Assembly: GCF_019649055.1 (NCBI RefSeq)
Contig: NW_026570342.1
Coordinates: 186,001-250,000 of the forward strand
Direction: 5' to 3'
Length of the DNA: 64,000 nucleotides
From: Paramacrobiotus metropolitanus
Lineage: Eukaryota > Tardigrada > Eutardigrada > Parachela > Macrobiotidae
The notes beneath the pieces are model-generated. The model had not been told where the DNA came from, searched no databases, and worked only from the letters and a program-made list of their open reading frames with translations. Position numbers and translations under genes: made by a program. Positions within the stretch are counted from its first letter, which is position 1, and each line of letters starts with the position of its first letter. This document shows positions 1 through 64,000 of the stretch, piece after piece.

Positions 1-25
1 TTCCGTTGTGAATGCTTATTTGCAG

Positions 26-2429
26 AAATGAGCGCGGAGATTTTAGAGACGTTTGACGGCGCGAAGCCCGAGGATTTGGGACGGTTCAAGAATCTGCTGA
101 TCAAGTTATCTCTCTTCACACACGTAATGCAAACACCATACCGCATCTACAAATAATTCACTATTATAATAAAAAGGTGTAGACAAATTTCCTTTTTTTT
201 TCGGTTTACTTTTGCTGGTTATTTCGCTTGCTTTTGTAGTGATAATCTCACGTTGTTCTCGTATAAAGCTTCACGGTGATTACGCTACTTAAATTGCTGT
301 AGTATTTCTGTAATATTTTATCTTTTTAATTTCATCAAAACTCAGAAATTATGGTATGATTTTACTTAATTATGTACATTTTTCAAAAAGGTTTTCCCGG
401 TGTTTACAATTTGGTTTTCAAGTCGTTCTACATTTTTAAAATTTTTCCCCAGTTTTTAAATGTTGTTCTTAATGTTTCATGTCCCGTTTACATTTTTTTA
501 AAGCTGTTTTCGGTTTTGTTTAATTTGTTTCTTGACTTTTTTTTTTACTTTTTCCAGGTCGAATGTCGATCTATAGTTTTATTTGGAATTTTGTTGATTT
601 ATTTGCAGGTGGCGCGGTGTATTGTGTGGGTGGTGCAGTGCCTAAAAGGCTCCCTCGTGGCGCTGTGCAGTCACAACGAAGCGCGCGGCAAAGCGTCGAG
701 CAAAAGCGGTGATATGAAGAAATTGTTGGACGATTGGTGCGGGGAGTTTTGCGCGTTTCTGGAGATGCTGGGCGATCCGCTGGAGAAGCTGTGCAAGCGG
801 TTAGAGGAAATGATCAGCGGTCCCATCGACGTCCTCGGGACGCAATTCGCCCGCAATATGCGCACACGCCCGCCGCTCGGCCGCTTCGAACCACCGGACG
901 CCACGGTAAGAAAAATCAGCTGCTTTTACGCGCCTTAAATTCCGAACATTAATAATAATTAATATTAATTTGTTGAATTACGGGACAATCTTCGACCATA
1001 CAAATTTGAATGATATTTATTGTACACTCATTTTCTTATGTTCACAAAACTTCGGTAAAGCGAATTACGAACGGATTTCAGAGTAACGAATGAACTGGGA
1101 ATAGGAAACTGCGATATTTTATTACTTGCTGTGCATTTTGCCCGGGTAGTTCGGATCTTTGCTTGGCTTTCATTTTAATATCTGTTAATTTTATATTATG
1201 ATTTGGCGTGTTTTGTGAAATCCGGAAATAATACGTCGTAAATGTCATTTATAATTTGTTCTATGTGATAAATAATTTGTCAAAAATTTCTCACAGCTTT
1301 TTCCTTTTACATTGACGAATGTAAAAGGCAACGTGAACATCGTAGTACAGCGGGTTAAGTGGGATGGCGAGTTGCTGAAATAAATGTACATAAACTCATA
1401 GAACATTTATTGCCATTTTGATTAATGTAACTCACTGAGCTTTTTACGTTTTTGGAAGTAATTAATTGCCGGTCGTGATCTTAATATTCGGTTAGGAACC
1501 GGCGCTTTTGTTTTTGTTGCAAAAATTGTTTACTGATTATATTTTTATATTTATTACTGATTATATTTATTACTGATTATATATTTATGGATAAAATTAA
1601 TATTTTTTTTCGAGTTCAACGTATTTTTTAAAATTAATTGTAGTTAATTAATATAAATAAATATATATATAATATGATATATATATATACATATATATCA
1701 TATGATATAATTTAATTTGTACTGAGAAGCTCAGTTGTGCCGCTATAGTAATAATATTGTTCTGTCGTTCATCAGTCTGAAGTTTGAAGAATGTTTTCGA
1801 GGATCTGGAAATTCATTTTGTTAATTATCAACATAAATCAAACTCCGCACTTTTTTCCAAATTTTTATGTCAATTTTTTTTAATAATAGTTTACTTTGTA
1901 GTCGTACCGCACTATCAACAGTACTCAATTTCGCTCGATTTATTTATTGCAGTCGTCGGTTATTTTAATTGTTGATTAATCCGAAGTTTGTAGAAATTTG
2001 TCAAGAATTTAGAGATACATTTGTTTTTATAATCCATGCAGAATTTTATTGCGATTTTTGTTTAATAAGTAAGTTAGTGTTTACTTCACTAACTACAGTG
2101 CTCAATGTCGGTTGATTTAATTACGCAATAATTACTGATTAATCCGAAGTTTGAGGGATTTTTTCGAAACTCGGAGATGTGTTGTTAGCTGACTGCTTTC
2201 CCGTTTTTCGGTTGACTTTGTGTAAGAATGCTTTTTTTGGCAGTTGGACGACGTGGCGGTGCAGACGCAGGAGCGCATGGCCAACAGTTACCGCGCGTCC
2301 TTAGAAGAAATCAGTGTGAAGTTGCGGGACAGTGTGGCGGTGATCCGGCACTGCTGGGAGGACCTGGACACCACCGTCCACGCCAAGGCGGCGAAATCGA
2401 AAGCCAAGAACGCCGCCGCCAAATCCTAG
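26..2429 (+). CDS. Unidentified charged helical protein, 3' three exons (gene runs off the left edge)
   Basis: I read three exons: 26-123, about 558-905 and 2244-2429, ending at TAG. Each junction has GT..AG ends and the reading frames join at phase 0. The first exon follows a TTTGCAG acceptor and is open only in the frame that contains the ATG at 28. Three in-frame acceptors (after 557, 608 and 638) are possible for the middle exon; I favour the first because its pyrimidine tract is best. The encoded segment is rich in K, E and L and looks alpha-helical. The last exon has an amphipathic stretch (AVQTQERMANSYRASLEEIS) and a basic Ala/Lys tail. I recognise no family, signal peptide or membrane segment. 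Two decayed copies of the last exon lie at 7741-7898 and 42238-42395, so the locus was duplicated and this copy is the intact one. Confidence 0.6.
1652..1712. repeat. AT dinucleotide-rich microsatellite in intron
   Basis: A run of imperfect TA/ATAT repeats, partly palindromic, lies inside the last intron (906-2243) of the first gene. The rest of that intron is AT-rich and I see no gene in it. Confidence 0.7.
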
Positions 2430-5400
2430 TTCCTCTTTGACGCTTTTTGTTGGCTCTCTTTCCCTCTTTTTGACGCCTGCATGTGGAGCGGTGGAGTGCT
2501 TGACGAATGCTTGTTTTTACCTGTTTGAAAGGCGAATGGTCCCTGTTTTTCTACGCCTGCTCACTGCCGAGAGATTGGTCTTGTTGTGGCTGGTTGATGT
2601 TTTTATCCCCATTGATTTTGATAGTTTTCGCGGCTGGTTGGTTTTTTTTTAACGGGAGACTTCAGATTTGGTCGTGTTGCGACACAGTTGTGTCGATTTT
2701 GGGTGAATGCAGATGGATGTTTACTGTGCTTAAAGGCGGCATTCTTTACGCTGTCGGATGCGGCATTTCTGCTGTTTGTATTTCGAGAATTTTTCCAGGT
2801 CACCGGCAGGAAAGTCAAGACAAAAATTTGAAATAATTTAACTTAGTAGGTTGCATGATAAAATTATAAACTAAATAAATTACGTTGCAAGGTTGAATTA
2901 GAAATTAAATTACCTTGCAAGACAAAATTATGCATAAACTAAATAAATTTAATTACGTTTGCAGACAAATTTGTAACCTAAATAAAATAAATTACGTTGC
3001 AAGGGAAAATTATAACTGAATAAATTAAATTTCGTTGCCAGACAAATTACAAATTAAATTTAAATTACAAGACTAAATCCTAAATTAATTAAATTAAATT
3101 ACGTTGCAAGACACATTTACAAACGAAATAAATTAAATTGCATTGCAAGACTAATTCAAAATTAATTAATTTAATTGGGTTGCAAGCTAGTACGAGTAGC
3201 AGAACCATCAAAAAGGGGCGTTACAGATGAGCGCAGCAAAGCCCTACTACGTTAATGAGTGCAGATGTACCGAGTAGTACAAAGCGTAACGCAGAGTAGG
3301 CTTCCTGCTGATATGTATGTCGCCATTTTCCCAGAGAGAAGAATTTGTTCACATTTTTTTGGTGCTGATTTACCGTAACTAAACTGCGAATTTCCTCGTT
3401 TAGGTTGTAGTTCGAATTCGTTCCAGTATTGCCCTTGTTGTCCAAATATGAATATTTCACGTGAACTTATTAATTATTGTCGACGTGTATTTGCTTCTTT
3501 ATTAAATCTTTGATGTTTTTGGCTTCGTTAATACGAGCGATTTCTTATTTGTCGACAGCAGACAGACAGTATGTTTCAGTTAAACAATAATTTGTCCCTC
3601 TGTTTGGGGAAGAGGACTTTTAAAAAAATTTCGTACTTGATTTGCACCACTGTGCTGTGCTGCAGATTAATTATTGAGCCTACCTTCTGGTTAAACAAAT
3701 TAAGATATTTTACCAATCACAATACCGCTAAAAATAGTGTTGACGTGGAGCTGTCGTAGTAAAGCGGCTTCGTGCAGGGCCTCTGGCAATTCGTTAATTT
3801 CGATAGCTTTCGAGCCTGTCGTTAAGATTCAGCTGGTGCTTGTAAATTTTTTCCCTGTTTGCGCTTGCAGTTAGCCGGTTTAAACTGAACTGTGATACTC
3901 GTTCTCCTAAATAATATAGAGATCCTGCTGGTTTATCAGTCCGGATTGCCTATTATCTCTTTATAGAACCTTAAATTCTAAGGACTCAAACCTGAAATAC
4001 TTGGAACCTAAAATTCTTACAACTTAAAATTCTTAGTTTTATTTTTAGAACGTTAGTTCGGTTTCGGGCAATTGATCTCACCGCGGCATTTCGCCTGTCG
4101 GTTGAAGGTGATAAAGGTAAAAGCTGTCGAAATCTGATTTCACATGGTGATAACACAACGGTGGGCATCAGTTGCTGGTGTATGCTGTTTTCGGCAGGAT
4201 AAACGTAAAATTTCTTCTAGAAACGATCAGTTTACAGATAAAATGGGTAGAAGCTTTCGGTCCTTCCACTTTTTTTGTGCCTAAAAGCTTAAAAGCGAGC
4301 CGAGAAAAAGCTGTCCAGGAAGAAAAAAAAATCGTAATTGGACCGTACTTATGTGACTTTCGTCCATACGCAACAAGATTGTCCTTCCTGCGTCTGTTCA
4401 GTAATAGACTAACCAGTTTTTGCGCTCACATTTTCAATGTCCTCGTGCTTTCCGCACTACTCACATTCTAAAAACACAAATTCGCCGTTGATGAACGCAC
4501 AGACAGCCACTTAACTAGTGAGGCAGATTTGCAAAGGTCACGAGTGAATGCTTGCCGCGACGACGAAGGGAAAATGCTAATAAAGAACATTCATGTTGCC
4601 GGCTGAAGGTTGCATAGTGGTTTTAGCAAAGATAAACAATGCGCTTGTCGAATAACGAATTCAACATTATTTTTTATTACGTTGTTATTGGTACAGTGTA
4701 CATGTGTCGTTGATTGTAATACTGATCGCGGCTAGGCGTTGGTGTGTAGCGTTCGTCTCTGCACCTACCGTGGACTCCGTGGACTGGGATAAAATTCCAT
4801 GGCATTATGTGATACCCTACAATGACTCAACGGCTGCTTTTGCTAGTTCCTGAAAAGGCCCCAGGAAAAATTGGAAAAATAACCGAAACCGAGGAAACCG
4901 GTTTTGTAGGCGAAAACTGCTGATGAGGTGCACGTTTGTTTTTTTATAGTTGCTGTTAGTGGCAAGTGTATACTGTTAATACGCCGCGTAACAGTATATT
5001 TGCAAGCTTGATACAACGCTGGAAAAACGCTTACAAAGATTTCTGAAGGAGACGCATACGAGCGAGTATCGAAAGCCGGCCTGAAGATAAAATTGAACGA
5101 TATGAAACAGAGCGTCCTATAAACAGTGGCATTAGGGTATAATCACGGTCAGCGAACACAACAATCAAGTTGACCGTTGCCTCTTTATTTAGACATTTCC
5201 GGTTATGTAACTGTGCCTCTAAAATTTCATAGCCCTTAAACGCTACTTGACAGACTACCGTTAAGCACATTATCCTTTTTTGGACTTTCCTACTTACAAC
5301 GGCCTTGTGAACAGCTTTGTACGGTTTTTCATGGGAGTTTTGCTAAATTCACGCTCTTCGCTGTTGATTGCTCCATAAGGATGGCATTTCTCCGATTTGT

Positions 5401-6660
5401 GATTGCGCAAAAATTCGATTATGTAATGGGACAAGTGGGAGTGAAAACGGAATTTCCGAGTAAAAGCGTTTCTTCTGTACGAGTAGCAAATGCGAGAGCG
5501 AGCAGCTCAGGCCTCGGGAAACGGACTTCTGGAGCAGTCGCTCGCTGTAACATTTCAAATCTTTTTGCACACGACTGATGCCAGCTTATACAAGCGAACG
5601 AAATATTTAGTTTGTACGAGCAATATAAGGACGATGCTGCAGTCGGCGCACGATCATTCCAGATATCAGAAACGGGAGAACTGTGGAAGTGGTGGCACAC
5701 GGTGTTTTGATAACTGGCAAGCAAACGGAATTCAACTTTAAGGGAACGGTTAATACTTCTCAACGATTGATCATTTTACTGCTTCTACTCACATCATATC
5801 TACTGAATATACAGAGTACGTATGCAGATTGAAGCTGGATACATTTAATTAACCGGTTGTCATTTGTGTCGTGGTTACACGAAGCGCTGGTCGCAAATAA
5901 ACTGAAAATTACGAAAACATGTGCTGTACTGTCCAGATTGTATTTTTTCTAAAATAATGTCTTTAAAACCAGATAACTAGATTTATTTTCAGATAGTTCT
6001 GATAAAAACTACCGTAATGAGGATCCGTGAAGCAACTGCCTGTAAATTTTTTGTTTTCTCCGGAAATTTAAAAACGTGGATGATGTTCGATGAGGCTTTT
6101 TAAAAAAATGACTGAAAACTGATTCTGTTGTTGAGAGATAATGAAATATCCATCGAACGGCGCCGCTCTACGTAGGAAGAGAAACATACATTCGCTCTGG
6201 TCATTGACAAAAATTTTGTTTTTGTGAATAAACGAAGCCGGTCGACGTTATTTCGTGTTAATGAATGGATACTTCCCAGTGCAAGCCGATCAAGCACATT
6301 CAGAAAAACACCAGCTGTTTGTTGTGTGTGTGCGTTAACGTGCCCTTGCGGCAATTTCCGTCCCAGTTGCAGCGTGGTCACAGCGGAATGTTCTTAACGG
6401 GCACCATGAGTCATACACTCCGTCCATTACTTGACAAAAATCAAGAACACTCTGCAGTTTCAGCGTGCGTCCACACGAGGAAGTAAAAGTGTTACGCTTC
6501 TCATTAAATTCAAGAAAGACCCGAAACATCTGTCACTCATTTTTGTTTGTTTCTCCATCGAATGACAATTTCCACAAACTGTTTGTTACTTACGTTCTTA
6601 TGTTTTTCCAAAATATTTTTGTAACCAAACATCGTGCCTTCGGCAGTATTTTCGCCATAT
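2430..6660. other. Non-coding spacer of duplication unit A
   Basis: No convincing gene here; the short open frames are not supported. The stretch is the 3' flank of the first gene and the upstream region of the peptide gene. Blocks are shared, diverged but collinear, with other parts of the window: about 2440-2690 with 42410-42620, 4480-4690 with 13500-13720 and 43980-44200, and 6260-6540 with 14590-14910. These blocks define an ancient segmental duplication. Confidence 0.6.
2840..3190. repeat. Degenerate AT-rich minisatellite
   Basis: About seven imperfect copies of a unit of roughly 50 bp. Each holds a core like ACGTTGCAAGACAAA followed by AAATTAAATT-type sequence. The copies have drifted in length and sequence. 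It lies in the spacer downstream of the first gene and has no coding potential. Confidence 0.6.
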
Positions 6661-6666
6661 GCGATG

Positions 6667-6674
6667 TATAAAAG
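6667..6674 (+). promoter_or_regulatory. TATA box of secreted peptide gene, copy A
   Basis: TATAAAAG lies 127 bp upstream of the peptide start codon. The equivalent box (TATAAAAT) is kept in copy B at 15036-15043, which supports a real core promoter. The start site is inferred, not seen. Confidence 0.6.
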
Positions 6675-6793
6675 CGGCCTTTTTGGTTTCTATTGAGCGT
6701 ACTAAAAACAAACTTCCTTCTTTACAAAGAATTCTTCCGGCAACAGTGCTTTTTCTGTAACCTGTTAAGGGTCGCTGCGACAACTCATTCACG

Positions 6794-7112
6794 ATGAAAT
6801 TCTTGTCCTTCTCCATGCTGCTGGTCGTCCTGGTGGTTATTGCTGCGGTAGGTGACCTTACTTATTTTCGCTACAATATAGTCGCTTTAGAAAGGATTTC
6901 GACGATCGAATAAGGTTTAATTAGGAATTAAAATTTAACAAAATTTGTCTGATTATTAGATGGTGATGCCGGGTCAGGCCGGTGATGTGAAGGTGGGTGA
7001 CAAATGCAGCAACAAGAAGCCCTGTCCCAGCGGACAGCAGTGCCAGCTGTCGCACGGCTCCAGCACCGATGGACGCTGCAAGAAGTCCCACTTGGGACCG
7101 GCGCGCAAGTAA
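6794..7112 (+). CDS. Small secreted cysteine-rich peptide, copy A (2 exons)
   Basis: Exons 6794-6847 and 6960-7112 are joined by a 112-bp GT..AG intron at phase 0 and encode 68 residues. The first exon is essentially a signal peptide (MKFLSFSMLLVVLVVIAA). The mature part is small, basic and glycine-rich with four cysteines, in segments such as KVGDKCSNKKPCPSGQQC and STDGRCKK. Four cysteines suggest two disulfides. The role is unknown; secreted signalling, defence or cuticle roles are all open. I chose the first ATG because it follows the TATA box and starts the hydrophobic core. A diverged paralog lies at 15929-16335 with the same intron position, so the pair arose by segmental duplication. 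I do not assign it to a toxin family. Confidence 0.75.
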
Positions 7113-7740
7113 GCCCGTTTGCAGCAACCCGGCTGCTGTTGTGCACGGAGCGTCTCGGCACAGTAGCAGATCTTCCCCATGAACCGATGCTGAATAAGAA
7201 TGGATATACGGTACCTACTTTGTATTACCTGCTTCGTTTGATTGAACCGAATCAGTAGAATTAAGAAGCTTTGCCGTATCCAGTGCGAACAACAAAATTA
7301 GTCAATGTTCCGTGTTAGATACATTCGATTTGTCTGTACAAACTTTCGTTGTATATGTATAGCTTGCTTGACTCTGGACGATAAAGATGGCTGATCTGCA
7401 GTTGTCTGAAGACACAACATGAGTCGATAGAGCGAAATAAAGACAACACAACGCGAAACACATGTTGCATGATTTGCGGTCCGGAAAGCACTGCAGCGCT
7501 GCATTGCGGAAATAAATAGCGCACGAAATGCTAGGCATCCCATAAAGATAAATTTGTGCGAATAAGAAGAACGTAGTATTACACTCTACAGATAATAAAA
7601 AAAACAGTGGGAAGCAAGTAGCGCCAGGGTAGCGCTAGTTGCTGATCCAGTACGTTATAAATACTGATTTCCGTTGTTTCTGCAACTTTGCAGTATCCAT
7701 TTGCAAGTGCAATATCCATTTCGTAACTATTTTGGCAGCT
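7113..7740. other. Non-coding spacer, start of duplication unit B
   Basis: No gene seen. From about 7300 the sequence is homologous to 41790-42240: both share blocks like TCTGGACGATAAA and GAGCGAAATAA in the same order, leading into the relic exon that follows. Confidence 0.55.
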
Positions 7741-7898
7741 GGGCGACGAGAGAGCAGCTCGTAGCCAGCAGCTATCGCGTTTTGTTGGAGGAGATTATGC
7801 AGCAGAACGACGGTGTGGCCGTTAACCGGCACATGTTTGGAGGAACTCGACACGACTGTGAACGCCAGGCCGCCAAGAGCAGAGCCAAGAACGGGTGA
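7741..7898 (+). pseudogene. Decayed copy of the last exon of the first gene (unit B)
   Basis: The DNA aligns with 2244-2429, beginning after a GGCAG acceptor-like site and ending in a basic tail (AKSRAKNG, then a stop). Internal deletions shift the frame and destroy the central helix, so no equivalent protein can be made. No other exon of this gene copy is next to it. Confidence 0.65.
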
Positions 7899-8215
7899 AT
7901 GCCGAATCGGAATCGCTGAAACTACACATAAGCATAAGCGAAGATTCTTCAAATAAGCAAAGATTTTTTGTGTATGTTCATAAAACGCGGGATCTTCGTC
8001 GGTCACACACTTGCACCAATTTAACAATTATGGAATTCTTTTCTGAAAATAAATAGGATAAAAAAATAAATCTTTATGCGTAGCCAGCAGCATTTCGATA
8101 TCAGAAAAATATATTACGGTTCGTAACAGTCAGTTCTGCGCACACCATATAGACTGATCTACCTGCAATCCTGTGAACGGTACTGTAATACTCGTGATTA
8201 CTCCATAATTTGGCC

Positions 8216-9452
8216 TAGAGGTGGCAAACCGTATAAAATTTCGTACGGTTACGTACGGTCCAGTCATATCGGTTTACGACTACGGTACCATTACGGCATC
8301 CGTTTTCTATGGCTCTACGGTTACGGTAGTGCTAATTTCTGACCCATTACGGCAAAGTACGGTAAACTACGGCACATTCATTTTAAATTCCATTTCACAA
8401 ATAGCAGATCGTCCACGGTATATGAATCAAGACTTGTACGTCGACTATTCACAACGTGACCACTTTGGCTGAAAAGCCTCTCTGCTGCAGTGCTACTTGT
8501 TGGAACTGTTAAAGTAGAGCAGCGACTGGAAACGTAATGCAGCAACTAGAAACCAGGATACGTTGTCAACTGAAGTCGCTGCGGCTGCACGGTGTGACCG
8601 ACACTGCGACACTGCTTTGTTTTGTAACTGCTTACTTCAGGCGGTCATTATTGAAACCAGACTTGGACCACCTTTGCTTTTTCCACCCTCCACTCACCCC
8701 ACCTAACCCCACAAATTCTCCACTCCACCCCGCCCCACAACGCTAAAAAAATGGCCCACCTCCGCCCACCAACGATAAATGTTTCCACTGTCCACCCGCC
8801 CGCCCACTGGCTTCCCAAAATTTTTTCGTCAGTTGTTATTGTGCGTTTTGGCTCGTGTTGCACTTCAAAAGTATTACAGGAAGCACGTGATTAAAAACTA
8901 TTTAATTTTTCACGTGCCAGGCCAGTGAGGCCACCAAAAATGACACTGATGTCAGTGAATCCGCGCAGAGCGCGGAACTTTTTTTCGATTTTTGGCTGAA
9001 AAACAATATTTTTTGAAGCGGCGGCCCCGTTTTCCTCCCACTTTTGGGATTTTTCCCGCCTCCACCCACGCTCGCATTTTCCACCCCGCCACGGCCCACC
9101 TGCTTCAAACTTTCCACCCACCTCCGCCCTCCAAAAAAGGTGGAGGTGGGCGGAAAAGGTGGGATTTTTCCCACTCCACCAAAAAGGTGGCCCAAGTCTG
9201 ATTTAAACAGAATTGCGCAGTGCGTGTTAATACAGTAACTGCGATTAAGATAATTTCATGAAAATTTATTTTTTATTGCGATTACCGTAATTGTCGTAAC
9301 AATATCTTTCCGGTTACGGTTTTGCCGTACCTTCATTGCTTACGGGTACGTACGGCAACTTTTTTACCGTAATCATTCTTTATACGGATCCTTACGGTTG
9401 GACCGTACCGTATACCGTATACGGTGGTACCGGGTACGGTTTGCCACCTCTA
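8216..9452. mobile_element. Non-autonomous hAT-type transposon with TACGGT iterons
   Basis: The ends are inverted repeats (TAGAGGTGGCAAACCGTA at the left, its complement at the right). The left flank AATTTGGC and right flank AATTTTGG are a near 8-bp target duplication, as for hAT. Both arms are packed with the hexamer TACGGT or its complement. A second element is nested at 8658-9200, leaving about 690 bp of its own. It encodes no transposase. Confidence 0.75.
8658..9200. mobile_element. Nested hAT-type MITE, CCACC-rich
   Basis: Inverted ends CAGACTTGG..CCAAGTCTG are flanked by ATTGAAAC and ATTTAAAC, an 8-bp target duplication with one mismatch. The interior is rich in CCACC/GGTGG motifs. It has no coding potential and lies inside the older hAT element at 8216-9452. 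Confidence 0.7.
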
Positions 9453-11949
9453 AATTTTGGCCACGCAGTGAGTTTATGATATTTTTATGCGTAATTTGCA
9501 ATTTTCTGTATGGTGTGTATCGAAATTGCAATTTCCCAACCCGACAGTATTATGTAGCGGGGTGATTCAGTGGAGCAGTGGAGGAAATGCACAAACACAC
9601 TGCATATCGGTGGCAGAATTGCCAATCGCAATGTCTGGTTTGGGCAGAACTAAAGGTAAGTTAGACTTTGACTTATATTGTTTTTGCAAACTCGGTAAAT
9701 TTTGAATAATTTCAGCTGATGCATGTTCTCATCAACAACATTATTAGGTCCGATTTTATTTTTATAGTCTTGCAGCCGATGACGCTGTCATCGGGATACT
9801 ATACTTTTAAAATCAACTTGACCTTTCGTATGGAATGAATCTGATGGCTTTTTTTATTTATAAAATCTGATGGCTTTCCTCATTTTACGGCACGGAGCAA
9901 GATATTTTATGTAATATGTTACCGGTATAATATACGGAGGCGGGCTATTCTTCGAAGTGGTGTCGACCGTAGTGCAAGGGCGTATTGGTAATTTGACTAG
10001 TTGCGGGAATTTCGGTATTTTAACCAGATAAAACGCACTGTATTAATTTTGTTATTGCATTAAAACGATTTTTTAAAAATAATTATAATAAATTCCGTAC
10101 CGATTAATTTATGGAGTGTACAGCCATAATTAGCGTAATAGTATGTGGATCAATTATAAAAAAATTTGAGCGGATATGATCATTTGCGGGTTAACCCGTT
10201 GACGGGCATTGGCGTCATGACGCAACATGGTCTTCTGAATTTTTTTGCCAATGACTGGGAACAGTTAATGAATATCAATTAGCATAATTAGCAATAAGGG
10301 ACTTTAAAGCAGCAGTTAAAACATAATTCAAACTTATATCTCAGGTTAATTACAAATGACCGTTGCCCGAAAATGGCTAATTTCGGAGTTTTCAAGCTCT
10401 CGTAGATCTTGCTAATTAACTAATTAGTGGATGAATAATTAAACCAGAGATAAATCAACAAGGGACAACTAACAACGTTCTATCCAAAATCGATTAACAC
10501 AGGTCTTGTAAGTTGAACAGTAGAAGTCCACAGTCCGTCAAAAACTTGTGTTGCCTGCCAACACCATTGCCCATGAAGGGTCTCAGATACACGGGCGGGT
10601 GCAACTTCGACTCTTTCTCTTTATCACATAATCAGATCAAGTTACTGTCCGTTCGTACGCAAAACATGCGCCAGGCGATTCTGTTGGTCGGAAGCTGGCA
10701 AAAAACGCTTTTGCGTATCAACACCCCGGGCGGTCGGCGAAAACTAAAATCGCCTCTAAATTAGTCTGCTTCAGGAAAACAGAACGCAGGTAAACCGAAC
10801 ATGGTAGTCCTGATTGTAATTCTACCGTCGTTGCAATAAAACTAAACGGCGGCACAACACCAGTTACACCACGCGCTTTGCCGCGTTTCCACATATGTAC
10901 GAGCATCGTTTGGCCGTAAGCTAGGCGAGAGCTGCACAGCTTTTCAGAAACATGAATTTTGTGTGATCAGTCTCGGGCGGTTGAAAAGTACAGTAATTGC
11001 ACACCCACGCGTGCACATAGGGGATCTTGACCTTTGCGGCAGCCGTGGCTAGTTTCTTCCGGTCGCTATTGCGCTCCAGAAGGTGCTAGTGATCAATGAA
11101 CGCTAATATCTCATTTTGCGTGAATGAACACTGCAGCTGGCCTATCAGCGCCGCTTTTTAGATAATGGCCCTTGCAGCCACACCAAGGAAAAATGCAAGC
11201 GCGCGCAATGCGGGCAGTATAAAGGCGGCTAGGCGTGCCAGACATACAGGAAATGCAATGTTAAACTTCAAAAATTATGCTTCGTGCAGTCTCGTATGAA
11301 AGTATAATGAAAGTTAAGGAAGAGAAATGTCGTTAGCATCGCTTATTTTCTGTATTCCATCTGTTAATAGTGGTCAAAATACATGGCAACGGGATTTGAT
11401 AGTTTTTAATTTTTTGCTGACCAGTGGTCAACTTGTTAACCACTTCTATGCTCTTGTTTTGAAGTGCTTTTTTTGTACTATTTAATAAAATTATTGCTTT
11501 TATGTAATTCCTGTTCGTCTGATTATCACAAAATTAAACGTTTTTAAGCTGTAAACCGTTCATGGCATTGGCGTTAGCAAACACCATAGTCACCACGGCT
11601 GACCTATGGTCAGCACACGCTTACAAAAAATTCCCTTTCAAAATTGATTTTTTTTCATCTGGAAATCCCGATTTTCAAAATGAAACTCGCACTCCTTCGG
11701 GTACCGCCCGCTGGAGGGTTAATGTGCTCAAAGTTAAAATCGAAGAAATTAAATTTCTTAAATTTTTCATAAGGCAATAATACATGGAGTACAGATAAGC
11801 AGTAATGATCAATTTAATAATATGAAAACTAATTAAATAATGTAACGGAAATACTTAAAAGTAAATGAAAAACAGTATAATAAAAAATAAAAAGTAATTA
11901 TTTATGCATTTCTCGCGAAATGTGTCTAGCGACGGTTGTTGGTGTGTAG
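9453..11949. other. Non-coding, partly duplicated sequence
   Basis: No gene recognised. From 9453 to about 10100 it is homologous and collinear with 42640-43290 (shared blocks such as CAAACTCGGTAAATTTTGA and CAACATTATTAGGT). From 10100 to 11949 I see only low-complexity AT-rich sequence and short unsupported frames. Confidence 0.5.
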
Positions 11950-12192
11950 AAAGTGTGGATCGAAGTGGTCCGCGCGGAGATGGTGGCGTACTTTTCCTGC
12001 GTGACGTTGGCAGCCACCTACGGGCGTTGAAATCCACTGGTCAGCAGTCGCCCGCTGAAAGGCCAGTTGTTGGATCATGTGCCGGCCAATCAGTTGAATA
12101 GCATCGTGGAGGCGCCCGCGGAACTCAGTAAGGCGCTGTCCGAGTATTTCGACGTCTGCAAAACCGCCATGACCCTGCCCAACTCCGCGAAG
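11950..12192 (+). pseudogene. Relic coding exon with an in-frame stop
   Basis: An 81-codon frame ends at a plausible donor (AAG|GTCCGT). It has protein-like, helical composition, for example LNSIVEAPAELSKALSEYF. One in-frame TGA interrupts it about a third of the way in. No partner exon is found nearby. Its style resembles the first gene, so it may copy an exon that lies left of this window; that is inference. Confidence 0.45.
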
Positions 12193-14802
12193 GTCCGTAC
12201 AGCTCGCTCTAAACTAATTAGCAATGAATTCTGCCAGCAGTAATAATTTCACAATCCGCTTAAAAAAATGTGTGGATAATTTCTTTAGAAAATCTGTAAT
12301 ATTTTTATGCGTGTGTTATAAGCATTTTATGCATTTCCTGATTTTTCTAGTTCTATGTGCATTCTGTAAGAGATGAAACACGGAATGCATGACGTAAGAT
12401 TTTTGAGTGACATGGTTTTCTTTACGATTGTGGCTGTTTTGTTATTTAATGCGAAGTAGTACTGTCAAACCGGCGTAGGATTTTCTGGTCATTAACCGTG
12501 TTGCGATGACTCTCAAACCGTCACATATCACCGATGCTTATCATCGCAAGTGCTATAAAAATGGCAAGCGGTCTGAATCAGACCCGCTCTTGTGTGATAA
12601 CCGTTCGCTGTTTAGCTCTGCATCCCTGCCCAATTTGCCTTTTTGAACCGATAGGTCCTGATCACCTGGTCACCTCTCTACTTCCTATCAAAAGACACAG
12701 GAGAGGGCAGAGTTGGTCAGACTGGTCAAAATGCATATGGTCTAAGTTGCCACATGAATGGGACAGTCTATTTTCCTTTCTTTTACTACCTTTTCTGTAT
12801 GTGATGGTGCTGATTATATGTGATTTCGTTTCGCAAGGATCTGGTAAAGAAGGCCAGAGATGCTTTTTCATATCACGCGGCAGCGGTTGCGATGTAACGG
12901 TCGTTCTGTGATATGTAACTTTTAAAGATCGCCGCAACACGGTTATTGTGTGGCAAACTGCAGTACAGTGTCTTTCTTGTATTGGAGGGTGAGAGCGAGA
13001 CTTTTACTATCACCGGGTTTTCAAGTGTACATGAATTTATTCTCAGAATTTTTCGATTTTATTACGAGTATTTGTTGATTTTCTGCCAATTTTATGGTGC
13101 ATGCGTTGCTGTGCGTTTTGTTTCCTAACACGCGTCCAGTATTTTTGTTTTCTCAAAATGGCTGTTCTGACCTACCGTAGTAGGTATCCGCCGAAGGGTA
13201 ATAAGCCGTATAAGCTTTCAAAAGTTCATCTCTGGTGTACCTTTCTCGATTCAGAGTGCACACTGTACAGACGCTTTCGCTACTTCTACATCCTTGTGAC
13301 TTTTTGCACAGCTTAGCTGCTTTCCGAAAAAATAAATCACTCGGGAAAAATGTCTCTTAAACGAAAAAGAAACGCCAAATTAAAGCTACTTTCATCCATG
13401 CAGCAGAATTTTTTCTGCATCTATTTAATAAAATTCTGAACAAAGTTATTCGGATTTACAGTATAACATTTTCTTCCTGTTTTCGCCCTACCCACAGGCT
13501 AAAAACAGAAATTCACCATTAATGAGTGCATAGCACTCCAAATAATTAGTGAACCGGGTTTCAAAAGGTCACGGGGAACCTTGCCACGGCAGCCGCACCG
13601 CTGATGATAAGAAAACACCATTAAAGCAATTTATTGTTACCGGTTAAAGGTTACATAGTGGTCTGATCAGAGGATGAACGATGCGCTTGTCGCATAACGA
13701 ATTCGGCATTTCTTTTTTCATTTTTAACGGGCCAAATTATCCCGTTCTTTTTGTACAGTACAGACCCATGTGTCGTTTCTGTCGATTGCATTGATCGCGG
13801 CTAGGCGGTGATGTGTACTTGTAGCGTTGACACTATGTACAGTAATGACTTACGTTGACTAAACGGCTGTTTTCGCCAGAAACCCGGAAAAGCCTAAGGA
13901 AACGGAGAAGACTACAGAAACCGAGAAAGTCGGTTTTCTGTACGGAAAACCGCTGACGAGGTGTGCGTTTCTTGATGTTTGTTTTTATTTGGCAAGCGCA
14001 GTGTCAATACGCTGCTTAACAGTAAGTACTGTATACTTGCAAGCTCGATACAGCGCCTGAAAAGCCTTTACAAGTTGACGAACCCACCTTGAAGTTGTAA
14101 GGTAGCATACGAGGGTTCGAGCAAGGAATCAAGGCCGGCCTGTGGATGATACACAGATAAAACAAAACGAAAAGACCGCAGCAAAAACAGCATCTATAAA
14201 CAGTGACATTATGGCACCAACACAGCCAACGAACACATCAAGAAGACTCAACAAAGAAAACGAAATGATCAAGTTGACCTTTGCCTCCTTATTTAGCCTT
14301 TTATTTTCAAAATCGTTACGCATCTTTCTGTCAGCAATATCATGTCAGTTCAGACATATAACTACCGTAATGAGGCTACGTAAAATAATTACTTTTAAAA
14401 CTTTTGCCGTTTTAGGGAATTTGAGCACGTAAGAGGAGTTTGTTGAAGCTTTAGAAAAAAACTGTTTAAATATCGATTTGGTTGTTGAGAAGTCGCTCCA
14501 GGAAAGACGAAAGAAATTCATCTGCTCTGGTCGTTAACAAAATTTTGTTTTTCAAAATAAACGGAGCCGGTCGACGGTAATTCACGTCAGCGAATGGATA
14601 CTTCCCAGTGGAAAGTCACTGGAAACCGGAAATACATATATCTAGCACATTCAGAGAAATATCAGCTGTTATGTTTGTGCGTTAACGTATCCTGCGGCGA
14701 TTTCTCAGCTTCGACTGCTTGGTCAGAGCGTGATGTTCATAACGGACACCATGAGTACGTCACGCATTCCGTCCATTAATATTACTAAACAGAAACACAA
14801 GC
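12193..14802. other. Non-coding sequence of duplication unit B
   Basis: No supported gene. 13500-13720 matches 4480-4690 and 43980-44200, with shared blocks such as GCGCTTGTCG and TAACGAATTC. 14590-14910 matches 6260-6540. The part before 13490 has no partner that I can see. Confidence 0.5.
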
Positions 14803-14859
14803 ACACTTTGTACTTCCTCGTGTGGTGACCACAGTCACCACACGAGGAAGTAAAAGTGT
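14803..14859. repeat. Near-perfect long hairpin
   Basis: Two perfect 19-nt arms (TACTTCCTCGTGTGGTGAC and its complement) are separated by a 4-nt loop. Seven further pairs lie beyond a single-base bulge. The homologous site in unit A (about 6460-6490) holds only the right arm, so the left arm is an inverted duplication made in unit B. Confidence 0.8.
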
Positions 14860-15035
14860 CATAATTCTCTTTAAACCCAAGAAAGACCCAGAACGACTGT
14901 CACTCAAGTTGTTTATCTCTGTATCAAACGACAATTTCCACAAACTGTTGATTATTTTACGCGGGGGTATTTGTCCGAAATACTCGTAATGTTGCAAAGA
15001 AATTGCAGCCTTCGGAAATACCTCGCCGTACGACT

Positions 15036-15043
15036 TATAAAAT
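15036..15043 (+). promoter_or_regulatory. TATA box of peptide gene copy B
   Basis: TATAAAAT is in the position homologous to the copy A box. The hAT element at 15164-15902 now separates it from the coding region, so any transcript from here would carry the element in its 5' UTR. Confidence 0.5.
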
Positions 15044-15163
15044 CAGTTTTTTTTTGTTTTACCAAATATAACAAAACAGAACTTCGTTCTTTGCAAACAG
15101 TTTCTTCCGGTACATTGATTTTCTGTAGCCTGTCAAAGGTCACTGCGAAAACTCACTCACCAC

Positions 15164-15902
15164 TAGAGATGGGCAAACTAAAATTAGTCGACTAATTAAC
15201 GGTTAACTTCGGTTAACCTGACCAAAACTAAAAAAATTAGTTTAGCAAACTTTGGTAACTAAAAAATTTAGTCAGAAGCTTTTTAGTGACTAAATATTTT
15301 GGTCAAGTCGATTTTAATTACTAAATCTCCACGGTTAACCGGTTAACCAAAATTGTGTGGTTAGGGCCCTAACAAACCAAGCCCAAATGTACAAAACAAA
15401 TTCATTGGTGCATTACACACCTTCCCTGTACTCAGTACTGCTCTAATAATCGCCTCAAGTATAACCAAATGACGAAACTACGGGCGGACGACTGCAGCAC
15501 TACCAGGAGATGTGTAATGCATCTTGATTTACGGCTATATTATTCCAGTGTCTGAGTGAGCCGCACTAAATGACTGTTTATATACGTGTACTGGAAAGTT
15601 TAAGCTCGTCTGACTCGACAAGCATAGGCGTACGGCGAAATGAGCAACATATTTTTACAAATGACAATAGCCTGGACGCAGTAAATTACACTTAATTTGA
15701 AAACCGAAAAATTTAATTTTAGTCTCGGTTAACTTTGGTTAACCGGTTAAAAATTTTAACCAACTCGTGGTTAACTACTAAGAAATTTAGTCGCCAACGT
15801 TTAGTTGACTAAAAGTTTTAACCAAGTCAGTTTTAGCAACTAAAACTTTTAACCGAGTTTTAGTTTAGTTTAGTTTAGTCAGTTTTAGTTTGCCCATCTC
15901 TA
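15164..15902. mobile_element. Non-autonomous hAT element in 5' end of peptide gene copy B
   Basis: The element has terminal inverted repeats TAGAGATGGGCAAACTAAAA and complement, and a perfect 8-bp target duplication CTCACCAC at 15156-15163 and 15903-15910. The 739-bp interior is non-coding and rich in GGTTAAC and TTAGT iterons near both ends. It inserted just upstream of the old start-codon site. Confidence 0.9.
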
Positions 15903-15928
15903 CTCACCACGAAGTTTTGTCTTTCTCC

Positions 15929-16335
15929 ATGTTGCTGGTCGTCCTGGTGGTCATTGCGGCGGTAGGTAACCTTTCTCATTCTTGCTACAATACTGGTAAA
16001 GTCGACATAAATAAGAATTTCGACAATCGAATAACGTTGAATTAAGGACTTGGATGTAATAAAAAAATAATAAGTAATAATAAAGTAATAAAAAAAAGTA
16101 ATAATAAATTAATAATAAAAAAAAGTTAATAAAAAAGGAGAAAAATAAAGACTTGAATGAAATGAATGGTGGATTGCTGTAGATGGTGATGCCGGGTGAG
16201 GCCGGTGATATCAAGGTGGGTGACAAATGCAGCAAGACGAAGCCATGCCCCAGCGGACAGCAGTGCTTGTTTTCGCACGGCTCCAGCACCGATGGACGCT
16301 GCAAGAAGGCCCACTTGGGACTGGCGCGAAAGTAG
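15929..16335 (+). CDS. Secreted cysteine-rich peptide, copy B (start codon lost, possible internal start)
   Basis: Exons 15929-15961 and 16183-16335 share intron phase and position with copy A. The mature part keeps all four cysteines, the basic tail and the spacing (CSKTKPCPSGQQCLFSHG). The ancestral ATG is ACG here and one base is missing a few bases later. The first usable in-frame ATG is the internal one at 15929. It leaves a shortened but still hydrophobic leader (MLLVVLVVIAA). The hAT insertion lies 26 bp upstream of that ATG. The mature sequence is clean, so either the short start works or the decay is recent. Confidence 0.55.
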
Positions 16336-16459
16336 GCCGTATTCAGCAACCCGGCTACTACCGTGAACGGAACGCCGCCGCGCAGTAGTGCTTCTTCCTC
16401 GTGAAACCGATGCTGAACCAAAAAGAGGATATTCCCTGTTAGATTAAAACGAGCCGAAT

Positions 16460-16887
16460 GTCTCCCACAGAGCAGACATTCGCAGCACTGTTGGAAAAAC
16501 ACCCACCCAACGTGTCTATCAACCGCCCGCCCCCGGGTGCAGCACTGCCCCCGGAAGTTTCCCTACCGAAATATGCGAAGCCATTCGTGCCTTCCCCAAC
16601 GGCTCTGCTGCAGGTCCCGATGGAATGAGGCCGCAATACCTTAAAGAGTTAATCGGTATGAAGCACAACGAACAATCTATAAAGCTTACTCATTTATTAG
16701 CTGCCGTTGCGAACATCATGCTGAAGGGAAAAGTTCCCCAGGAAATTGCAGATGTCTTCTATGGTGCCAGCCTCTTTGCCTTCAAGAAAAAGGACGGCGG
16801 CATCAGGCCTATAGCTGTCGGATTCTGTCTTCGGCGAATAGTGTGCCGCATCGTGTCATACAGATGTCTACGGTAAAACCACACAAG
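16460..16887 (+). pseudogene. 5' fragment of a non-LTR-type reverse transcriptase relic
   Basis: Two frames hold recognisable reverse transcriptase pieces. One carries AIRAFPNGSAAGPDGMRPQY. The other carries AFKKKDGGIRPIAVGFCLRR, the well-known GGIRPIAVG block of a family common in cnidarians, molluscs and other animals. Frameshifts and stops break it. It is cut at 16887 by the giant LTR element, and the rest continues at 40150. Confidence 0.75.
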
Positions 16888-17463
16888 TGACGTATGGGAG
16901 TAGGATCATACGCCGGATGTACGTACTGGATGATGACTGTCCGCCTTCCACCTGCAACATAACGGATAATCTAGTCAATCAATGCTGTGATTTGCTGTTC
17001 TCTTTTACTAGCGATGTATATGATGTCATAACGCGAAGTCTATATAAGTTCTTGTGATGCCTAATATCGGTATCAGTAGTCTGAGATTTACTTCTGACAC
17101 TGCTTTCTAATTACGATTTCCTAGTGTTGTGAACTGTGATGTGAATTGGATAAAGAGACAGCAATACTTGTTCCTACGGAAGTGCATAGTCGTTCCCGGA
17201 TTATCGCTTAGTATACAGGTTTGCTCGTGACACAATCGTCCTAGCTCTTGCCGATCCTCACAGGACTTACGACCGGAAGTTGTGATTAGCTCGTTCCTGA
17301 GGGATTCCTGATCTTCAGTGTTCCTGATTCGTTCGTCTTATTTCCACCTTAGTTCTTCTGTTACAGTTTGAGAGTACGAGTGCCTACCGATTGAGCATTA
17401 CAGGCGTGGAAGAGTAAAGATTGTTCATGGAGCCTTAACCGGCGTGAACGCTTATACACGACA
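16888..17463 (+). repeat. 5' LTR
   Basis: Starts TGACGTATGG and ends ATACACGACA. It is followed directly by the primer binding site. It differs from the 3' LTR only near 17098 (GACAC against GAGAC). Confidence 0.93.
17040..17047 (+). promoter_or_regulatory. LTR TATA box
   Basis: CTATATAA lies about 150 bp into the LTR, where a U3/R promoter is expected. The 3' LTR holds the same motif at 39722-39729. Confidence 0.55.
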
Positions 17464-17481
17464 TGGCGCCCACCGGTGTCT
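17464..17481 (+). other. Primer binding site
   Basis: TGGCGCCCACCGGTGTCT begins directly after the LTR. Its complement ends in CCA, as needed for a tRNA 3' end. I cannot name the primer tRNA. Confidence 0.7.
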
Positions 17482-18254
17482 TTTAATTTTCCCGATGTAA
17501 CAGAAAATTATTGGTGGAAAGTTTGATGGTAATTTACTGGTAAAAAGTGGTCCGTTCAGAAAGGCGTCGAACCGCAAAGGTACGCCGAAGGAGGTCAGCG
17601 TTCCTGATCTGGCCTAGTTAATTTATTTGTAGCGAGCTTCCTCGCAATTGTGAGCTTCCTCACTGGTGAGCTTCCTCGCCAATTAAATTAAATTTAATTA
17701 AATTGGACCGTAGGAATAAACAGTCGAAACCTTAAAGGTCGGCTGTGCTAAATAAACTAGTACTGTGTGGGTAATTTCCGGGTTGTCTGCGCAAAGCAGT
17801 AACCGCGGCGAATAAAGCGTAGTCTGCAGTGTCAGTGTACCTGGCCTGCAGATAGAGCAGATAGTAAGCACCGAGCCATTGTCAGTGGCCAGGTGAGATA
17901 ACGATCTCCAGCAGACTGATAAAGGCAAGCCGCAAGCGGTAGCCAGAATCAGCAGCCAGAGAGAGTTGACCGTGAAAAAGGTAAACATCGGCAAACGGTG
18001 ATTGACCTGTGAGTTTAATATTACAGCAGCACGCAAAGTGCAGCAGTGTAATTTTAGGAATTCATTTACAGTCGAAACCGCAAAGGTCGGCTGTTATTTA
18101 ATTATCACGGAACAATTCAAATCTTAAAGGAGGATTGGGAAGTGATTGTTATTGCACAATAGCAATAACGGTATTTGTCGGAATCAGTAGCACAATCGCT
18201 ACTGTAAGTATTATTTTAAATAGCCGCAAAGGTTATTTAAAATAAAAAGCAGAA
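17482..18254 (+). promoter_or_regulatory. Leader with a series of strong hairpins
   Basis: At least six hairpins are readable. Four share a loop core ACC(GC/TT)AAAGGT: 17563-17586, 17721-17745, 18069-18093 and 18212-18244. Two share an ACAAT loop: 18148-18169 (8 perfect pairs) and 18185-18204 (7 perfect pairs). The last hairpin ends 10 nt before the Gag start and pairs 11 outer bases perfectly. A short GAGCTTCCTC repeat occurs three times at 17636-17680. Packaging, dimerisation or translation control are candidate roles; none is shown. Confidence 0.65.
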
Positions 18255-21053
18255 ATGTCGGGCGGTTCGATTCCTAGAAATCGCCCACCACCGCGTAAGA
18301 TCCCAGATAACAAAGTGATTATTGGGGCGTACGATGGATCGAGAGCTCAGACAAGGTTCAAATTTAACGCAAAAGAAATCCCGTTGAATTTAATGTACAT
18401 CGCTCTTAATGTCGAACCACCAGAAGCACAAGATGCATTCTGTGGAAAGTCATGGATTGATTACCAGGAAATCAGGCGGTACTTAAATTCCAAAACGAGA
18501 TTACCAGCACATTTTAAACCTTGGATTGAGTACGAGGGATGTATCCCTGAAGCTTACCTGGACATTACTGATGAGCAGTTTAAAGCTGCCTTGCAGGATG
18601 CAAACAGGTGGCTGCCAGAATATACGGAAGATTTGAATAGACGAAGAGAGGCGGCTCAAGCCGCACTCACAGCGTCAAAAGCAACTGGAAAAACTCCAAA
18701 AAAACAGGCAGCAAATGAGCGCGTCACGCGCGGTGCCAAGGAGAGAATTCCAGCCCAGGCATCCGGTGCGATATTGGATGAACCCATATCGGAAACCCCA
18801 AGTGTGGCTGAGAGCCAAACAGAACCTCAGTCGTCCCAGTCAGACAATAATTTAATAGCGTTGGCGGCTGCGGATAAAGCAGACATATCCGAGGGATCAG
18901 AAACAAGAGCAAGCAAAAGTATTCGTGGTGGAACAATGACTTTCCACCCGGCACAGCTAAAATTACATAGTTTTGTGTCAGAAAAAGATTTTGAGCAACC
19001 AGATGAGGACTTCCTTACCCAAGCTAGGGAAGTTGATGAGCAGTTAGCTGCGGCAGAAACTGACCAGGACGTGGGCTTGATAGTCCGGCAAACTATGCCC
19101 GTATTGATCCAAAGTCTCCGCACGCTCATCGCATCTACAAAAACAAAAGTAGATGAAATGGGTAATACAATGTCTTTAGACGCTCGTGTAGATACGGAAC
19201 GAAACGAAAAATTGAAATTTCAAAACGATTTCAATGAAATGCGCATTAAATTTGAAAACGAACAAATAGAAAATGACAGATTGGCCAACGAAATACGCAT
19301 TGCGAATGATAATTTGCACACCTTAAGACAAGCCAACAGAAATGCGGAGGCCGCATTTAATGCAATGCAAGATGAGCGCGATACTTTAAAAGACACGAAT
19401 CGTAATTTTGAAAAACAGTTGGAAGATGCCCAGAGAGATCTTTCAAACGCGAAAGCTACGATTGATGGCCTCAGTGCACAACCAGCACCGGATTTAACGA
19501 AACAAATAACTGATTTGAACCAAAAGCTCTCGAAAGCTCAGAAAGATTGTAATTCTGAGAAAGATGCACATAAATTAACTAATAAAAATTTGACGGATGC
19601 ACAGAACCTGGTCACGAAACTTACCAAAGATTTGGATGACGAAAAGAAGCGGGCTAAAGATGCGGAAGACTCTCTACAGCGTGAACTCACACAAGCGAGA
19701 GTGCAGCTGAACAATAAGTCTTCAGTCGGCCCGATGCATATTCCCAAGGAAAAGGATGATGCGTCCCAAAAGGAAATTGAGAGATTGCAGGGTCTGTTGA
19801 CTATAGAGCGAGAGAATGTTCAAAAGGCCCAAAAGGAATTAAAAGATTCGAAAAAGGATAAACGATGTGATAATTGTGAGAACGCGATTCAAGCGAAAAA
19901 TACAGCACAGGCTGATGCATATGAAAAGTCTGAAAGGTCTAATCGGCTGTATGAAGAAAATGCGCAATGCCGAAAGGAATGGCATGAAAAACAAGACCAA
20001 CTTACCAAGATGGAAGTGGATCTAAAGCAAGCGTATGACGAACTTCGTCGGCTTCGAAATACAGATGCTGCTCTTGGCGGTGGTGAAGGATACTTTCAAA
20101 GGGAAGCGCCGGTAGCAACAGGAGACGTATTAAGTCCTTCCGCTTTTACACCATTTAATCCCCAAAATTTCTCGTCATATGTGGATCAGCCTATAGCTAC
20201 TGGCAGTAATCCGGCTGGCATCTTACGCAGGCCTAGGCAGGAATCACGAGTCGAATTCTCGGAGGGTCAGACCATGCTGCGTTCATCGTCAGAAAGTCAA
20301 ATTCCAAGGGAAACGGCACCTGCCAAACCGAGGAAAAATGGCTCAACAGACTTACGCCAGCAAATTCTGAAAAGAACAGCTGACGAATCTAGTCGCCAGA
20401 TGCGAGGAACAGAAAATAGGGACAGTTCCGATACAGAAAATGAATTGATGGATGATGCCCTGATGGAGGATGAACACCGTCGCCCCAGTAGTACGGCCAG
20501 CAATGAGTCTATGTCCAGAAATCCTCAGCTGGAGGAATGGCTGAATAAACAGACCCAAATTTCGGATAGAACGACACTTACACAAGAAAGCGTTGTTGAA
20601 CTTTTAGCGAAATTTGTGGAAAAGGACAGCGATAAAACGGTAGGTGGCATGAAGCTCCTTGCCTTTGACGATGCTCATCCAGAAAAAATTCAAAGATGGC
20701 TCATGAATGTTGAACAATGTAGAGCCACGAATAACTGGAATGATGAAACAACGTGTCGCAGAGTAATCGGTGCATTCACCGGTCCGTCTTTTCAATGGTT
20801 TGAAAAATTTTGGAAAGATAATAAAGGCAAATCATGGTCTGATTTCTTTAAGCCCGCTATTGTAGAGCACTTTAACGGCTCGCTGTCTAAGGCCGACATT
20901 CGTAGGAAAATGAATAATCGCAAATTAGAATTTTATGAACCAGTTCGTGCTTACCTGGATAGTTTCCTCCCATGGTTTGAGGAACTAAAAACATCGGATG
21001 AAGAGCAGGTGGAAGCACTCCTTGATGGCGCATCGACCGGCATGGTTCCGTGA
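18255..21053 (+). CDS. Gag-like structural protein with long coiled coil
   Basis: This 932-codon frame starts at the first ATG after the leader. Residues 1-140 form an unfamiliar globular region. About 300-605 is a long charged coiled coil full of K, E, D, Q and N heptads. A Ser/Glu-rich linker follows, then from about 805 a retrotransposon capsid-type domain (KIQRWLMNVEQCRATNNW, FQWFEKFWKDNKG). The frame stops inside that domain. Homology continues at once in the +1 frame of the next ORF, so the capsid tail and zinc knuckle are not in this frame. It would self-assemble into the particle. The coiled coil is unusual for Ty3-type Gag, which is typically 250-450 residues. Confidence 0.85.
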   Translation: MSGGSIPRNRPPPRKIPDNKVIIGAYDGSRAQTRFKFNAKEIPLNLMYIALNVEPPEAQDAFCGKSWIDYQEIRRYLNSKTRLPAHFKPWIEYEGCIPEAYLDITDEQFKAALQDANRWLPEYTEDLNRRREAAQAALTASKATGKTPKKQAANERVTRGAKERIPAQASGAILDEPISETPSVAESQTEPQSSQSDNNLIALAAADKADISEGSETRASKSIRGGTMTFHPAQLKLHSFVSEKDFEQPDEDFLTQAREVDEQLAAAETDQDVGLIVRQTMPVLIQSLRTLIASTKTKVDEMGNTMSLDARVDTERNEKLKFQNDFNEMRIKFENEQIENDRLANEIRIANDNLHTLRQANRNAEAAFNAMQDERDTLKDTNRNFEKQLEDAQRDLSNAKATIDGLSAQPAPDLTKQITDLNQKLSKAQKDCNSEKDAHKLTNKNLTDAQNLVTKLTKDLDDEKKRAKDAEDSLQRELTQARVQLNNKSSVGPMHIPKEKDDASQKEIERLQGLLTIERENVQKAQKELKDSKKDKRCDNCENAIQAKNTAQADAYEKSERSNRLYEENAQCRKEWHEKQDQLTKMEVDLKQAYDELRRLRNTDAALGGGEGYFQREAPVATGDVLSPSAFTPFNPQNFSSYVDQPIATGSNPAGILRRPRQESRVEFSEGQTMLRSSSESQIPRETAPAKPRKNGSTDLRQQILKRTADESSRQMRGTENRDSSDTENELMDDALMEDEHRRPSSTASNESMSRNPQLEEWLNKQTQISDRTTLTQESVVELLAKFVEKDSDKTVGGMKLLAFDDAHPEKIQRWLMNVEQCRATNNWNDETTCRRVIGAFTGPSFQWFEKFWKDNKGKSWSDFFKPAIVEHFNGSLSKADIRRKMNNRKLEFYEPVRAYLDSFLPWFEELKTSDEEQVEALLDGASTGMVP

Positions 21054-24000
21054 AATTTATAATGCGGCACCTAAAAATTATGCGGAATTTGAGAAGAAGT
21101 TACAGGAATGCGAAAAGTTATGGAAGCGCATGAATAAAGATAAGAAGACACCTGAATCAACTCAGAGAAATGCTCCTGCGGAGCCCAGAAGTGCCGGCAA
21201 TAATAATAATAATAATTCGAATTATGAAAATCGAGGCGGCCGCGGTGGCTCGTCGCAGAGAGGAAATTATTATTCGAACCGGGGAGGCCGCGGAAATTAT
21301 GGCAACAATCGCGGAGGATATTCACGTTCGTACACGGAGACAGTGATTCCTCAGCCGCAGAATTCGGTGGCTCCTGTGCAGCCTGTCCTGAATGTCCCCC
21401 AGCCGCAGTTTGTCCCTGTCCCGGTGTTCCAACAGCCACAATATGTTGAGCAACAACACCCGGTGCAATTTGCGCAGACTTTCCCTCAACCAATTCCTAT
21501 GCAGGCTCCTATGCCTGTCCCAGTTCAAATGATGAATCCAATGATGCCGGTTATGCAGCCGCAATTCCAACAACCGGTGCAGAATTTCGACCCGCAGTAC
21601 CAACAGGATGGCCCTGCGAATAATAACAATTATAATAGCGGTAATAATCGTGGAAATTACCGAAATAATAATAATTACCGCGGACGAGGTGGCTATAACA
21701 ACAATAATAATCGACAGCAAAATAACCAGAATTACCGGCAAAATCAGCAGGCCGGTAGTCAGCCTCCGTTTGATGAACGAAATATCCTGAAGGATAAATG
21801 GCGAACAAATCGCGGAGTCGAAATTTGCTTCCGCTGTCATGGTCTTCATCCTGCAGCTGGTTGTACGAATCAATTTGTACTTCCCCGCCAGTATGAGCCA
21901 TCCGCAGAATTATTGGCACGCTACAATAACCCGCAGCAGCAGATTAACATGATGGAGTTGGACTTACCGGCTGGTTTGTCTTCGCCGACGCCCCAGTGTA
22001 ACAAAATGGAAGTCCAGGACTTTTCGCAGTACCCTCTAGCGGATCACGTGTGCCTGTTGCCGACGCTGGATGCCCAGGCTTGGTATTCTGTAATTGACAT
22101 AAACTATCAGAAAGTGAAAACCATGCTAGATACTGGGTCTAGCATTTCAGTCATGTCTCTCAAAATGGCTAAAGATTTAAAATTAAATATTCACCGCTGT
22201 CCTGATCACATTAAAGGCAGGGTTGTACATACAGCTTACCAAGGGAGACAGCTGATTGAGCCGTTGTCGGTAGTGGTCACAATCCACGAATTCGGGATGG
22301 CTTTTGAGCACGCAATGCTTGTGAGTTCCACTTTCGATAGGGACCACGTTGTTTTAGGTTTAGACTTTTTAGCTACAAAGCCTTTTATACTAGATATGAA
22401 CACGATGACTTGGCGTCTCTCGCGTAGGCAGCCTAATGCACCGGCATTCTTACGTCGCGAAACTCACTTGATGTCGGACGTCATTAGGTCACACGATTTT
22501 GATCCGTTAATTCCTGTGGGAGTTAAGCCGTCCCCGTCAATCCCTGCGTTGATGTTGACAGAGCGCATTGGCGTCGCTAAAGAAGCAAAATTCGTGCCTT
22601 ATGTGTCGGCACATTTAATTTTGGCAAAAGCTGACCCAGAAATTTGTATCTTACACTTACAAAAGGCTAAGCAGGAGTGGCCGCGCCCAGTCGCGTCGCC
22701 ACCAGTGACAAAAGCGGCTGATGCCCCGGTGAAAACGGAAGTTAAAGAAACTACACCAGTCCAGGTAGCCCCGCTTAAAAAGGGATCCGATCAGCGTGAT
22801 GAAGAGTTTGTGCGTAGTGTAGTACAGGAGATGATTCGCCAATACCTCCCTAGAGCAGCTTCCGTCGCTGATGAACCAGTTCGTTCTGCTATTAAGCAAG
22901 AGATTAAGGTAGAGAAAAACCCAGAACCGAATCAAGTTCGTGGGGGAGGCGGTGAAACAATTGTAAATAGTATGCAGTCAAGTTCGTGGGGGAGAGAACA
23001 GGCGTCTTCCCAGCCGCCAATTAAAAAGGAAAAAGTTGTTCAGCCGTCACCGGCAAGCAGTCCGAGTACCTCGTCTCCGACATCGATTAGTCCTGTGCCT
23101 AACTCTGGCTCCAGTCAAGTTCGTGGGGGTGACGATCCCTTGCAACTTCCCATTCAGATTTCCTCGGTGGACGCAGTGCTGAAGCAGCATCCTGCGGCGA
23201 AGTATCTTTATATGGGCGTTTTAGAGAAATCAGCGAAGGTTGTTGAATGTCTTAGCATGGATAACAAATTGCTTAATGTTATACCGGTTGAGCGCGACCG
23301 CAGAGACGTCGATGAAATCCACGACTATCCGTCTTATATGGCACGCAATCCAGAATTGAAGAAATGGATGACACCGATGGACAGGCCACAGGATAAACAG
23401 CTGTTTCCTTCAGAAAAAAGATTCCGTGATCCGCAGTTCTGGCGCGAAACTCAACAGCAGTGTGTTGATAGCCGGATGTGGTACAAAATGTACAAGAAAC
23501 CGTCGCACGCTAATACGAATTTTACCAAATACGAAATCAACAGATTTGTGATTTGTGAAGGGATATTGTGCAGAGTACCTGATCATTCTGGTGCATGTCC
23601 GAGAATTTACGTACCGCACCAATGGCGACAGAAATTAATTGCCTGCTTCCACGAAATTCTTATTCATCGGCAAGCGTACGGCCGGCATGAAAAGCTATAT
23701 CCGTACTTGGTGAAATTATTTTACTGGCCGGACTGTATAATAGAAATTGAACGGTACGAGAAGAACTGCGACGTGTGTCGAAACTCGATTAATGATCGCC
23801 GGCATTTTGAAACCTTGAAACGCACGGAGCAATTAAACGCACAGAAAGCTACAGGAAAACGTAAAGTTACCTTCTCCGTGGATAACCCGGCGCCAGCAGG
23901 AGAATTTGAAAATGGTAGCTTCGTTCCTGCTGATGGAATGAAACCCATTAATATCGGCCCATGTCCAGTCTCCTACGAAGATAAACAAGCGGAGAAGCAA

Positions 24001-25335
24001 AGGGAAATAAATTCTCAAATGATTAGCAACTCACCGCCGCCGAAGCCGTCTGAGTTCGTTTCGGAGGATGTCAGATCTACCTACGATGTTGCGACAAAAA
24101 TTAATATTAATGAACAGTGGGAAATCTGGAATGACATTCAGAGACAGAAGGCATTGACTGAATCTGCAGCTGTTAGTCCAGCACGACCCACCGTGGGAAA
24201 TTACGAACCATCACCGGAAGGTTCGGGAAGGAATTCCCCTAGGCGTAAAAAGTCCAGTTACAGCCGTAGAATTCGGCGGGAATACGCCGAGCGTGAGGCC
24301 GCAAGCCAGATGTCCGCCGAGACAGTGCAGCCGGCACCGGTGTTGCAACAACCGACGGCTAAAAATTTGCCCAAACGGTCTCAGGACGTCCGGGAATCCA
24401 CTGACATCCCGGCATGCGTCTATTCGAAGGATGCCATCGAGCTCGCGTACAGGGACGCCCATCTGAAACAGGCACAAGCACAGGTTGAGGTTAATTCGGT
24501 AGAACATGATATTTACCGCTTCGAGCCAGAACCCGGTCCGATTGATTGCTTCAAGATGGAGCTTTTCCCAGCCTCGCCGGTTATAATTCAGCCCCATTCA
24601 CAGGGAATTATTCGTGCAACGACGTCGATGTCTGACGAACAGTTCATGGAATTTCAGGACGAATACCTGTACACCCAGCCGTTTCTCTACGAAGGAAAAA
24701 TACCAGAGTCAAATAAAAACGCCGTATTACTCGATGGCGTCTTAACGCTAAATGAGTATGGTAATTGCCGAGTCTGCGTTCTTAACGTTTCTGACAAACC
24801 GCTCGTTTTGAATGAAGAAACCAACCTTGGCGAAGTCGCGCTTGTGGACGCAGTGTACCAAATGGACTCTCCGGAGTTCCAGGAGAATTGTCAAGAGGCA
24901 ATTGGTGGCATCTCCAGTGTGGAAGAAGGTGTCTCGACACCGGAGAAAATAAATGAATGCGTGGCTATGCAGCTGCCGCCACCCGCCGTTAGTGTCGTTG
25001 ATCCTGAAACAGAGGAAACTTTCACAAAAATTAAAGTGGGAGACATTTGCCCTAGCAAGGAGGAACTGAAAGCTATATTTTACCAGGCGAAATCAGTCCT
25101 ACCGACTAAAGCGCGTCCTGTGGGATGCTGTACCATTTATGAGCACTCCGTGGACACAGGTACGAGTTTGCCGGTCAGAACCCCTCCGTATCGGACATCG
25201 TTTGAAGACCGCAAATGGCTCCAGGCTAAAACCCAAGAAATGATTAAAGACGGTATCATTGAGCCAACAAATTCGGCGTGGGGCAGTCCCATCTGCATAG
25301 TGAAGAAGAAGGAAAATCAACCGTGGTTGGCTTAA
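20998..25335 (+). CDS. Gag tail, zinc knuckle, aspartic protease, integrase-type zinc module, start of RT
   Basis: A long open frame overlaps the Gag frame by 56 bp. In order: rest of the capsid domain; RGG/Asn-rich and Pro/Gln-rich nucleic-acid-binding stretch (residues 60-270); zinc knuckle CFRCHGLHPAAGC at about 277-289, a CX2CX3HX4C variant; aspartic protease with DTGSS near 378; a long Ser/Pro linker; an H2C2 zinc module near 880-930 with two His and CDVC; another linker; and the first part of a reverse transcriptase (SAWGSPICIVKKKEN near 1430). An H2C2 module in front of the RT is not the usual Ty3 order. The frame then runs into a stop because RT sequence has been lost. The ATG at 20998 may not be used; entry by +1 frameshift is possible. 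Confidence 0.8.
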   Translation: MKSRWKHSLMAHRPAWFREIYNAAPKNYAEFEKKLQECEKLWKRMNKDKKTPESTQRNAPAEPRSAGNNNNNNSNYENRGGRGGSSQRGNYYSNRGGRGNYGNNRGGYSRSYTETVIPQPQNSVAPVQPVLNVPQPQFVPVPVFQQPQYVEQQHPVQFAQTFPQPIPMQAPMPVPVQMMNPMMPVMQPQFQQPVQNFDPQYQQDGPANNNNYNSGNNRGNYRNNNNYRGRGGYNNNNNRQQNNQNYRQNQQAGSQPPFDERNILKDKWRTNRGVEICFRCHGLHPAAGCTNQFVLPRQYEPSAELLARYNNPQQQINMMELDLPAGLSSPTPQCNKMEVQDFSQYPLADHVCLLPTLDAQAWYSVIDINYQKVKTMLDTGSSISVMSLKMAKDLKLNIHRCPDHIKGRVVHTAYQGRQLIEPLSVVVTIHEFGMAFEHAMLVSSTFDRDHVVLGLDFLATKPFILDMNTMTWRLSRRQPNAPAFLRRETHLMSDVIRSHDFDPLIPVGVKPSPSIPALMLTERIGVAKEAKFVPYVSAHLILAKADPEICILHLQKAKQEWPRPVASPPVTKAADAPVKTEVKETTPVQVAPLKKGSDQRDEEFVRSVVQEMIRQYLPRAASVADEPVRSAIKQEIKVEKNPEPNQVRGGGGETIVNSMQSSSWGREQASSQPPIKKEKVVQPSPASSPSTSSPTSISPVPNSGSSQVRGGDDPLQLPIQISSVDAVLKQHPAAKYLYMGVLEKSAKVVECLSMDNKLLNVIPVERDRRDVDEIHDYPSYMARNPELKKWMTPMDRPQDKQLFPSEKRFRDPQFWRETQQQCVDSRMWYKMYKKPSHANTNFTKYEINRFVICEGILCRVPDHSGACPRIYVPHQWRQKLIACFHEILIHRQAYGRHEKLYPYLVKLFYWPDCIIEIERYEKNCDVCRNSINDRRHFETLKRTEQLNAQKATGKRKVTFSVDNPAPAGEFENGSFVPADGMKPINIGPCPVSYEDKQAEKQREINSQMISNSPPPKPSEFVSEDVRSTYDVATKININEQWEIWNDIQRQKALTESAAVSPARPTVGNYEPSPEGSGRNSPRRKKSSYSRRIRREYAEREAASQMSAETVQPAPVLQQPTAKNLPKRSQDVRESTDIPACVYSKDAIELAYRDAHLKQAQAQVEVNSVEHDIYRFEPEPGPIDCFKMELFPASPVIIQPHSQGIIRATTSMSDEQFMEFQDEYLYTQPFLYEGKIPESNKNAVLLDGVLTLNEYGNCRVCVLNVSDKPLVLNEETNLGEVALVDAVYQMDSPEFQENCQEAIGGISSVEEGVSTPEKINECVAMQLPPPAVSVVDPETEETFTKIKVGDICPSKEELKAIFYQAKSVLPTKARPVGCCTIYEHSVDTGTSLPVRTPPYRTSFEDRKWLQAKTQEMIKDGIIEPTNSAWGSPICIVKKKENQPWLA

Positions 25336-26145
25336 CGAAGAGTTCCCGTTTCAATACATAAAGTCTTACCTTTTGGAATGAAGGACGCGCCTTCGGCTTT
25401 CCAGCGCGCCATGGATTTGACGCTTGCGAACATGAAGTGGAGGAACGTGTTGGTTTTATTGATGACATTATTGTCTTCAGTAAAAACCTGGCAGATCATA
25501 TGCGTGATTTACAGGAGCTCTTTTTGGCTCCAGGAATGGACCATTAATCCTGAAAAGACAGAATTATTTGTTAATTCGATTACCTTTTTTGGGTCATACG
25601 GTCGACCAGTTCGGTATAAGTACGGATCCAGAGAAGATCCAGGCGGTTAAGGAATTTGGCCTATAAGACAAAAAAAAAGACATATTACGGTTCCTAGGTA
25701 TGGTAGGATATTATCGTCAATTTATTAAGAACTTCAAGAAATCGCTGAGCCGCTTCAAAAACTAATTCCTAAAAGAGTTACCTTTGAATGGGGAACGGAT
25801 CAGTGCAGGTCTGTGGAACAATTGAAGGAGGCCTTGGTGACGGCGCCGGTCCTGGCCCGTTATGACCCGGAGGCTTTGTCGCGTGTTATTGTCGATGCAA
25901 GTACTATTGCTGTGGGTGCAGTCCTTATGCAATGTCCCAAGGATAAACCGACGGATGTGCCGACAAATTGGCGTCCTATCGCGTATCTAAGCCGCAAGTT
26001 GACTGAAACGCAGAAAAGGCTCTACTTCCCTACTGAGCTTGAGGCCTATGCAGTTATTTGTGCTCTTAAAAAATGGAAGCATTATTTGTCGGACTACCAG
26101 TTTGAAGTCCAGACCGATCACCAGGCACTGGTCTTTCCTAAATAA
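25336..26145 (+). pseudogene. Broken reverse transcriptase and RNase H
   Basis: RT motifs resume after a gap. LPFGMKDAPSAFQRAMD appears about 60 bp after the break, so roughly 55 residues that include the first catalytic aspartate are deleted. FIDDIIVFSK, the Y/F-X-DD box, is in another frame. Further single-base shifts and stops follow. The RNase H part (25813-26145) is open and reads well, with ARYDPEALSRVIVDASTIAV, LEAYAVICALKKWKHYL and TDHQALVF holding the expected acidic residues. The copy cannot make an active RT by itself. Confidence 0.8.
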
Positions 26146-27250
26146 TATGCGTGATGCCGCTGGCCGCCTGGGCGCTGGGCGTTGTATATCCAGCAATTTA
26201 ATACTAAGCCTGTTCACATACCTGGCAAAGAGAACGTTATTGCTGACGCCTTGAGTAGAAACCAGGAGAGCAACCGGAACCCGACTCTGACGACTCAGAC
26301 ATCGAGTTTGACTATCCGGCAAACACCCTTTCGCCGGTGATGCCGCGATGATCGAGTGTTGTTTCGCGATCCTGGAAAGAGATTATGTGGATATCCGCTT
26401 TGAGATGATGTCGGCCAGTTAAAGCCATTCCAGAGGAAGACATGAAAGCCTTTGATGAGGATAAGGTGCAGAAGTTAATTACTGACGATAAGGCTTCATA
26501 CTGGGCTGAAGAGCAGTCTCGCGATGCGCGAATTGTCCGATGGCGGCTGCTCCTAGAAAATAAAAGGAAAAGATGTCAGAGCACGAGAAATTACACCTAA
26601 ATAAATTTAGTAGTGAAACAGGGCGTTGTTTATTATAAGTTCGAATTAAACCGGAAGATCTATTGCATGTATGTACCTGTTCACTGGCGGCTTCAGTTCC
26701 TTCAGGATAACCATGATTCCCCGTTAGCAGCACACTTGGGCGTCCTGGCCACCTATAAAAGGATGTACAAGTATTTTTATTGGCCCCGTATGTTCGAGTC
26801 TGTTAAAGTTGCTGTAGCCTCCTTGCCCGGCGTGCCTTGCACAAATCCTCTTGCTACGGCACCGGCCAGGTGCTCTCATCAATCCACACGTTCCTCCTCA
26901 GTTGGTTTGGGCAATCGACGTTGCTCCGGCTCTCAACGACGGAATCTGGAGCAAAAACATAAATTAGATATGCAGTATCGATGTCAGGTAGACAAATACA
27001 TTGTTGGCTGAGGCGTCAGTTGAGTAGAAATGGCGCGCCGACATGTGGCCGTTCATAATCTCGATTATCGCACGAGCACTTCCTGCCATTCGAGTCCTTT
27101 AGGCATGCAGCTGTGACCTTGGATTTACGCTGAATATCTGGATAACCAGATGGAAGCGGTTCCATTTGTGCGTTAAATGTAGTAAAAATAACCCGCTCCG
27201 GGCGTGTGGTGAAACCTGAGTTGCTCGAGATTTATTAATCAGATTCATCG
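26146..27250 (+). pseudogene. Degraded integrase with second H2C2 module
   Basis: A frame at 26613-26830 has a normal integrase zinc module (HDSPLAAHLGVLATYKRMYK, then YFYWPRMF). Its two cysteines (CPAC) lie just after a shift into another frame. A short piece resembling the start of the catalytic core (WAIDVAPALNDG) follows. Beyond it I cannot recognise the D,D35E core, which is absent or too broken to read. The sequence before the module (SYWAEEQSRDARIVRWR) matches the position of the linker seen before the other two modules. Confidence 0.65.
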
Positions 27251-27935
27251 TCAACGACAAAAAAACGCAAAAGAGACCCGTCGGCTGATGCTAAAAGCGC
27301 AGGGCCACAAGTGATAGAGAACCGGCTATTCTGAACGTATCCCAGCCGGGAGGGCCAATCTGAACTAGTTGCCCCGGTGGCCAGTGATACTTCGCCAATT
27401 ACCTGTAACGCAATGGAGATTGGGCCGGCGCAGCCAACAAAAACTTCTGCTGCAGTTATAGAAGACAGAACTCTCCCAGTTCCGGCAGGCACGCCAATTG
27501 AGCAGTTCTGGCCACAAGGTGTAATATCCGATGACGCCCTTGATAAGCAGGAATTCTGGAGGTATCGCCAGATGGAGTGCAGTGACATGATGTTGTGGGA
27601 CGCCGTTGTTGATGGAGATTGTACTCTCGAGGAATCTGCATACGCGGCCTGGCATCTCCTCTAGTTCTGAAAGTAAAGGCATTATCTGCCATTACGGCGA
27701 AAGAGAGGATATCAGAAGAGAATCCCTAAAATTCTGATACCGTTTCAATGGCGTAAAATATTAGCTGAATCAGTACACCGTCGGTTGCTTCACAAGTATG
27801 GCAGTACCATTTCGCCATATGATTACTTATATAAAACCTTCGGTTTTTCTGGCCTGAAATGAAGTCTGATTTAGCGAAATTTTGCCGAATTTGTACCTTA
27901 TGTAATCTGGATTAAAAGGCCAAGCGGCCGTGCAG
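27251..27935 (+). pseudogene. Third H2C2-type zinc module, partly broken
   Basis: The frame at 27365-27664 encodes an acidic stretch that includes QEFWRYRQMECSDMMLWDAV, similar in layout to FWRETQQQCVDSRMWYKM before the first module. After a stop, other frames carry VHRRLLHKYG, FFWPEMKSDLAKFCRIC and TLC, which is the H2C2 pattern again. The same linker-plus-module order therefore occurs three times in the element. Confidence 0.5.
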
Positions 27936-28265
27936 ATTTGTACATTTATTTTATTTTTATTTTTATTTTATTTTTGAACTCTAAGGATTGAAATTTTTAC
28001 TCTCTGCTGCATTAAATTGCCTGGAAAATTCCCAAACTGTTTGTACGTACAGATTGAGTGTGCGCGCAGTCGCCATTGGACACTCCGCGGTGACGTAGTT
28101 GCGTTCGTTGCCCTTTCTGCACATCAGCTGCATAGGAAAGCCGCTTTTAGCTGACCGCGAATGAGATTTTTACCTGCAAGATCAGCGTCATTTATTAACT
28201 CGCCTTCAGTCTTGTGCGAATTTGCTCCTTTTCTACACTGATTTTACGCCTAACAATTTCTGATA
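27936..28265. other. Spacer between pol and accessory region
   Basis: No gene. It holds a TTTTATTTTTATTT run (27945-27978) and then moderate-complexity sequence that could be the 5' end of the first accessory transcript. Confidence 0.4.
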
Positions 28266-29116
28266 ATGTATCGCCCGAAAGTGCCAGCACACCATTCCTT
28301 CATGCATGAGGATACCACGAGCTCCTCGGAAGATTCGGTGCAGGTTTTGGCAGATGTCTCGGCCGAAGTCCCAGCCGCCAATGTATCCCCGATCCTCATG
28401 TTGGATGGCCTGAACCAACATTTGAATGGTCCCATCGCATGGTGGATTGTGGCCTTCGTCCGTCTCCGCACGACTATGCTCGTGGAGGAAAGAGTTATAT
28501 CCCCCCGTCTGGTTTGATTAATTGTCCCTACAATCCGGACAGAGATTATGTGGAGCTGCATCCTGAGACTCGATTGCGTTTTCGCGGCAAGATTTACCAT
28601 AATGGCTCGGAAATGACTGTGGATAAATATAACCGTTTTGTCCACACTCTGGATCTGTCAAAGGATGCACATTATGCATTGCTGCGTTACCTGCGAGTGG
28701 ACTTCCGCCAAGGATGGCTCGTTGGGCAAATCGTCTGCGAACTTCGTCGGAACTTCGGCATTAATGTCGTGCGTAACCCCATTGAGTTCCTCACTGCACT
28801 GGATTATGTCCCGGGGGAAACGGGAGACCATGGTGCCGTTGTTACGCTCGTGGACGCGTATAACCAGCATATTGAGGAATTGGTTTCCAATATTGACGAG
28901 GATCACCGTTTGGAAGCAGAGCAGCGTTATTTCGATCGTCTGAATGCAGCGGACCCGCGCTCGTCATCCCAACAACAGCAGCAATTGCAACAAAGTCGTT
29001 GGCTGTTGCATGAAGGACAGGAGAAGCGTGGCCCGGGTAAGCTGGATGCTTCGATCGCCAAACGCCATCGCCCACGCCGTGATGACGATGATGATAATAT
29101 GGGCGCTGCTGTGTAA
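28266..29116 (+). CDS. Accessory gene 1: acidic/Gln-rich protein, one apparent frameshift
   Basis: The ATG at 28266 opens a Ser/Glu-rich N-terminus. At a run of four C (28387-28390) the sensible frame moves as if one C were missing. From there the frame is open to TAA at 29116. The main part has a compact domain (GGKSYIPPSGLINCPYNP, then DFRQGWLVGQIVCELRRNFG), then a helical stretch, a poly-Gln run and a basic, Asp-rich tail with a nuclear-localisation look (KRHRPRRDDDDD). I know no family. The GG-Y-[IV]-P start and an ELRR helix faintly resemble accessory gene 5, so they may be distant paralogs. A polyadenylation signal AATAAA lies at 29360. Confidence 0.6.
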
Positions 29117-29731
29117 CTCTGTTCTGTAAAAACAATATCCGAGTTGGTTCTTCGGCTGTTTTGTCCTCCCAGTTATTATTCTTGCAATAGCTGCGCACTA
29201 TTTTATACAGACAGAATCGTCCTTTTCAGTTATAAACTGCTTTACAGCATTCTTTATTTTTAGTTTTATAGCTGGTTTTATGGCATAGCCCGCTCCGCTG
29301 TAAATTGAACTGTTTTGTAGCTTACCTTTAGACTCGGGGATTCGGATTTGTCGTTTTTAAATAAATCCGAGTAGACGTGTGTCTTGTTAGAAACCGCAAT
29401 TCTGTGAAAATTCAAACCCAAGATAGAACTTTCAGAAAATTCCGTTATAGAAACGCTAATCTGGATGAGAAATCAAAGTTCTTCACGTTGTAACACGCAC
29501 GAAATTAGTACCATGGCAACCGCCCGTGTGTTGTTAAATGTTAGGGCAGTGCCAGTCACATAGTGCACAGTTGTTTCCATCTGCACAGCTGCGGTGTGTC
29601 AGCACCTTTTTTTTTCTCTTGCTCAGACTCGTTAGCTTGTTTCAACTTGCGCTTTTTCAGATTTCTAAATTTAGATCGCGGTTTATCCGTCTAAATTCTT
29701 AAACTTCTAATCCCTTAACCCCCAGTCTGAA
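29117..29731. other. Spacer between accessory genes 1 and 2
   Basis: No gene. It contains AATAAA at 29360-29365 and a long pyrimidine tract (TTTTTTTTCTCTTGCTC) near 29608, which would suit a 5' leader or splice acceptor. Confidence 0.4.
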
Positions 29732-30531
29732 ATGGACTTAATGAACGGCACCTTCGGTTATAAGAACTCTTTTGGCCGTATTGTTTCTGACGGGTTCGCG
29801 GAAAAATTGCGCCGTAAGTACCTTTTTGTAAGTATCAATTCCTATTGGGTTGTGTTGTATTGCTTCGATGTTCAGAGGATTGCTTTTTGTCTTTCTCCAA
29901 AAGCTGATCATGTTTCGCTGTTCTGATAGTTGAAGAACCTGAAAATTATGAGAAGCTCGTCGATATCGAAGAGCGTATCATCCGGGCAGACGCAACTGAA
30001 TTATATTATGTCGAAGTTGGGATCTGGCCAGGTCCTGACACGCTGATCTGCCGTGCAGCCGCGGACCGTATTCGGGCGGGCTTGGATTTACCGCCGCTCC
30101 CTCCAAGACCGGAATCTCCGCGCACTCGCCGTCTTCGCCGCCAAGCTGAAGAGGCTGAAGAGAAAAAGCGCATGGAAGAAGAACTCTGCTGTGTCGACTG
30201 TGAGAATTTTGGCCCTGGTACCTGTGGCCGCATTCGTTGGTCTGAGCCTGAAGTTCAACAGCCGGCTGAACCAGCGGCTGAAATTGATGAACCTGTCCCG
30301 AACATTTGGGGATCTGGCGAATTGGAGGATTGGAAGGAGCCTGCCTCCGATCTTGCAGACTGGTGGGCAGAGAACAAGCTGGACATTCCGGATCCAGTCA
30401 AAATGTTGCCTGTGGACATGTTATGGCAGGACGAAGACTTCGGCATCATCCAGAAACCGAAGAAGGAACGCAAGCGCATTTTTGGGCAGCGTCATCCTCT
30501 GCGTGGAATTCGATTCCCTTTTTGGAAGTGA
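29732..30531 (+). CDS. Accessory gene 2: acidic Pro/Trp-rich protein, spliced
   Basis: Exons 29732-29813 and 29930-30531 join by a 116-bp intron with donor GTAAGT and acceptor GATAG at phase 1, giving 227 codons without a stop. The exon 1 ATG opens a short glycine/aromatic segment. Exon 2 holds LYYVEVGIWPGPDTLICRAA, a proline run (PPLPPRP), a charged coil and a small cysteine cluster (CCVDCENFGPGTCG) that may bind metal. The C-terminus is Trp/Asp-rich, then basic. There is no signal peptide or membrane segment, so the product is probably intracellular. No family recognised. Confidence 0.7.
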
Positions 30532-31167
30532 GGACTTTTGTCGATCGGCCGTTTGTGTGTTTAAATTACAGCTCGATGATTTAAAGTATGGGCCATTTGT
30601 TTAAATCTCTGCTGTTCTGTGCCTCTTCCGCGTTTTTAATGCTGACTCAGTGTGGCATGCTTTTTGGTGTATAATTTTTCAGCTGCCGCGTTGTGAATGG
30701 GTAAATGAACGCTGTTCTGCTCTTTTAATAGTTGTGATAGCAGCCCTAATCGTTAAAGGCTCTCGTTGACGTGAAATCGTAATAATACGACGGCCTTATG
30801 GTCATAATTTTGCTGATGATGTCGTATAATTTTTCTGGTGTTAAAGAGTGTCAAATATTCAGTTTCGGAATTAAAAAGTGTGAAGTTCGGATATCTATCG
30901 CTACATGCAGCATACGCATTAATTCCGGTGTAATGAGCTGACGGCGGACCTACCGCCGGGTGGCACTCTCATTTAATCGACTTCGCTGGTTACGAAGTAT
31001 GCGGTCGCCAGTATGGGCGGCTGTCAAACTCCTATCCTGAATGTATCCCATTATGAATTTTTATTTTAATTTAATCATTTACAATTACCGTGATTTTATT
31101 CCGCTGATTCCGCTGCCTTAAGTTTATTTGTGCAATCTGTGATACTGTGGTTATTTGTCAAATCACG
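30532..31167. other. Spacer between accessory genes 2 and 3
   Basis: No gene or strong repeat seen. Confidence 0.4.
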
Positions 31168-31350
31168 ATGACTCCTCCAGCTTCGGAGAAGAAGAAAGCG
31201 GCCAAGCAGGCGCTGGAGAATCGTGTTACGGCATGGACGGAGACTGTGGCGCAGAAGATGGCCGACCGTACTGAAGCTCAGCAACGTTTTGAGCGTGGCA
31301 GAATTGCCGTCAAGGAGGCTGTATCCAAGCTCCCTCCTAAGATTTCTTGA
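31168..31350 (+). CDS. Accessory gene 3: small basic coiled-coil protein
   Basis: A 60-residue frame starting ATGACTCCTCC. It is almost entirely helical and charged (ASEKKKAAKQALENRV, then MADRTEAQQRFERGRIAVKE). No family recognised. It could be one exon of a larger gene, since its neighbours are spliced, but I see no strong donor. It lies 550 bp upstream of the tRNA-like array on the same strand. Its small size keeps confidence moderate. Confidence 0.45.
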   Translation: MTPPASEKKKAAKQALENRVTAWTETVAQKMADRTEAQQRFERGRIAVKEAVSKLPPKIS

Positions 31351-31894
31351 TGTGGCATTATCTGGCGGACTTTTCGATGTGGATTTCGCCACTATTGTTA
31401 GAATGTTCGGTATTTTGTACGGAATGCCTGAAACATCGCTTCACGTCTATGATCTCCTTGCCTTCATTCTTTTATGTGTACGCTCATGCCTCTTTGGAGA
31501 TCTCATATTGTAGATTTGGCGCAGCGTTTTATCTTGTATTTTTATTGTTTTGCGGTTAGTTTTCTTCGTTATTCAAGGATGCGTTTCGCCATAGGTGTTG
31601 TACACTGTTTAGCTGGTACATTATGGTTTTTGCGCTTCGTTCCGCAAGATACTTTTGTTGTTTCGTTACTATGCGAGTTGCGGCCTTAATAAAGTCTAGG
31701 TAGTTACCGTCCGTGCTGTCTGTTGGTAATTTTTGGACAATGTAATGCATAACCGCACGAGGATACACTTTCGTTAGGATGTTGTACGGGTTTTTATGTA
31801 GCTGGCTGCCCAGGTAGATTGCTCACTGGCACATTCACTATTGCCTGGTGTTTGTGTACGCTTTCGGTGCTGACGTTTTTCCAATATTTTACGT

Positions 31895-31968
31895 AGAGCG
31901 ACCCCGCTAGTATAGTAGAGGCTTCCGTTGCTTCGTCATTGGAGGTCGGAGGTTCCAGTCCACATAAA
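31895..31968 (+). ncRNA. tRNA-like unit 1
   Basis: A-box-like TAGTATAGTAGAGG at 31909 and B-box-like GGTTCCAGTCC at 31951, with a TTTTTT run at 31994. The stretch resembles a eukaryotic tRNA-Asp D-arm and T-arm, but I cannot fold a clean cloverleaf. Confidence 0.5.
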
Positions 31969-32125
31969 AACGCGATTTTGTAAATATCCTCATTTTTTGG
32001 TCTTTATTTCATGAATCGTTACATTCTTATTCGTGGGATTTAAAATAAGGAATATTGGGTGAATCGCTGTTGAGAGGTGTTAAAATGAACACTGCAAGCG
32101 GTGTTTTAACATTATTTTGTCGATG

Positions 32126-32210
32126 ACTCCTGTAGTCGAGTGGTCCAGTAAAGAGGACAATACCAGGCGAATCCGTTTACCTGTTGCTGGTCCTGGGTTC
32201 CAATCCCTAA
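32126..32210 (+). ncRNA. tRNA-like unit 2
   Basis: A-box-like TAGTCGAGTGG at 32133 and B-box-like GGGTTCCAATCCC at 32195. It is followed by TTCTTAAAACCTTCTTTT, a 3' block shared with unit 3. The longer spacing fits a type II (long variable arm) tRNA shape. Confidence 0.5.
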
Positions 32211-32370
32211 AAATCAAAAGCATTTTCTTAAAACCTTCTTTTCGTGTCTAAACTTTTGCATTTGGTTGTACTTACACATTCGTTGTGATACCGTTAATTC
32301 CTTATCAGTTTTCAGCGAGCGGCACATAGTTGTACAGCCTTTCCCGTGCGGATTTTCGTGTTTTGCTGTG

Positions 32371-32455
32371 AGACTTCGTAGTGTAGTGCTTGTCCGCCTT
32401 GTCTCCGCTACGACTCGGTCAATTTAGGGCCTTGGGTTCGAAACCCTTGCAAGTA
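32371..32455 (+). ncRNA. tRNA-like unit 3
   Basis: A-box-like TAGTGTAGTGCTTG at 32379 and B-box-like GGGTTCGAAACCC at 32434, a good match to GGTTCGANNCC. Followed by TTCTTAAAACCTTC and a run of nine T. Confidence 0.55.
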
Positions 32456-32587
32456 ATGCACATTTCTTAAAACCTTCTTTTTTTTTGCGTTTTATAATGT
32501 CACAGTACCATCGAATACGTATTACGGTTGACCGCTGTAATTTTATGTTCCTCTCCGATGAGCGAATTCAAAAATAACTGTCGTAGA

Positions 32588-32668
32588 ACAGCGTAGTATA
32601 GTGCATTGCACCGTTGAACTGCAGCAAGGGGGAAATGAAACGGTTGCGGGTTCAAGTCCCTTACAGCT
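32588..32668 (+). ncRNA. tRNA-like unit 4
   Basis: A-box-like TAGTATAGTGCATTG at 32594 and B-box-like GGGTTCAAGTCCC at 32648, with a T6 run near 32693. The 5' flank GAGCGAATT and CGTAGAACAGCG is shared with units 7 and 8. Confidence 0.55.
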
Positions 32669-32845
32669 AATTTGCAATTTTGAGAAACTTACTTTTTTCG
32701 TTCTATATTTTTGTTTTCGTCTTGGGAAAAGTATTGTCAACAGTCCCCAGAATGTCAGAATTAAACTCAAAGAGCTGGGCGTAAAATTGTATACACACTC
32801 AATGGTTAACATTGCACTTGGCCGTATGTTTGTCTGTATTCGAAT

Positions 32846-32935
32846 GACTTTGTAGTTCAGTGGCTATGAATGATGGCCATTCGCCTCATGTTCTACCTCC
32901 TAAACGGCTAGTCTTAATCTCAGGGTTGCATGCTG
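32846..32935 (+). ncRNA. tRNA-like unit 5, weak B box
   Basis: A-box-like TAGTTCAGTGGCTA at 32853, a typical tRNA D-arm start. The B-box position holds AGGGTTGCATGC, which is poor. A T6 run follows near 32951. Confidence 0.4.
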
Positions 32936-33078
32936 CATGTTAAAAAACTACATTTTTTCTCCCCTACATTTTTGTACTTTTGTGGGATCAAGAGTAATCG
33001 TTGGTGCCTTATTGCAGTAGGGTTAAATATACACGACATGGCGCTTCCGGTGTTGAATCTAACTCGGCTAAAGCGTAG

Positions 33079-33157
33079 AGCACCTCGTGGCGTAGTGGCT
33101 AGACTGAGAATCCATACCGGCCCGCTTCTCGCAAGTCTAGAGTTCGAATCCCTAAAA
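33079..33157 (+). ncRNA. tRNA-like unit 6
   Basis: A-box-like TGGCGTAGTGGCTAGA at 33088 and B-box-like GAGTTCGAATCCC at 33140, an exact match to the GTTCGAATCC core. Four of five T-stem pairs can form. T5 run near 33184. Confidence 0.6.
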
Positions 33158-33286
33158 GTTAATTCGTGTAATTTAAAACCCTCTTTTTCGGTTTTATATT
33201 TTTATATCAATATGCAGTATTATGTTAGCTTCGAGATCGCTAATTTTACGGTCACTCCCGACGAGCGAATTTTAAGTTTAACTTCG

Positions 33287-33368
33287 TAGATTGTAGTGGC
33301 GTAGTGCACTGAACTGTTGAACCACAACAACGGGTGCAATGAAGGTTGCGGGTTCGAGTCCCCTATAA
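33287..33368 (+). ncRNA. tRNA-like unit 7
   Basis: A-box-like TGGCGTAGTGCACTGA at 33297 and B-box-like GGGTTCGAGTCCC at 33350, an exact GGTTCGANTCC match. The 3' block TTTCTGAAACCTTACTTTT with a long T run parallels units 2 and 3. Confidence 0.6.
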
Positions 33369-33502
33369 TTAATATGCATTTTCTGAAACCTTACTTTTTT
33401 TTGCTTTTGGGAATTTTTTACTGTTATTGTGAAATATTGCCGTTGACGGAATGAATTTTATAGTCACGGTGATCGTGAATTTTCACTATATCGTGAATTT
33501 TC

Positions 33503-33625
33503 GTAGAACAGCGCCTCTAGTGATTACCAAACTAAAAGTAAAATGTGGCATAGCCATGCTAGCGTATGGGCAAGAGCAGGATTTAGTTGTCCACCTAGAT
33601 GCAAGGTTCAATCCTGCGAGCATAC
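33503..33625 (+). ncRNA. tRNA-like unit 8
   Basis: A-box-like TGGCATAGCCATGCTAG at 33546 and B-box-like AGGTTCAATCCTG at 33604. The 5' flank CGTAGAACAGCG repeats that of unit 4, but more sequence separates it from the A box. T5 run near 33660. Confidence 0.5.
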
Positions 33626-33664
33626 AAATTTTGCAAGTTTTAAACGTTCCTTTCAATTCTTTTT

Positions 33665-34082
33665 ACTTTTCCTTGGTGGTTTCTGTAACCTTGTCCCCAG
33701 GATGGAATATTACAATTGTTTTTAGCATTTGATTCACGGTTCCAGGTGTGATAATTGATTTTAAGCTGCTAATTTCTCACTCTGCACTGGAATTCACTGT
33801 TGTTACGGTTGCGCATTCTGTTACACCGATTTTATTGCGGTTATTCAAATGCTGCATAAATCCAAATTAAAAACCCGAATTAAGATCTGTCCGACCAGCA
33901 AAATTAATGACTATATGAGAATTTGTACGGAATTATGAGAATTGCCTGTTAAGACATTGATGAGATCAACTCAACGAGATTAAAAGATTAAACGGAAGAA
34001 ACAAAAGTCGGCCGAAAATCAGATTCAAATTATCAAACAGCCGCGGGAAACGCATTATACGCATTCGTTACAGCACTGCTAT
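33665..34082. other. Spacer after the tRNA-like array
   Basis: No gene seen. It probably holds the 3' end of the antisense accessory gene that stops at 34083. Confidence 0.4.
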
Positions 34083-35455
34083 TTAGTCCAGATCTAGATT
34101 CTCCTTCGCAGTCTTCAAGTTCGCAAGACGTTGTTCTAGAGCCTCACGGATATACGCGATATGTTTAGCATCCATCGTCGCTCGAGCCTTCAGCGTGTTT
34201 ACCAGCGCCTTGCAGTTATCCATAATATCCTTCTCTCGTTCAACTTGTTCTAGTAATTTGTCGATTGCGTCGGGCTTTTTAATAGCATCCGGTTTTGCAG
34301 TGCTCACTTCATTGTCAGGCTTTTCGGCCTTCTCCTTGGTCTTCTGGCCTTTCTTTTCGGTATCCGTATTCTTTGATCGGGGGACATATTTAGGACGGCC
34401 GCCCATAGCTTTTAGTTGAGTGAGCGTGATAATTGGTTCTCTCTCAATGCGTCCGTCTTTGCTAGCCCGGATTACCAGATTTACGTTGGTGGTGTTGTTC
34501 TTCTCGGGCTCGATTGCGTCCAGCCGCTCCATGACGCCATCGACAACCAAATCCCGTCTTGTCCCACGTAACCAAAGCTGCAATCGGCGACATGCTGTTT
34601 GGTCTCCTTGCCGTTTACGATAACCTTCATAGTGCCCATTTTGATATCTACAATTTAAATCACTCTGGTTAAATTACGACAGACAACGTGATTTCCAGTA
34701 GGCGGCGTTGCTGTGCTATTTTAAAGTGTAAGTATCAAGAATGCTACTTCGAAAATACAGAAATACTCACTGATGGTCTGGGCCAGAGTGGTGCAGAGAC
34801 AACAGCCGCGAATGCTTCGCAGCCACAGGTCGATGCAGCTGTCCACGAAAAGATTCCCGTAGATGACGACGACATGTTTCTGGTTAACCAGTTGGCGCAG
34901 CCCGCGCTCCAGCCAGTAGTCCACGTCCTGCAGATGTACGTCGAACGTACAGATCCAGTGTTGGATTTCTGTGCGTGACATGGCATATCGGCCGTGGTAG
35001 AGGATTACTCGAATCATCCGACGAAACTTGCTAGTTGTGTCAATTACTTTCGTCTCTGCATCGCGGTTATTTCTCACTTCCTCGGCCACCTCCAGCACGA
35101 AACGTCCATCGCGGCTCATCTTCTTGAGCAAGATTCCAGCATTAATAGCGTCACCAAGGAAGAAATCTACTCGTTCTTCCGTGAAATCATCATGCTTTTC
35201 CACGATGAATTTCTTGATTGATGACATGTCCACATAATATCCAGTAATGTCAGCCTCAAGGATGCACGCGTGGGCTGCCGTATGCATTACCAATTGTCGA
35301 CGGTTTCGGATGGTTTCGTTTGGCTGTAGAGGCTCCGCCATGGCAAACTGAACCGATTCGCGAGTTCGTCCCTTCCAGTATTCATAGTGGGCAATCGCAT
35401 CTGTTTCGAGCGAAGGTAACGGCTCTCCAGTTGGCCCCACAGGCTGTGCTGACAT
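34083..35455 (-). CDS. Accessory gene 4: antisense, spliced, winged-helix-like and coiled-coil protein
   Basis: This gene runs against the element. Exon 1 is 35455-34771 and exon 2 is 34647-34083. The 123-bp intron has donor GTGAGT and acceptor TTGTAG and joins at phase 1. Exon 1 has two similar helical blocks, each helix-turn-helix then a short beta pair (SIKKFIVEKHDDFTEERVDF and TEIQHWICTFDVHLQDVDYW), which look like winged-helix DNA-binding folds. Exon 2 starts with MKVIVNGKE and ends in a charged coiled coil. In exon 2 the frame moves as if one G were missing from the run at 34553-34555. Accessory gene 5 is divergent from it, with 613 bp between. Nuclear or chromatin role is inferred only from the fold guess. 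Confidence 0.65.
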
Positions 35456-36068
35456 GATGCTCGGATGATTAGAAATGATTAAGATAAAATTTGGCGAAGA
35501 GAAACAAGCTAGTAATTAAATGAAACAGAAAACCCGTCACCGTGAAAGGATAAATATTCTTGGGTTCTTCGCTTTTTTTTTATGAATGAACAGCTGACAT
35601 TTTCTGTGCTTGCGAACCGGCATGCTGTCACGTGTCAGCCGCCCTGATATGGCAATGCTATCGGAAACTGCGCAGTTTCCGGTCTGTGTTCCGAATATTT
35701 CCCAGCCGCGTGTTTTGATTTTGCCTTTCCTTTTTCGTATCCTTCTAACCACCATGACTTGTATTTTGTGTTAGAATTTGGTTTTTGTGGATGAAATTTA
35801 CAGATCCCCAGCGAAACAAGCGGTATTCTCTGTGACTTAGTGCAAACAATCAAAGTGGGGACAAAATTCGCAAAAACCGCTGGTCGCCTGTCAACCGCCT
35901 GGTGGTATACTCGGTGAATTTTGAGTTCTCGGCGTCGGTGCCAGTGTAGATTGTCTGTTGTGCTTTTCTCTGCACTTCAGTTTCTCAATTTTCTGAACCT
36001 GCTGGCATTTCCGTTATTCTCCTTTTCCCTTCGTTTTACGATTGATTTGTCACTTTTATGTTTTGAAA
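35456..36068. other. Divergent intergenic region of accessory genes 4 and 5
   Basis: 613 bp between two start codons on opposite strands. No TATA box is clear, so a shared bidirectional promoter is a guess. No gene seen. Confidence 0.35.
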
Positions 36069-37594
36069 ATGTCGCCTCCCGCAAAGAAAGCGACTGCGAG
36101 GAAGACTGTGTCTCGTACACCGCGCCCGAGTCGTGCAACAGCAGGGCTAAGTTTTGGTTATTCTCCGGACAGCGATGAAGCCCGTTCTTCATCGCGTGTC
36201 ACTCGATCTCGCGTCTCTCGTCGTACTTCCGCGCAACCAGTGTTTTCTGCGCAATCTTCTGGGTCATCGGGATCGGTGAGTGAAGCAGAGGCTCAGCAAC
36301 CTTCAACGAGTTGGGCAGATGCAGTAGTCAATGCTTTGCAGCGCCGATATGATGCACAGCGGCGACGCACAATCTTACGACGCAATGCTGCTGTGGTTCG
36401 CCGCCAGGCCCGCCGAGGATTATTCCCTGCTAGCCCTGACGTTGAGATTCGTCAGCCGTCACCAAAGAAATTGCGGACGCAGGCTGAAAGACAGCTGGGT
36501 ACTCCAGACCTGACTGAAGAAGAGCCATCGTCTTCCGAGACTCCGTCTGTAAAAGCAAAGCGAGGTATTGCCGTGTTTGCCGTTGTTTTACTGTAATGTT
36601 GTGGTTTTTCACAAGTCTGAATTCTACCTGTGGTGTTTTTCGTTACTACACTCATGAGATACGACAATCGTTGTCATGTCGCTTCATTTCTGTTTTGTTG
36701 CTTCTTCTGCCAGTTTTGCAGTTGATCATGGTTAAGCTTTGCTTGCGTTCATTGTCGTTTCAACTGTGTTTAGACGAGGAACATCTGCGCAAAGGCGGAA
36801 TTCTTTATGTGCCGCATAACCCGGATGCACCACGGCCGGTCTTCAAGACCAAGCAGACGGCTCGCAAACGAGCGCATTCCGGAGTGTTTCCAAGAATGGC
36901 TATTGCGGACAAGCAGGGTGAGATGGCAATTACAAAAGCCTATTTTTCCGGTTTAAATCGCTTTCATCCTCGCTTTCCGGAATTGTATTTGTCTCACTTC
37001 TTATACCAAAACGGAGTATTAATCAATCGTTATGATTTGTGTGTGGCTACTCGGAAATTACCTTCGTTAATTGCGTTAGAGCTGCGTCGTCAATATCTCT
37101 ATTTACATCCTGTTTTTGTTGGATTGTTTAAAGAAATCGCCAATCGACAGCAGGCGGATGCGGTCGCGCGCCAGATGGTTGCTGATGCTGGTGCTATGGC
37201 GAATGCGGAACCGCAGCCATCCACTTCTGCTGGACCATATAACTTTCGCACTCGTGGGCAAAAGCGCAAGTACAAGGAGGTTTCACCGTCCTCGTCTTCG
37301 GCGCCAAGCGAAGTATCTGTCTCGGATGATGGTGAAGATCGTGAGGATCCTTCGGCGGTGTTATCCCCTGAGCAGAATGCGGATGTCGAAGCTGACGAGA
37401 ATGCAGATATGGTGGTCGATTGTGACGATGATGATGGATCTGATTTTGAGAAAATGGATGTTGATCCGCTGCCGTCTCTGCAGCCAGTTGCCCCGGCTGT
37501 AATGCCTATTCCGGCTGTTGCGCGTGAGGATTCACCTGAAATTGCGGAACCAGCAGTTTTTGGTCAGCATCAGCCGCACTCCGATGAACTGTAA
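36069..37594 (+). CDS. Accessory gene 5: basic N-terminus, acidic C-terminus, spliced
   Basis: Exons 36069-36564 and 36774-37594 are joined by a 209-bp intron (donor GAG|GTATTG, acceptor TTTAG) at phase 1. The result is 438 codons with no stop. The N-terminal third is Ser/Arg/Lys-rich (PPAKKATARKTVSRTPRPSR), like a nuclear or nucleic-acid-binding tail. The middle has a compact domain (HLRKGGILYVPHNPDAPRP, then SLIALELRRQYLYLHPVF). The C-terminus is strongly acidic (VVDCDDDDGSDFEKMDVD). A clean splice in a long unbroken frame argues that it is under selection. No family recognised; a weak likeness to accessory gene 1 is noted. Confidence 0.7.
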
Positions 37595-37972
37595 TGTTAT
37601 TGTTGTTCACTATTGCTCTATCTTCGTTGTATTCCTTTAGTATCCCTAGTTTCTCCAATTCATGTCATGATGGTTCCTCTTATTTTATATTTGCAGCGGT
37701 ATTTTTGTAGTATGGTATTATAGTCTAGAGCACAACGAGAATTCTTGCCCTTCAACTTTATTCTCCAATTTTACGCGCTCTGAGTCATTGAACTGGTCGT
37801 TAATGTTTTGCCGCTGTGCCGTGGCTATCAGTGTTAAATCTCTCATTGTACCTGGATAGATCTGATTTTCTGATTATGTTGAATTAAAGGGATATAGCGC
37901 GAAGCGCTGATTGGCTGTTTTTCTTACCTGTGTGGAATCTGCCGCAGTTTAAAATTTCGCTTCCGCAGACAG
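37595..37972. other. Spacer between accessory genes 5 and 6
   Basis: No gene seen; ends at the TATA box of the next gene. Confidence 0.4.
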
Positions 37973-37981
37973 GTATAAAAT
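37973..37981 (+). promoter_or_regulatory. TATA box of accessory gene 6
   Basis: GTATAAAAT lies about 155 bp upstream of the ATG at 38134. It suggests that this gene has its own promoter inside the element, apart from the LTR. Confidence 0.5.
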
Positions 37982-38133
37982 CACTTGCGCGTAGTGTGCA
38001 GAAATCGGCATTGTGGATTTTCGTTTCGGCCTTCTGGCATGCTGGATTTTCACTGTGTGTAGACTGTGATTTTGACGCTTTTTCTCCTTACACTTTTCGC
38101 GTTAAAAGGTCACTAGTTTTCTTTCGTTTGGGC

Positions 38134-38928
38134 ATGCCGCCTATTGATCCTAACCGTGCTTTTGACAAGTTAGTAGACGCCATCTTCCATTCGTCTTCTA
38201 ACCAGCAGCAACAACAGTATAATGCCGGTTATAATCACCGAGGAAGGGGTGGAGCCCGTGGTGCTTACCGTGGCAACTTTCGTCCGTACGGCCGAGGAAA
38301 TCATAGGAATTTTGGAGACAATAACTTGCGTCGTGGAAACGATCATTGGCGTCGTAATGGCCGACCTCTGGGCGCACCGGAAGTTATTGAAGTACCTGAT
38401 GGAGACGCTCACCCAGTTGCTCCAGTGGAAGCTGCCGCCGCAAACATGGAGGTTGACGACCCGGGCAACCAAGCAGCGAATGCACCGAATCCGGTCCAGG
38501 GCAACGGAAATGTGGCTGCAGGTGAGCCCAATGGTTTCAACCCTGCTGTCAATCTACATGGCCCACCAGCCTTGAATGCCGTTGTCGTTCCTCCGGCTGT
38601 CATTCCACCTGTGCAGGCCCCGGCTAACGCTGAATTTCCCGGTTTGCCACCAAATGTTTTGCCGCTACCTGAAGTACCGATTGTCCGCGATGCCCGCGAC
38701 CGTTCTCCAGCTGATCGCCCACGTGCGCCGTCTGCGCCTTCCGGTCCTGTTGGATCAGCCGAGCATAATTTTGTGCCTGGCTATTTGGCCCAACAGCAGC
38801 AGCGGGAATTGGATGCTGATCGCCGACGTCAGATGGCTGCGGAAGTTTCTCGCCGTTTGGATGCCGCTGCAGCGTCTGGCTCTGGCATTACTGGTCTTTT
38901 TTCATTGGCCCCCAGTGCTGGCAAGTAA
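38134..38928 (+). CDS. Accessory gene 6: RGG/Gln/Pro-rich nucleic-acid-binding-like protein
   Basis: A 264-residue frame starting MPPIDPNRAFDKLVDAIF. It has a Gln run, then an RGG/Asn box (YNHRGRGGARGAYRGNFRP), an Ala/Pro/Asn-rich disordered middle and a helical, charged end (QQQQRELDADRRRQMAAEVS). The RGG/Asn box is like the one in the Gag tail of the same element (near 21210-21340), so shared origin or shared RNA-binding role is possible. An in-frame upstream extension to 37930 exists; I prefer the ATG after the TATA box. There is no membrane segment, so it is not an envelope. Confidence 0.7.
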   Translation: MPPIDPNRAFDKLVDAIFHSSSNQQQQQYNAGYNHRGRGGARGAYRGNFRPYGRGNHRNFGDNNLRRGNDHWRRNGRPLGAPEVIEVPDGDAHPVAPVEAAAANMEVDDPGNQAANAPNPVQGNGNVAAGEPNGFNPAVNLHGPPALNAVVVPPAVIPPVQAPANAEFPGLPPNVLPLPEVPIVRDARDRSPADRPRAPSAPSGPVGSAEHNFVPGYLAQQQQRELDADRRRQMAAEVSRRLDAAAASGSGITGLFSLAPSAGK

Positions 38929-39558
38929 CCTTGACTCACCTTTGACATTGACCTTGGTTGCTTTCTTTGATCTCATATTATTACTGGCTTTGTTGCACTG
39001 CCTTGACTTTTGATTTTGTTGTCTTTTACTGGTTTACATTATTGTATCAGTGCGCTGGTAGATTGCACTCACCATTTTTGATACGCTTATTTGTAGCTTG
39101 TTTGTTGTTGTTGACATTTGTTGCTATACGATCTATTTGTAGTACTCGAGAATTCGTAAGAATACTACTGGTTGGTTGATTTGGTGCTTTTGCTGTTTAA
39201 TCCATAGTTCTACAGAATCGCACACAATCACATTTAAGATTTTACTTTCACAATTAATAAAGCTTTATGCCGTATACTGTACATAAAACACCATCTAAAC
39301 TCAAGCGGCACCATGTCAGTAATTCATAGTTCGCCTTCCTGGATCCTTGGACCTCCGCCCTGCCAAACCCGTGGACTTCCGGATGCCTCTTCGCCAAGGA
39401 TTCCACACACTAACTCTCTGGAATCGCGGCGTACAGTCACATTGGGCATCGGATGGACGCGTGGATTGTGCGGTGGATCGGGATCAGGATGGGTGGAAGT
39501 GCACAATCGCACTGGAATGTTGCGGGATGGATTGTTTACTTTGGCACGGCCAAGCATC
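38929..39558. other. 3' non-coding region of the element
   Basis: T-rich sequence with no supported gene, leading to the G-run before the 3' LTR. AATAAA occurs near 39257. Confidence 0.4.
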
Positions 39559-39569
39559 GTTCGTGGGGG
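39559..39569 (+). other. G-run at the 3' LTR border (polypurine-tract candidate)
   Basis: GTTCGTGGGGG lies directly before the LTR start. It is short and not fully purine, but its position is right. The same 16 nt across the junction (GTTCGTGGGGGTGACG) also occurs at 23119-23134 in the pol ORF. Confidence 0.55.
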
Positions 39570-40145
39570 TGACGTATGGGAGTAGGATCATACGCCGGAT
39601 GTACGTACTGGATGATGACTGTCCGCCTTCCACCTGCAACATAACGGATAATCTAGTCAATCAATGCTGTGATTTGCTGTTCTCTTTTACTAGCGATGTA
39701 TATGATGTCATAACGCGAAGTCTATATAAGTTCTTGTGATGCCTAATATCGGTATCAGTAGTCTGAGATTTACTTCTGAGACTGCTTTCTAATTACGATT
39801 TCCTAGTGTTGTGAACTGTGATGTGAATTGGATAAAGAGACAGCAATACTTGTTCCTACGGAAGTGCATAGTCGTTCCCGGATTATCGCTTAGTATACAG
39901 GTTTGCTCGTGACACAATCGTCCTAGCTCTTGCCGATCCTCACAGGACTTACGACCGGAAGTTGTGATTAGCTCGTTCCTGAGGGATTCCTGATCTTCAG
40001 TGTTCCTGATTCGTTCGTCTTATTTCCACCTTAGTTCTTCTGTTACAGTTTGAGAGTACGAGTGCCTACCGATTGAGCATTACAGGCGTGGAAGAGTAAA
40101 GATTGTTCATGGAGCCTTAACCGGCGTGAACGCTTATACACGACA
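39570..40145 (+). repeat. 3' LTR
   Basis: Same length as the 5' LTR and one substitution by eye. Followed by the CAAG target duplication. Confidence 0.93.
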
Positions 40146-40149
40146 CAAG

Positions 40150-41711
40150 AATCTAAAGTCGAAGTTGAAATCCAGTTTCCTTGATGATGATGTGCTCGGT
40201 GGCGACCCGGACGACGTTTTTGATGACCTGTGTTCGCTAAAGGATGCACTGCGGGACTGTGCACTGCTGCTGAACTTAAGTAAATGCGAACTAATTGTTC
40301 TGGGAGGTTCGGAAGAAGACAAAGGAAAGGTGACAGCTGCATTCCTTGATGTGTTTCCTGATCTACAGTGTCCCAAATTACACGAGCTACACTATCTGGG
40401 TGCACCGCTACACGACGATGTTACGGCGGGAGCTATTGTTAATGCGACAGAGGTTGCAGAAAAAATGACGCAACGCTTGCAAATGTTACCAGCACACCAG
40501 GCGTTGTACCTCTAAAGATGCAGCATGGGACCAGTCAGAATGACGTATAAACTACGTACGGGTCGATGCTACATGCATAGCGGCCTTTTGCAAACATTCG
40601 ACGCGGTAATCCGGGAATGACTTTGCACGATTACAAACGTTGCCAACACGGACCACATGTGGACGCAGGCATCCCTGCCGATCTCCGAGGGCGGTCTTGG
40701 AATCCGCAGCATTGAGAAGCTAGCCCTTCCGGCCTTTTTGGCCTCGGCTTACTCAATCGCGACGCTGGCATCCGAGACTGCGGACTTTCACCCTGATGAG
40801 TACTGCAGCGCGGCAGTAGAGCAATGGCAGGCAATTACAAAAAGGGATGCGCCGGATGTCAATATTCGCAACCTTCAGAAAGTGTGGGATGAACCTCTAA
40901 TCGCGGAAGCTGTGGAAATGTTGCGGGTTGAAGCCCAGGATGACCTATCCAGTCAAGCTCGGCTGCGCGGCGTAAGAACAAAAGAGAATGGGGCTTGGCT
41001 AGAGGCGTTACCGGCAGCATCACTTGGAAACCTGCTGACAGATTCTGCCCTGAGAATCGCTGTTGGGCTACGCCTTAGAGCTGCTATCGTCACTCCGCAC
41101 CGTTGCATCTGCGGGAACTGGGTGGACGCCCGAGGCTACCATGGCCTCAGCTGCAAGAAAAGTCGAGGCAGGAAGCCCAGACACAGCAGCTTGAATGCTG
41201 TCTGTAAACGAGCATTCGCATCAGCCGGAATTGAAACAGAGCTTGAACCAGTGGGCTTATGTCGAACGAATGGCCAACGCCCGGATGGCGTTACGTTAGC
41301 ACCGTGGGAAAGAGAAGAGGAAGAATGCTGACGTGAGATGTCACCTGCGTCTGTACGGTGGCATTATCGCATATCGTGGCAACATCCGAGCGAGCTGGAG
41401 CAGCGGCGGCAAAGGCTGAACAGGATAAGGTAACCAACTACCAGAACATCACCCCGGACTACCTGTACGCCGCTCTGGGCTTTGAAACGCTAGGACCAAA
41501 CGGACCGGAAGCTTCCCGTCTGCTGACGGAAGTGGGTAGAAGGGTACGGCAAAAAACTGGCGAGGCAAGAGCACCGGAATACCTGCGCCAGCGTATCAGC
41601 TTGGAAATCCAGCGCGGGAACGCGGCCTCCGTTCAGGGAACAGCCCCACCGGGAGCAAATTTAGATCAGTTGTTCTCTGTTCTTAGACCTCCCGAGGCTG
41701 TTTTCTGCTGA
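40150..41711 (+). pseudogene. 3' part of the interrupted non-LTR-type reverse transcriptase
   Basis: It begins with the catalytic box region (SSFLDDDVLGGDPDDVFDDL). In-frame stops follow at 40513 and about 40618. A long frame (40657-41331) holds a thumb-like region, then a cysteine/histidine block (CICGNWVDARGYHGLSCKK) and a GQRPDG motif typical of the C-terminal PD-(D/E)XK-like nuclease region of this family. One base appears missing near 41330; the frame then runs to 41711. With 16460-16887 this is one element that lost its central RT palm. Confidence 0.75.
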
Positions 41712-41759
41712 TTGAGTGTACTGCCTTGTGATGTTAACGTTGTGTACAAGCTAAATGTA

Positions 41760-44250
41760 CAAGAACAATAAAAATGAGCACCAAAACCAGTAAATTTTCC
41801 GTGATAAATACGTCTGATTGTTCTGTACAAACTTCGTTGTAAAGAGATATTTACAGCTTGTTTACTTCTGGACGATAAACAGGCCTGATCTGCAATAGTC
41901 TGTAGACCGCACATAATTCGATGGAGCGAAATAATACCATTACAATGTGAAACGCCTGTTGCATGATTTCCGGTCAGGAGAAGTACCTCAGCGCTGCGTT
42001 GCGCAAGTAAATAATGCTGAAATAATAGAAAATCCCATAAAGATACAAATATGTATGAAGTAAAGAATATGCCCATTTTGTTACACTTTGCAGTTATGCA
42101 CAATGAGAAAACCGAAAACAGTGGGCAGCAAGTAGCGCCATGGCAGCAGTACTGATCCAGTAGGTTCGTAAATGTAATTTTCCGCTGTTTCTGAGTGCAA
42201 TGTCCATTTCTTAACAGTTTCTTTACTATTTTGACGACCACACAGAAGCGCGTAGCCAACAGCTACCGCGTTTCGTTGGACAAAATTATCACGAACCAGA
42301 ACAACGGTGTGGCCGACGGACAACTGAAAGGACTGTGCATGCCAGCTGGAGGACCGCCAAGAGCAAAGCCAAAATCACCGCGCCGTCAAATGATAATTCC
42401 TGTTTGACAATTTTTTTGACATTCTTCTCTCTGGTTACGGCCGCAGTGAAGCCGTTTCGTGTATGGGAAATGGTTCTTTTTACTTGTAAGGCGAATTGTC
42501 CTTTTTTTCCACGCGTGCTCACTGTCGACAGAATGCGATTATACGTCTGATTAATTTTTATCCCAATTGATTCTGATTGTTCGCGGCTGGGTTTGTAACG
42601 GGAGATTTGATCGTGTCGCAGCAACAGTAGTAATTCCTGATTTGGCGACGCAATGAGTTAATGGAATTTTTATGAAATTTTCTGTGTGGTATGTACCGAA
42701 ATTGAAATTTTTTCGACCCGACAGTAGGGGTGTTTCTTTAGGATGTTGTATTGTGGTGAGCGGGATGACTCAGGTGAGCACAGCAACACATTGGAAATCG
42801 CAATGCTTGGTCTGCTCAAAAGTCAGTTAAGCTTTGATTTGAATTTTTTTGCAAACTTGGTAAATTTTGAAAAATTATTCGCTGAATTAAGTACTTATCA
42901 ACAATATTATTAGGTTCGATTCAGTTTTTTTAGTCTTGTAGACTATGATGTTGTCACAGGAATACTACAGTTTTCAAAAACGCTTACGCTCACGCTTTTT
43001 GTACGGAACTATTACCGTATTAGAATCCGATCATCTTTGCAAAATCTGATGCCTATCCTCGTTGTTTTACGGCACGGAACAAGGCATAATATTATGTAAC
43101 ATACAGTATCCGAAGCCGGTCTGTTCGTCGAAGTGGTGTCGTAGTGCAAGGGCGTAATGGTATTTTACCAAATTGTCGGCATTTCGCTATTTCTCAGTTA
43201 AACGCACTGTATTAATTTGGTTGCTTGGATAAAACTTTAAAGTAACAATTTTTTAAAACCAATAATTTTATTAAAATTCGTACCCGGTTTAAAACACGAC
43301 GTTGCGCGTAAATTTGCTTACTTTGCCAATGAGGTCACTCAATCAAATGAAATAAATAAAATAACATTTTATCTGTCATAAGACTCATAACACAACTTCA
43401 GATAAGGTTGAGTAAATGTTAGTTTGTCGTAGTAAAGCAGCATCGTAAGTTTAAATCGGTTCTGTCGTATCGGCTCAGTTCGGAAGCTTTTAGCCTAATA
43501 TTTAAATTTGGTGGCACACTGCAAATTACGTTGGAATTTTTTCTCGACGTGTGCGCTTAGCCGATTAAAATTTAATTGCAAATGGCATTTCATTTGATGA
43601 TAATCGATAACACGACGGTATGCACTGGTCAGTGCTTGTTTGCACAACATAAAATGGATGATGCAGCCGTTGAGCTGTTGCCATTTCGAGGGGATAAAGT
43701 AACCTTTCTGCAGTAATTAATTTATTACGGTGAACGCTTTCACTTACTTCCACTTCTTTGTACTTTATTGCAGAGCCTTTTAACTTCCAAAAACGAACCG
43801 AGAAAAGGCTGTTCGTGTACTGAAAAGAATTGTAACCTAACCGTACTTATAACCTAACCGTCCTTACAACACGATTTTTTTCTTGCGTCTGTTTTATTGA
43901 AAGTCTGAATAATAAAAGTCGCACCCTCTTCCTGTTTTCAGTTGATTTTTTTCGACTGCATACACACTGCTAACAAACTGCCATAATGACACAGAACGTC
44001 AAATAATTAGTGAGGTAAGTTCTGAAAGGTCGGTAGAATGCTTGCCACGGCTGCCACACCGCTGAAAAATAAGGAGGAGAAAACACCAATGAAACAATTT
44101 TTTGTTACCGGCAAGAGTAACATAACATAACGTTGAGGGTAACATTTCGGGTTTAGCAGCGGAGAACAGCGCTTGTCGAATGACGATTAACGATTTCAAC
44201 GTTTTTTCTTCTCCTACATTCCGTTATTAGTTTTATGGCACACAAACTTA
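41760..44250. repeat. Duplication unit C (degenerate copy)
   Basis: Collinear, diverged copy of unit A/B sequence: 41790-42240 matches 7300-7740, 42410-42620 matches 2440-2690, 42640-43290 matches 9455-10100, and 43980-44200 matches 4480-4690 and 13500-13720. It stops before the peptide gene. No intact gene lies in it. Confidence 0.6.
42238..42395 (+). pseudogene. Decayed copy of the last exon of the first gene (unit C)
   Basis: Clear DNA-level likeness to 2244-2429 and 7741-7898 (GTAGCCAACAGCTACCGCGT, AACGGTGTGGCC, basic tail). Deletions break the frame. Confidence 0.6.
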
Positions 44251-45362
44251 AATACACCAGTACAGTAAATAAATTCTTCTCTGCAAGACCGTGTAATTTT
44301 TATACCGCCACAACCGACATCTCACAATATGCACCGAAACAGGAAATCCCGAAAACCGACATATAGGGATACAAGCAAACATTCTTCGCGATTTAGATAC
44401 AATACACAATTTTTTCCGTTGATACAGTATGTGTGATTAGTTTGTTTCCATCTTTTTCGATGGCAAAACTGCCACCTGAGATGCTACTGGCTCAAACTCA
44501 AAACATAATAATTAGACGCGAGGGATATTTAAAAAGTACAGCGGTAAATAAGCATAATATATAATATTAAACACCCGGGCGCAGCCAGCCGCGGTTTACA
44601 GTATATGCGGTAAGTTGAAGATGTTTGTCTGCGCACACACAGTCCCTGATACCCGTAATTATTTACAAGCAGCGATACTGCAATTAATCATCACACCGTG
44701 CGTTCCAAAAATATGCAGTGCCACATAAGCAGCTGCAGAAATCGCAATGAAAACAGGACGTTCTTGATGTTATCAACTGGTACGGTGTGCTAGCCGGCTA
44801 CATGCGCGGCTCACACACCCAGAAAAACTGGTATAGTTGTCGTATACAGAATGATACAAAGTTGTCGTACATACTCCGATACTCGTAAGTACTTCATAGT
44901 ATCATACCAGCAACCGGCAACCAGCAACCAGCAACACGCTCTTCAGCTTTAACCTGGTACGAGAGTTTTGCTTTTCTTTTGCTGCTGTGTCATTGACAAG
45001 TTCAAACATAACTGACTGCGCATACCCGGCGCACCAATTGTTTTCGTTTTTTTATCGTAGTAAAAATCCACCAATCCCCTTGATTGCGGCTAGTATCAGG
45101 AAGAAAATTTGGACAGCAGGGATCGGTTAGCAGGAGCTTTCTCTGACCAGATCTGCAGAAACGGTCCGTTCTCGGTTTATCAATTATCAGCACTTGAATT
45201 AATTCTTATTACTTCTACCATTTTTATTTTCCAACGACTTACGAATTTTCGTGTTCAAAATTTCCTACAAGGCTGCAGCTGCGACAGTAAAATTTATTTC
45301 ACAGGCACTTCCATTCTTGTCTATATTAATTTTATGTTTTATAAGCAGGCGCAGGCAGGATC
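44251..45362. other. Upstream region of membrane protein gene 1
   Basis: No gene. It contains a short CAACCAGCAACC-type repeat near 44910-44937 and presumably the promoter and 5' UTR of the next gene. Confidence 0.4.
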
Positions 45363-48300
45363 ATGAATACCGAGAATTTTGAACTAAAACCACCAGCTGA
45401 GAATGCAACGGTTATCACCATCGTACCGGTGGAGAATGCTCAAGGCCTTGTGCCATCGACTAGTGCAGGCGAAGCGGAAACTAGCTACTCTACAGACTCT
45501 GAATCTGATAATGAAAGCCATGGATTATTAGCAGAACATTCTGGTTTGGAAGGTGTAGTAGTACATTCACCGGGTTCTCAAGATTCTCCTGAGACTGAGG
45601 GACAAACTTTGCGGCGCAGACATAGACCAGCAGAAAGCGATCGTAGCGATCGTAGCGATTCGTCTTTCCAAGTGACTGTGATGAAAACTTCGGCTGCAGA
45701 ATTCATTGTGTCATGCGATCTGTTGGAAGAAAACCATTTCTGTGACGATTTGGACGAAACTGCGTTGGCATTAGTAAAGAGATCTGCTCTTGTGCTTGTG
45801 GAGATAATATGCACTAATGCTTTACGCCTATGGTACTATATAAACATATTTATCAGGAATGCGAAGATTGCTTGCATTGCCCTAATCGAACGTCTGCTTC
45901 GACTGACCATACATGATCTTTTTCGATATACTACTGAGTTTGTTTTGGACGCGTATGATCAAATCGGGCACTATTTCCTGGGGTTTCCGGATCCCTATTT
46001 TGCCAGTACGCCATTTCGGCAATGGTTTCGTTTAATCGTCGGGTTTGGAACCTTTACATTTACCCTGCCAATATTGGATGTGGGTTCCGATATTCTGTTC
46101 ATTCGGAATCTTTGGTCGGATACAAATTGCTACATGAATCCGCAACTGTTGATGTTGATCACACTAGTGCCTTTTTTTCCGCTTATATTCTCCTTTGTAA
46201 CGGAAATTTTCAGTGTGCATGTGGACTGGGCGGAAGCTTCTGCCGAGAACTGGCGGCTCGCTCAAGGACAGCTTATCAAGTTGCCGGACCCGCACCTTCT
46301 TTCAAAACGAATTGTTAACGATGGCTCATGGAGCGGTTTACTCCAGGAAAGCCAAAGCGAGACGTTTAAAAACCGGGTTAAAGAGAATGTATTTCCTTTC
46401 GAATTTTTTGTTCGGTAAGTCAGCTGTCTCAGCTTGTCTGCAACAAGCTTAAGAATGGCCATGAAGTAAGTGCCTTTTAATAATGGCAAAACCGTACGGC
46501 ACTGGAAGATTCGATTTCGGAGGAAGCTTCCAATTCGAAAATACAGTAGTCGGCAAGACATCCCGAACGGAGAGTCAGGAGACAATTCGTCGCGAGGTGG
46601 TTTCGACGGCGGGACAATTCATCGCGAGACTGTTTTTCGAATACACACCCTAACCATCCGACAAAATAACATTATTGATAGAAAAACACAAGAACACAAG
46701 AAAATTTAAGAAACATAAGTAAAATAGAAGAAAATCACAGAACCAAAAATGCCCTTGAAAAAAATAATAAGACATAAGAAACCTAAGAACGGAATTGAGA
46801 AAACGTGAAAATTAAGCGTATAAATTTCCTTTGCGGTGATTTGTCTGCGACCAGAGGTTCTGCGTCAAAATGTCGCAAGGGCAAGATGTGTCAAAGTAAC
46901 ATGTCATAAACCTAAATAATAATCCCAGCGTCTGTATAGTAGTATATCCCGCGTCGAATTTGAGTTTTGTGAAATGTTACCCACCCGTGACCCAAATGTC
47001 TGGCTGCGTATGCGAAGTGCGGCTTGTGGTTCCGCTACCCGCTTTTCAACATGCTACAGTCATGTATTCCACTGGACCACTTGTATGCTGCTTGTCTGGT
47101 TAAGAACATTTACATTCTTACGAAACGAAGATTACGACTACGTAATATGGCTTAAATACGGCAAGGCATTACTACATGGATTTTTGGTACTCGTCTAATT
47201 TGTACTCGGTGAGATTGTTCCATTAATTTTAACGTTATCTAACTGCCTCCAGCGGGCCAACTAGCACACTCCCGCATTAGACTTTAAAGCTGCAGCTGTG
47301 CAGAATCTCGGCATGTTGATGACTAATTTAAGATCTGTTTTGGTGGTTTCTGCTTAGCTGCTGGTTGTTTTTCCAAACGTGGAGAAATGGTGCCCATAAT
47401 GGAAAGGATTCCCGATACAAAGAGGAAAACGATCTGGAATTTCATGATATGCACCTTCAAGGGGCTCAGCTAAAAGAGATCAGATACGAATCCAGTATCC
47501 AGTTAATCATACTGTTGATTTTAATGGGGACCGGTACCCAGCCATTTTCCTATACAGGTTGCGCTTCCGTTGTCATGTCATTGTTGTCCGTTGCGAAATA
47601 TTTCCCTTCTTCGGCGCAATTGCCCGAACGCTTCGCATTTAGCAGGAGTTTACTTATGGAGCGGGACTGCATTGGCTTTATGGAGGCCAATCAGCTGCTT
47701 CCGCCCAGTTTGGTCCTGTTATATGGAACCCTTAGCAACTTCCTTTATATCGTGTGCCGCTATCACGTAATAATTTCTTTGGCAGTTTATAACTGGCAGG
47801 CCGGACTCATGCTCATTGCTCTGCAGACTGTCATCGTAACTGCGTCCCTGATACTGTCCTACCTTCTACTGCCTTCTGATTCGTTCAGAATGCGCCGAAT
47901 TAAGGGCAGCTGGATTGCAAAATACAAACAAAGATATCCGTGGCGTAGAAAGATCGGCAACGTCGTCGCATTTGTTGGGTGTTCGCTCAATATTTTATTT
48001 TATTTCCTTATTGCACCGGTTACCACAACCGTGACAATGTGGGGCTGCGTGCTGGGAACTGCACTGCAAGCAGTCGCTTTAGTGGCGTATTTTTTTGTGG
48101 TGCATTTTGAGTGGCGAAACAACATTTACTGCCGCGAAGAAGTTCCCCGTATTGGACAGTTTCTGCAGTCAGCTCCGGTTTTTCATAGACTGCTTATTAC
48201 TAATATTCTTCTATCCTGTGTATTACTGCCAAGCTGCACATATGCGCTGAATGTGGCTGCGCGCAACGCGGAGAACTGGTGGATCCTCCATAGGCAAACT

Positions 48301-51300
48301 TGCACGCAGTGCAAAGGTAAGAAATTACGGAACGCAGCATGCAAACGGAATTTGTGCTTAAATGTGCAGATATTTCTGCACGTTATTACAACAAGACACT
48401 CAGACCTCTCAAAGAGGGTTGCTGTTAAATGGCCCTCGTAGCTAAACAGACTGTTCTGTGCTAGTGGTGTTGCACAGTTTAAGGAAAGGTCAATCAAACG
48501 ATCACAACGCACGAAAGTAGGACTCACAATAACAACTCACAATAGGACTCACAATCACAATCACAACTTATTTATTGTTAAGAGGTGATACTCCTTTAAT
48601 TATCATTAAAAATTTAACAGTTTACCGCATCAACTCAAACGCATTGCATCAGTGTGGTAAGCCACACTGATCAAAACAACACATGTAACGCTGTACGCTT
48701 CTGTATCTATCGTATGTACCTTGTTTTAAACCGTGTAACTGTATATTTTGCCGCATTATCGTTGACAGTTAGTTATTTGGCTAACTTGGCTCCTGTGCAG
48801 AAATTTAAGTCCTACAGTACAGTAAAACCCCTCGTTACGTACACCCTTATATAGGGGGCAAAACTAAGCATCTTCCACCGTTTCCGGCTACTACTGATTT
48901 TAGCCGGCTGGTGGTTTACGTTGTGGATTGACAGTGTATTATGTAAAGCGCCGCTATTAAGAAATTCAGGTGTGGACGGTACATGTGGTATTCACCGCAT
49001 CGTATTAATTTATGTACAGCAAATGCATGTACAACATAATAAACATAAAATTTCAACATTAAATTATCAAACGCACGATTAACTCAACAACATCATAACG
49101 GCGAAAATAAACAACACAACTCTGACATCCGGGCAAAGCATAGCTCTACCAAATTAAATTCTGTGAGTTAGAGCTTCGAAACAAGCTTGATCACAATGTA
49201 GCTTAATTACAATTAATAAAACAAAATCTTTGGCCAGATCTCCAACACATAGAACCATAAAATCTCTGATAAACCTCTGTCACGGGTTTTTAAAATATCT
49301 GCCTTTTGTGCTGATTCTGGCACCGCGGTTTTTAATAACTGCTTCGATGCGTCCTGGAAGACTGCCGTAAAGTTTCTCGAAACTGATCTTGTCCGTCACG
49401 TACTGCCAGGACTCCAACACGTACTTGCGCAGCTCATCTGCTGTTCTTGGGGAATAGCGTTTGTTCATGTATTCTTTCATAATACTCCACACATTTTCTA
49501 ATGGGTTAAGATCGGGAGATTTAGGGGGCCATATGGGAACTCGAACTTCTTCTCTTTTCAAGAAGTCCATTGTGTACTGCGCAGTGTGTGAGCTTGCTCC
49601 ATCCTGCATGAACGTGACTGGGCCGTCTTCGCGCATTTCCTCCAGCACAGGAAAGAGCTCTTTACGCAGCATTTCGACATACTTTTCCTTGATAAATCGT
49701 CCACGGACTTTGAATAAATTCATCGGCCCAAGTCGCGAGATGCATCCCCAAAACACGAGGCCTATCTTTCTGTTGCTTCCAACAGGCATCTGCAGATCGT
49801 ACTGGTATTCTGATTCGCCTTTCCGACGCCGCATCTAGAGATACCCAGGTTTGTCAGTACGTTCATGTTTGGTAGTGTTCATTTCGGTTCTGCTCTTTTG
49901 TTTCTGAAATACCAGTTTCTGACTGTAAGATAATTTATAGTTTTACCTGAACTTTATTCCCCACTAAGCGAAAACTAGACTCGTCCGAAAAGAGCCAGTA
50001 GTGAAAGTGCTTAGGATCTTTCCCCACTGCGACTCGCAGCCTGTGACAGTACTCCAGGCGCTTATTTTTGCTTCCGGAGACAACTTGTCCTGTACACGGG
50101 ATGTCTTTTGAAAACCCGCAGCACGTATTCGTTTGCTGATCGTCTGTTTGCAGATGAAAACGGGCTGTGGACCTTCCCGTAGGATTTTCTGGATATCAGT
50201 ATGGGTAATGGTTCGGTTCCTGCTCACCAGATCAATAATTTTTCGAACATGTGCAACAGATGTCTTTCGGTTTTTGAAGGCTTGTTAGGTGCTGATGGCT
50301 TTCTGTTACCGTCGGGAAGGAAATGTGTCAGCACGTAATGAACTCATTTTTTCACATGCCCGAATTCATCCCCGATATCGGAATATTGCTTTCCAATACT
50401 TTTCAGATAAAATACTCGCTGTACGATATATTTGTCGAACGGGAGCATACATATTACTGAAGGCATTGAAGCGAAATAATTATTATAACAGAATGATGTT
50501 GAGATTATCGAAATCAATAACACGCTCAACAACAGACAGAAGGCAGACAGATAAAAAAATACAAGAAACAGCCTCGGCTTCGCCTCCGCGTTTCTTGTGG
50601 TCCTTGGCCATGCTATTTGAATTTGAATGAATTTTTATTAGTATAACATCTATATTTCACCGAAACATTATCGGTACATGCAATAGGGCAAACAAGAATA
50701 TACTATGAAAATCAGTGCATGATTCTCTCAACCTTGAAAGCATTTTCCTTGGCTGTACATACAGATAATTTCACGGTACCCCCTACCCGAAAAGAAAGCC
50801 GAAATATCAGTCTATAAGGTATGAAATTCGAAACAGTGATAGTGCACTGGATCACTAGTTCAGTGACTCGTCACTTAACTGGCTCTTTTCACTGGAAAGT
50901 GGTGTGTGCCCGGTGGTGTATGTCCGGTCAGTAGTGGTCGCTCGAGTACTTGTTTATCTAACCGGTTACGTTCGCCGGACAGTAGTGGTCGCTCGGGTGC
51001 CTAACGGACTCTGTGCAATCGACAGCAGCATGGTAGCTCAGTCACTGGTTAACCTAACGGGCTTCCTGCACCGAATAGCAGTGGTAGTTCGGTCACTCAT
51101 GAACACTGTACAATAATGACAGCTTGGTCACTCGTTCACCTACCTACCGGCTCTCTGCACCGGAGAGAGTGGTAACTCGGTCACTCGTTCCCAAACGGGC
51201 TTTGTACACTGGCCAGTAGTGACAGCTCGGTCACCCACTCACCTCCCGGGCTCTGTGCACGGACAGTAGTGGTAGTTCAGCCACTCGTTCTCTAACGAGC

Positions 51301-54300
51301 TTTCTGCGCCGGATAGGAGTTAAAGCTCGGTCACTCGTATTACCTAACGGGCTTTCTGCGCCGGACAGTAGTGACAGCTTGGTCAACCGCTCACATAGCA
51401 ATCCATAGTGGTAGTTCGGTCACCCACTGGGTTAGTTGGCTATTTTAACTATGCAGAATATAGTGGTATTTTGGTCACTCGCTGAACTAACGGGTTTGTG
51501 CACTGAACAGTGGCATTAGTTCGGTATATCACTGATTGAACAGACTAGCGGCGTCTGAGAAAGCGGCGTCCGAGAAAGAATCAGCGGCATGGTTGCACGC
51601 GTTACCGGCTGCAAGCTTGGGAACGGTGGTGAATGACGAACATGTTAGAATTGCCGTGGGATTACGATTTGGTTCGCCAATAGTGGCACCGCATGAATGC
51701 GCGGGATGCGGCTTCCAGGTAACTTCAGATGGCCACCACGGATTGTCCTGCCTGTGTAGCAAAGGTAGATGGAGCCAGCATTTGGAACTGAACAGTATAC
51801 TGAAAAGGGGATGCGTAGCAGCGGGCATACCTTGCGAGTTGGAACCGAAAGGAATATTCAGAGAAAACGGAAAACGTCCAGACGGATTGACATTGGTGCC
51901 AGTGCGAGATGGAAAGCAGCTTGTATGGGACGCCACTTTTGCGGACACGTCAGCACAGTCGTACGTTAAACGGTCAGCAAGGGCAACGAGCGCAGCGGCA
52001 CACCAAGCAGAATGCCGGAAGCGATACAACTATCGACAGCTGGGCGAAGAATACTGGTTCTATCCTTTTGCCGTGAAAACCCTGGGAGTGTTCGGCGAAG
52101 GAGCCAGAGAAATGGTCAGTTTCCTTGGATGGAAAACGAAGTAGAGGTCCGGGGAATGCAGATCCACGGCTTTTTTAAAGCAGCGTAATAGCCTCGCAAT
52201 TATTAAAGGCAATGCGGCTGCCGTTTTAGGAACTTTACCGGACAAGAATAAACTGATGGATAATACTGATTTCGTTTGTTTTTTTAACAGTGCATTTTTG
52301 GCCGTAGTGATAGGAATAACGACTGTTATGTCGCGATAAGAACATCAATAAAGATTCATACTCGATTGAACAGACAATCCAAGTAGTGATAGTGTAGCGA
52401 TATCTGCTTGGCCGGCACTTGTTTAGAAATTGTCCTCGATGACAACGTGGAGGGGAGTCGTTCTTGTCGTAATAACGGTCTGCTAATTACTTAAATCCAT
52501 TCTGATATTTTAATTAGTGGAAAATACTTTCATTTTTTAACTATAATTTTTTGTTTACGCTCAATAACACGCTCAACAATAGACAGAAGGCAGACAGATA
52601 TAAAAATATAGATGTAATATAACTTAAAACTCAATCCTTTTTTGAAAGTAGAACGAATAATTTACGTATGACCTTACATAAACAGCAACTTGCCTGTTTT
52701 TCATTGCCGTTTACCTGATACATTCAATCTTAACAACGGCGCTTTACATAAAGCACTGCCAAGCCACAACGTAAAGTGTAAGCCACCAGCCGGCTGACAT
52801 CAGTAGTAGCCGGAAACGGTGGAAGAGGCCTAGTTTTGCCACCTATACAACATTCACCTCTTTATTATATACATGCGGCTGAGAACCAGACTGTTCGGTG
52901 GATTATAACACTTAGGGGCGGTTCTCTACATAACATTCACCCCTCTATAAGTACAACACACACCTTTCGTGGAACCGTGGACAATATACAACATACAGTC
53001 AACCCCTGCGTTACATACAGCTGGCTGAATAAGCGCAGAAGGGTCTCAATGAAAGTTCCGGTTTCTGTTTCAGATCTGTCCACAGTGTCCAGTACCAGAT
53101 CTAACAGTGAAAACAGCAAAAAAGGCACTGAAAATTAATAGTTACCGGTTTATTCTCTAGCGTTAACTGCCAGTAATACGTTAGATTTTTGAAAAGGTAT
53201 TGAAAACAGAAGCGCTGCGGAGTCATTTTTTGGAGGAATAACATGAATTTATAAACAAAACATCAGCGGCACCGTGCTTAGATGCTATCGACCAATATGT
53301 GGCCAGCCCCCTGGAGATAATGACCACCCCCAAGGGCAGTGCCCCTGTGTAACAAACACCTCTTTACAACATTCAGAGAGCTAAGAACGGAGGGTGTAGC
53401 GGAATTTTACTGTATATTGCGTCACTAAATCAGACTTAAATGGGGCAAAACCAAAGGAATAAAGATCTTGATTTAAGTTTATGGCTTTCTATTCACATAC
53501 AGTTTGTATAGCTTTCGCTGATGCGGGTATCCTGAGAACCTCTCAGTTATGAGAATTCTGTGACCTCGTGCAAGCTAAACCTCTAGCTAAACCTCCGGCT
53601 GTCGCAGACATTATATTCCAAACACACGAATGTCATAATGCCACAGTACTTCGAATCCGCTCGTAAACCGATAACTTTTACTTCACGGTTCAGCAAGCGA
53701 TCACTCGTGTTACGTTTATAAGATCGACAGTGCAGAATATGTTACTTGGTCAAACAGGTGCATAGTGAGCCAAATAACTAGAGTAGTTCACATTTGTTTT
53801 AGTCAGCACCCTCTTGTTAAGTTTTTCCTGATCGTTGCGGACGTAAAGTTTATAAAGCAAACAGAACAGCCAAGGGGTTACCCGCAATTTCGTCGACAAA
53901 AATTCGTCGACCGTCACTTCGTCGAACAGGCACAATGTCGACCCGTCACGACGTCGAACCAACGTTCAACTAAACCATCTCAGTTTTCTGAGGTTTTAGG
54001 TTTTTTTAGGTCCCTTAGGTTTTTTAAGGTTCTTAGCATTCTTGGGTTTCTTAGGGTTTCTTAGGTTTTCTGGTCGTCGCCCTCGTGACGGTAGACACTG
54101 TGTCGGTCGACGTAGTGTTAGTCGACGAAATGTCGGTGAGCCCAGTCAAGGTTGTTCAGTTATTCACAGTCAATAATATCACTATGCAGTCAGTGCAGTC
54201 AGTAATTATATAAGTTTCCTGTCTGTAGTCAAGTGGCGGCAGTGCGCCGAAAGCTGTAAGTTTTGATAAAGGTTTTGATTAAACATGTTCATTGTCTTTG

Positions 54301-55152
54301 TGTTCTTGTTCTACTTACCGGTTAGTATTACTTACCGGTTAGTATACAATTAACATGAGGTTAATATTTCTTGTAGGTTTTAAAGATCGGTTTTGCTCGC
54401 ACCAACCATGCTGGCTTTGCGATTGGATTTGGTCTAACGAGAACGATAATCTAGAAAATTTCCAGATTATCAAACCGGTCCCGTTTCTATTAAATTACAA
54501 GGCCCCCAGCGCAACTTCCATAATAATACTGCAGGTTTTAGCTCTAACTGACGATGTAGAACGTGGCCGAAAGGGGGACATGCTGCTCTGCCACGACCAC
54601 TACTCGCAACTTGTTATGATCAGACTTTGGTATCAAAATGCAGAAAGAGTGGCCCAGGATCGTATAGATTTGGATCGCGATCGCGTTTTATGGGATATTT
54701 CTGGTGACCGTTCCCTCCAGCTTTTTTTGATTCGTGTCCGTACTTGGGGACGCCAGTGCACAACCGATCTGCTGGAACATCTGTACACACCTGAAGGTGT
54801 ACCATTGCAGTTATGGTTTAAAGCCAGATTGTATGACCAAATGAACGAGAGTGAGTGGATAAAAGAACGAGATTGTCTGGATATTTACTGGTTAAAGGCC
54901 AAGGAAATTCGACAGAACCATAGGTCATGCGGCCGTGAATGCGCACTCCGTCAAAGGTTTCTGGCGGGACGTTTGACCATTAACTTGGAGCCTTCAAAAT
55001 CCATTACGAGCAACCTGCAGGATAAAGTTTTTACACTTTACAACAATTGCTCTTACTGTCGGAATTTCGCCAAATATTTCTTTCTCATAGACGAAAAAAG
55101 GGATGGATTTGGAAAATGTTGGTCTGCACGCCCTTGTCCTGGGATCGAATGA
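45363..55152 (+). CDS. Multi-pass membrane protein 1 (possibly XK-related), 3 exons
   Basis: Exons 45363-46414, 47358-48316 and 54377-55152 join at phase 2 and phase 1 and give 928 codons. The N-terminus is an acidic, Ser-rich cytosolic tail. Exon 1 then carries two or three membrane segments (WFRLIVGFGTFTFTLPILDV; LLMLITLVPFFPLIFSFV). Exon 2 has about five more, with SSIQLIILLILMGTG in a position like the E-x-P-Q-L segment of XK-related scramblases. Exon 3 is a soluble domain with cysteine pairs. The paralog at 58496 has the same intron positions and phases, which confirms exons 1-2. Exon 3 lies behind a 6-kb intron full of transposons; phase and splice sites fit, but an earlier stop at 48441 by read-through is possible. 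XK relation is a weak guess. Confidence 0.6.
49280..50227 (-). pseudogene. Tc1-like DD34E transposase relic
   Basis: The main frame (49834-49280) holds the last two catalytic residues: the Asp in FMQDGASSHTA and the Glu in PPKSPDLNPLENVW, 34 residues apart, so DD34E. The first catalytic Asp (FSDESSFRLVGNKVQV) lies near 49970 in another frame. The helix-turn-helix half (50227-49964) begins ITHTDIQKILREG. Frameshifts and stops make it inactive. Its own inverted ends were not found. Confidence 0.85.
50850..51530. repeat. Minisatellite of about 60-bp units
   Basis: Ten or so imperfect copies built on CCGGACAGTAGTGGTAGCTC, GGTCACTCGTTCACCTAACG and GGCTCTGTGCA. The copies drift in order and length. 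It directly precedes a reverse transcriptase relic, as 5' UTR repeats do in some non-LTR elements. Confidence 0.7.
51536..52144 (+). pseudogene. C-terminal fragment of the same reverse transcriptase family
   Basis: An open frame carries ALPAASLGTVVNDEHVRIAV, then a Cys/His block (CAGCGFQVTSDGHHGLSC), then GKRPDGLTLVPVRDGKQLVW. These blocks match, in order, the frame at 40980-41310. Only the nuclease-like C-terminal part is present, so it is a 5'-truncated insertion. It has no internal stop and is better preserved than the copy at 40150. Confidence 0.7.
53888..54142. mobile_element. Foldback-like element with GTCGAC and CTTAGG iterons
   Basis: The left arm has TTCGTCGAC motifs, the right arm has GTCGACGAA, and the centre is a run of CTTAGGTTT repeats. 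The arms are roughly inverted. No target duplication identified. It sits just upstream of the third exon of membrane protein gene 1. Confidence 0.5.
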
Positions 55153-57633
55153 TCAAGCAATTGTAGGGATTTATTAACAAACTTCCAGATGAAAGGAGGT
55201 CTGCACTGCTGCACATATCAAGTTTCAAAGCGTTCTGTCGCGAGAATGAACAATATCTGTTTTTTACTTGGTGTTGTTTTGTTGGCGGGAAGGTGGACGG
55301 GTGAATGGCGGACATTCAGTGAAATCGCATCCACCTTTCTGCCATCTCAGCAGCCAGCTGCATTCAGTGTTTGATTGTGTTTTCATACGTAACTTGTGAG
55401 TGATGAATGCATGTTTGCTGGTACTACTCTCTTATTGACAGACACGCTGGCGATGCACAGTAATAAAGCGGAAAGGCAATCTTGATAGTTAATAGTAGTT
55501 GATAGTTGATAGTTAATAGTTGATAGTTTTTAAAAAATCGAAGATTAGTGAAAGATGAAATCTAACATTACGCGTATTCCACAACAGGCAGACATTTAAA
55601 ATGGCAGCATGATCAATCGGCGAGGCGGTACCGAGGGAGCTACGACTTCCCTTTGCTCCACCAACTGCTGGACTCTACGAAATTTTGATTGTTCGGCTCT
55701 GCCAAAGGCAGACGAAGTCATCTATCCATTTTTACTGTACGTGTGGAGTCAAAGCTGAATCCTAGATCCAAGTGACAAACCCCAGTGACAAACAAAAACA
55801 CACATCCGAGAATTCGCCTATGTATCAGTAATATGTACTTAAACAATAAGCACACCGCATGTGAACAAACAAAACATCCGACTGGCAGTTACGGGTTGGG
55901 TAGTGGAGATAAAATTGTTGACACGGATTAGCATGAAGACAATTTTTTGCGCTTTTTTTCAAATCGAATGCTATTAAAAAACGTTATCCGTTACCAATCC
56001 TTGGCGTGCAGCGAGTCAAAAAGTATAGGACGGACAGGGCTTGTATTACATAATTGGGACATTACACGTACAATTTAAGTGACATGTGTATCCGAACAAC
56101 ATTTGAATTTTGCATCGAATTTAGGGTAACAGCTGCGCCCCGCATGACTTAACATACCACTATTCATCTGCCCGCCTTTTGCATTTCCTTTTTTAGTTGC
56201 CCTTTTCAGGTTTATTTTTGCCTTTGACGCCGTGATTACCTTCAACATCCCAGTTTACCGTTAGCAAGTACGGTTTCAAAAGTCTTTCTCGTTAATTATC
56301 GTTAAAAATAAGTTGATCATTTGACTCGTTTACAGCATTTTTGTGTTTCTGAGGTACTAGCATTAAATTTAAACAGGCATATGTACTGCATTGGCATTAC
56401 TGCAACATATACATAGAAAAACTTACACAATTTTACTACTCCGATTAATCATTAAGTAACCTCACGAAAAAAAAAGGCTTTAATGTCGCACCTTTTTTGC
56501 AACGTACCGTACTCTTTTTAATAAAACAGCATTGAAAACCTTGTAACGTTATACGATTACATTACAACCCAGTACAGCATTACACTGCATAATTGTTAAT
56601 TTGTTACTGCCAGCTAGCATTGTGATCCACTGTTACGCTGTATTACGTTGCAGTATTTAATTTTTTAACAGAACTATATTTAGTAAACTAATTTTCCACG
56701 GCGCACTGATAAAAAGTAATCAGTGCTGTATTTATAATCAAATCGTCGTTGTGAATGTATTTAACACCGAAAAAAGGTTGTAAAACGAAGGAAATTTCAA
56801 TTTTCGGCACTGTACAACATTACAACAACATTACACCGTCTGATCTATGTAAACTGACGTTATCTCGGCCCATGCGTGCTCTTCGGTCTGTGTGCAGTAG
56901 TCATCTTGTTTGAGCTCTTTGTGTGGTACGTTCGTTTGTTTGCGTGTATAAGTGTGTTTGTATGTGTATGTGTAGATTTATCGCAGTTACAGTACAAGAC
57001 CGCACATACCATTAAAGTTTGCTTCTGGCGTGTGCGGTATACACAGTACCGTAGGAAGTGTACAGCACACACTAGTACTATACACGCTCTCGAGTCTCGA
57101 CACAGTCCTTAAAGCGTTACACAGCCAGAGATTGATGTTGTCTTCTGCAGGATCTTTTTGGCAGTCCGGGAGGAACGAGGTTTACCAGCTTAGTTAAAAA
57201 GAAGATTCACAAAAATGTGTATCGAATAAGTTTATTCACAATCGAAGGGGCGTATTAAAAAATCCAGTAATCTTTAGTTCAAGCGTTTATTTGAATTTTG
57301 ATCATTTTACATAGTTCCGATACGAGTCGGAGTGATACCGAAGGTACGTAGAGTAGCAAAAACTAAACTAAACTAAACTAAATTAGAAATTGGTTGTAAG
57401 TTTTGATTGCTAAAACAGATTTCGCTAAATTTTTGAGTTCAGTTAACCTTTGGTGAGTACATTTTTTAGTGAATTAACTTAACCTGGCTACAGTTTTTAC
57501 TATTTAAAAACTACTTAGTTTCTTGTTTTGTTGTTAAGCTGAACGAATAAAAGTTGTAAACTAGTGAGTTCAAAATATTACCATCGATGGAAATATGCTT
57601 TATAAAGGAACCAGAACTAACTTTATTTAGATA
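55153..57633. other. Intergenic region between the two membrane protein genes
   Basis: No gene seen. Minor repeats: GATAGTTAATAGTT-type copies at 55480-55530, scattered TTACA-type motifs at 56505-56830, a short TG-rich run near 56945-56975 and an AACTAAACTAAACTAAACTA run at 57360 that resembles an arm of the hAT element at 15164. Confidence 0.5.
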
Positions 57634-58448
57634 TGGCCCATTTCGTACCACTCTAGAAAACCGACCCCCTTTTTTTGTTACTGTATTCCATGTAGCCTAA
57701 GTATTCCGGTTGTATTCCTACTGTATTCTCCGCTTCGAATATAACATGATTTCAGTGTTCTCTGCCAATTGGCCGGTATTCCTACGTATTCCGCCTGTAT
57801 TCTGCCCAAATTCAAGGCGTATTCTAAGTTTTCTAATTCGGAAACCCAAGAATACATGGGGAATACAGGCGGAATACGGGAGAATACGAGGACACACTAA
57901 AGAAGACAACAGTCATGTCTGAATTAAAGCTATATAATGGAAACTCCCTCGCGAATACAGTAGAAATACAGGCAGAATACGGATGGAATACGTGGGAATA
58001 CTGCTAAAGTCTAAAGGTACCTTAGTCATAGAGGCGAGGTTAATATATCTGTGGAGTGTGCCCGTATTCCCACGTATACTACCTGTATTCTGCCTGTATT
58101 CCTAAAGTATTTCCTAACTCACTTATCTAACCTCAGTGACTGCTGCCTTCCTGCAGCATATTAGCGCATTCCCACGTATTCAGCCAGTATTCACCACGTA
58201 TTCCCTGTTCTAGATAAAATCTAAGTAGCCTAAGAAACCGAAGAATACACGGACAGCATACGGGGAGAATACGTAGGAATAAGGTATTTAATACGGCACA
58301 GGAAGACATAGTCAGCCGTACTTGCAAAAGCAAAATAATGGAGAACATAACGTCAATACAGACAGAGTACGTGTGGGATACATAGGAATACGTGGAATAC
58401 AATCAACAAGAAAGGGGCCGATTTTATTGAGTGGTACGAAATGGGCCA
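57634..58448. mobile_element. TA-flanked MITE with GTATTCC iterons
   Basis: Inverted ends TGGCCCATTTCGTACCACTC and complement are flanked by TA at 57632 and 58449. The interior repeats GTATTCC/GGAATAC about twenty times in both orientations. Non-coding, 815 bp. It lies 47 bp upstream of the start codon of membrane protein gene 2. TA and length suggest a mariner-type MITE. Confidence 0.75.
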
Positions 58449-58495
58449 TAGGTGTAGATAAGAAAACTTTTAAATCTCTCCAGTACATTGCCAAT

Positions 58496-61400
58496 ATGAA
58501 CAGCGACAGCGCCGTTAACGAAATCGCAGATCCTGGGTGCGAACCTGGAAAAAACCAATCGTCTGCTGTCTGGGATAACTTGCCCGAAGATTCAAATATC
58601 ACTAACAGAGAAAACCAGCAACTATTTAACCACATCGAAACTGGAGTTAGCACTGAAGGGAGTAAAAGCCCTAATGCAGCAGACGTAACGCTTTACGAAG
58701 ATGATTCTGGTGAAGTGGACTGGGACGGACCAGGTTTCCTCTCGTTTCTATGGCTTAATATTGTACACTCAATCTCGCATTTTTTGTGGGGGTTTCCTGA
58801 ACTATTTTTTACTACTACTGGGTTTTGGAGATGGTTCCGTTTGATTGTCCATTTCGGTATATTCACTGTCGTTCTGGCTATAGCCGATACCATATGTTAC
58901 GCATACGTTATTTGGAGCCTTTGGCTGGATTCCCCCTCTTCTCTTAATTCGTACATGCTAATGTTTATCACGGTAGTGCCGTTATTTCCTACCGCTGTTT
59001 CTGCCCTGGAGTTTTTAAACTTAGGAGATTGCGCAGTAGCCTCTTATCTTAACTGGCACCTGGCACGCCAAACATTAATTAAACTGGGCGACCCCACCGT
59101 GTTTTCCAAATGCCTTGCAAGGGACGAATCCGAAGAAGTTATGTTAGCGAAATGGGGTGACCCGACCGTAATCTCAAAATGCCTTGCAAACGATGAACCC
59201 GAGCAAAGAGTGCCAAAAATACTAGAGATCGGACTGATTACGCTCTTCCCATACCGGCCAAGGAAGAAATCTGAAGAATTTTTGTACACGTTACCGTACA
59301 TGGAGCACCAATTCCTTCGGAATCCGTTCCTATGGCCAAGAAAACAGCTTCTTCCTATGGAATTCTTCGCTCGGTGAGCCTAAAAAAAGTATTGAGCTAA
59401 TGACAGTTCTACACTGTAGTACTAGCAGGGTTAATTGCTTTCTTTTATAAACGCAAGGAAGTCTAATTATTGCCATTGTCACTGCAATCAAGATTTAAAC
59501 TGAGAAACCAAGGTTTGAAGGAGGCGGTAATGCCATGCACTTACCTCTGGTGCTTCTGCATAAGGCAGGACAACCAACAGCAAAACGCATTGGTTCTTAA
59601 GCATTTCACAATAACCGGTCTCAGTGCTTCATACTGTATACGGGAAACGGCTTCGGCCTCCGCGTTTCTTGTGATCTGTGGTCGGTTCTCGAATGATTTT
59701 GAATAATATTACTGTGTGTATAATTTGCGATCACTATATGCACTAAACAGTGGTATTACTTCATTCCTTCACCACCTATCATGATTTACGCTCAAGAAAA
59801 TAACGGTAATTTGGTTTCTCACTCTCGCTCCGGTCGATAATACGGATTACGGAATAATTTACGGACCGTATACGCTGATGAGGAGGGGATTCAGGATTGA
59901 TTGTAAGGACAGACGGGACTCAGGATTGATTGTAATATAAGACCAGGGCTTATGAAGACCAGGACTAGGTCATTTGCATATTTAATATGTAAAAGTGTTT
60001 AAGTTGACAGTGGTGGAAGGGACGAGGTCTAACGGACCATAAAATATTAAATCCCAAAACAGATTTCTTTTAGGTTTCTTAATTTGAATAAACAAAATGT
60101 TCCCTTCACAGAATACTTGAAATTTCTAAAAGATCGGAATCGTTTCCTTGCTGCAGCTTTACAACGAAATCAGGGAAAATCGCTTTAGCCACGCCATCGA
60201 AGCCACCGCACTACACTACGAATCGAAGCCACTGCAGCCCATATGCGGCTGATACATGTGCATATTACCATAATGTCATAACACTGGGTGGCGTGCCTAA
60301 AGCGCTTTCGTCACTGATTTTCTTGCGTAGCAATTGCAAGAAAACGGTTCACGATTTTTTTAAAAATTTTTAAGTACTTTGTGAAGGGTATAGAATAGAA
60401 AATCGGTTTGTGGAATTCAGTATTTTATGTGGTCCACTTAAGCGACCATACTAGTACCGTAGTACATATCTCAAAACATATCAGCCGCTATAACTCGAAG
60501 CTCTCAGGTAATCGCCCATTATTAATATTCTTAGTCAGTCAGTTCCTAGCTCGATCGGGTATTATGAACGCGGGTATTATTTTTTCAATCCCTGTGTTCA
60601 CACTGCAGATGCCGGATGTTTGTTCGAGCTTGGAAAGCCGATCTAAGCGTCTCACCATATACACCAAATAGGAACATCGAATATCAAGACATACATCTCC
60701 AAAACGTGCATTTGAAAGCAATAAAGTACGGATCAAGCATTCAGCTTGCCGTTCTGTTGCTGCTGACGATGACAGGAGCGCTTCCTCTTACAGTTGCAAG
60801 TGGGACGTCGGTGGCGTTATCGATCTTATCAATACTCAAATATTTCCCTTCGTGTGAGCAACTTCCTGGAAACTCTGCCTTTAGCAAGAGTCTTCTGCGC
60901 GAAAAGGAATTTATTACTTTATCTGAGGCAAACCAACTGCTGCAGCCAAACATGGCCATTATATATGGACTGCTGAACAATTTTTTGTACATGATATGTC
61001 GATATCATATCACCATGTTATTACTAGTGCAAAACTGGCAGGCTGCGTTTGGTGTAGCGCTGATACAATGCTCAGTTGTATCTGTTGTCGTAATTCGACG
61101 TTTCCGCCACCTAAAGTCACCGTATCAGATGCGTATTGTAACAAGGGAAAAGGATAATATTTATCGGCCAACAATCTGGCAAGCGTGGAAGAGAAAATCG
61201 ACAACTGCTATGCTTTTTGCGACCAAATATCAGCGACTCTGTTTCATTTTGTATTGCTTCCGGTTTCCTCAACCACAACGAAAACTGGATGCCTGCTGGG
61301 TACTGTTCTACAAGCAGTTGCTATCCTTGGTTACCTTTTCGATGTTTGGTTAAACTCAAAAATAATGCCTGTCAAAGCCGAAAAGGAAACGCTTTACAGC

Positions 61401-61560
61401 GATCCCGCGCGTCAAATGTATGATCCTGTTTTCGACACCTTGCTCATTATCAACTGTGTCATATCTTTTGTGCTGCTGCCTTTGTCACATTTCAAACTGG
61501 ACGGTTGCATTGATGCCGATCGGTGGATTCGTCATCGAAATAATTGCGGAAAATGTTCAG
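58496..61560 (+). CDS. Multi-pass membrane protein 2, paralog of gene 1 (3' end beyond window)
   Basis: Exons 58496-59373 and 60609-61560 match exons 1 and 2 of the first gene in order, intron phase (2, then 1) and sequence (FWRWFRLIVHFGIFTVVLAI; SSIQLAVLLLLTMTGALPL; FSKSLLREKEF). I chose the first in-frame ATG after the MITE. In exon 2 the frame changes at a run of four A (61194-61197) as if one A were missing; on either side the match to paralog 1 is good. Exon 2 ends at CAG|GTAACA. A third exon like 54377-55152 is not seen before 64000 and should lie further right. The N-terminal tail is unlike that of paralog 1 and acidic. Confidence 0.65.
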
Positions 61561-62239
61561 GTAACAGCGTGTGCTGCATTGCGTATAGATGTACGGTAAC
61601 TTTCTCGAAAACGGTAAACTACCAGATTGAGCTGCTACCAGACTACCAGACTGACGAACACCGGTGGTACTTCCAGAGGTAACCCCGCTGTACTTCGATG
61701 TGTCTCATGGTCAGTAATGGATCATAGTGAGTATGTCGCCTGAAATAGGAGTTACGAGTACATTACTCCCTCAGTAGCGCAATACACGACGCAATGCAAA
61801 ACACTTCACCAGCAAAACCAAACCTCGGCTCTAGCTTTCTTGCAAAATTTTAAATAATTCCTAAATACAGTATTTAAAACATGATTTCAAAACTTAAAAA
61901 AATTGTTGGAACTTTGAAATGGTGTAAAAACGACCTTCCTTCATTGTTACTGTAATGTGCGTTGTCATACGAAAATTGAAGCTAATCCGTTCATAATAAG
62001 ACTACATCTACTGGTACACCTGATTACATTTAAGTTTTTTGGAATTTTCCAGCCGTAATTCCAGAACCGGATGTCGCGCACAAACGGTTTTTACGTCAAA
62101 TGATACAAGTCAAATGTCTACCGAAAGTCACTTAAACAAAGTGTTTGAGCACGCGCAAAAATTTGGTACCATGTACCAGATTTGTGCGCATTATGGCAAA
62201 GCGAACCCATTGCGCGCTGTGCGGGTATAAGAAGCGTCT
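61561..62239. other. Intron or intergenic sequence
   Basis: No gene seen. If a third exon exists downstream, this is the start of its intron. Confidence 0.4.
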
Positions 62240-62745
62240 CTTAATTGGACCAAGCTCAAACTCTCACTCTGATTCTGACCACTCAAACTCTGACTTCTCC
62301 TACTCTGACTCTGACCGCAATCTTAGACCAGGTACTAAGGTTTCTTAGGTTATTCATATTTTTCCTAGGTTTCTTAGGTTATTCTTATTTGTTTTAATGT
62401 TTTTTGTGTATTTTTATCCATTCCTAGGCTGTCGAAGAGCAGTCTTAGGTATTCTTAGGTTTTAAGGTTTCTTAGGTATTTCTTAGGTATTTTTAATACC
62501 TAAGAAATCTGAGAATAGCTAAAGAAGAACCTAACAGAAACCTAGAAATCGAAGATACCTTAAGAAACCTAAGAAGAACCTAAGAAACCTAAGAATCTTA
62601 TTTTGTTGTTGGTCAGTTTTGGTGATCAAAGTGTTGCGGTCGGAGTCAGATTTTGAGCGGTCAGAGTCAGCGTCAGATTTTGAGCAGTCAGAGTCAGAGT
62701 TTGAGTGGTCAGAGTTTGAGTCAGAGCTTGAGCGCGGGCGCTCTT
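62240..62745. mobile_element. Foldback element with CTTAGG and TCTGAC iterons
   Basis: The left arm reads ACTCTGATTCTGACC-like repeats, the right arm reads GGTCAGAGTCAGAGT-like repeats. Inside them CTTAGGTTT repeats face CCTAAGAAACC repeats. The structure is a long imperfect palindrome. Borders are approximate; TCTCTTAATTGG and CGCTCTTAATTTA flank it. Confidence 0.55.
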
Positions 62746-63007
62746 AATTTAGCGACGATACAGTACTGGGGAGCTTCACTTGATTGTAGACAGTACAAGT
62801 ATGGTCCCTGTCGTGTATGTGTACTTATGATTGGATATAAGTACTGAGAAGTACGTACTCATAAACATAGATTTGTTCACCACAACTCACTGCACACTGA
62901 TCTCGATCTTAAGGTTACATGGAAACAGTGCCGACCGGTTGCTACGTGTCATGATATTATTATTATAATTACAATCCTCACTCCGCCGTTTCTTTTCCGT
63001 TTTTTGT

Positions 63008-63600
63008 CAAACATCTCCTCCTAGACCATTCGACATTTCTGCGTGCGCGATAGCTTAAAAAACGTCTAAATTCATGTAGTTTGGTTCAAAGGTTTTCGTT
63101 TTTCGTAAATCTCATTTTTGAAATTACGAAACTTTTTCGAAACGAATTCTGCTTATTGGCTGTATCAGAAAGTATTAACGGCGAATGGGCGGAAACAATT
63201 ATTAATGCGGAAACCAAAACTATAGCAACACACCGTAATACCAACACATTATGAAAAGTGCGAAAGGTGGAATTCCACATTTACTGAATCAAACTGCAAA
63301 TCCGACATGTTAACATTTTGTTTTTATATTTTGAAAACGAGTTTTGCATTTATTTTATTTTAATTTCGCTTAACGATTTTGATTATATTTTCTTATTATT
63401 TATTTCCAGTTCTTTAGACAACATCTCCTCCAAGACCATTCGCCGTTTCTCCATATTTCATTTATATATTTTTTTTATTCTCCATATTTTTTTTTATTCT
63501 CCATATTTTATTTCATTTATTCACATTTCATTTATAAATTTACAAAACTTTTTCGAAACGGATTTCGCCTATTGGCTGTGTCAGAAAGTGTTAATGGCGT
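63008..63600. repeat. Direct duplication of about 180 bp
   Basis: 63008-63184 and 63418-63600 share blocks in order: ACATCTCCTCC.AGACCATTC, AAACTTTTTCGAAACG, and TATTGGCTGT.TCAGAAAGT.TTAA. The sequence is AT-rich and has no gene. Confidence 0.6.
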
Positions 63601-63624
63601 ACAGTTTTTTCGCCCATTAGACCC

Positions 63625-64000
63625 AGGAAGAGAGGTAGGGTTTCGCTGGTTAGACAGTGGGGATTGGACTGCCATCATTTAAACTAGGGACTAGGGATTT
63701 TCGCCGGTTAGACAGAGGGGAAAGGAATTTCGCCGCTTAGACAGAAGGGTAGGAATTTTTGCCGGTAGGCCAGAAAGAAAAAAAGTTTTGCCGATCAGAC
63801 AAAAAAGGAAGGATTTTCACCGGCCAGACAAAGGAATAGGGATTTTCGCCGGTTAGACAGAGGAGAAGGAAATTTTGCCGGTTAGACAGAAGGTTAGGGA
63901 TTTCTTAGATTTAGAAAAAAGAATTTTCGCCAGCCAGGCAAAAGGAGAGGGATTTTTGCCGGTTAACCAGTGAAGAAGGAAATTTCGCCGGTTAGACAAG
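63625..64000. repeat. Minisatellite with TTTCGCCGGTTAGACAGA core
   Basis: About eleven copies of a unit of roughly 32 bp, TTTTCGCCGGTTAGACAGA plus a purine-rich spacer. It continues past the right edge of the window. Confidence 0.8.

Follow-up and report, generated by a model that had tools for sequence, protein, structure and literature searches.

Introduction

Accessory proteins, antisense genes, and small RNAs made by RNA polymerase III (Pol III) are thought to be equipment typical mainly of complex retroviruses. In bovine leukaemia virus (BLV), a microRNA cluster is transcribed from a type 2 Pol III promoter and an antisense RNA from the 3′ LTR (PMC4992882, where HBZ of HTLV-1 is also named); the Pol III microRNA cluster and antisense transcription are treated in PMC7252678 as well, as far as the available excerpts of both papers go. 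Among giant gypsy-like elements, Ogre of plants has one or two extra ORFs and owes its size largely to long LTRs, and Burro of planarians has accessory ORFs, with its extra domains (BIR, ankyrin, BCL2, and MATH) and an env-like region located largely within one giant polyprotein (excerpts of PMC6431247). The Helenus/Ajax TRIMp3 elements are described in the excerpted text of PMC10886601 as short and non-autonomous, with a tRNA-like sequence in the LTR. For tardigrades, the available part of a transposon survey lists Gypsy as one of the LTR groups, and the words giant and Paramacrobiotus do not occur in it (PMC11071193), and the main text of a transcriptome paper on P. metropolitanus, in its available part, does not mention retrotransposons (PMC11191345). 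Giant gypsy-like elements, as well as tRNA-like LTRs in short elements, are known; no published description of the combination reported here was found in the open-licence literature.

The locus described here lies in a window of 64,000 nucleotides, which is part of contig C122 of the P. metropolitanus genome (169.8 Mb, 533 contigs); the same genome was searched for related copies. It quite probably represents a defective member of a giant Ty3/gypsy family that has been active recently and is equipped with its own regulatory module of the complex-retrovirus kind, Pol III RNAs included.

Results

Insertion Site and Long Terminal Repeats

The segment between positions 16888 and 40145 of the window is a single insertion of a Ty3/gypsy LTR retrotransposon of Paramacrobiotus metropolitanus. 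It is bounded by two plus-strand LTRs of 576 bp each (16888–17463 and 39570–40145), which have TG...CA ends, differ by a single substitution, and enclose an interior of 22.1 kb. Direct sequence comparison placed the unstranded CAAG target-site duplication (TSD) at 16884–16887 on the left and at 40146–40149 on the right. Both the LTR pair with its one difference and the CAAG duplication had been proposed in a first-pass annotation of this DNA, and both were verified in exact coordinates and sequence. The assignment to Ty3/gypsy follows from the TG...CA LTR pair with a 4-bp TSD, the order of the pol domains, and the tRNA primer site next to the 5′ LTR.

The insertion point is bridged by four paralogous unoccupied sites (C42, C21, C54, and C105) with 93–95% identity, three of which (C42, C21, and C54) contain about 330 bp of extra sequence immediately to the left of it. 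By eye, the flanks of the element were assigned to one interrupted reverse-transcriptase-like repeat; since this repeat has paralogous copies, the target is a repeat and not a host gene. Of the earlier description of one gene interrupted on both sides, the interruption stands, as the four paralogous sites align across it, and the host gene is replaced by the RT-like repeat.

Gag-Pol Core and Defects of the Window Copy

The primer-binding site (PBS; 17464–17476, plus strand) comprises 13 nt complementary to the 3′ end, with CCA added, of the host tRNA-Lys(CUU). Two tRNA-Lys(CUU) genes have the matching 3′ end (located with a search pattern based on the site, then confirmed with ARAGORN), in a comparison that covered tRNA-Lys(CUU) alone among tRNAs.

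All core features are located on the plus strand. The gag region (18255–21053) consists of a long N-terminal part, for which Pfam gave a coiled-coil match below its cut-off, and a C terminus that is gag-like by eye; Pfam gave no gag match for it, and a PDB search no significant match. The segment that follows (20989–25335) contains an RGG-rich region, nucleocapsid-like by eye, the protease (22096–22374), an extra H2C2-like zinc stretch (23611–23784), and the start of RT. The extra stretch precedes RT and has a Pfam E value of 0.002–0.008, which is under the cut-off, and is conserved, with a dN/dS of 0.035. The remainder of RT, RNase H (25729–26145), and the H2C2 domain of integrase (26673–26819) are found at 25336–27053, in a disrupted state.

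In the copy on C52, gag and pol form one frame of 3,517 codons, and single gag-pol frames of 3,444–3,610 codons are present in four further matches. Pfam identifies in the C52 frame protease, RT, RNase H, and the H2C2 and core domains of integrase, in the Ty3 order, and the best PDB match of RT is Ty3. With the best alignment per copy and at least 60% of the region covered, dN/dS is 0.007 for RT, 0.010 for protease, 0.07–0.10 for gag, and 0.165 for the C terminus of pol.

The window copy is defective, with RT and integrase broken and gag and pol frameshifted. The two frames that are continuous in C52 are out of register with each other; about 0.19 kb of RT present in other copies is replaced by about 18 bp at 25318/25336, and about 72 bp (27053–27126) take the place of about 0.85 kb of the integrase region of other copies.

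Accessory Genes

Seven long ORFs (A–G), together with the short ORF H, recur behind pol among the copies of the family. Because two pairs of them, DC and EF, read as spliced units, they make up six genes (A, B, H, DC, EF, and G), which fits the number given in the first-pass annotation. Gene A (28310–29116, plus strand) encodes a 282-residue protein in C337, and its N terminus is out of frame in the window copy. Gene B, the main exon of which lies at 29908–30531 (plus) in the window copy, occurs in two types that are 34–37% identical in the N-terminal half and 66–82% identical in the C-terminal half, a pattern that suggests recombination as the source of the divergence. Gene H (31168–31350, plus) encodes a 60-residue protein and has no stops in 10 copies. 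Gene DC is on the minus strand, with exon 1 (ORF D) at 34771–35455, a GT...AG intron at 34648–34770, and exon 2 (ORF C) at 34086–34647, the frame of the latter being disrupted in the window copy. On the plus strand, exon 1 of gene EF (36069–36564) encodes a basic, Ser-rich part and exon 2 (36774–37594) an acidic one, followed by gene G (38134–38928), which encodes an RGG-rich protein.

All six genes are under purifying selection. Median pairwise dN/dS is 0.05 for A, 0.17 for B, 0.08 for both C and D, 0.14 for E, 0.18 for F, and 0.09 for G (9 or 10 copies, at least half of the gene covered, pairs with dS above 0.02), and H has a value of 0.095; an out-of-frame control gave 1.5, with 19 stops. 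The first-pass annotation had seen here about 11 kb of cargo. The block itself is present in ten copies; it consists of selected genes and not of passive cargo. One of the genes is antisense, and two ORF pairs read as spliced.

The NCBI protein LOC129598761 of P. metropolitanus, whose gene model includes the DC intron, joins D and C. Its residues 1–229 are 100% identical to the translation of C128:335237–335923, and the remainder is 95% identical directly beside, in a match that extends into the intron. In all copies with a match to the donor pattern (8/10), exon D is followed by GT with varying bases behind it; the acceptor pattern was matched in 9/10, and since it contains AG itself, it is no test of AG. 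The donor sites and the database gene model together show DC as a predicted spliced antisense gene. EF is probably spliced as well, with a donor in 8/10 copies and the acceptor pattern, again one that contains AG and is no test of it, in 4/10. As a separate observation, ORFs E and F are also continuous without a stop in C52 and C37.

As the first-pass annotation had stated, the accessory families are not recognizable: A, B, DC, EF, and G gave nothing above the cut-offs in Pfam or NCBIfam, and the best E values for H, 0.034 in Pfam and 0.016 in NCBIfam, were below the cut-offs. Profiles of A, B, D, F, and G had no significant match in the PDB. Among 5.8 billion proteins, D has two relatives, both from P. 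metropolitanus (8000 candidates scored each), and A has none among 7391 scored candidates. A linker histone was rejected as an identity for D, as the resemblance is weak only (Pfam E value 0.07, profile comparison probability 1.6%).

Family of Copies

At least 42 LTR matches are present genome-wide (40 of 190 candidates scored), and among them ten LTR pairs, including that of the window, are spaced by 23.3–24.2 kb. The accessory block is found in the same order in all ten, with local gaps. The nine other copies follow the window element from LTR to LTR in blocks of 72–99% identity (blocks above 150 bp considered), and their 300-bp flanks match neither one another nor the 600 bp beside the window copy; C337 entered this comparison without a left flank, as that copy begins at the contig end. 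Thus, the cargo lies between the same LTRs at different loci, which the first-pass annotation had proposed as a check of its claim.

An exact 4-bp TSD is present in seven of the nine copies that have both flanks, the window copy counted; C54 and C37 lack it, with 7 and 25 LTR substitutions, respectively. The LTR pairs of C10, C52, and C180 are identical, those of the window copy and C123 differ by one substitution, that of C67 by two, that of C14 by three, and that of C337 by ten. The family has moved recently as one mobile unit.

In a comparison of selected feature matches, 36 of the 42 LTR matches had accessory gene A or D at a distance of up to 24.5 kb, four of the 36 being part of a rearranged cluster on C338. 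One LTR match, on C260, has RT nearby and neither A nor D, and those on C17, C5, C39 (two), and C22 have no A, D, or RT match nearby among the selected features; on C17, a degenerate fragment of A (33% identity, two stops) is located 4.8 kb from the LTR. The two LTRs on C39 form a 9.9-kb pair (C39:25130–34995) without cargo. As RT, A, and D matches are all absent inside it, this pair looks, from the feature matches, like an internally deleted derivative. Copies without cargo had been named beforehand as the finding that would speak against the element, and this one, which also lacks RT, stands beside ten pairs that carry the cargo.

RT has 107 matches genome-wide, and the best 55 (all with at least 85% identity) were compared with 69 of the 96 matches of A and 69 of the 122 matches of D. 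For 51 of these 55, A lies no more than 8 kb away or D no more than 13.5 kb away, on either side; the remaining ones are C260, C76:506781, C266, and C364. The RT matches of C266 and C364 are on the minus strand near the contig start. Fragments of A are located 3–6.5 kb from the RT match of C76.

tRNA-Like Array

About eight tRNA-like units of the Pol III type form an array (31900–33650, plus strand) that separates the sense genes A, B, and H from the convergent antisense gene DC; their A boxes are near 31908, 32133, 32379, 32594, 32853, 33088, 33297, and 33561 (the last by eye). Each unit consists of an A box, a B box, and usually a T run, with a degenerate B box in unit 5. A strict unit pattern has 11 starts, equal to six units, in the array, and none on the minus strand or elsewhere in the window. 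When the array region was shuffled 200 times, the mean was 0.015 starts and the maximum 2. Each of the nine other copies contains 3–6 strict units, so that the array reported from the first pass is real.

The array is constrained between copies and tied to these elements. For units 1–4, 6, and 7, mismatch between copies is 0.050 in the boxes, 0.057 in the unit interiors, and 0.139 in the rest of the array, and only 0.7% of shifted box sets perform as well; the low values in boxes and interiors indicate that both promoter and body are constrained. The constraint is uneven, with 0.129 in the B box of unit 6, and 0.095 in the A box and 0.103 in the interior of unit 2. Units 4 and 7 are 72–78% alike. 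All 40 scored genome-wide matches of unit 3 (of 45 candidates) have A or D at a distance of no more than 7 kb (judged against 60 matches of A and 58 of D), which rules out dispersed SINE copies for this unit, the sole one searched genome-wide.

Two other identities were rejected. True tRNAs were not matched by ARAGORN at default settings or by Rfam; the 73 and 161 'tRNAs' listed in 25 kb at lowered thresholds were treated as noise, and none of the four listed in mitochondrial mode is in the array. Hairpin precursors are not supported either, as seven folded units were no better than shuffles (z from −0.64 to 1.78, none of the seven below −1).

The array is most likely transcribed by Pol III through the internal A and B boxes, which would yield short sense RNAs acting for the element. 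It is possible, if doubtful, that the boxes would instead bind TFIIIC, and that the array would insulate the sense unit from the convergent DC, or act as a road-block there, and would not be a source of functional RNA. The location of the array, as well as the unremarkable folds of its units, would suit such a role, and a collision of Pol III with Pol II is described at the BLV cluster (in the available part of PMC4992882). However, unit interiors nearly as conserved as the boxes would be needless in a pure binding site, and since they are constrained, regulatory RNAs are favored.

Internal Primer-Like Site and Related Families

Within the array, an invariant block (33023–33054, plus strand) includes an internal copy of the LTR-end/PBS junction. 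This copy (33028–33054), TATACACGACATGGCGCTTCCGGTGTT, is close to the junction itself at 17453, TATACACGACATGGCGCCCACCGGTGTC, and consists of 11 nt identical to the LTR end and then a PBS-like stretch. It is present in nine of ten copies, with C37 lacking that stretch. All 51 invariant 27-nt stretches, out of 2208 (alignment columns with at least eight sequences), fall in five blocks, one of which contains the internal site. A search for a host tRNA fitting the site gave eight pattern matches, none of them tRNA-like by eye.

Related families fall by eye into bands of RT identity of about 95–100%, 85–91%, 63–69%, and 56–59%, with fewer at 41–51%. At eight loci with RT identity of 87–91% (C248, C9, C13, C80, C72, C2, C38, and C94), A and D are in the same places and only 31–36% identical, C2 being represented without a match for A. 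C333 (RT 88%) has A at 90%, C1:1506077 (RT 88%) has A at 66% and D at 71%, and several loci with RT at 96–97% have D at 63–71%. Within the family, D evolves at about 15 times the rate of RT (dN of 0.062 vs. 0.004), so that an exchange of modules need not be invoked for the divergence of A and D.

A more distant locus, L044 (C101), carries an antisense D, a protein in the position of EF, and a homologue of G, in that order. Its own RT is outside the scored matches; in its close kin C80, C347, and C292, RT is 68–69% identical and precedes D by about 11 kb. The strict pattern picked out three tRNA-like units in L044, all of them on the plus strand (100 shuffles gave a mean of 0.02 and a maximum of 1). 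In this group, TGGCGCCCCCCGGT occurs internally 20 times, spread over 17 contigs, 13 of which have D 2.1–4.2 kb downstream, and in C292 a sequence resembling an LTR end plus PBS (GCACGACA/TGGCGCCCACCG) is found about 8 kb before RT. Since the array and the primer-like core both recur in the L044 group, with RT of its kin about 68% identical, they look like old features of the lineage.

The LTR-end and PBS-like sequence inside the array could also be explained by a fusion of two LTR elements, with the internal junction, the antisense gene, and the EF-G block as the remains of the second. The EF-position protein of L044 has a stretch in common with gene A and weakly resembles F, which would be in line with such an origin; the protein forms a weak bridge between A and F, for which a direct comparison found nothing. 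We regard the fusion as a minor possibility. The location of the junction in one of the five blocks with all the invariant stretches suggests that it is kept for use, and the PBS-like core of L044 shares no 11-mer with the LTR-end region read at C292.

Discussion

In the reading that we consider quite probable, that of a giant Ty3/gypsy family with its own regulatory module, the elements would be primed by tRNA-Lys(CUU); they generate 4-bp target duplications and, where intact, encode Gag-Pol in one long frame. Five genes of the module behind pol are in sense orientation (A, B, H, EF, and G), the predicted spliced gene DC converges on them from the antisense strand, and the tRNA-like array lies between them. 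From the LTR, Pol II would transcribe the genomic RNA as well as messages that are spliced, and the antisense DC message would arise from the 3′ part. The accessory proteins, among them the RGG-rich G, the basic and acidic EF, and the antisense DC, may manage the fate and expression of RNA, as in complex retroviruses.

We can speculate further that the family represents an independently evolved system resembling that of complex retroviruses, with its own Pol III RNA array, a protein from a spliced antisense gene, and a second element, located internally, that is similar to a primer site, although this wider proposal seems unlikely. The second site would start reverse transcription of the 23-kb RNA at two places, or would pair genomes for packaging, and the tRNA-like RNAs would participate in either process.

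An env-less endogenous virus, similar to errantiviruses, is a quite improbable alternative to a retrotransposon. The combination of gag-pol with accessory genes does resemble complex retroviruses; however, the accessory proteins have no transmembrane-like stretch (highest 19-residue hydropathy 1.32), and D has no relative in viral contigs. These proteins gave no significant Pfam match either, in agreement with the envelope-free element of the first pass. That the block is host DNA taken up by the element, or that two insertions were joined in the assembly, is suggested by the unusual size alone and is refuted by the same order of the cargo between the same LTRs in ten insertions, the TSDs, the identical LTR pairs that carry the cargo, and the unoccupied sites, so that the single-element reading is upheld.

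If the regulatory-module reading is correct, a Ty3-type retrotransposon of a tardigrade would have evolved equipment of the complex-retrovirus type. The element reaches its above-usual length with selected genes and not with filler. With many copies, some of them very recent, the roles of the accessory proteins, the tRNA-like RNAs, and the possible second priming site in the copying of a very long RNA become testable.

Compared with Ty3/gypsy elements (Metaviridae), the family has the same kind of LTRs, tRNA PBS, 4-bp TSD, and order of protease, RT, RNase H, and integrase, with Ty3 as the best match of RT; it differs in its length of 23–24 kb, the extra H2C2-like stretch before RT, the six accessory genes, and the tRNA-like array. 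Retroviruses and errantiviruses are set apart by their envelope, as no envelope gene was found among the accessory proteins here. In Ogre, LTRs of 1.9–6.5 kb enclose an interior of 11–13 kb, whereas here LTRs of 576 bp enclose 22.1 kb. Unlike Burro, this family has separate genes without recognized domains, one of them antisense, in addition to the tRNA-like array; BIR, ankyrin, BCL2, and MATH were all absent when the accessory ORFs and the gag-pol frame of C52, the latter split into two pieces, were scanned with Pfam. With BLV and HTLV-1 it shares a type 2 (tRNA-like) Pol III promoter sequence within an LTR element and antisense transcription or an antisense gene, read here from sequence alone; it differs from BLV in that no env was found, the units do not fold into hairpins, the host belongs to a different phylum, and pol is of the Ty3 type. 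In turn, the TRIMp3 elements have in common with it a tRNA-like Pol III sequence within an LTR element, whereas here the sequence is an internal array of several units, carried by an element with its own gag-pol.

An LTR pair with a primer-binding site (PBS) on contig C39 of the P. metropolitanus genome (G000:C39:25130-34995) is spaced by only 9.9 kb, and, among the selected feature rows compared, none for reverse transcriptase or for the accessory genes A and D falls between these LTRs. This locus is probably an internally deleted derivative of the giant element.

In a single family of the elements, accessory gene B (window 29908-30531) comes in two strongly different N-terminal types, which hints at recombination. 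A PBS-like motif is found within the region of the tRNA-like array in two families, at window 33028-33054 and at positions 1765 and 2938 of L044, a related element on contig C101. In the left flank of the copy inserted on contig C52 (L027 1-300), the adjoining frame resembles, by eye, a protein-kinase exon.

Other repeats in the window include a 159-bp direct repeat (6957-7115 and 16180-16338, 91% identity, spacing 9.2 kb) and a tandem repeat family with seven copies of a 29-bp unit in register (63654-63984). The ORF located between two inverted repeats of 73 nt each (48847-48919 and 52778-52850, 90% complementary) matches a DDE_3 transposase (E 1.2e-14), and together they probably constitute a DNA transposon separate from the giant element.
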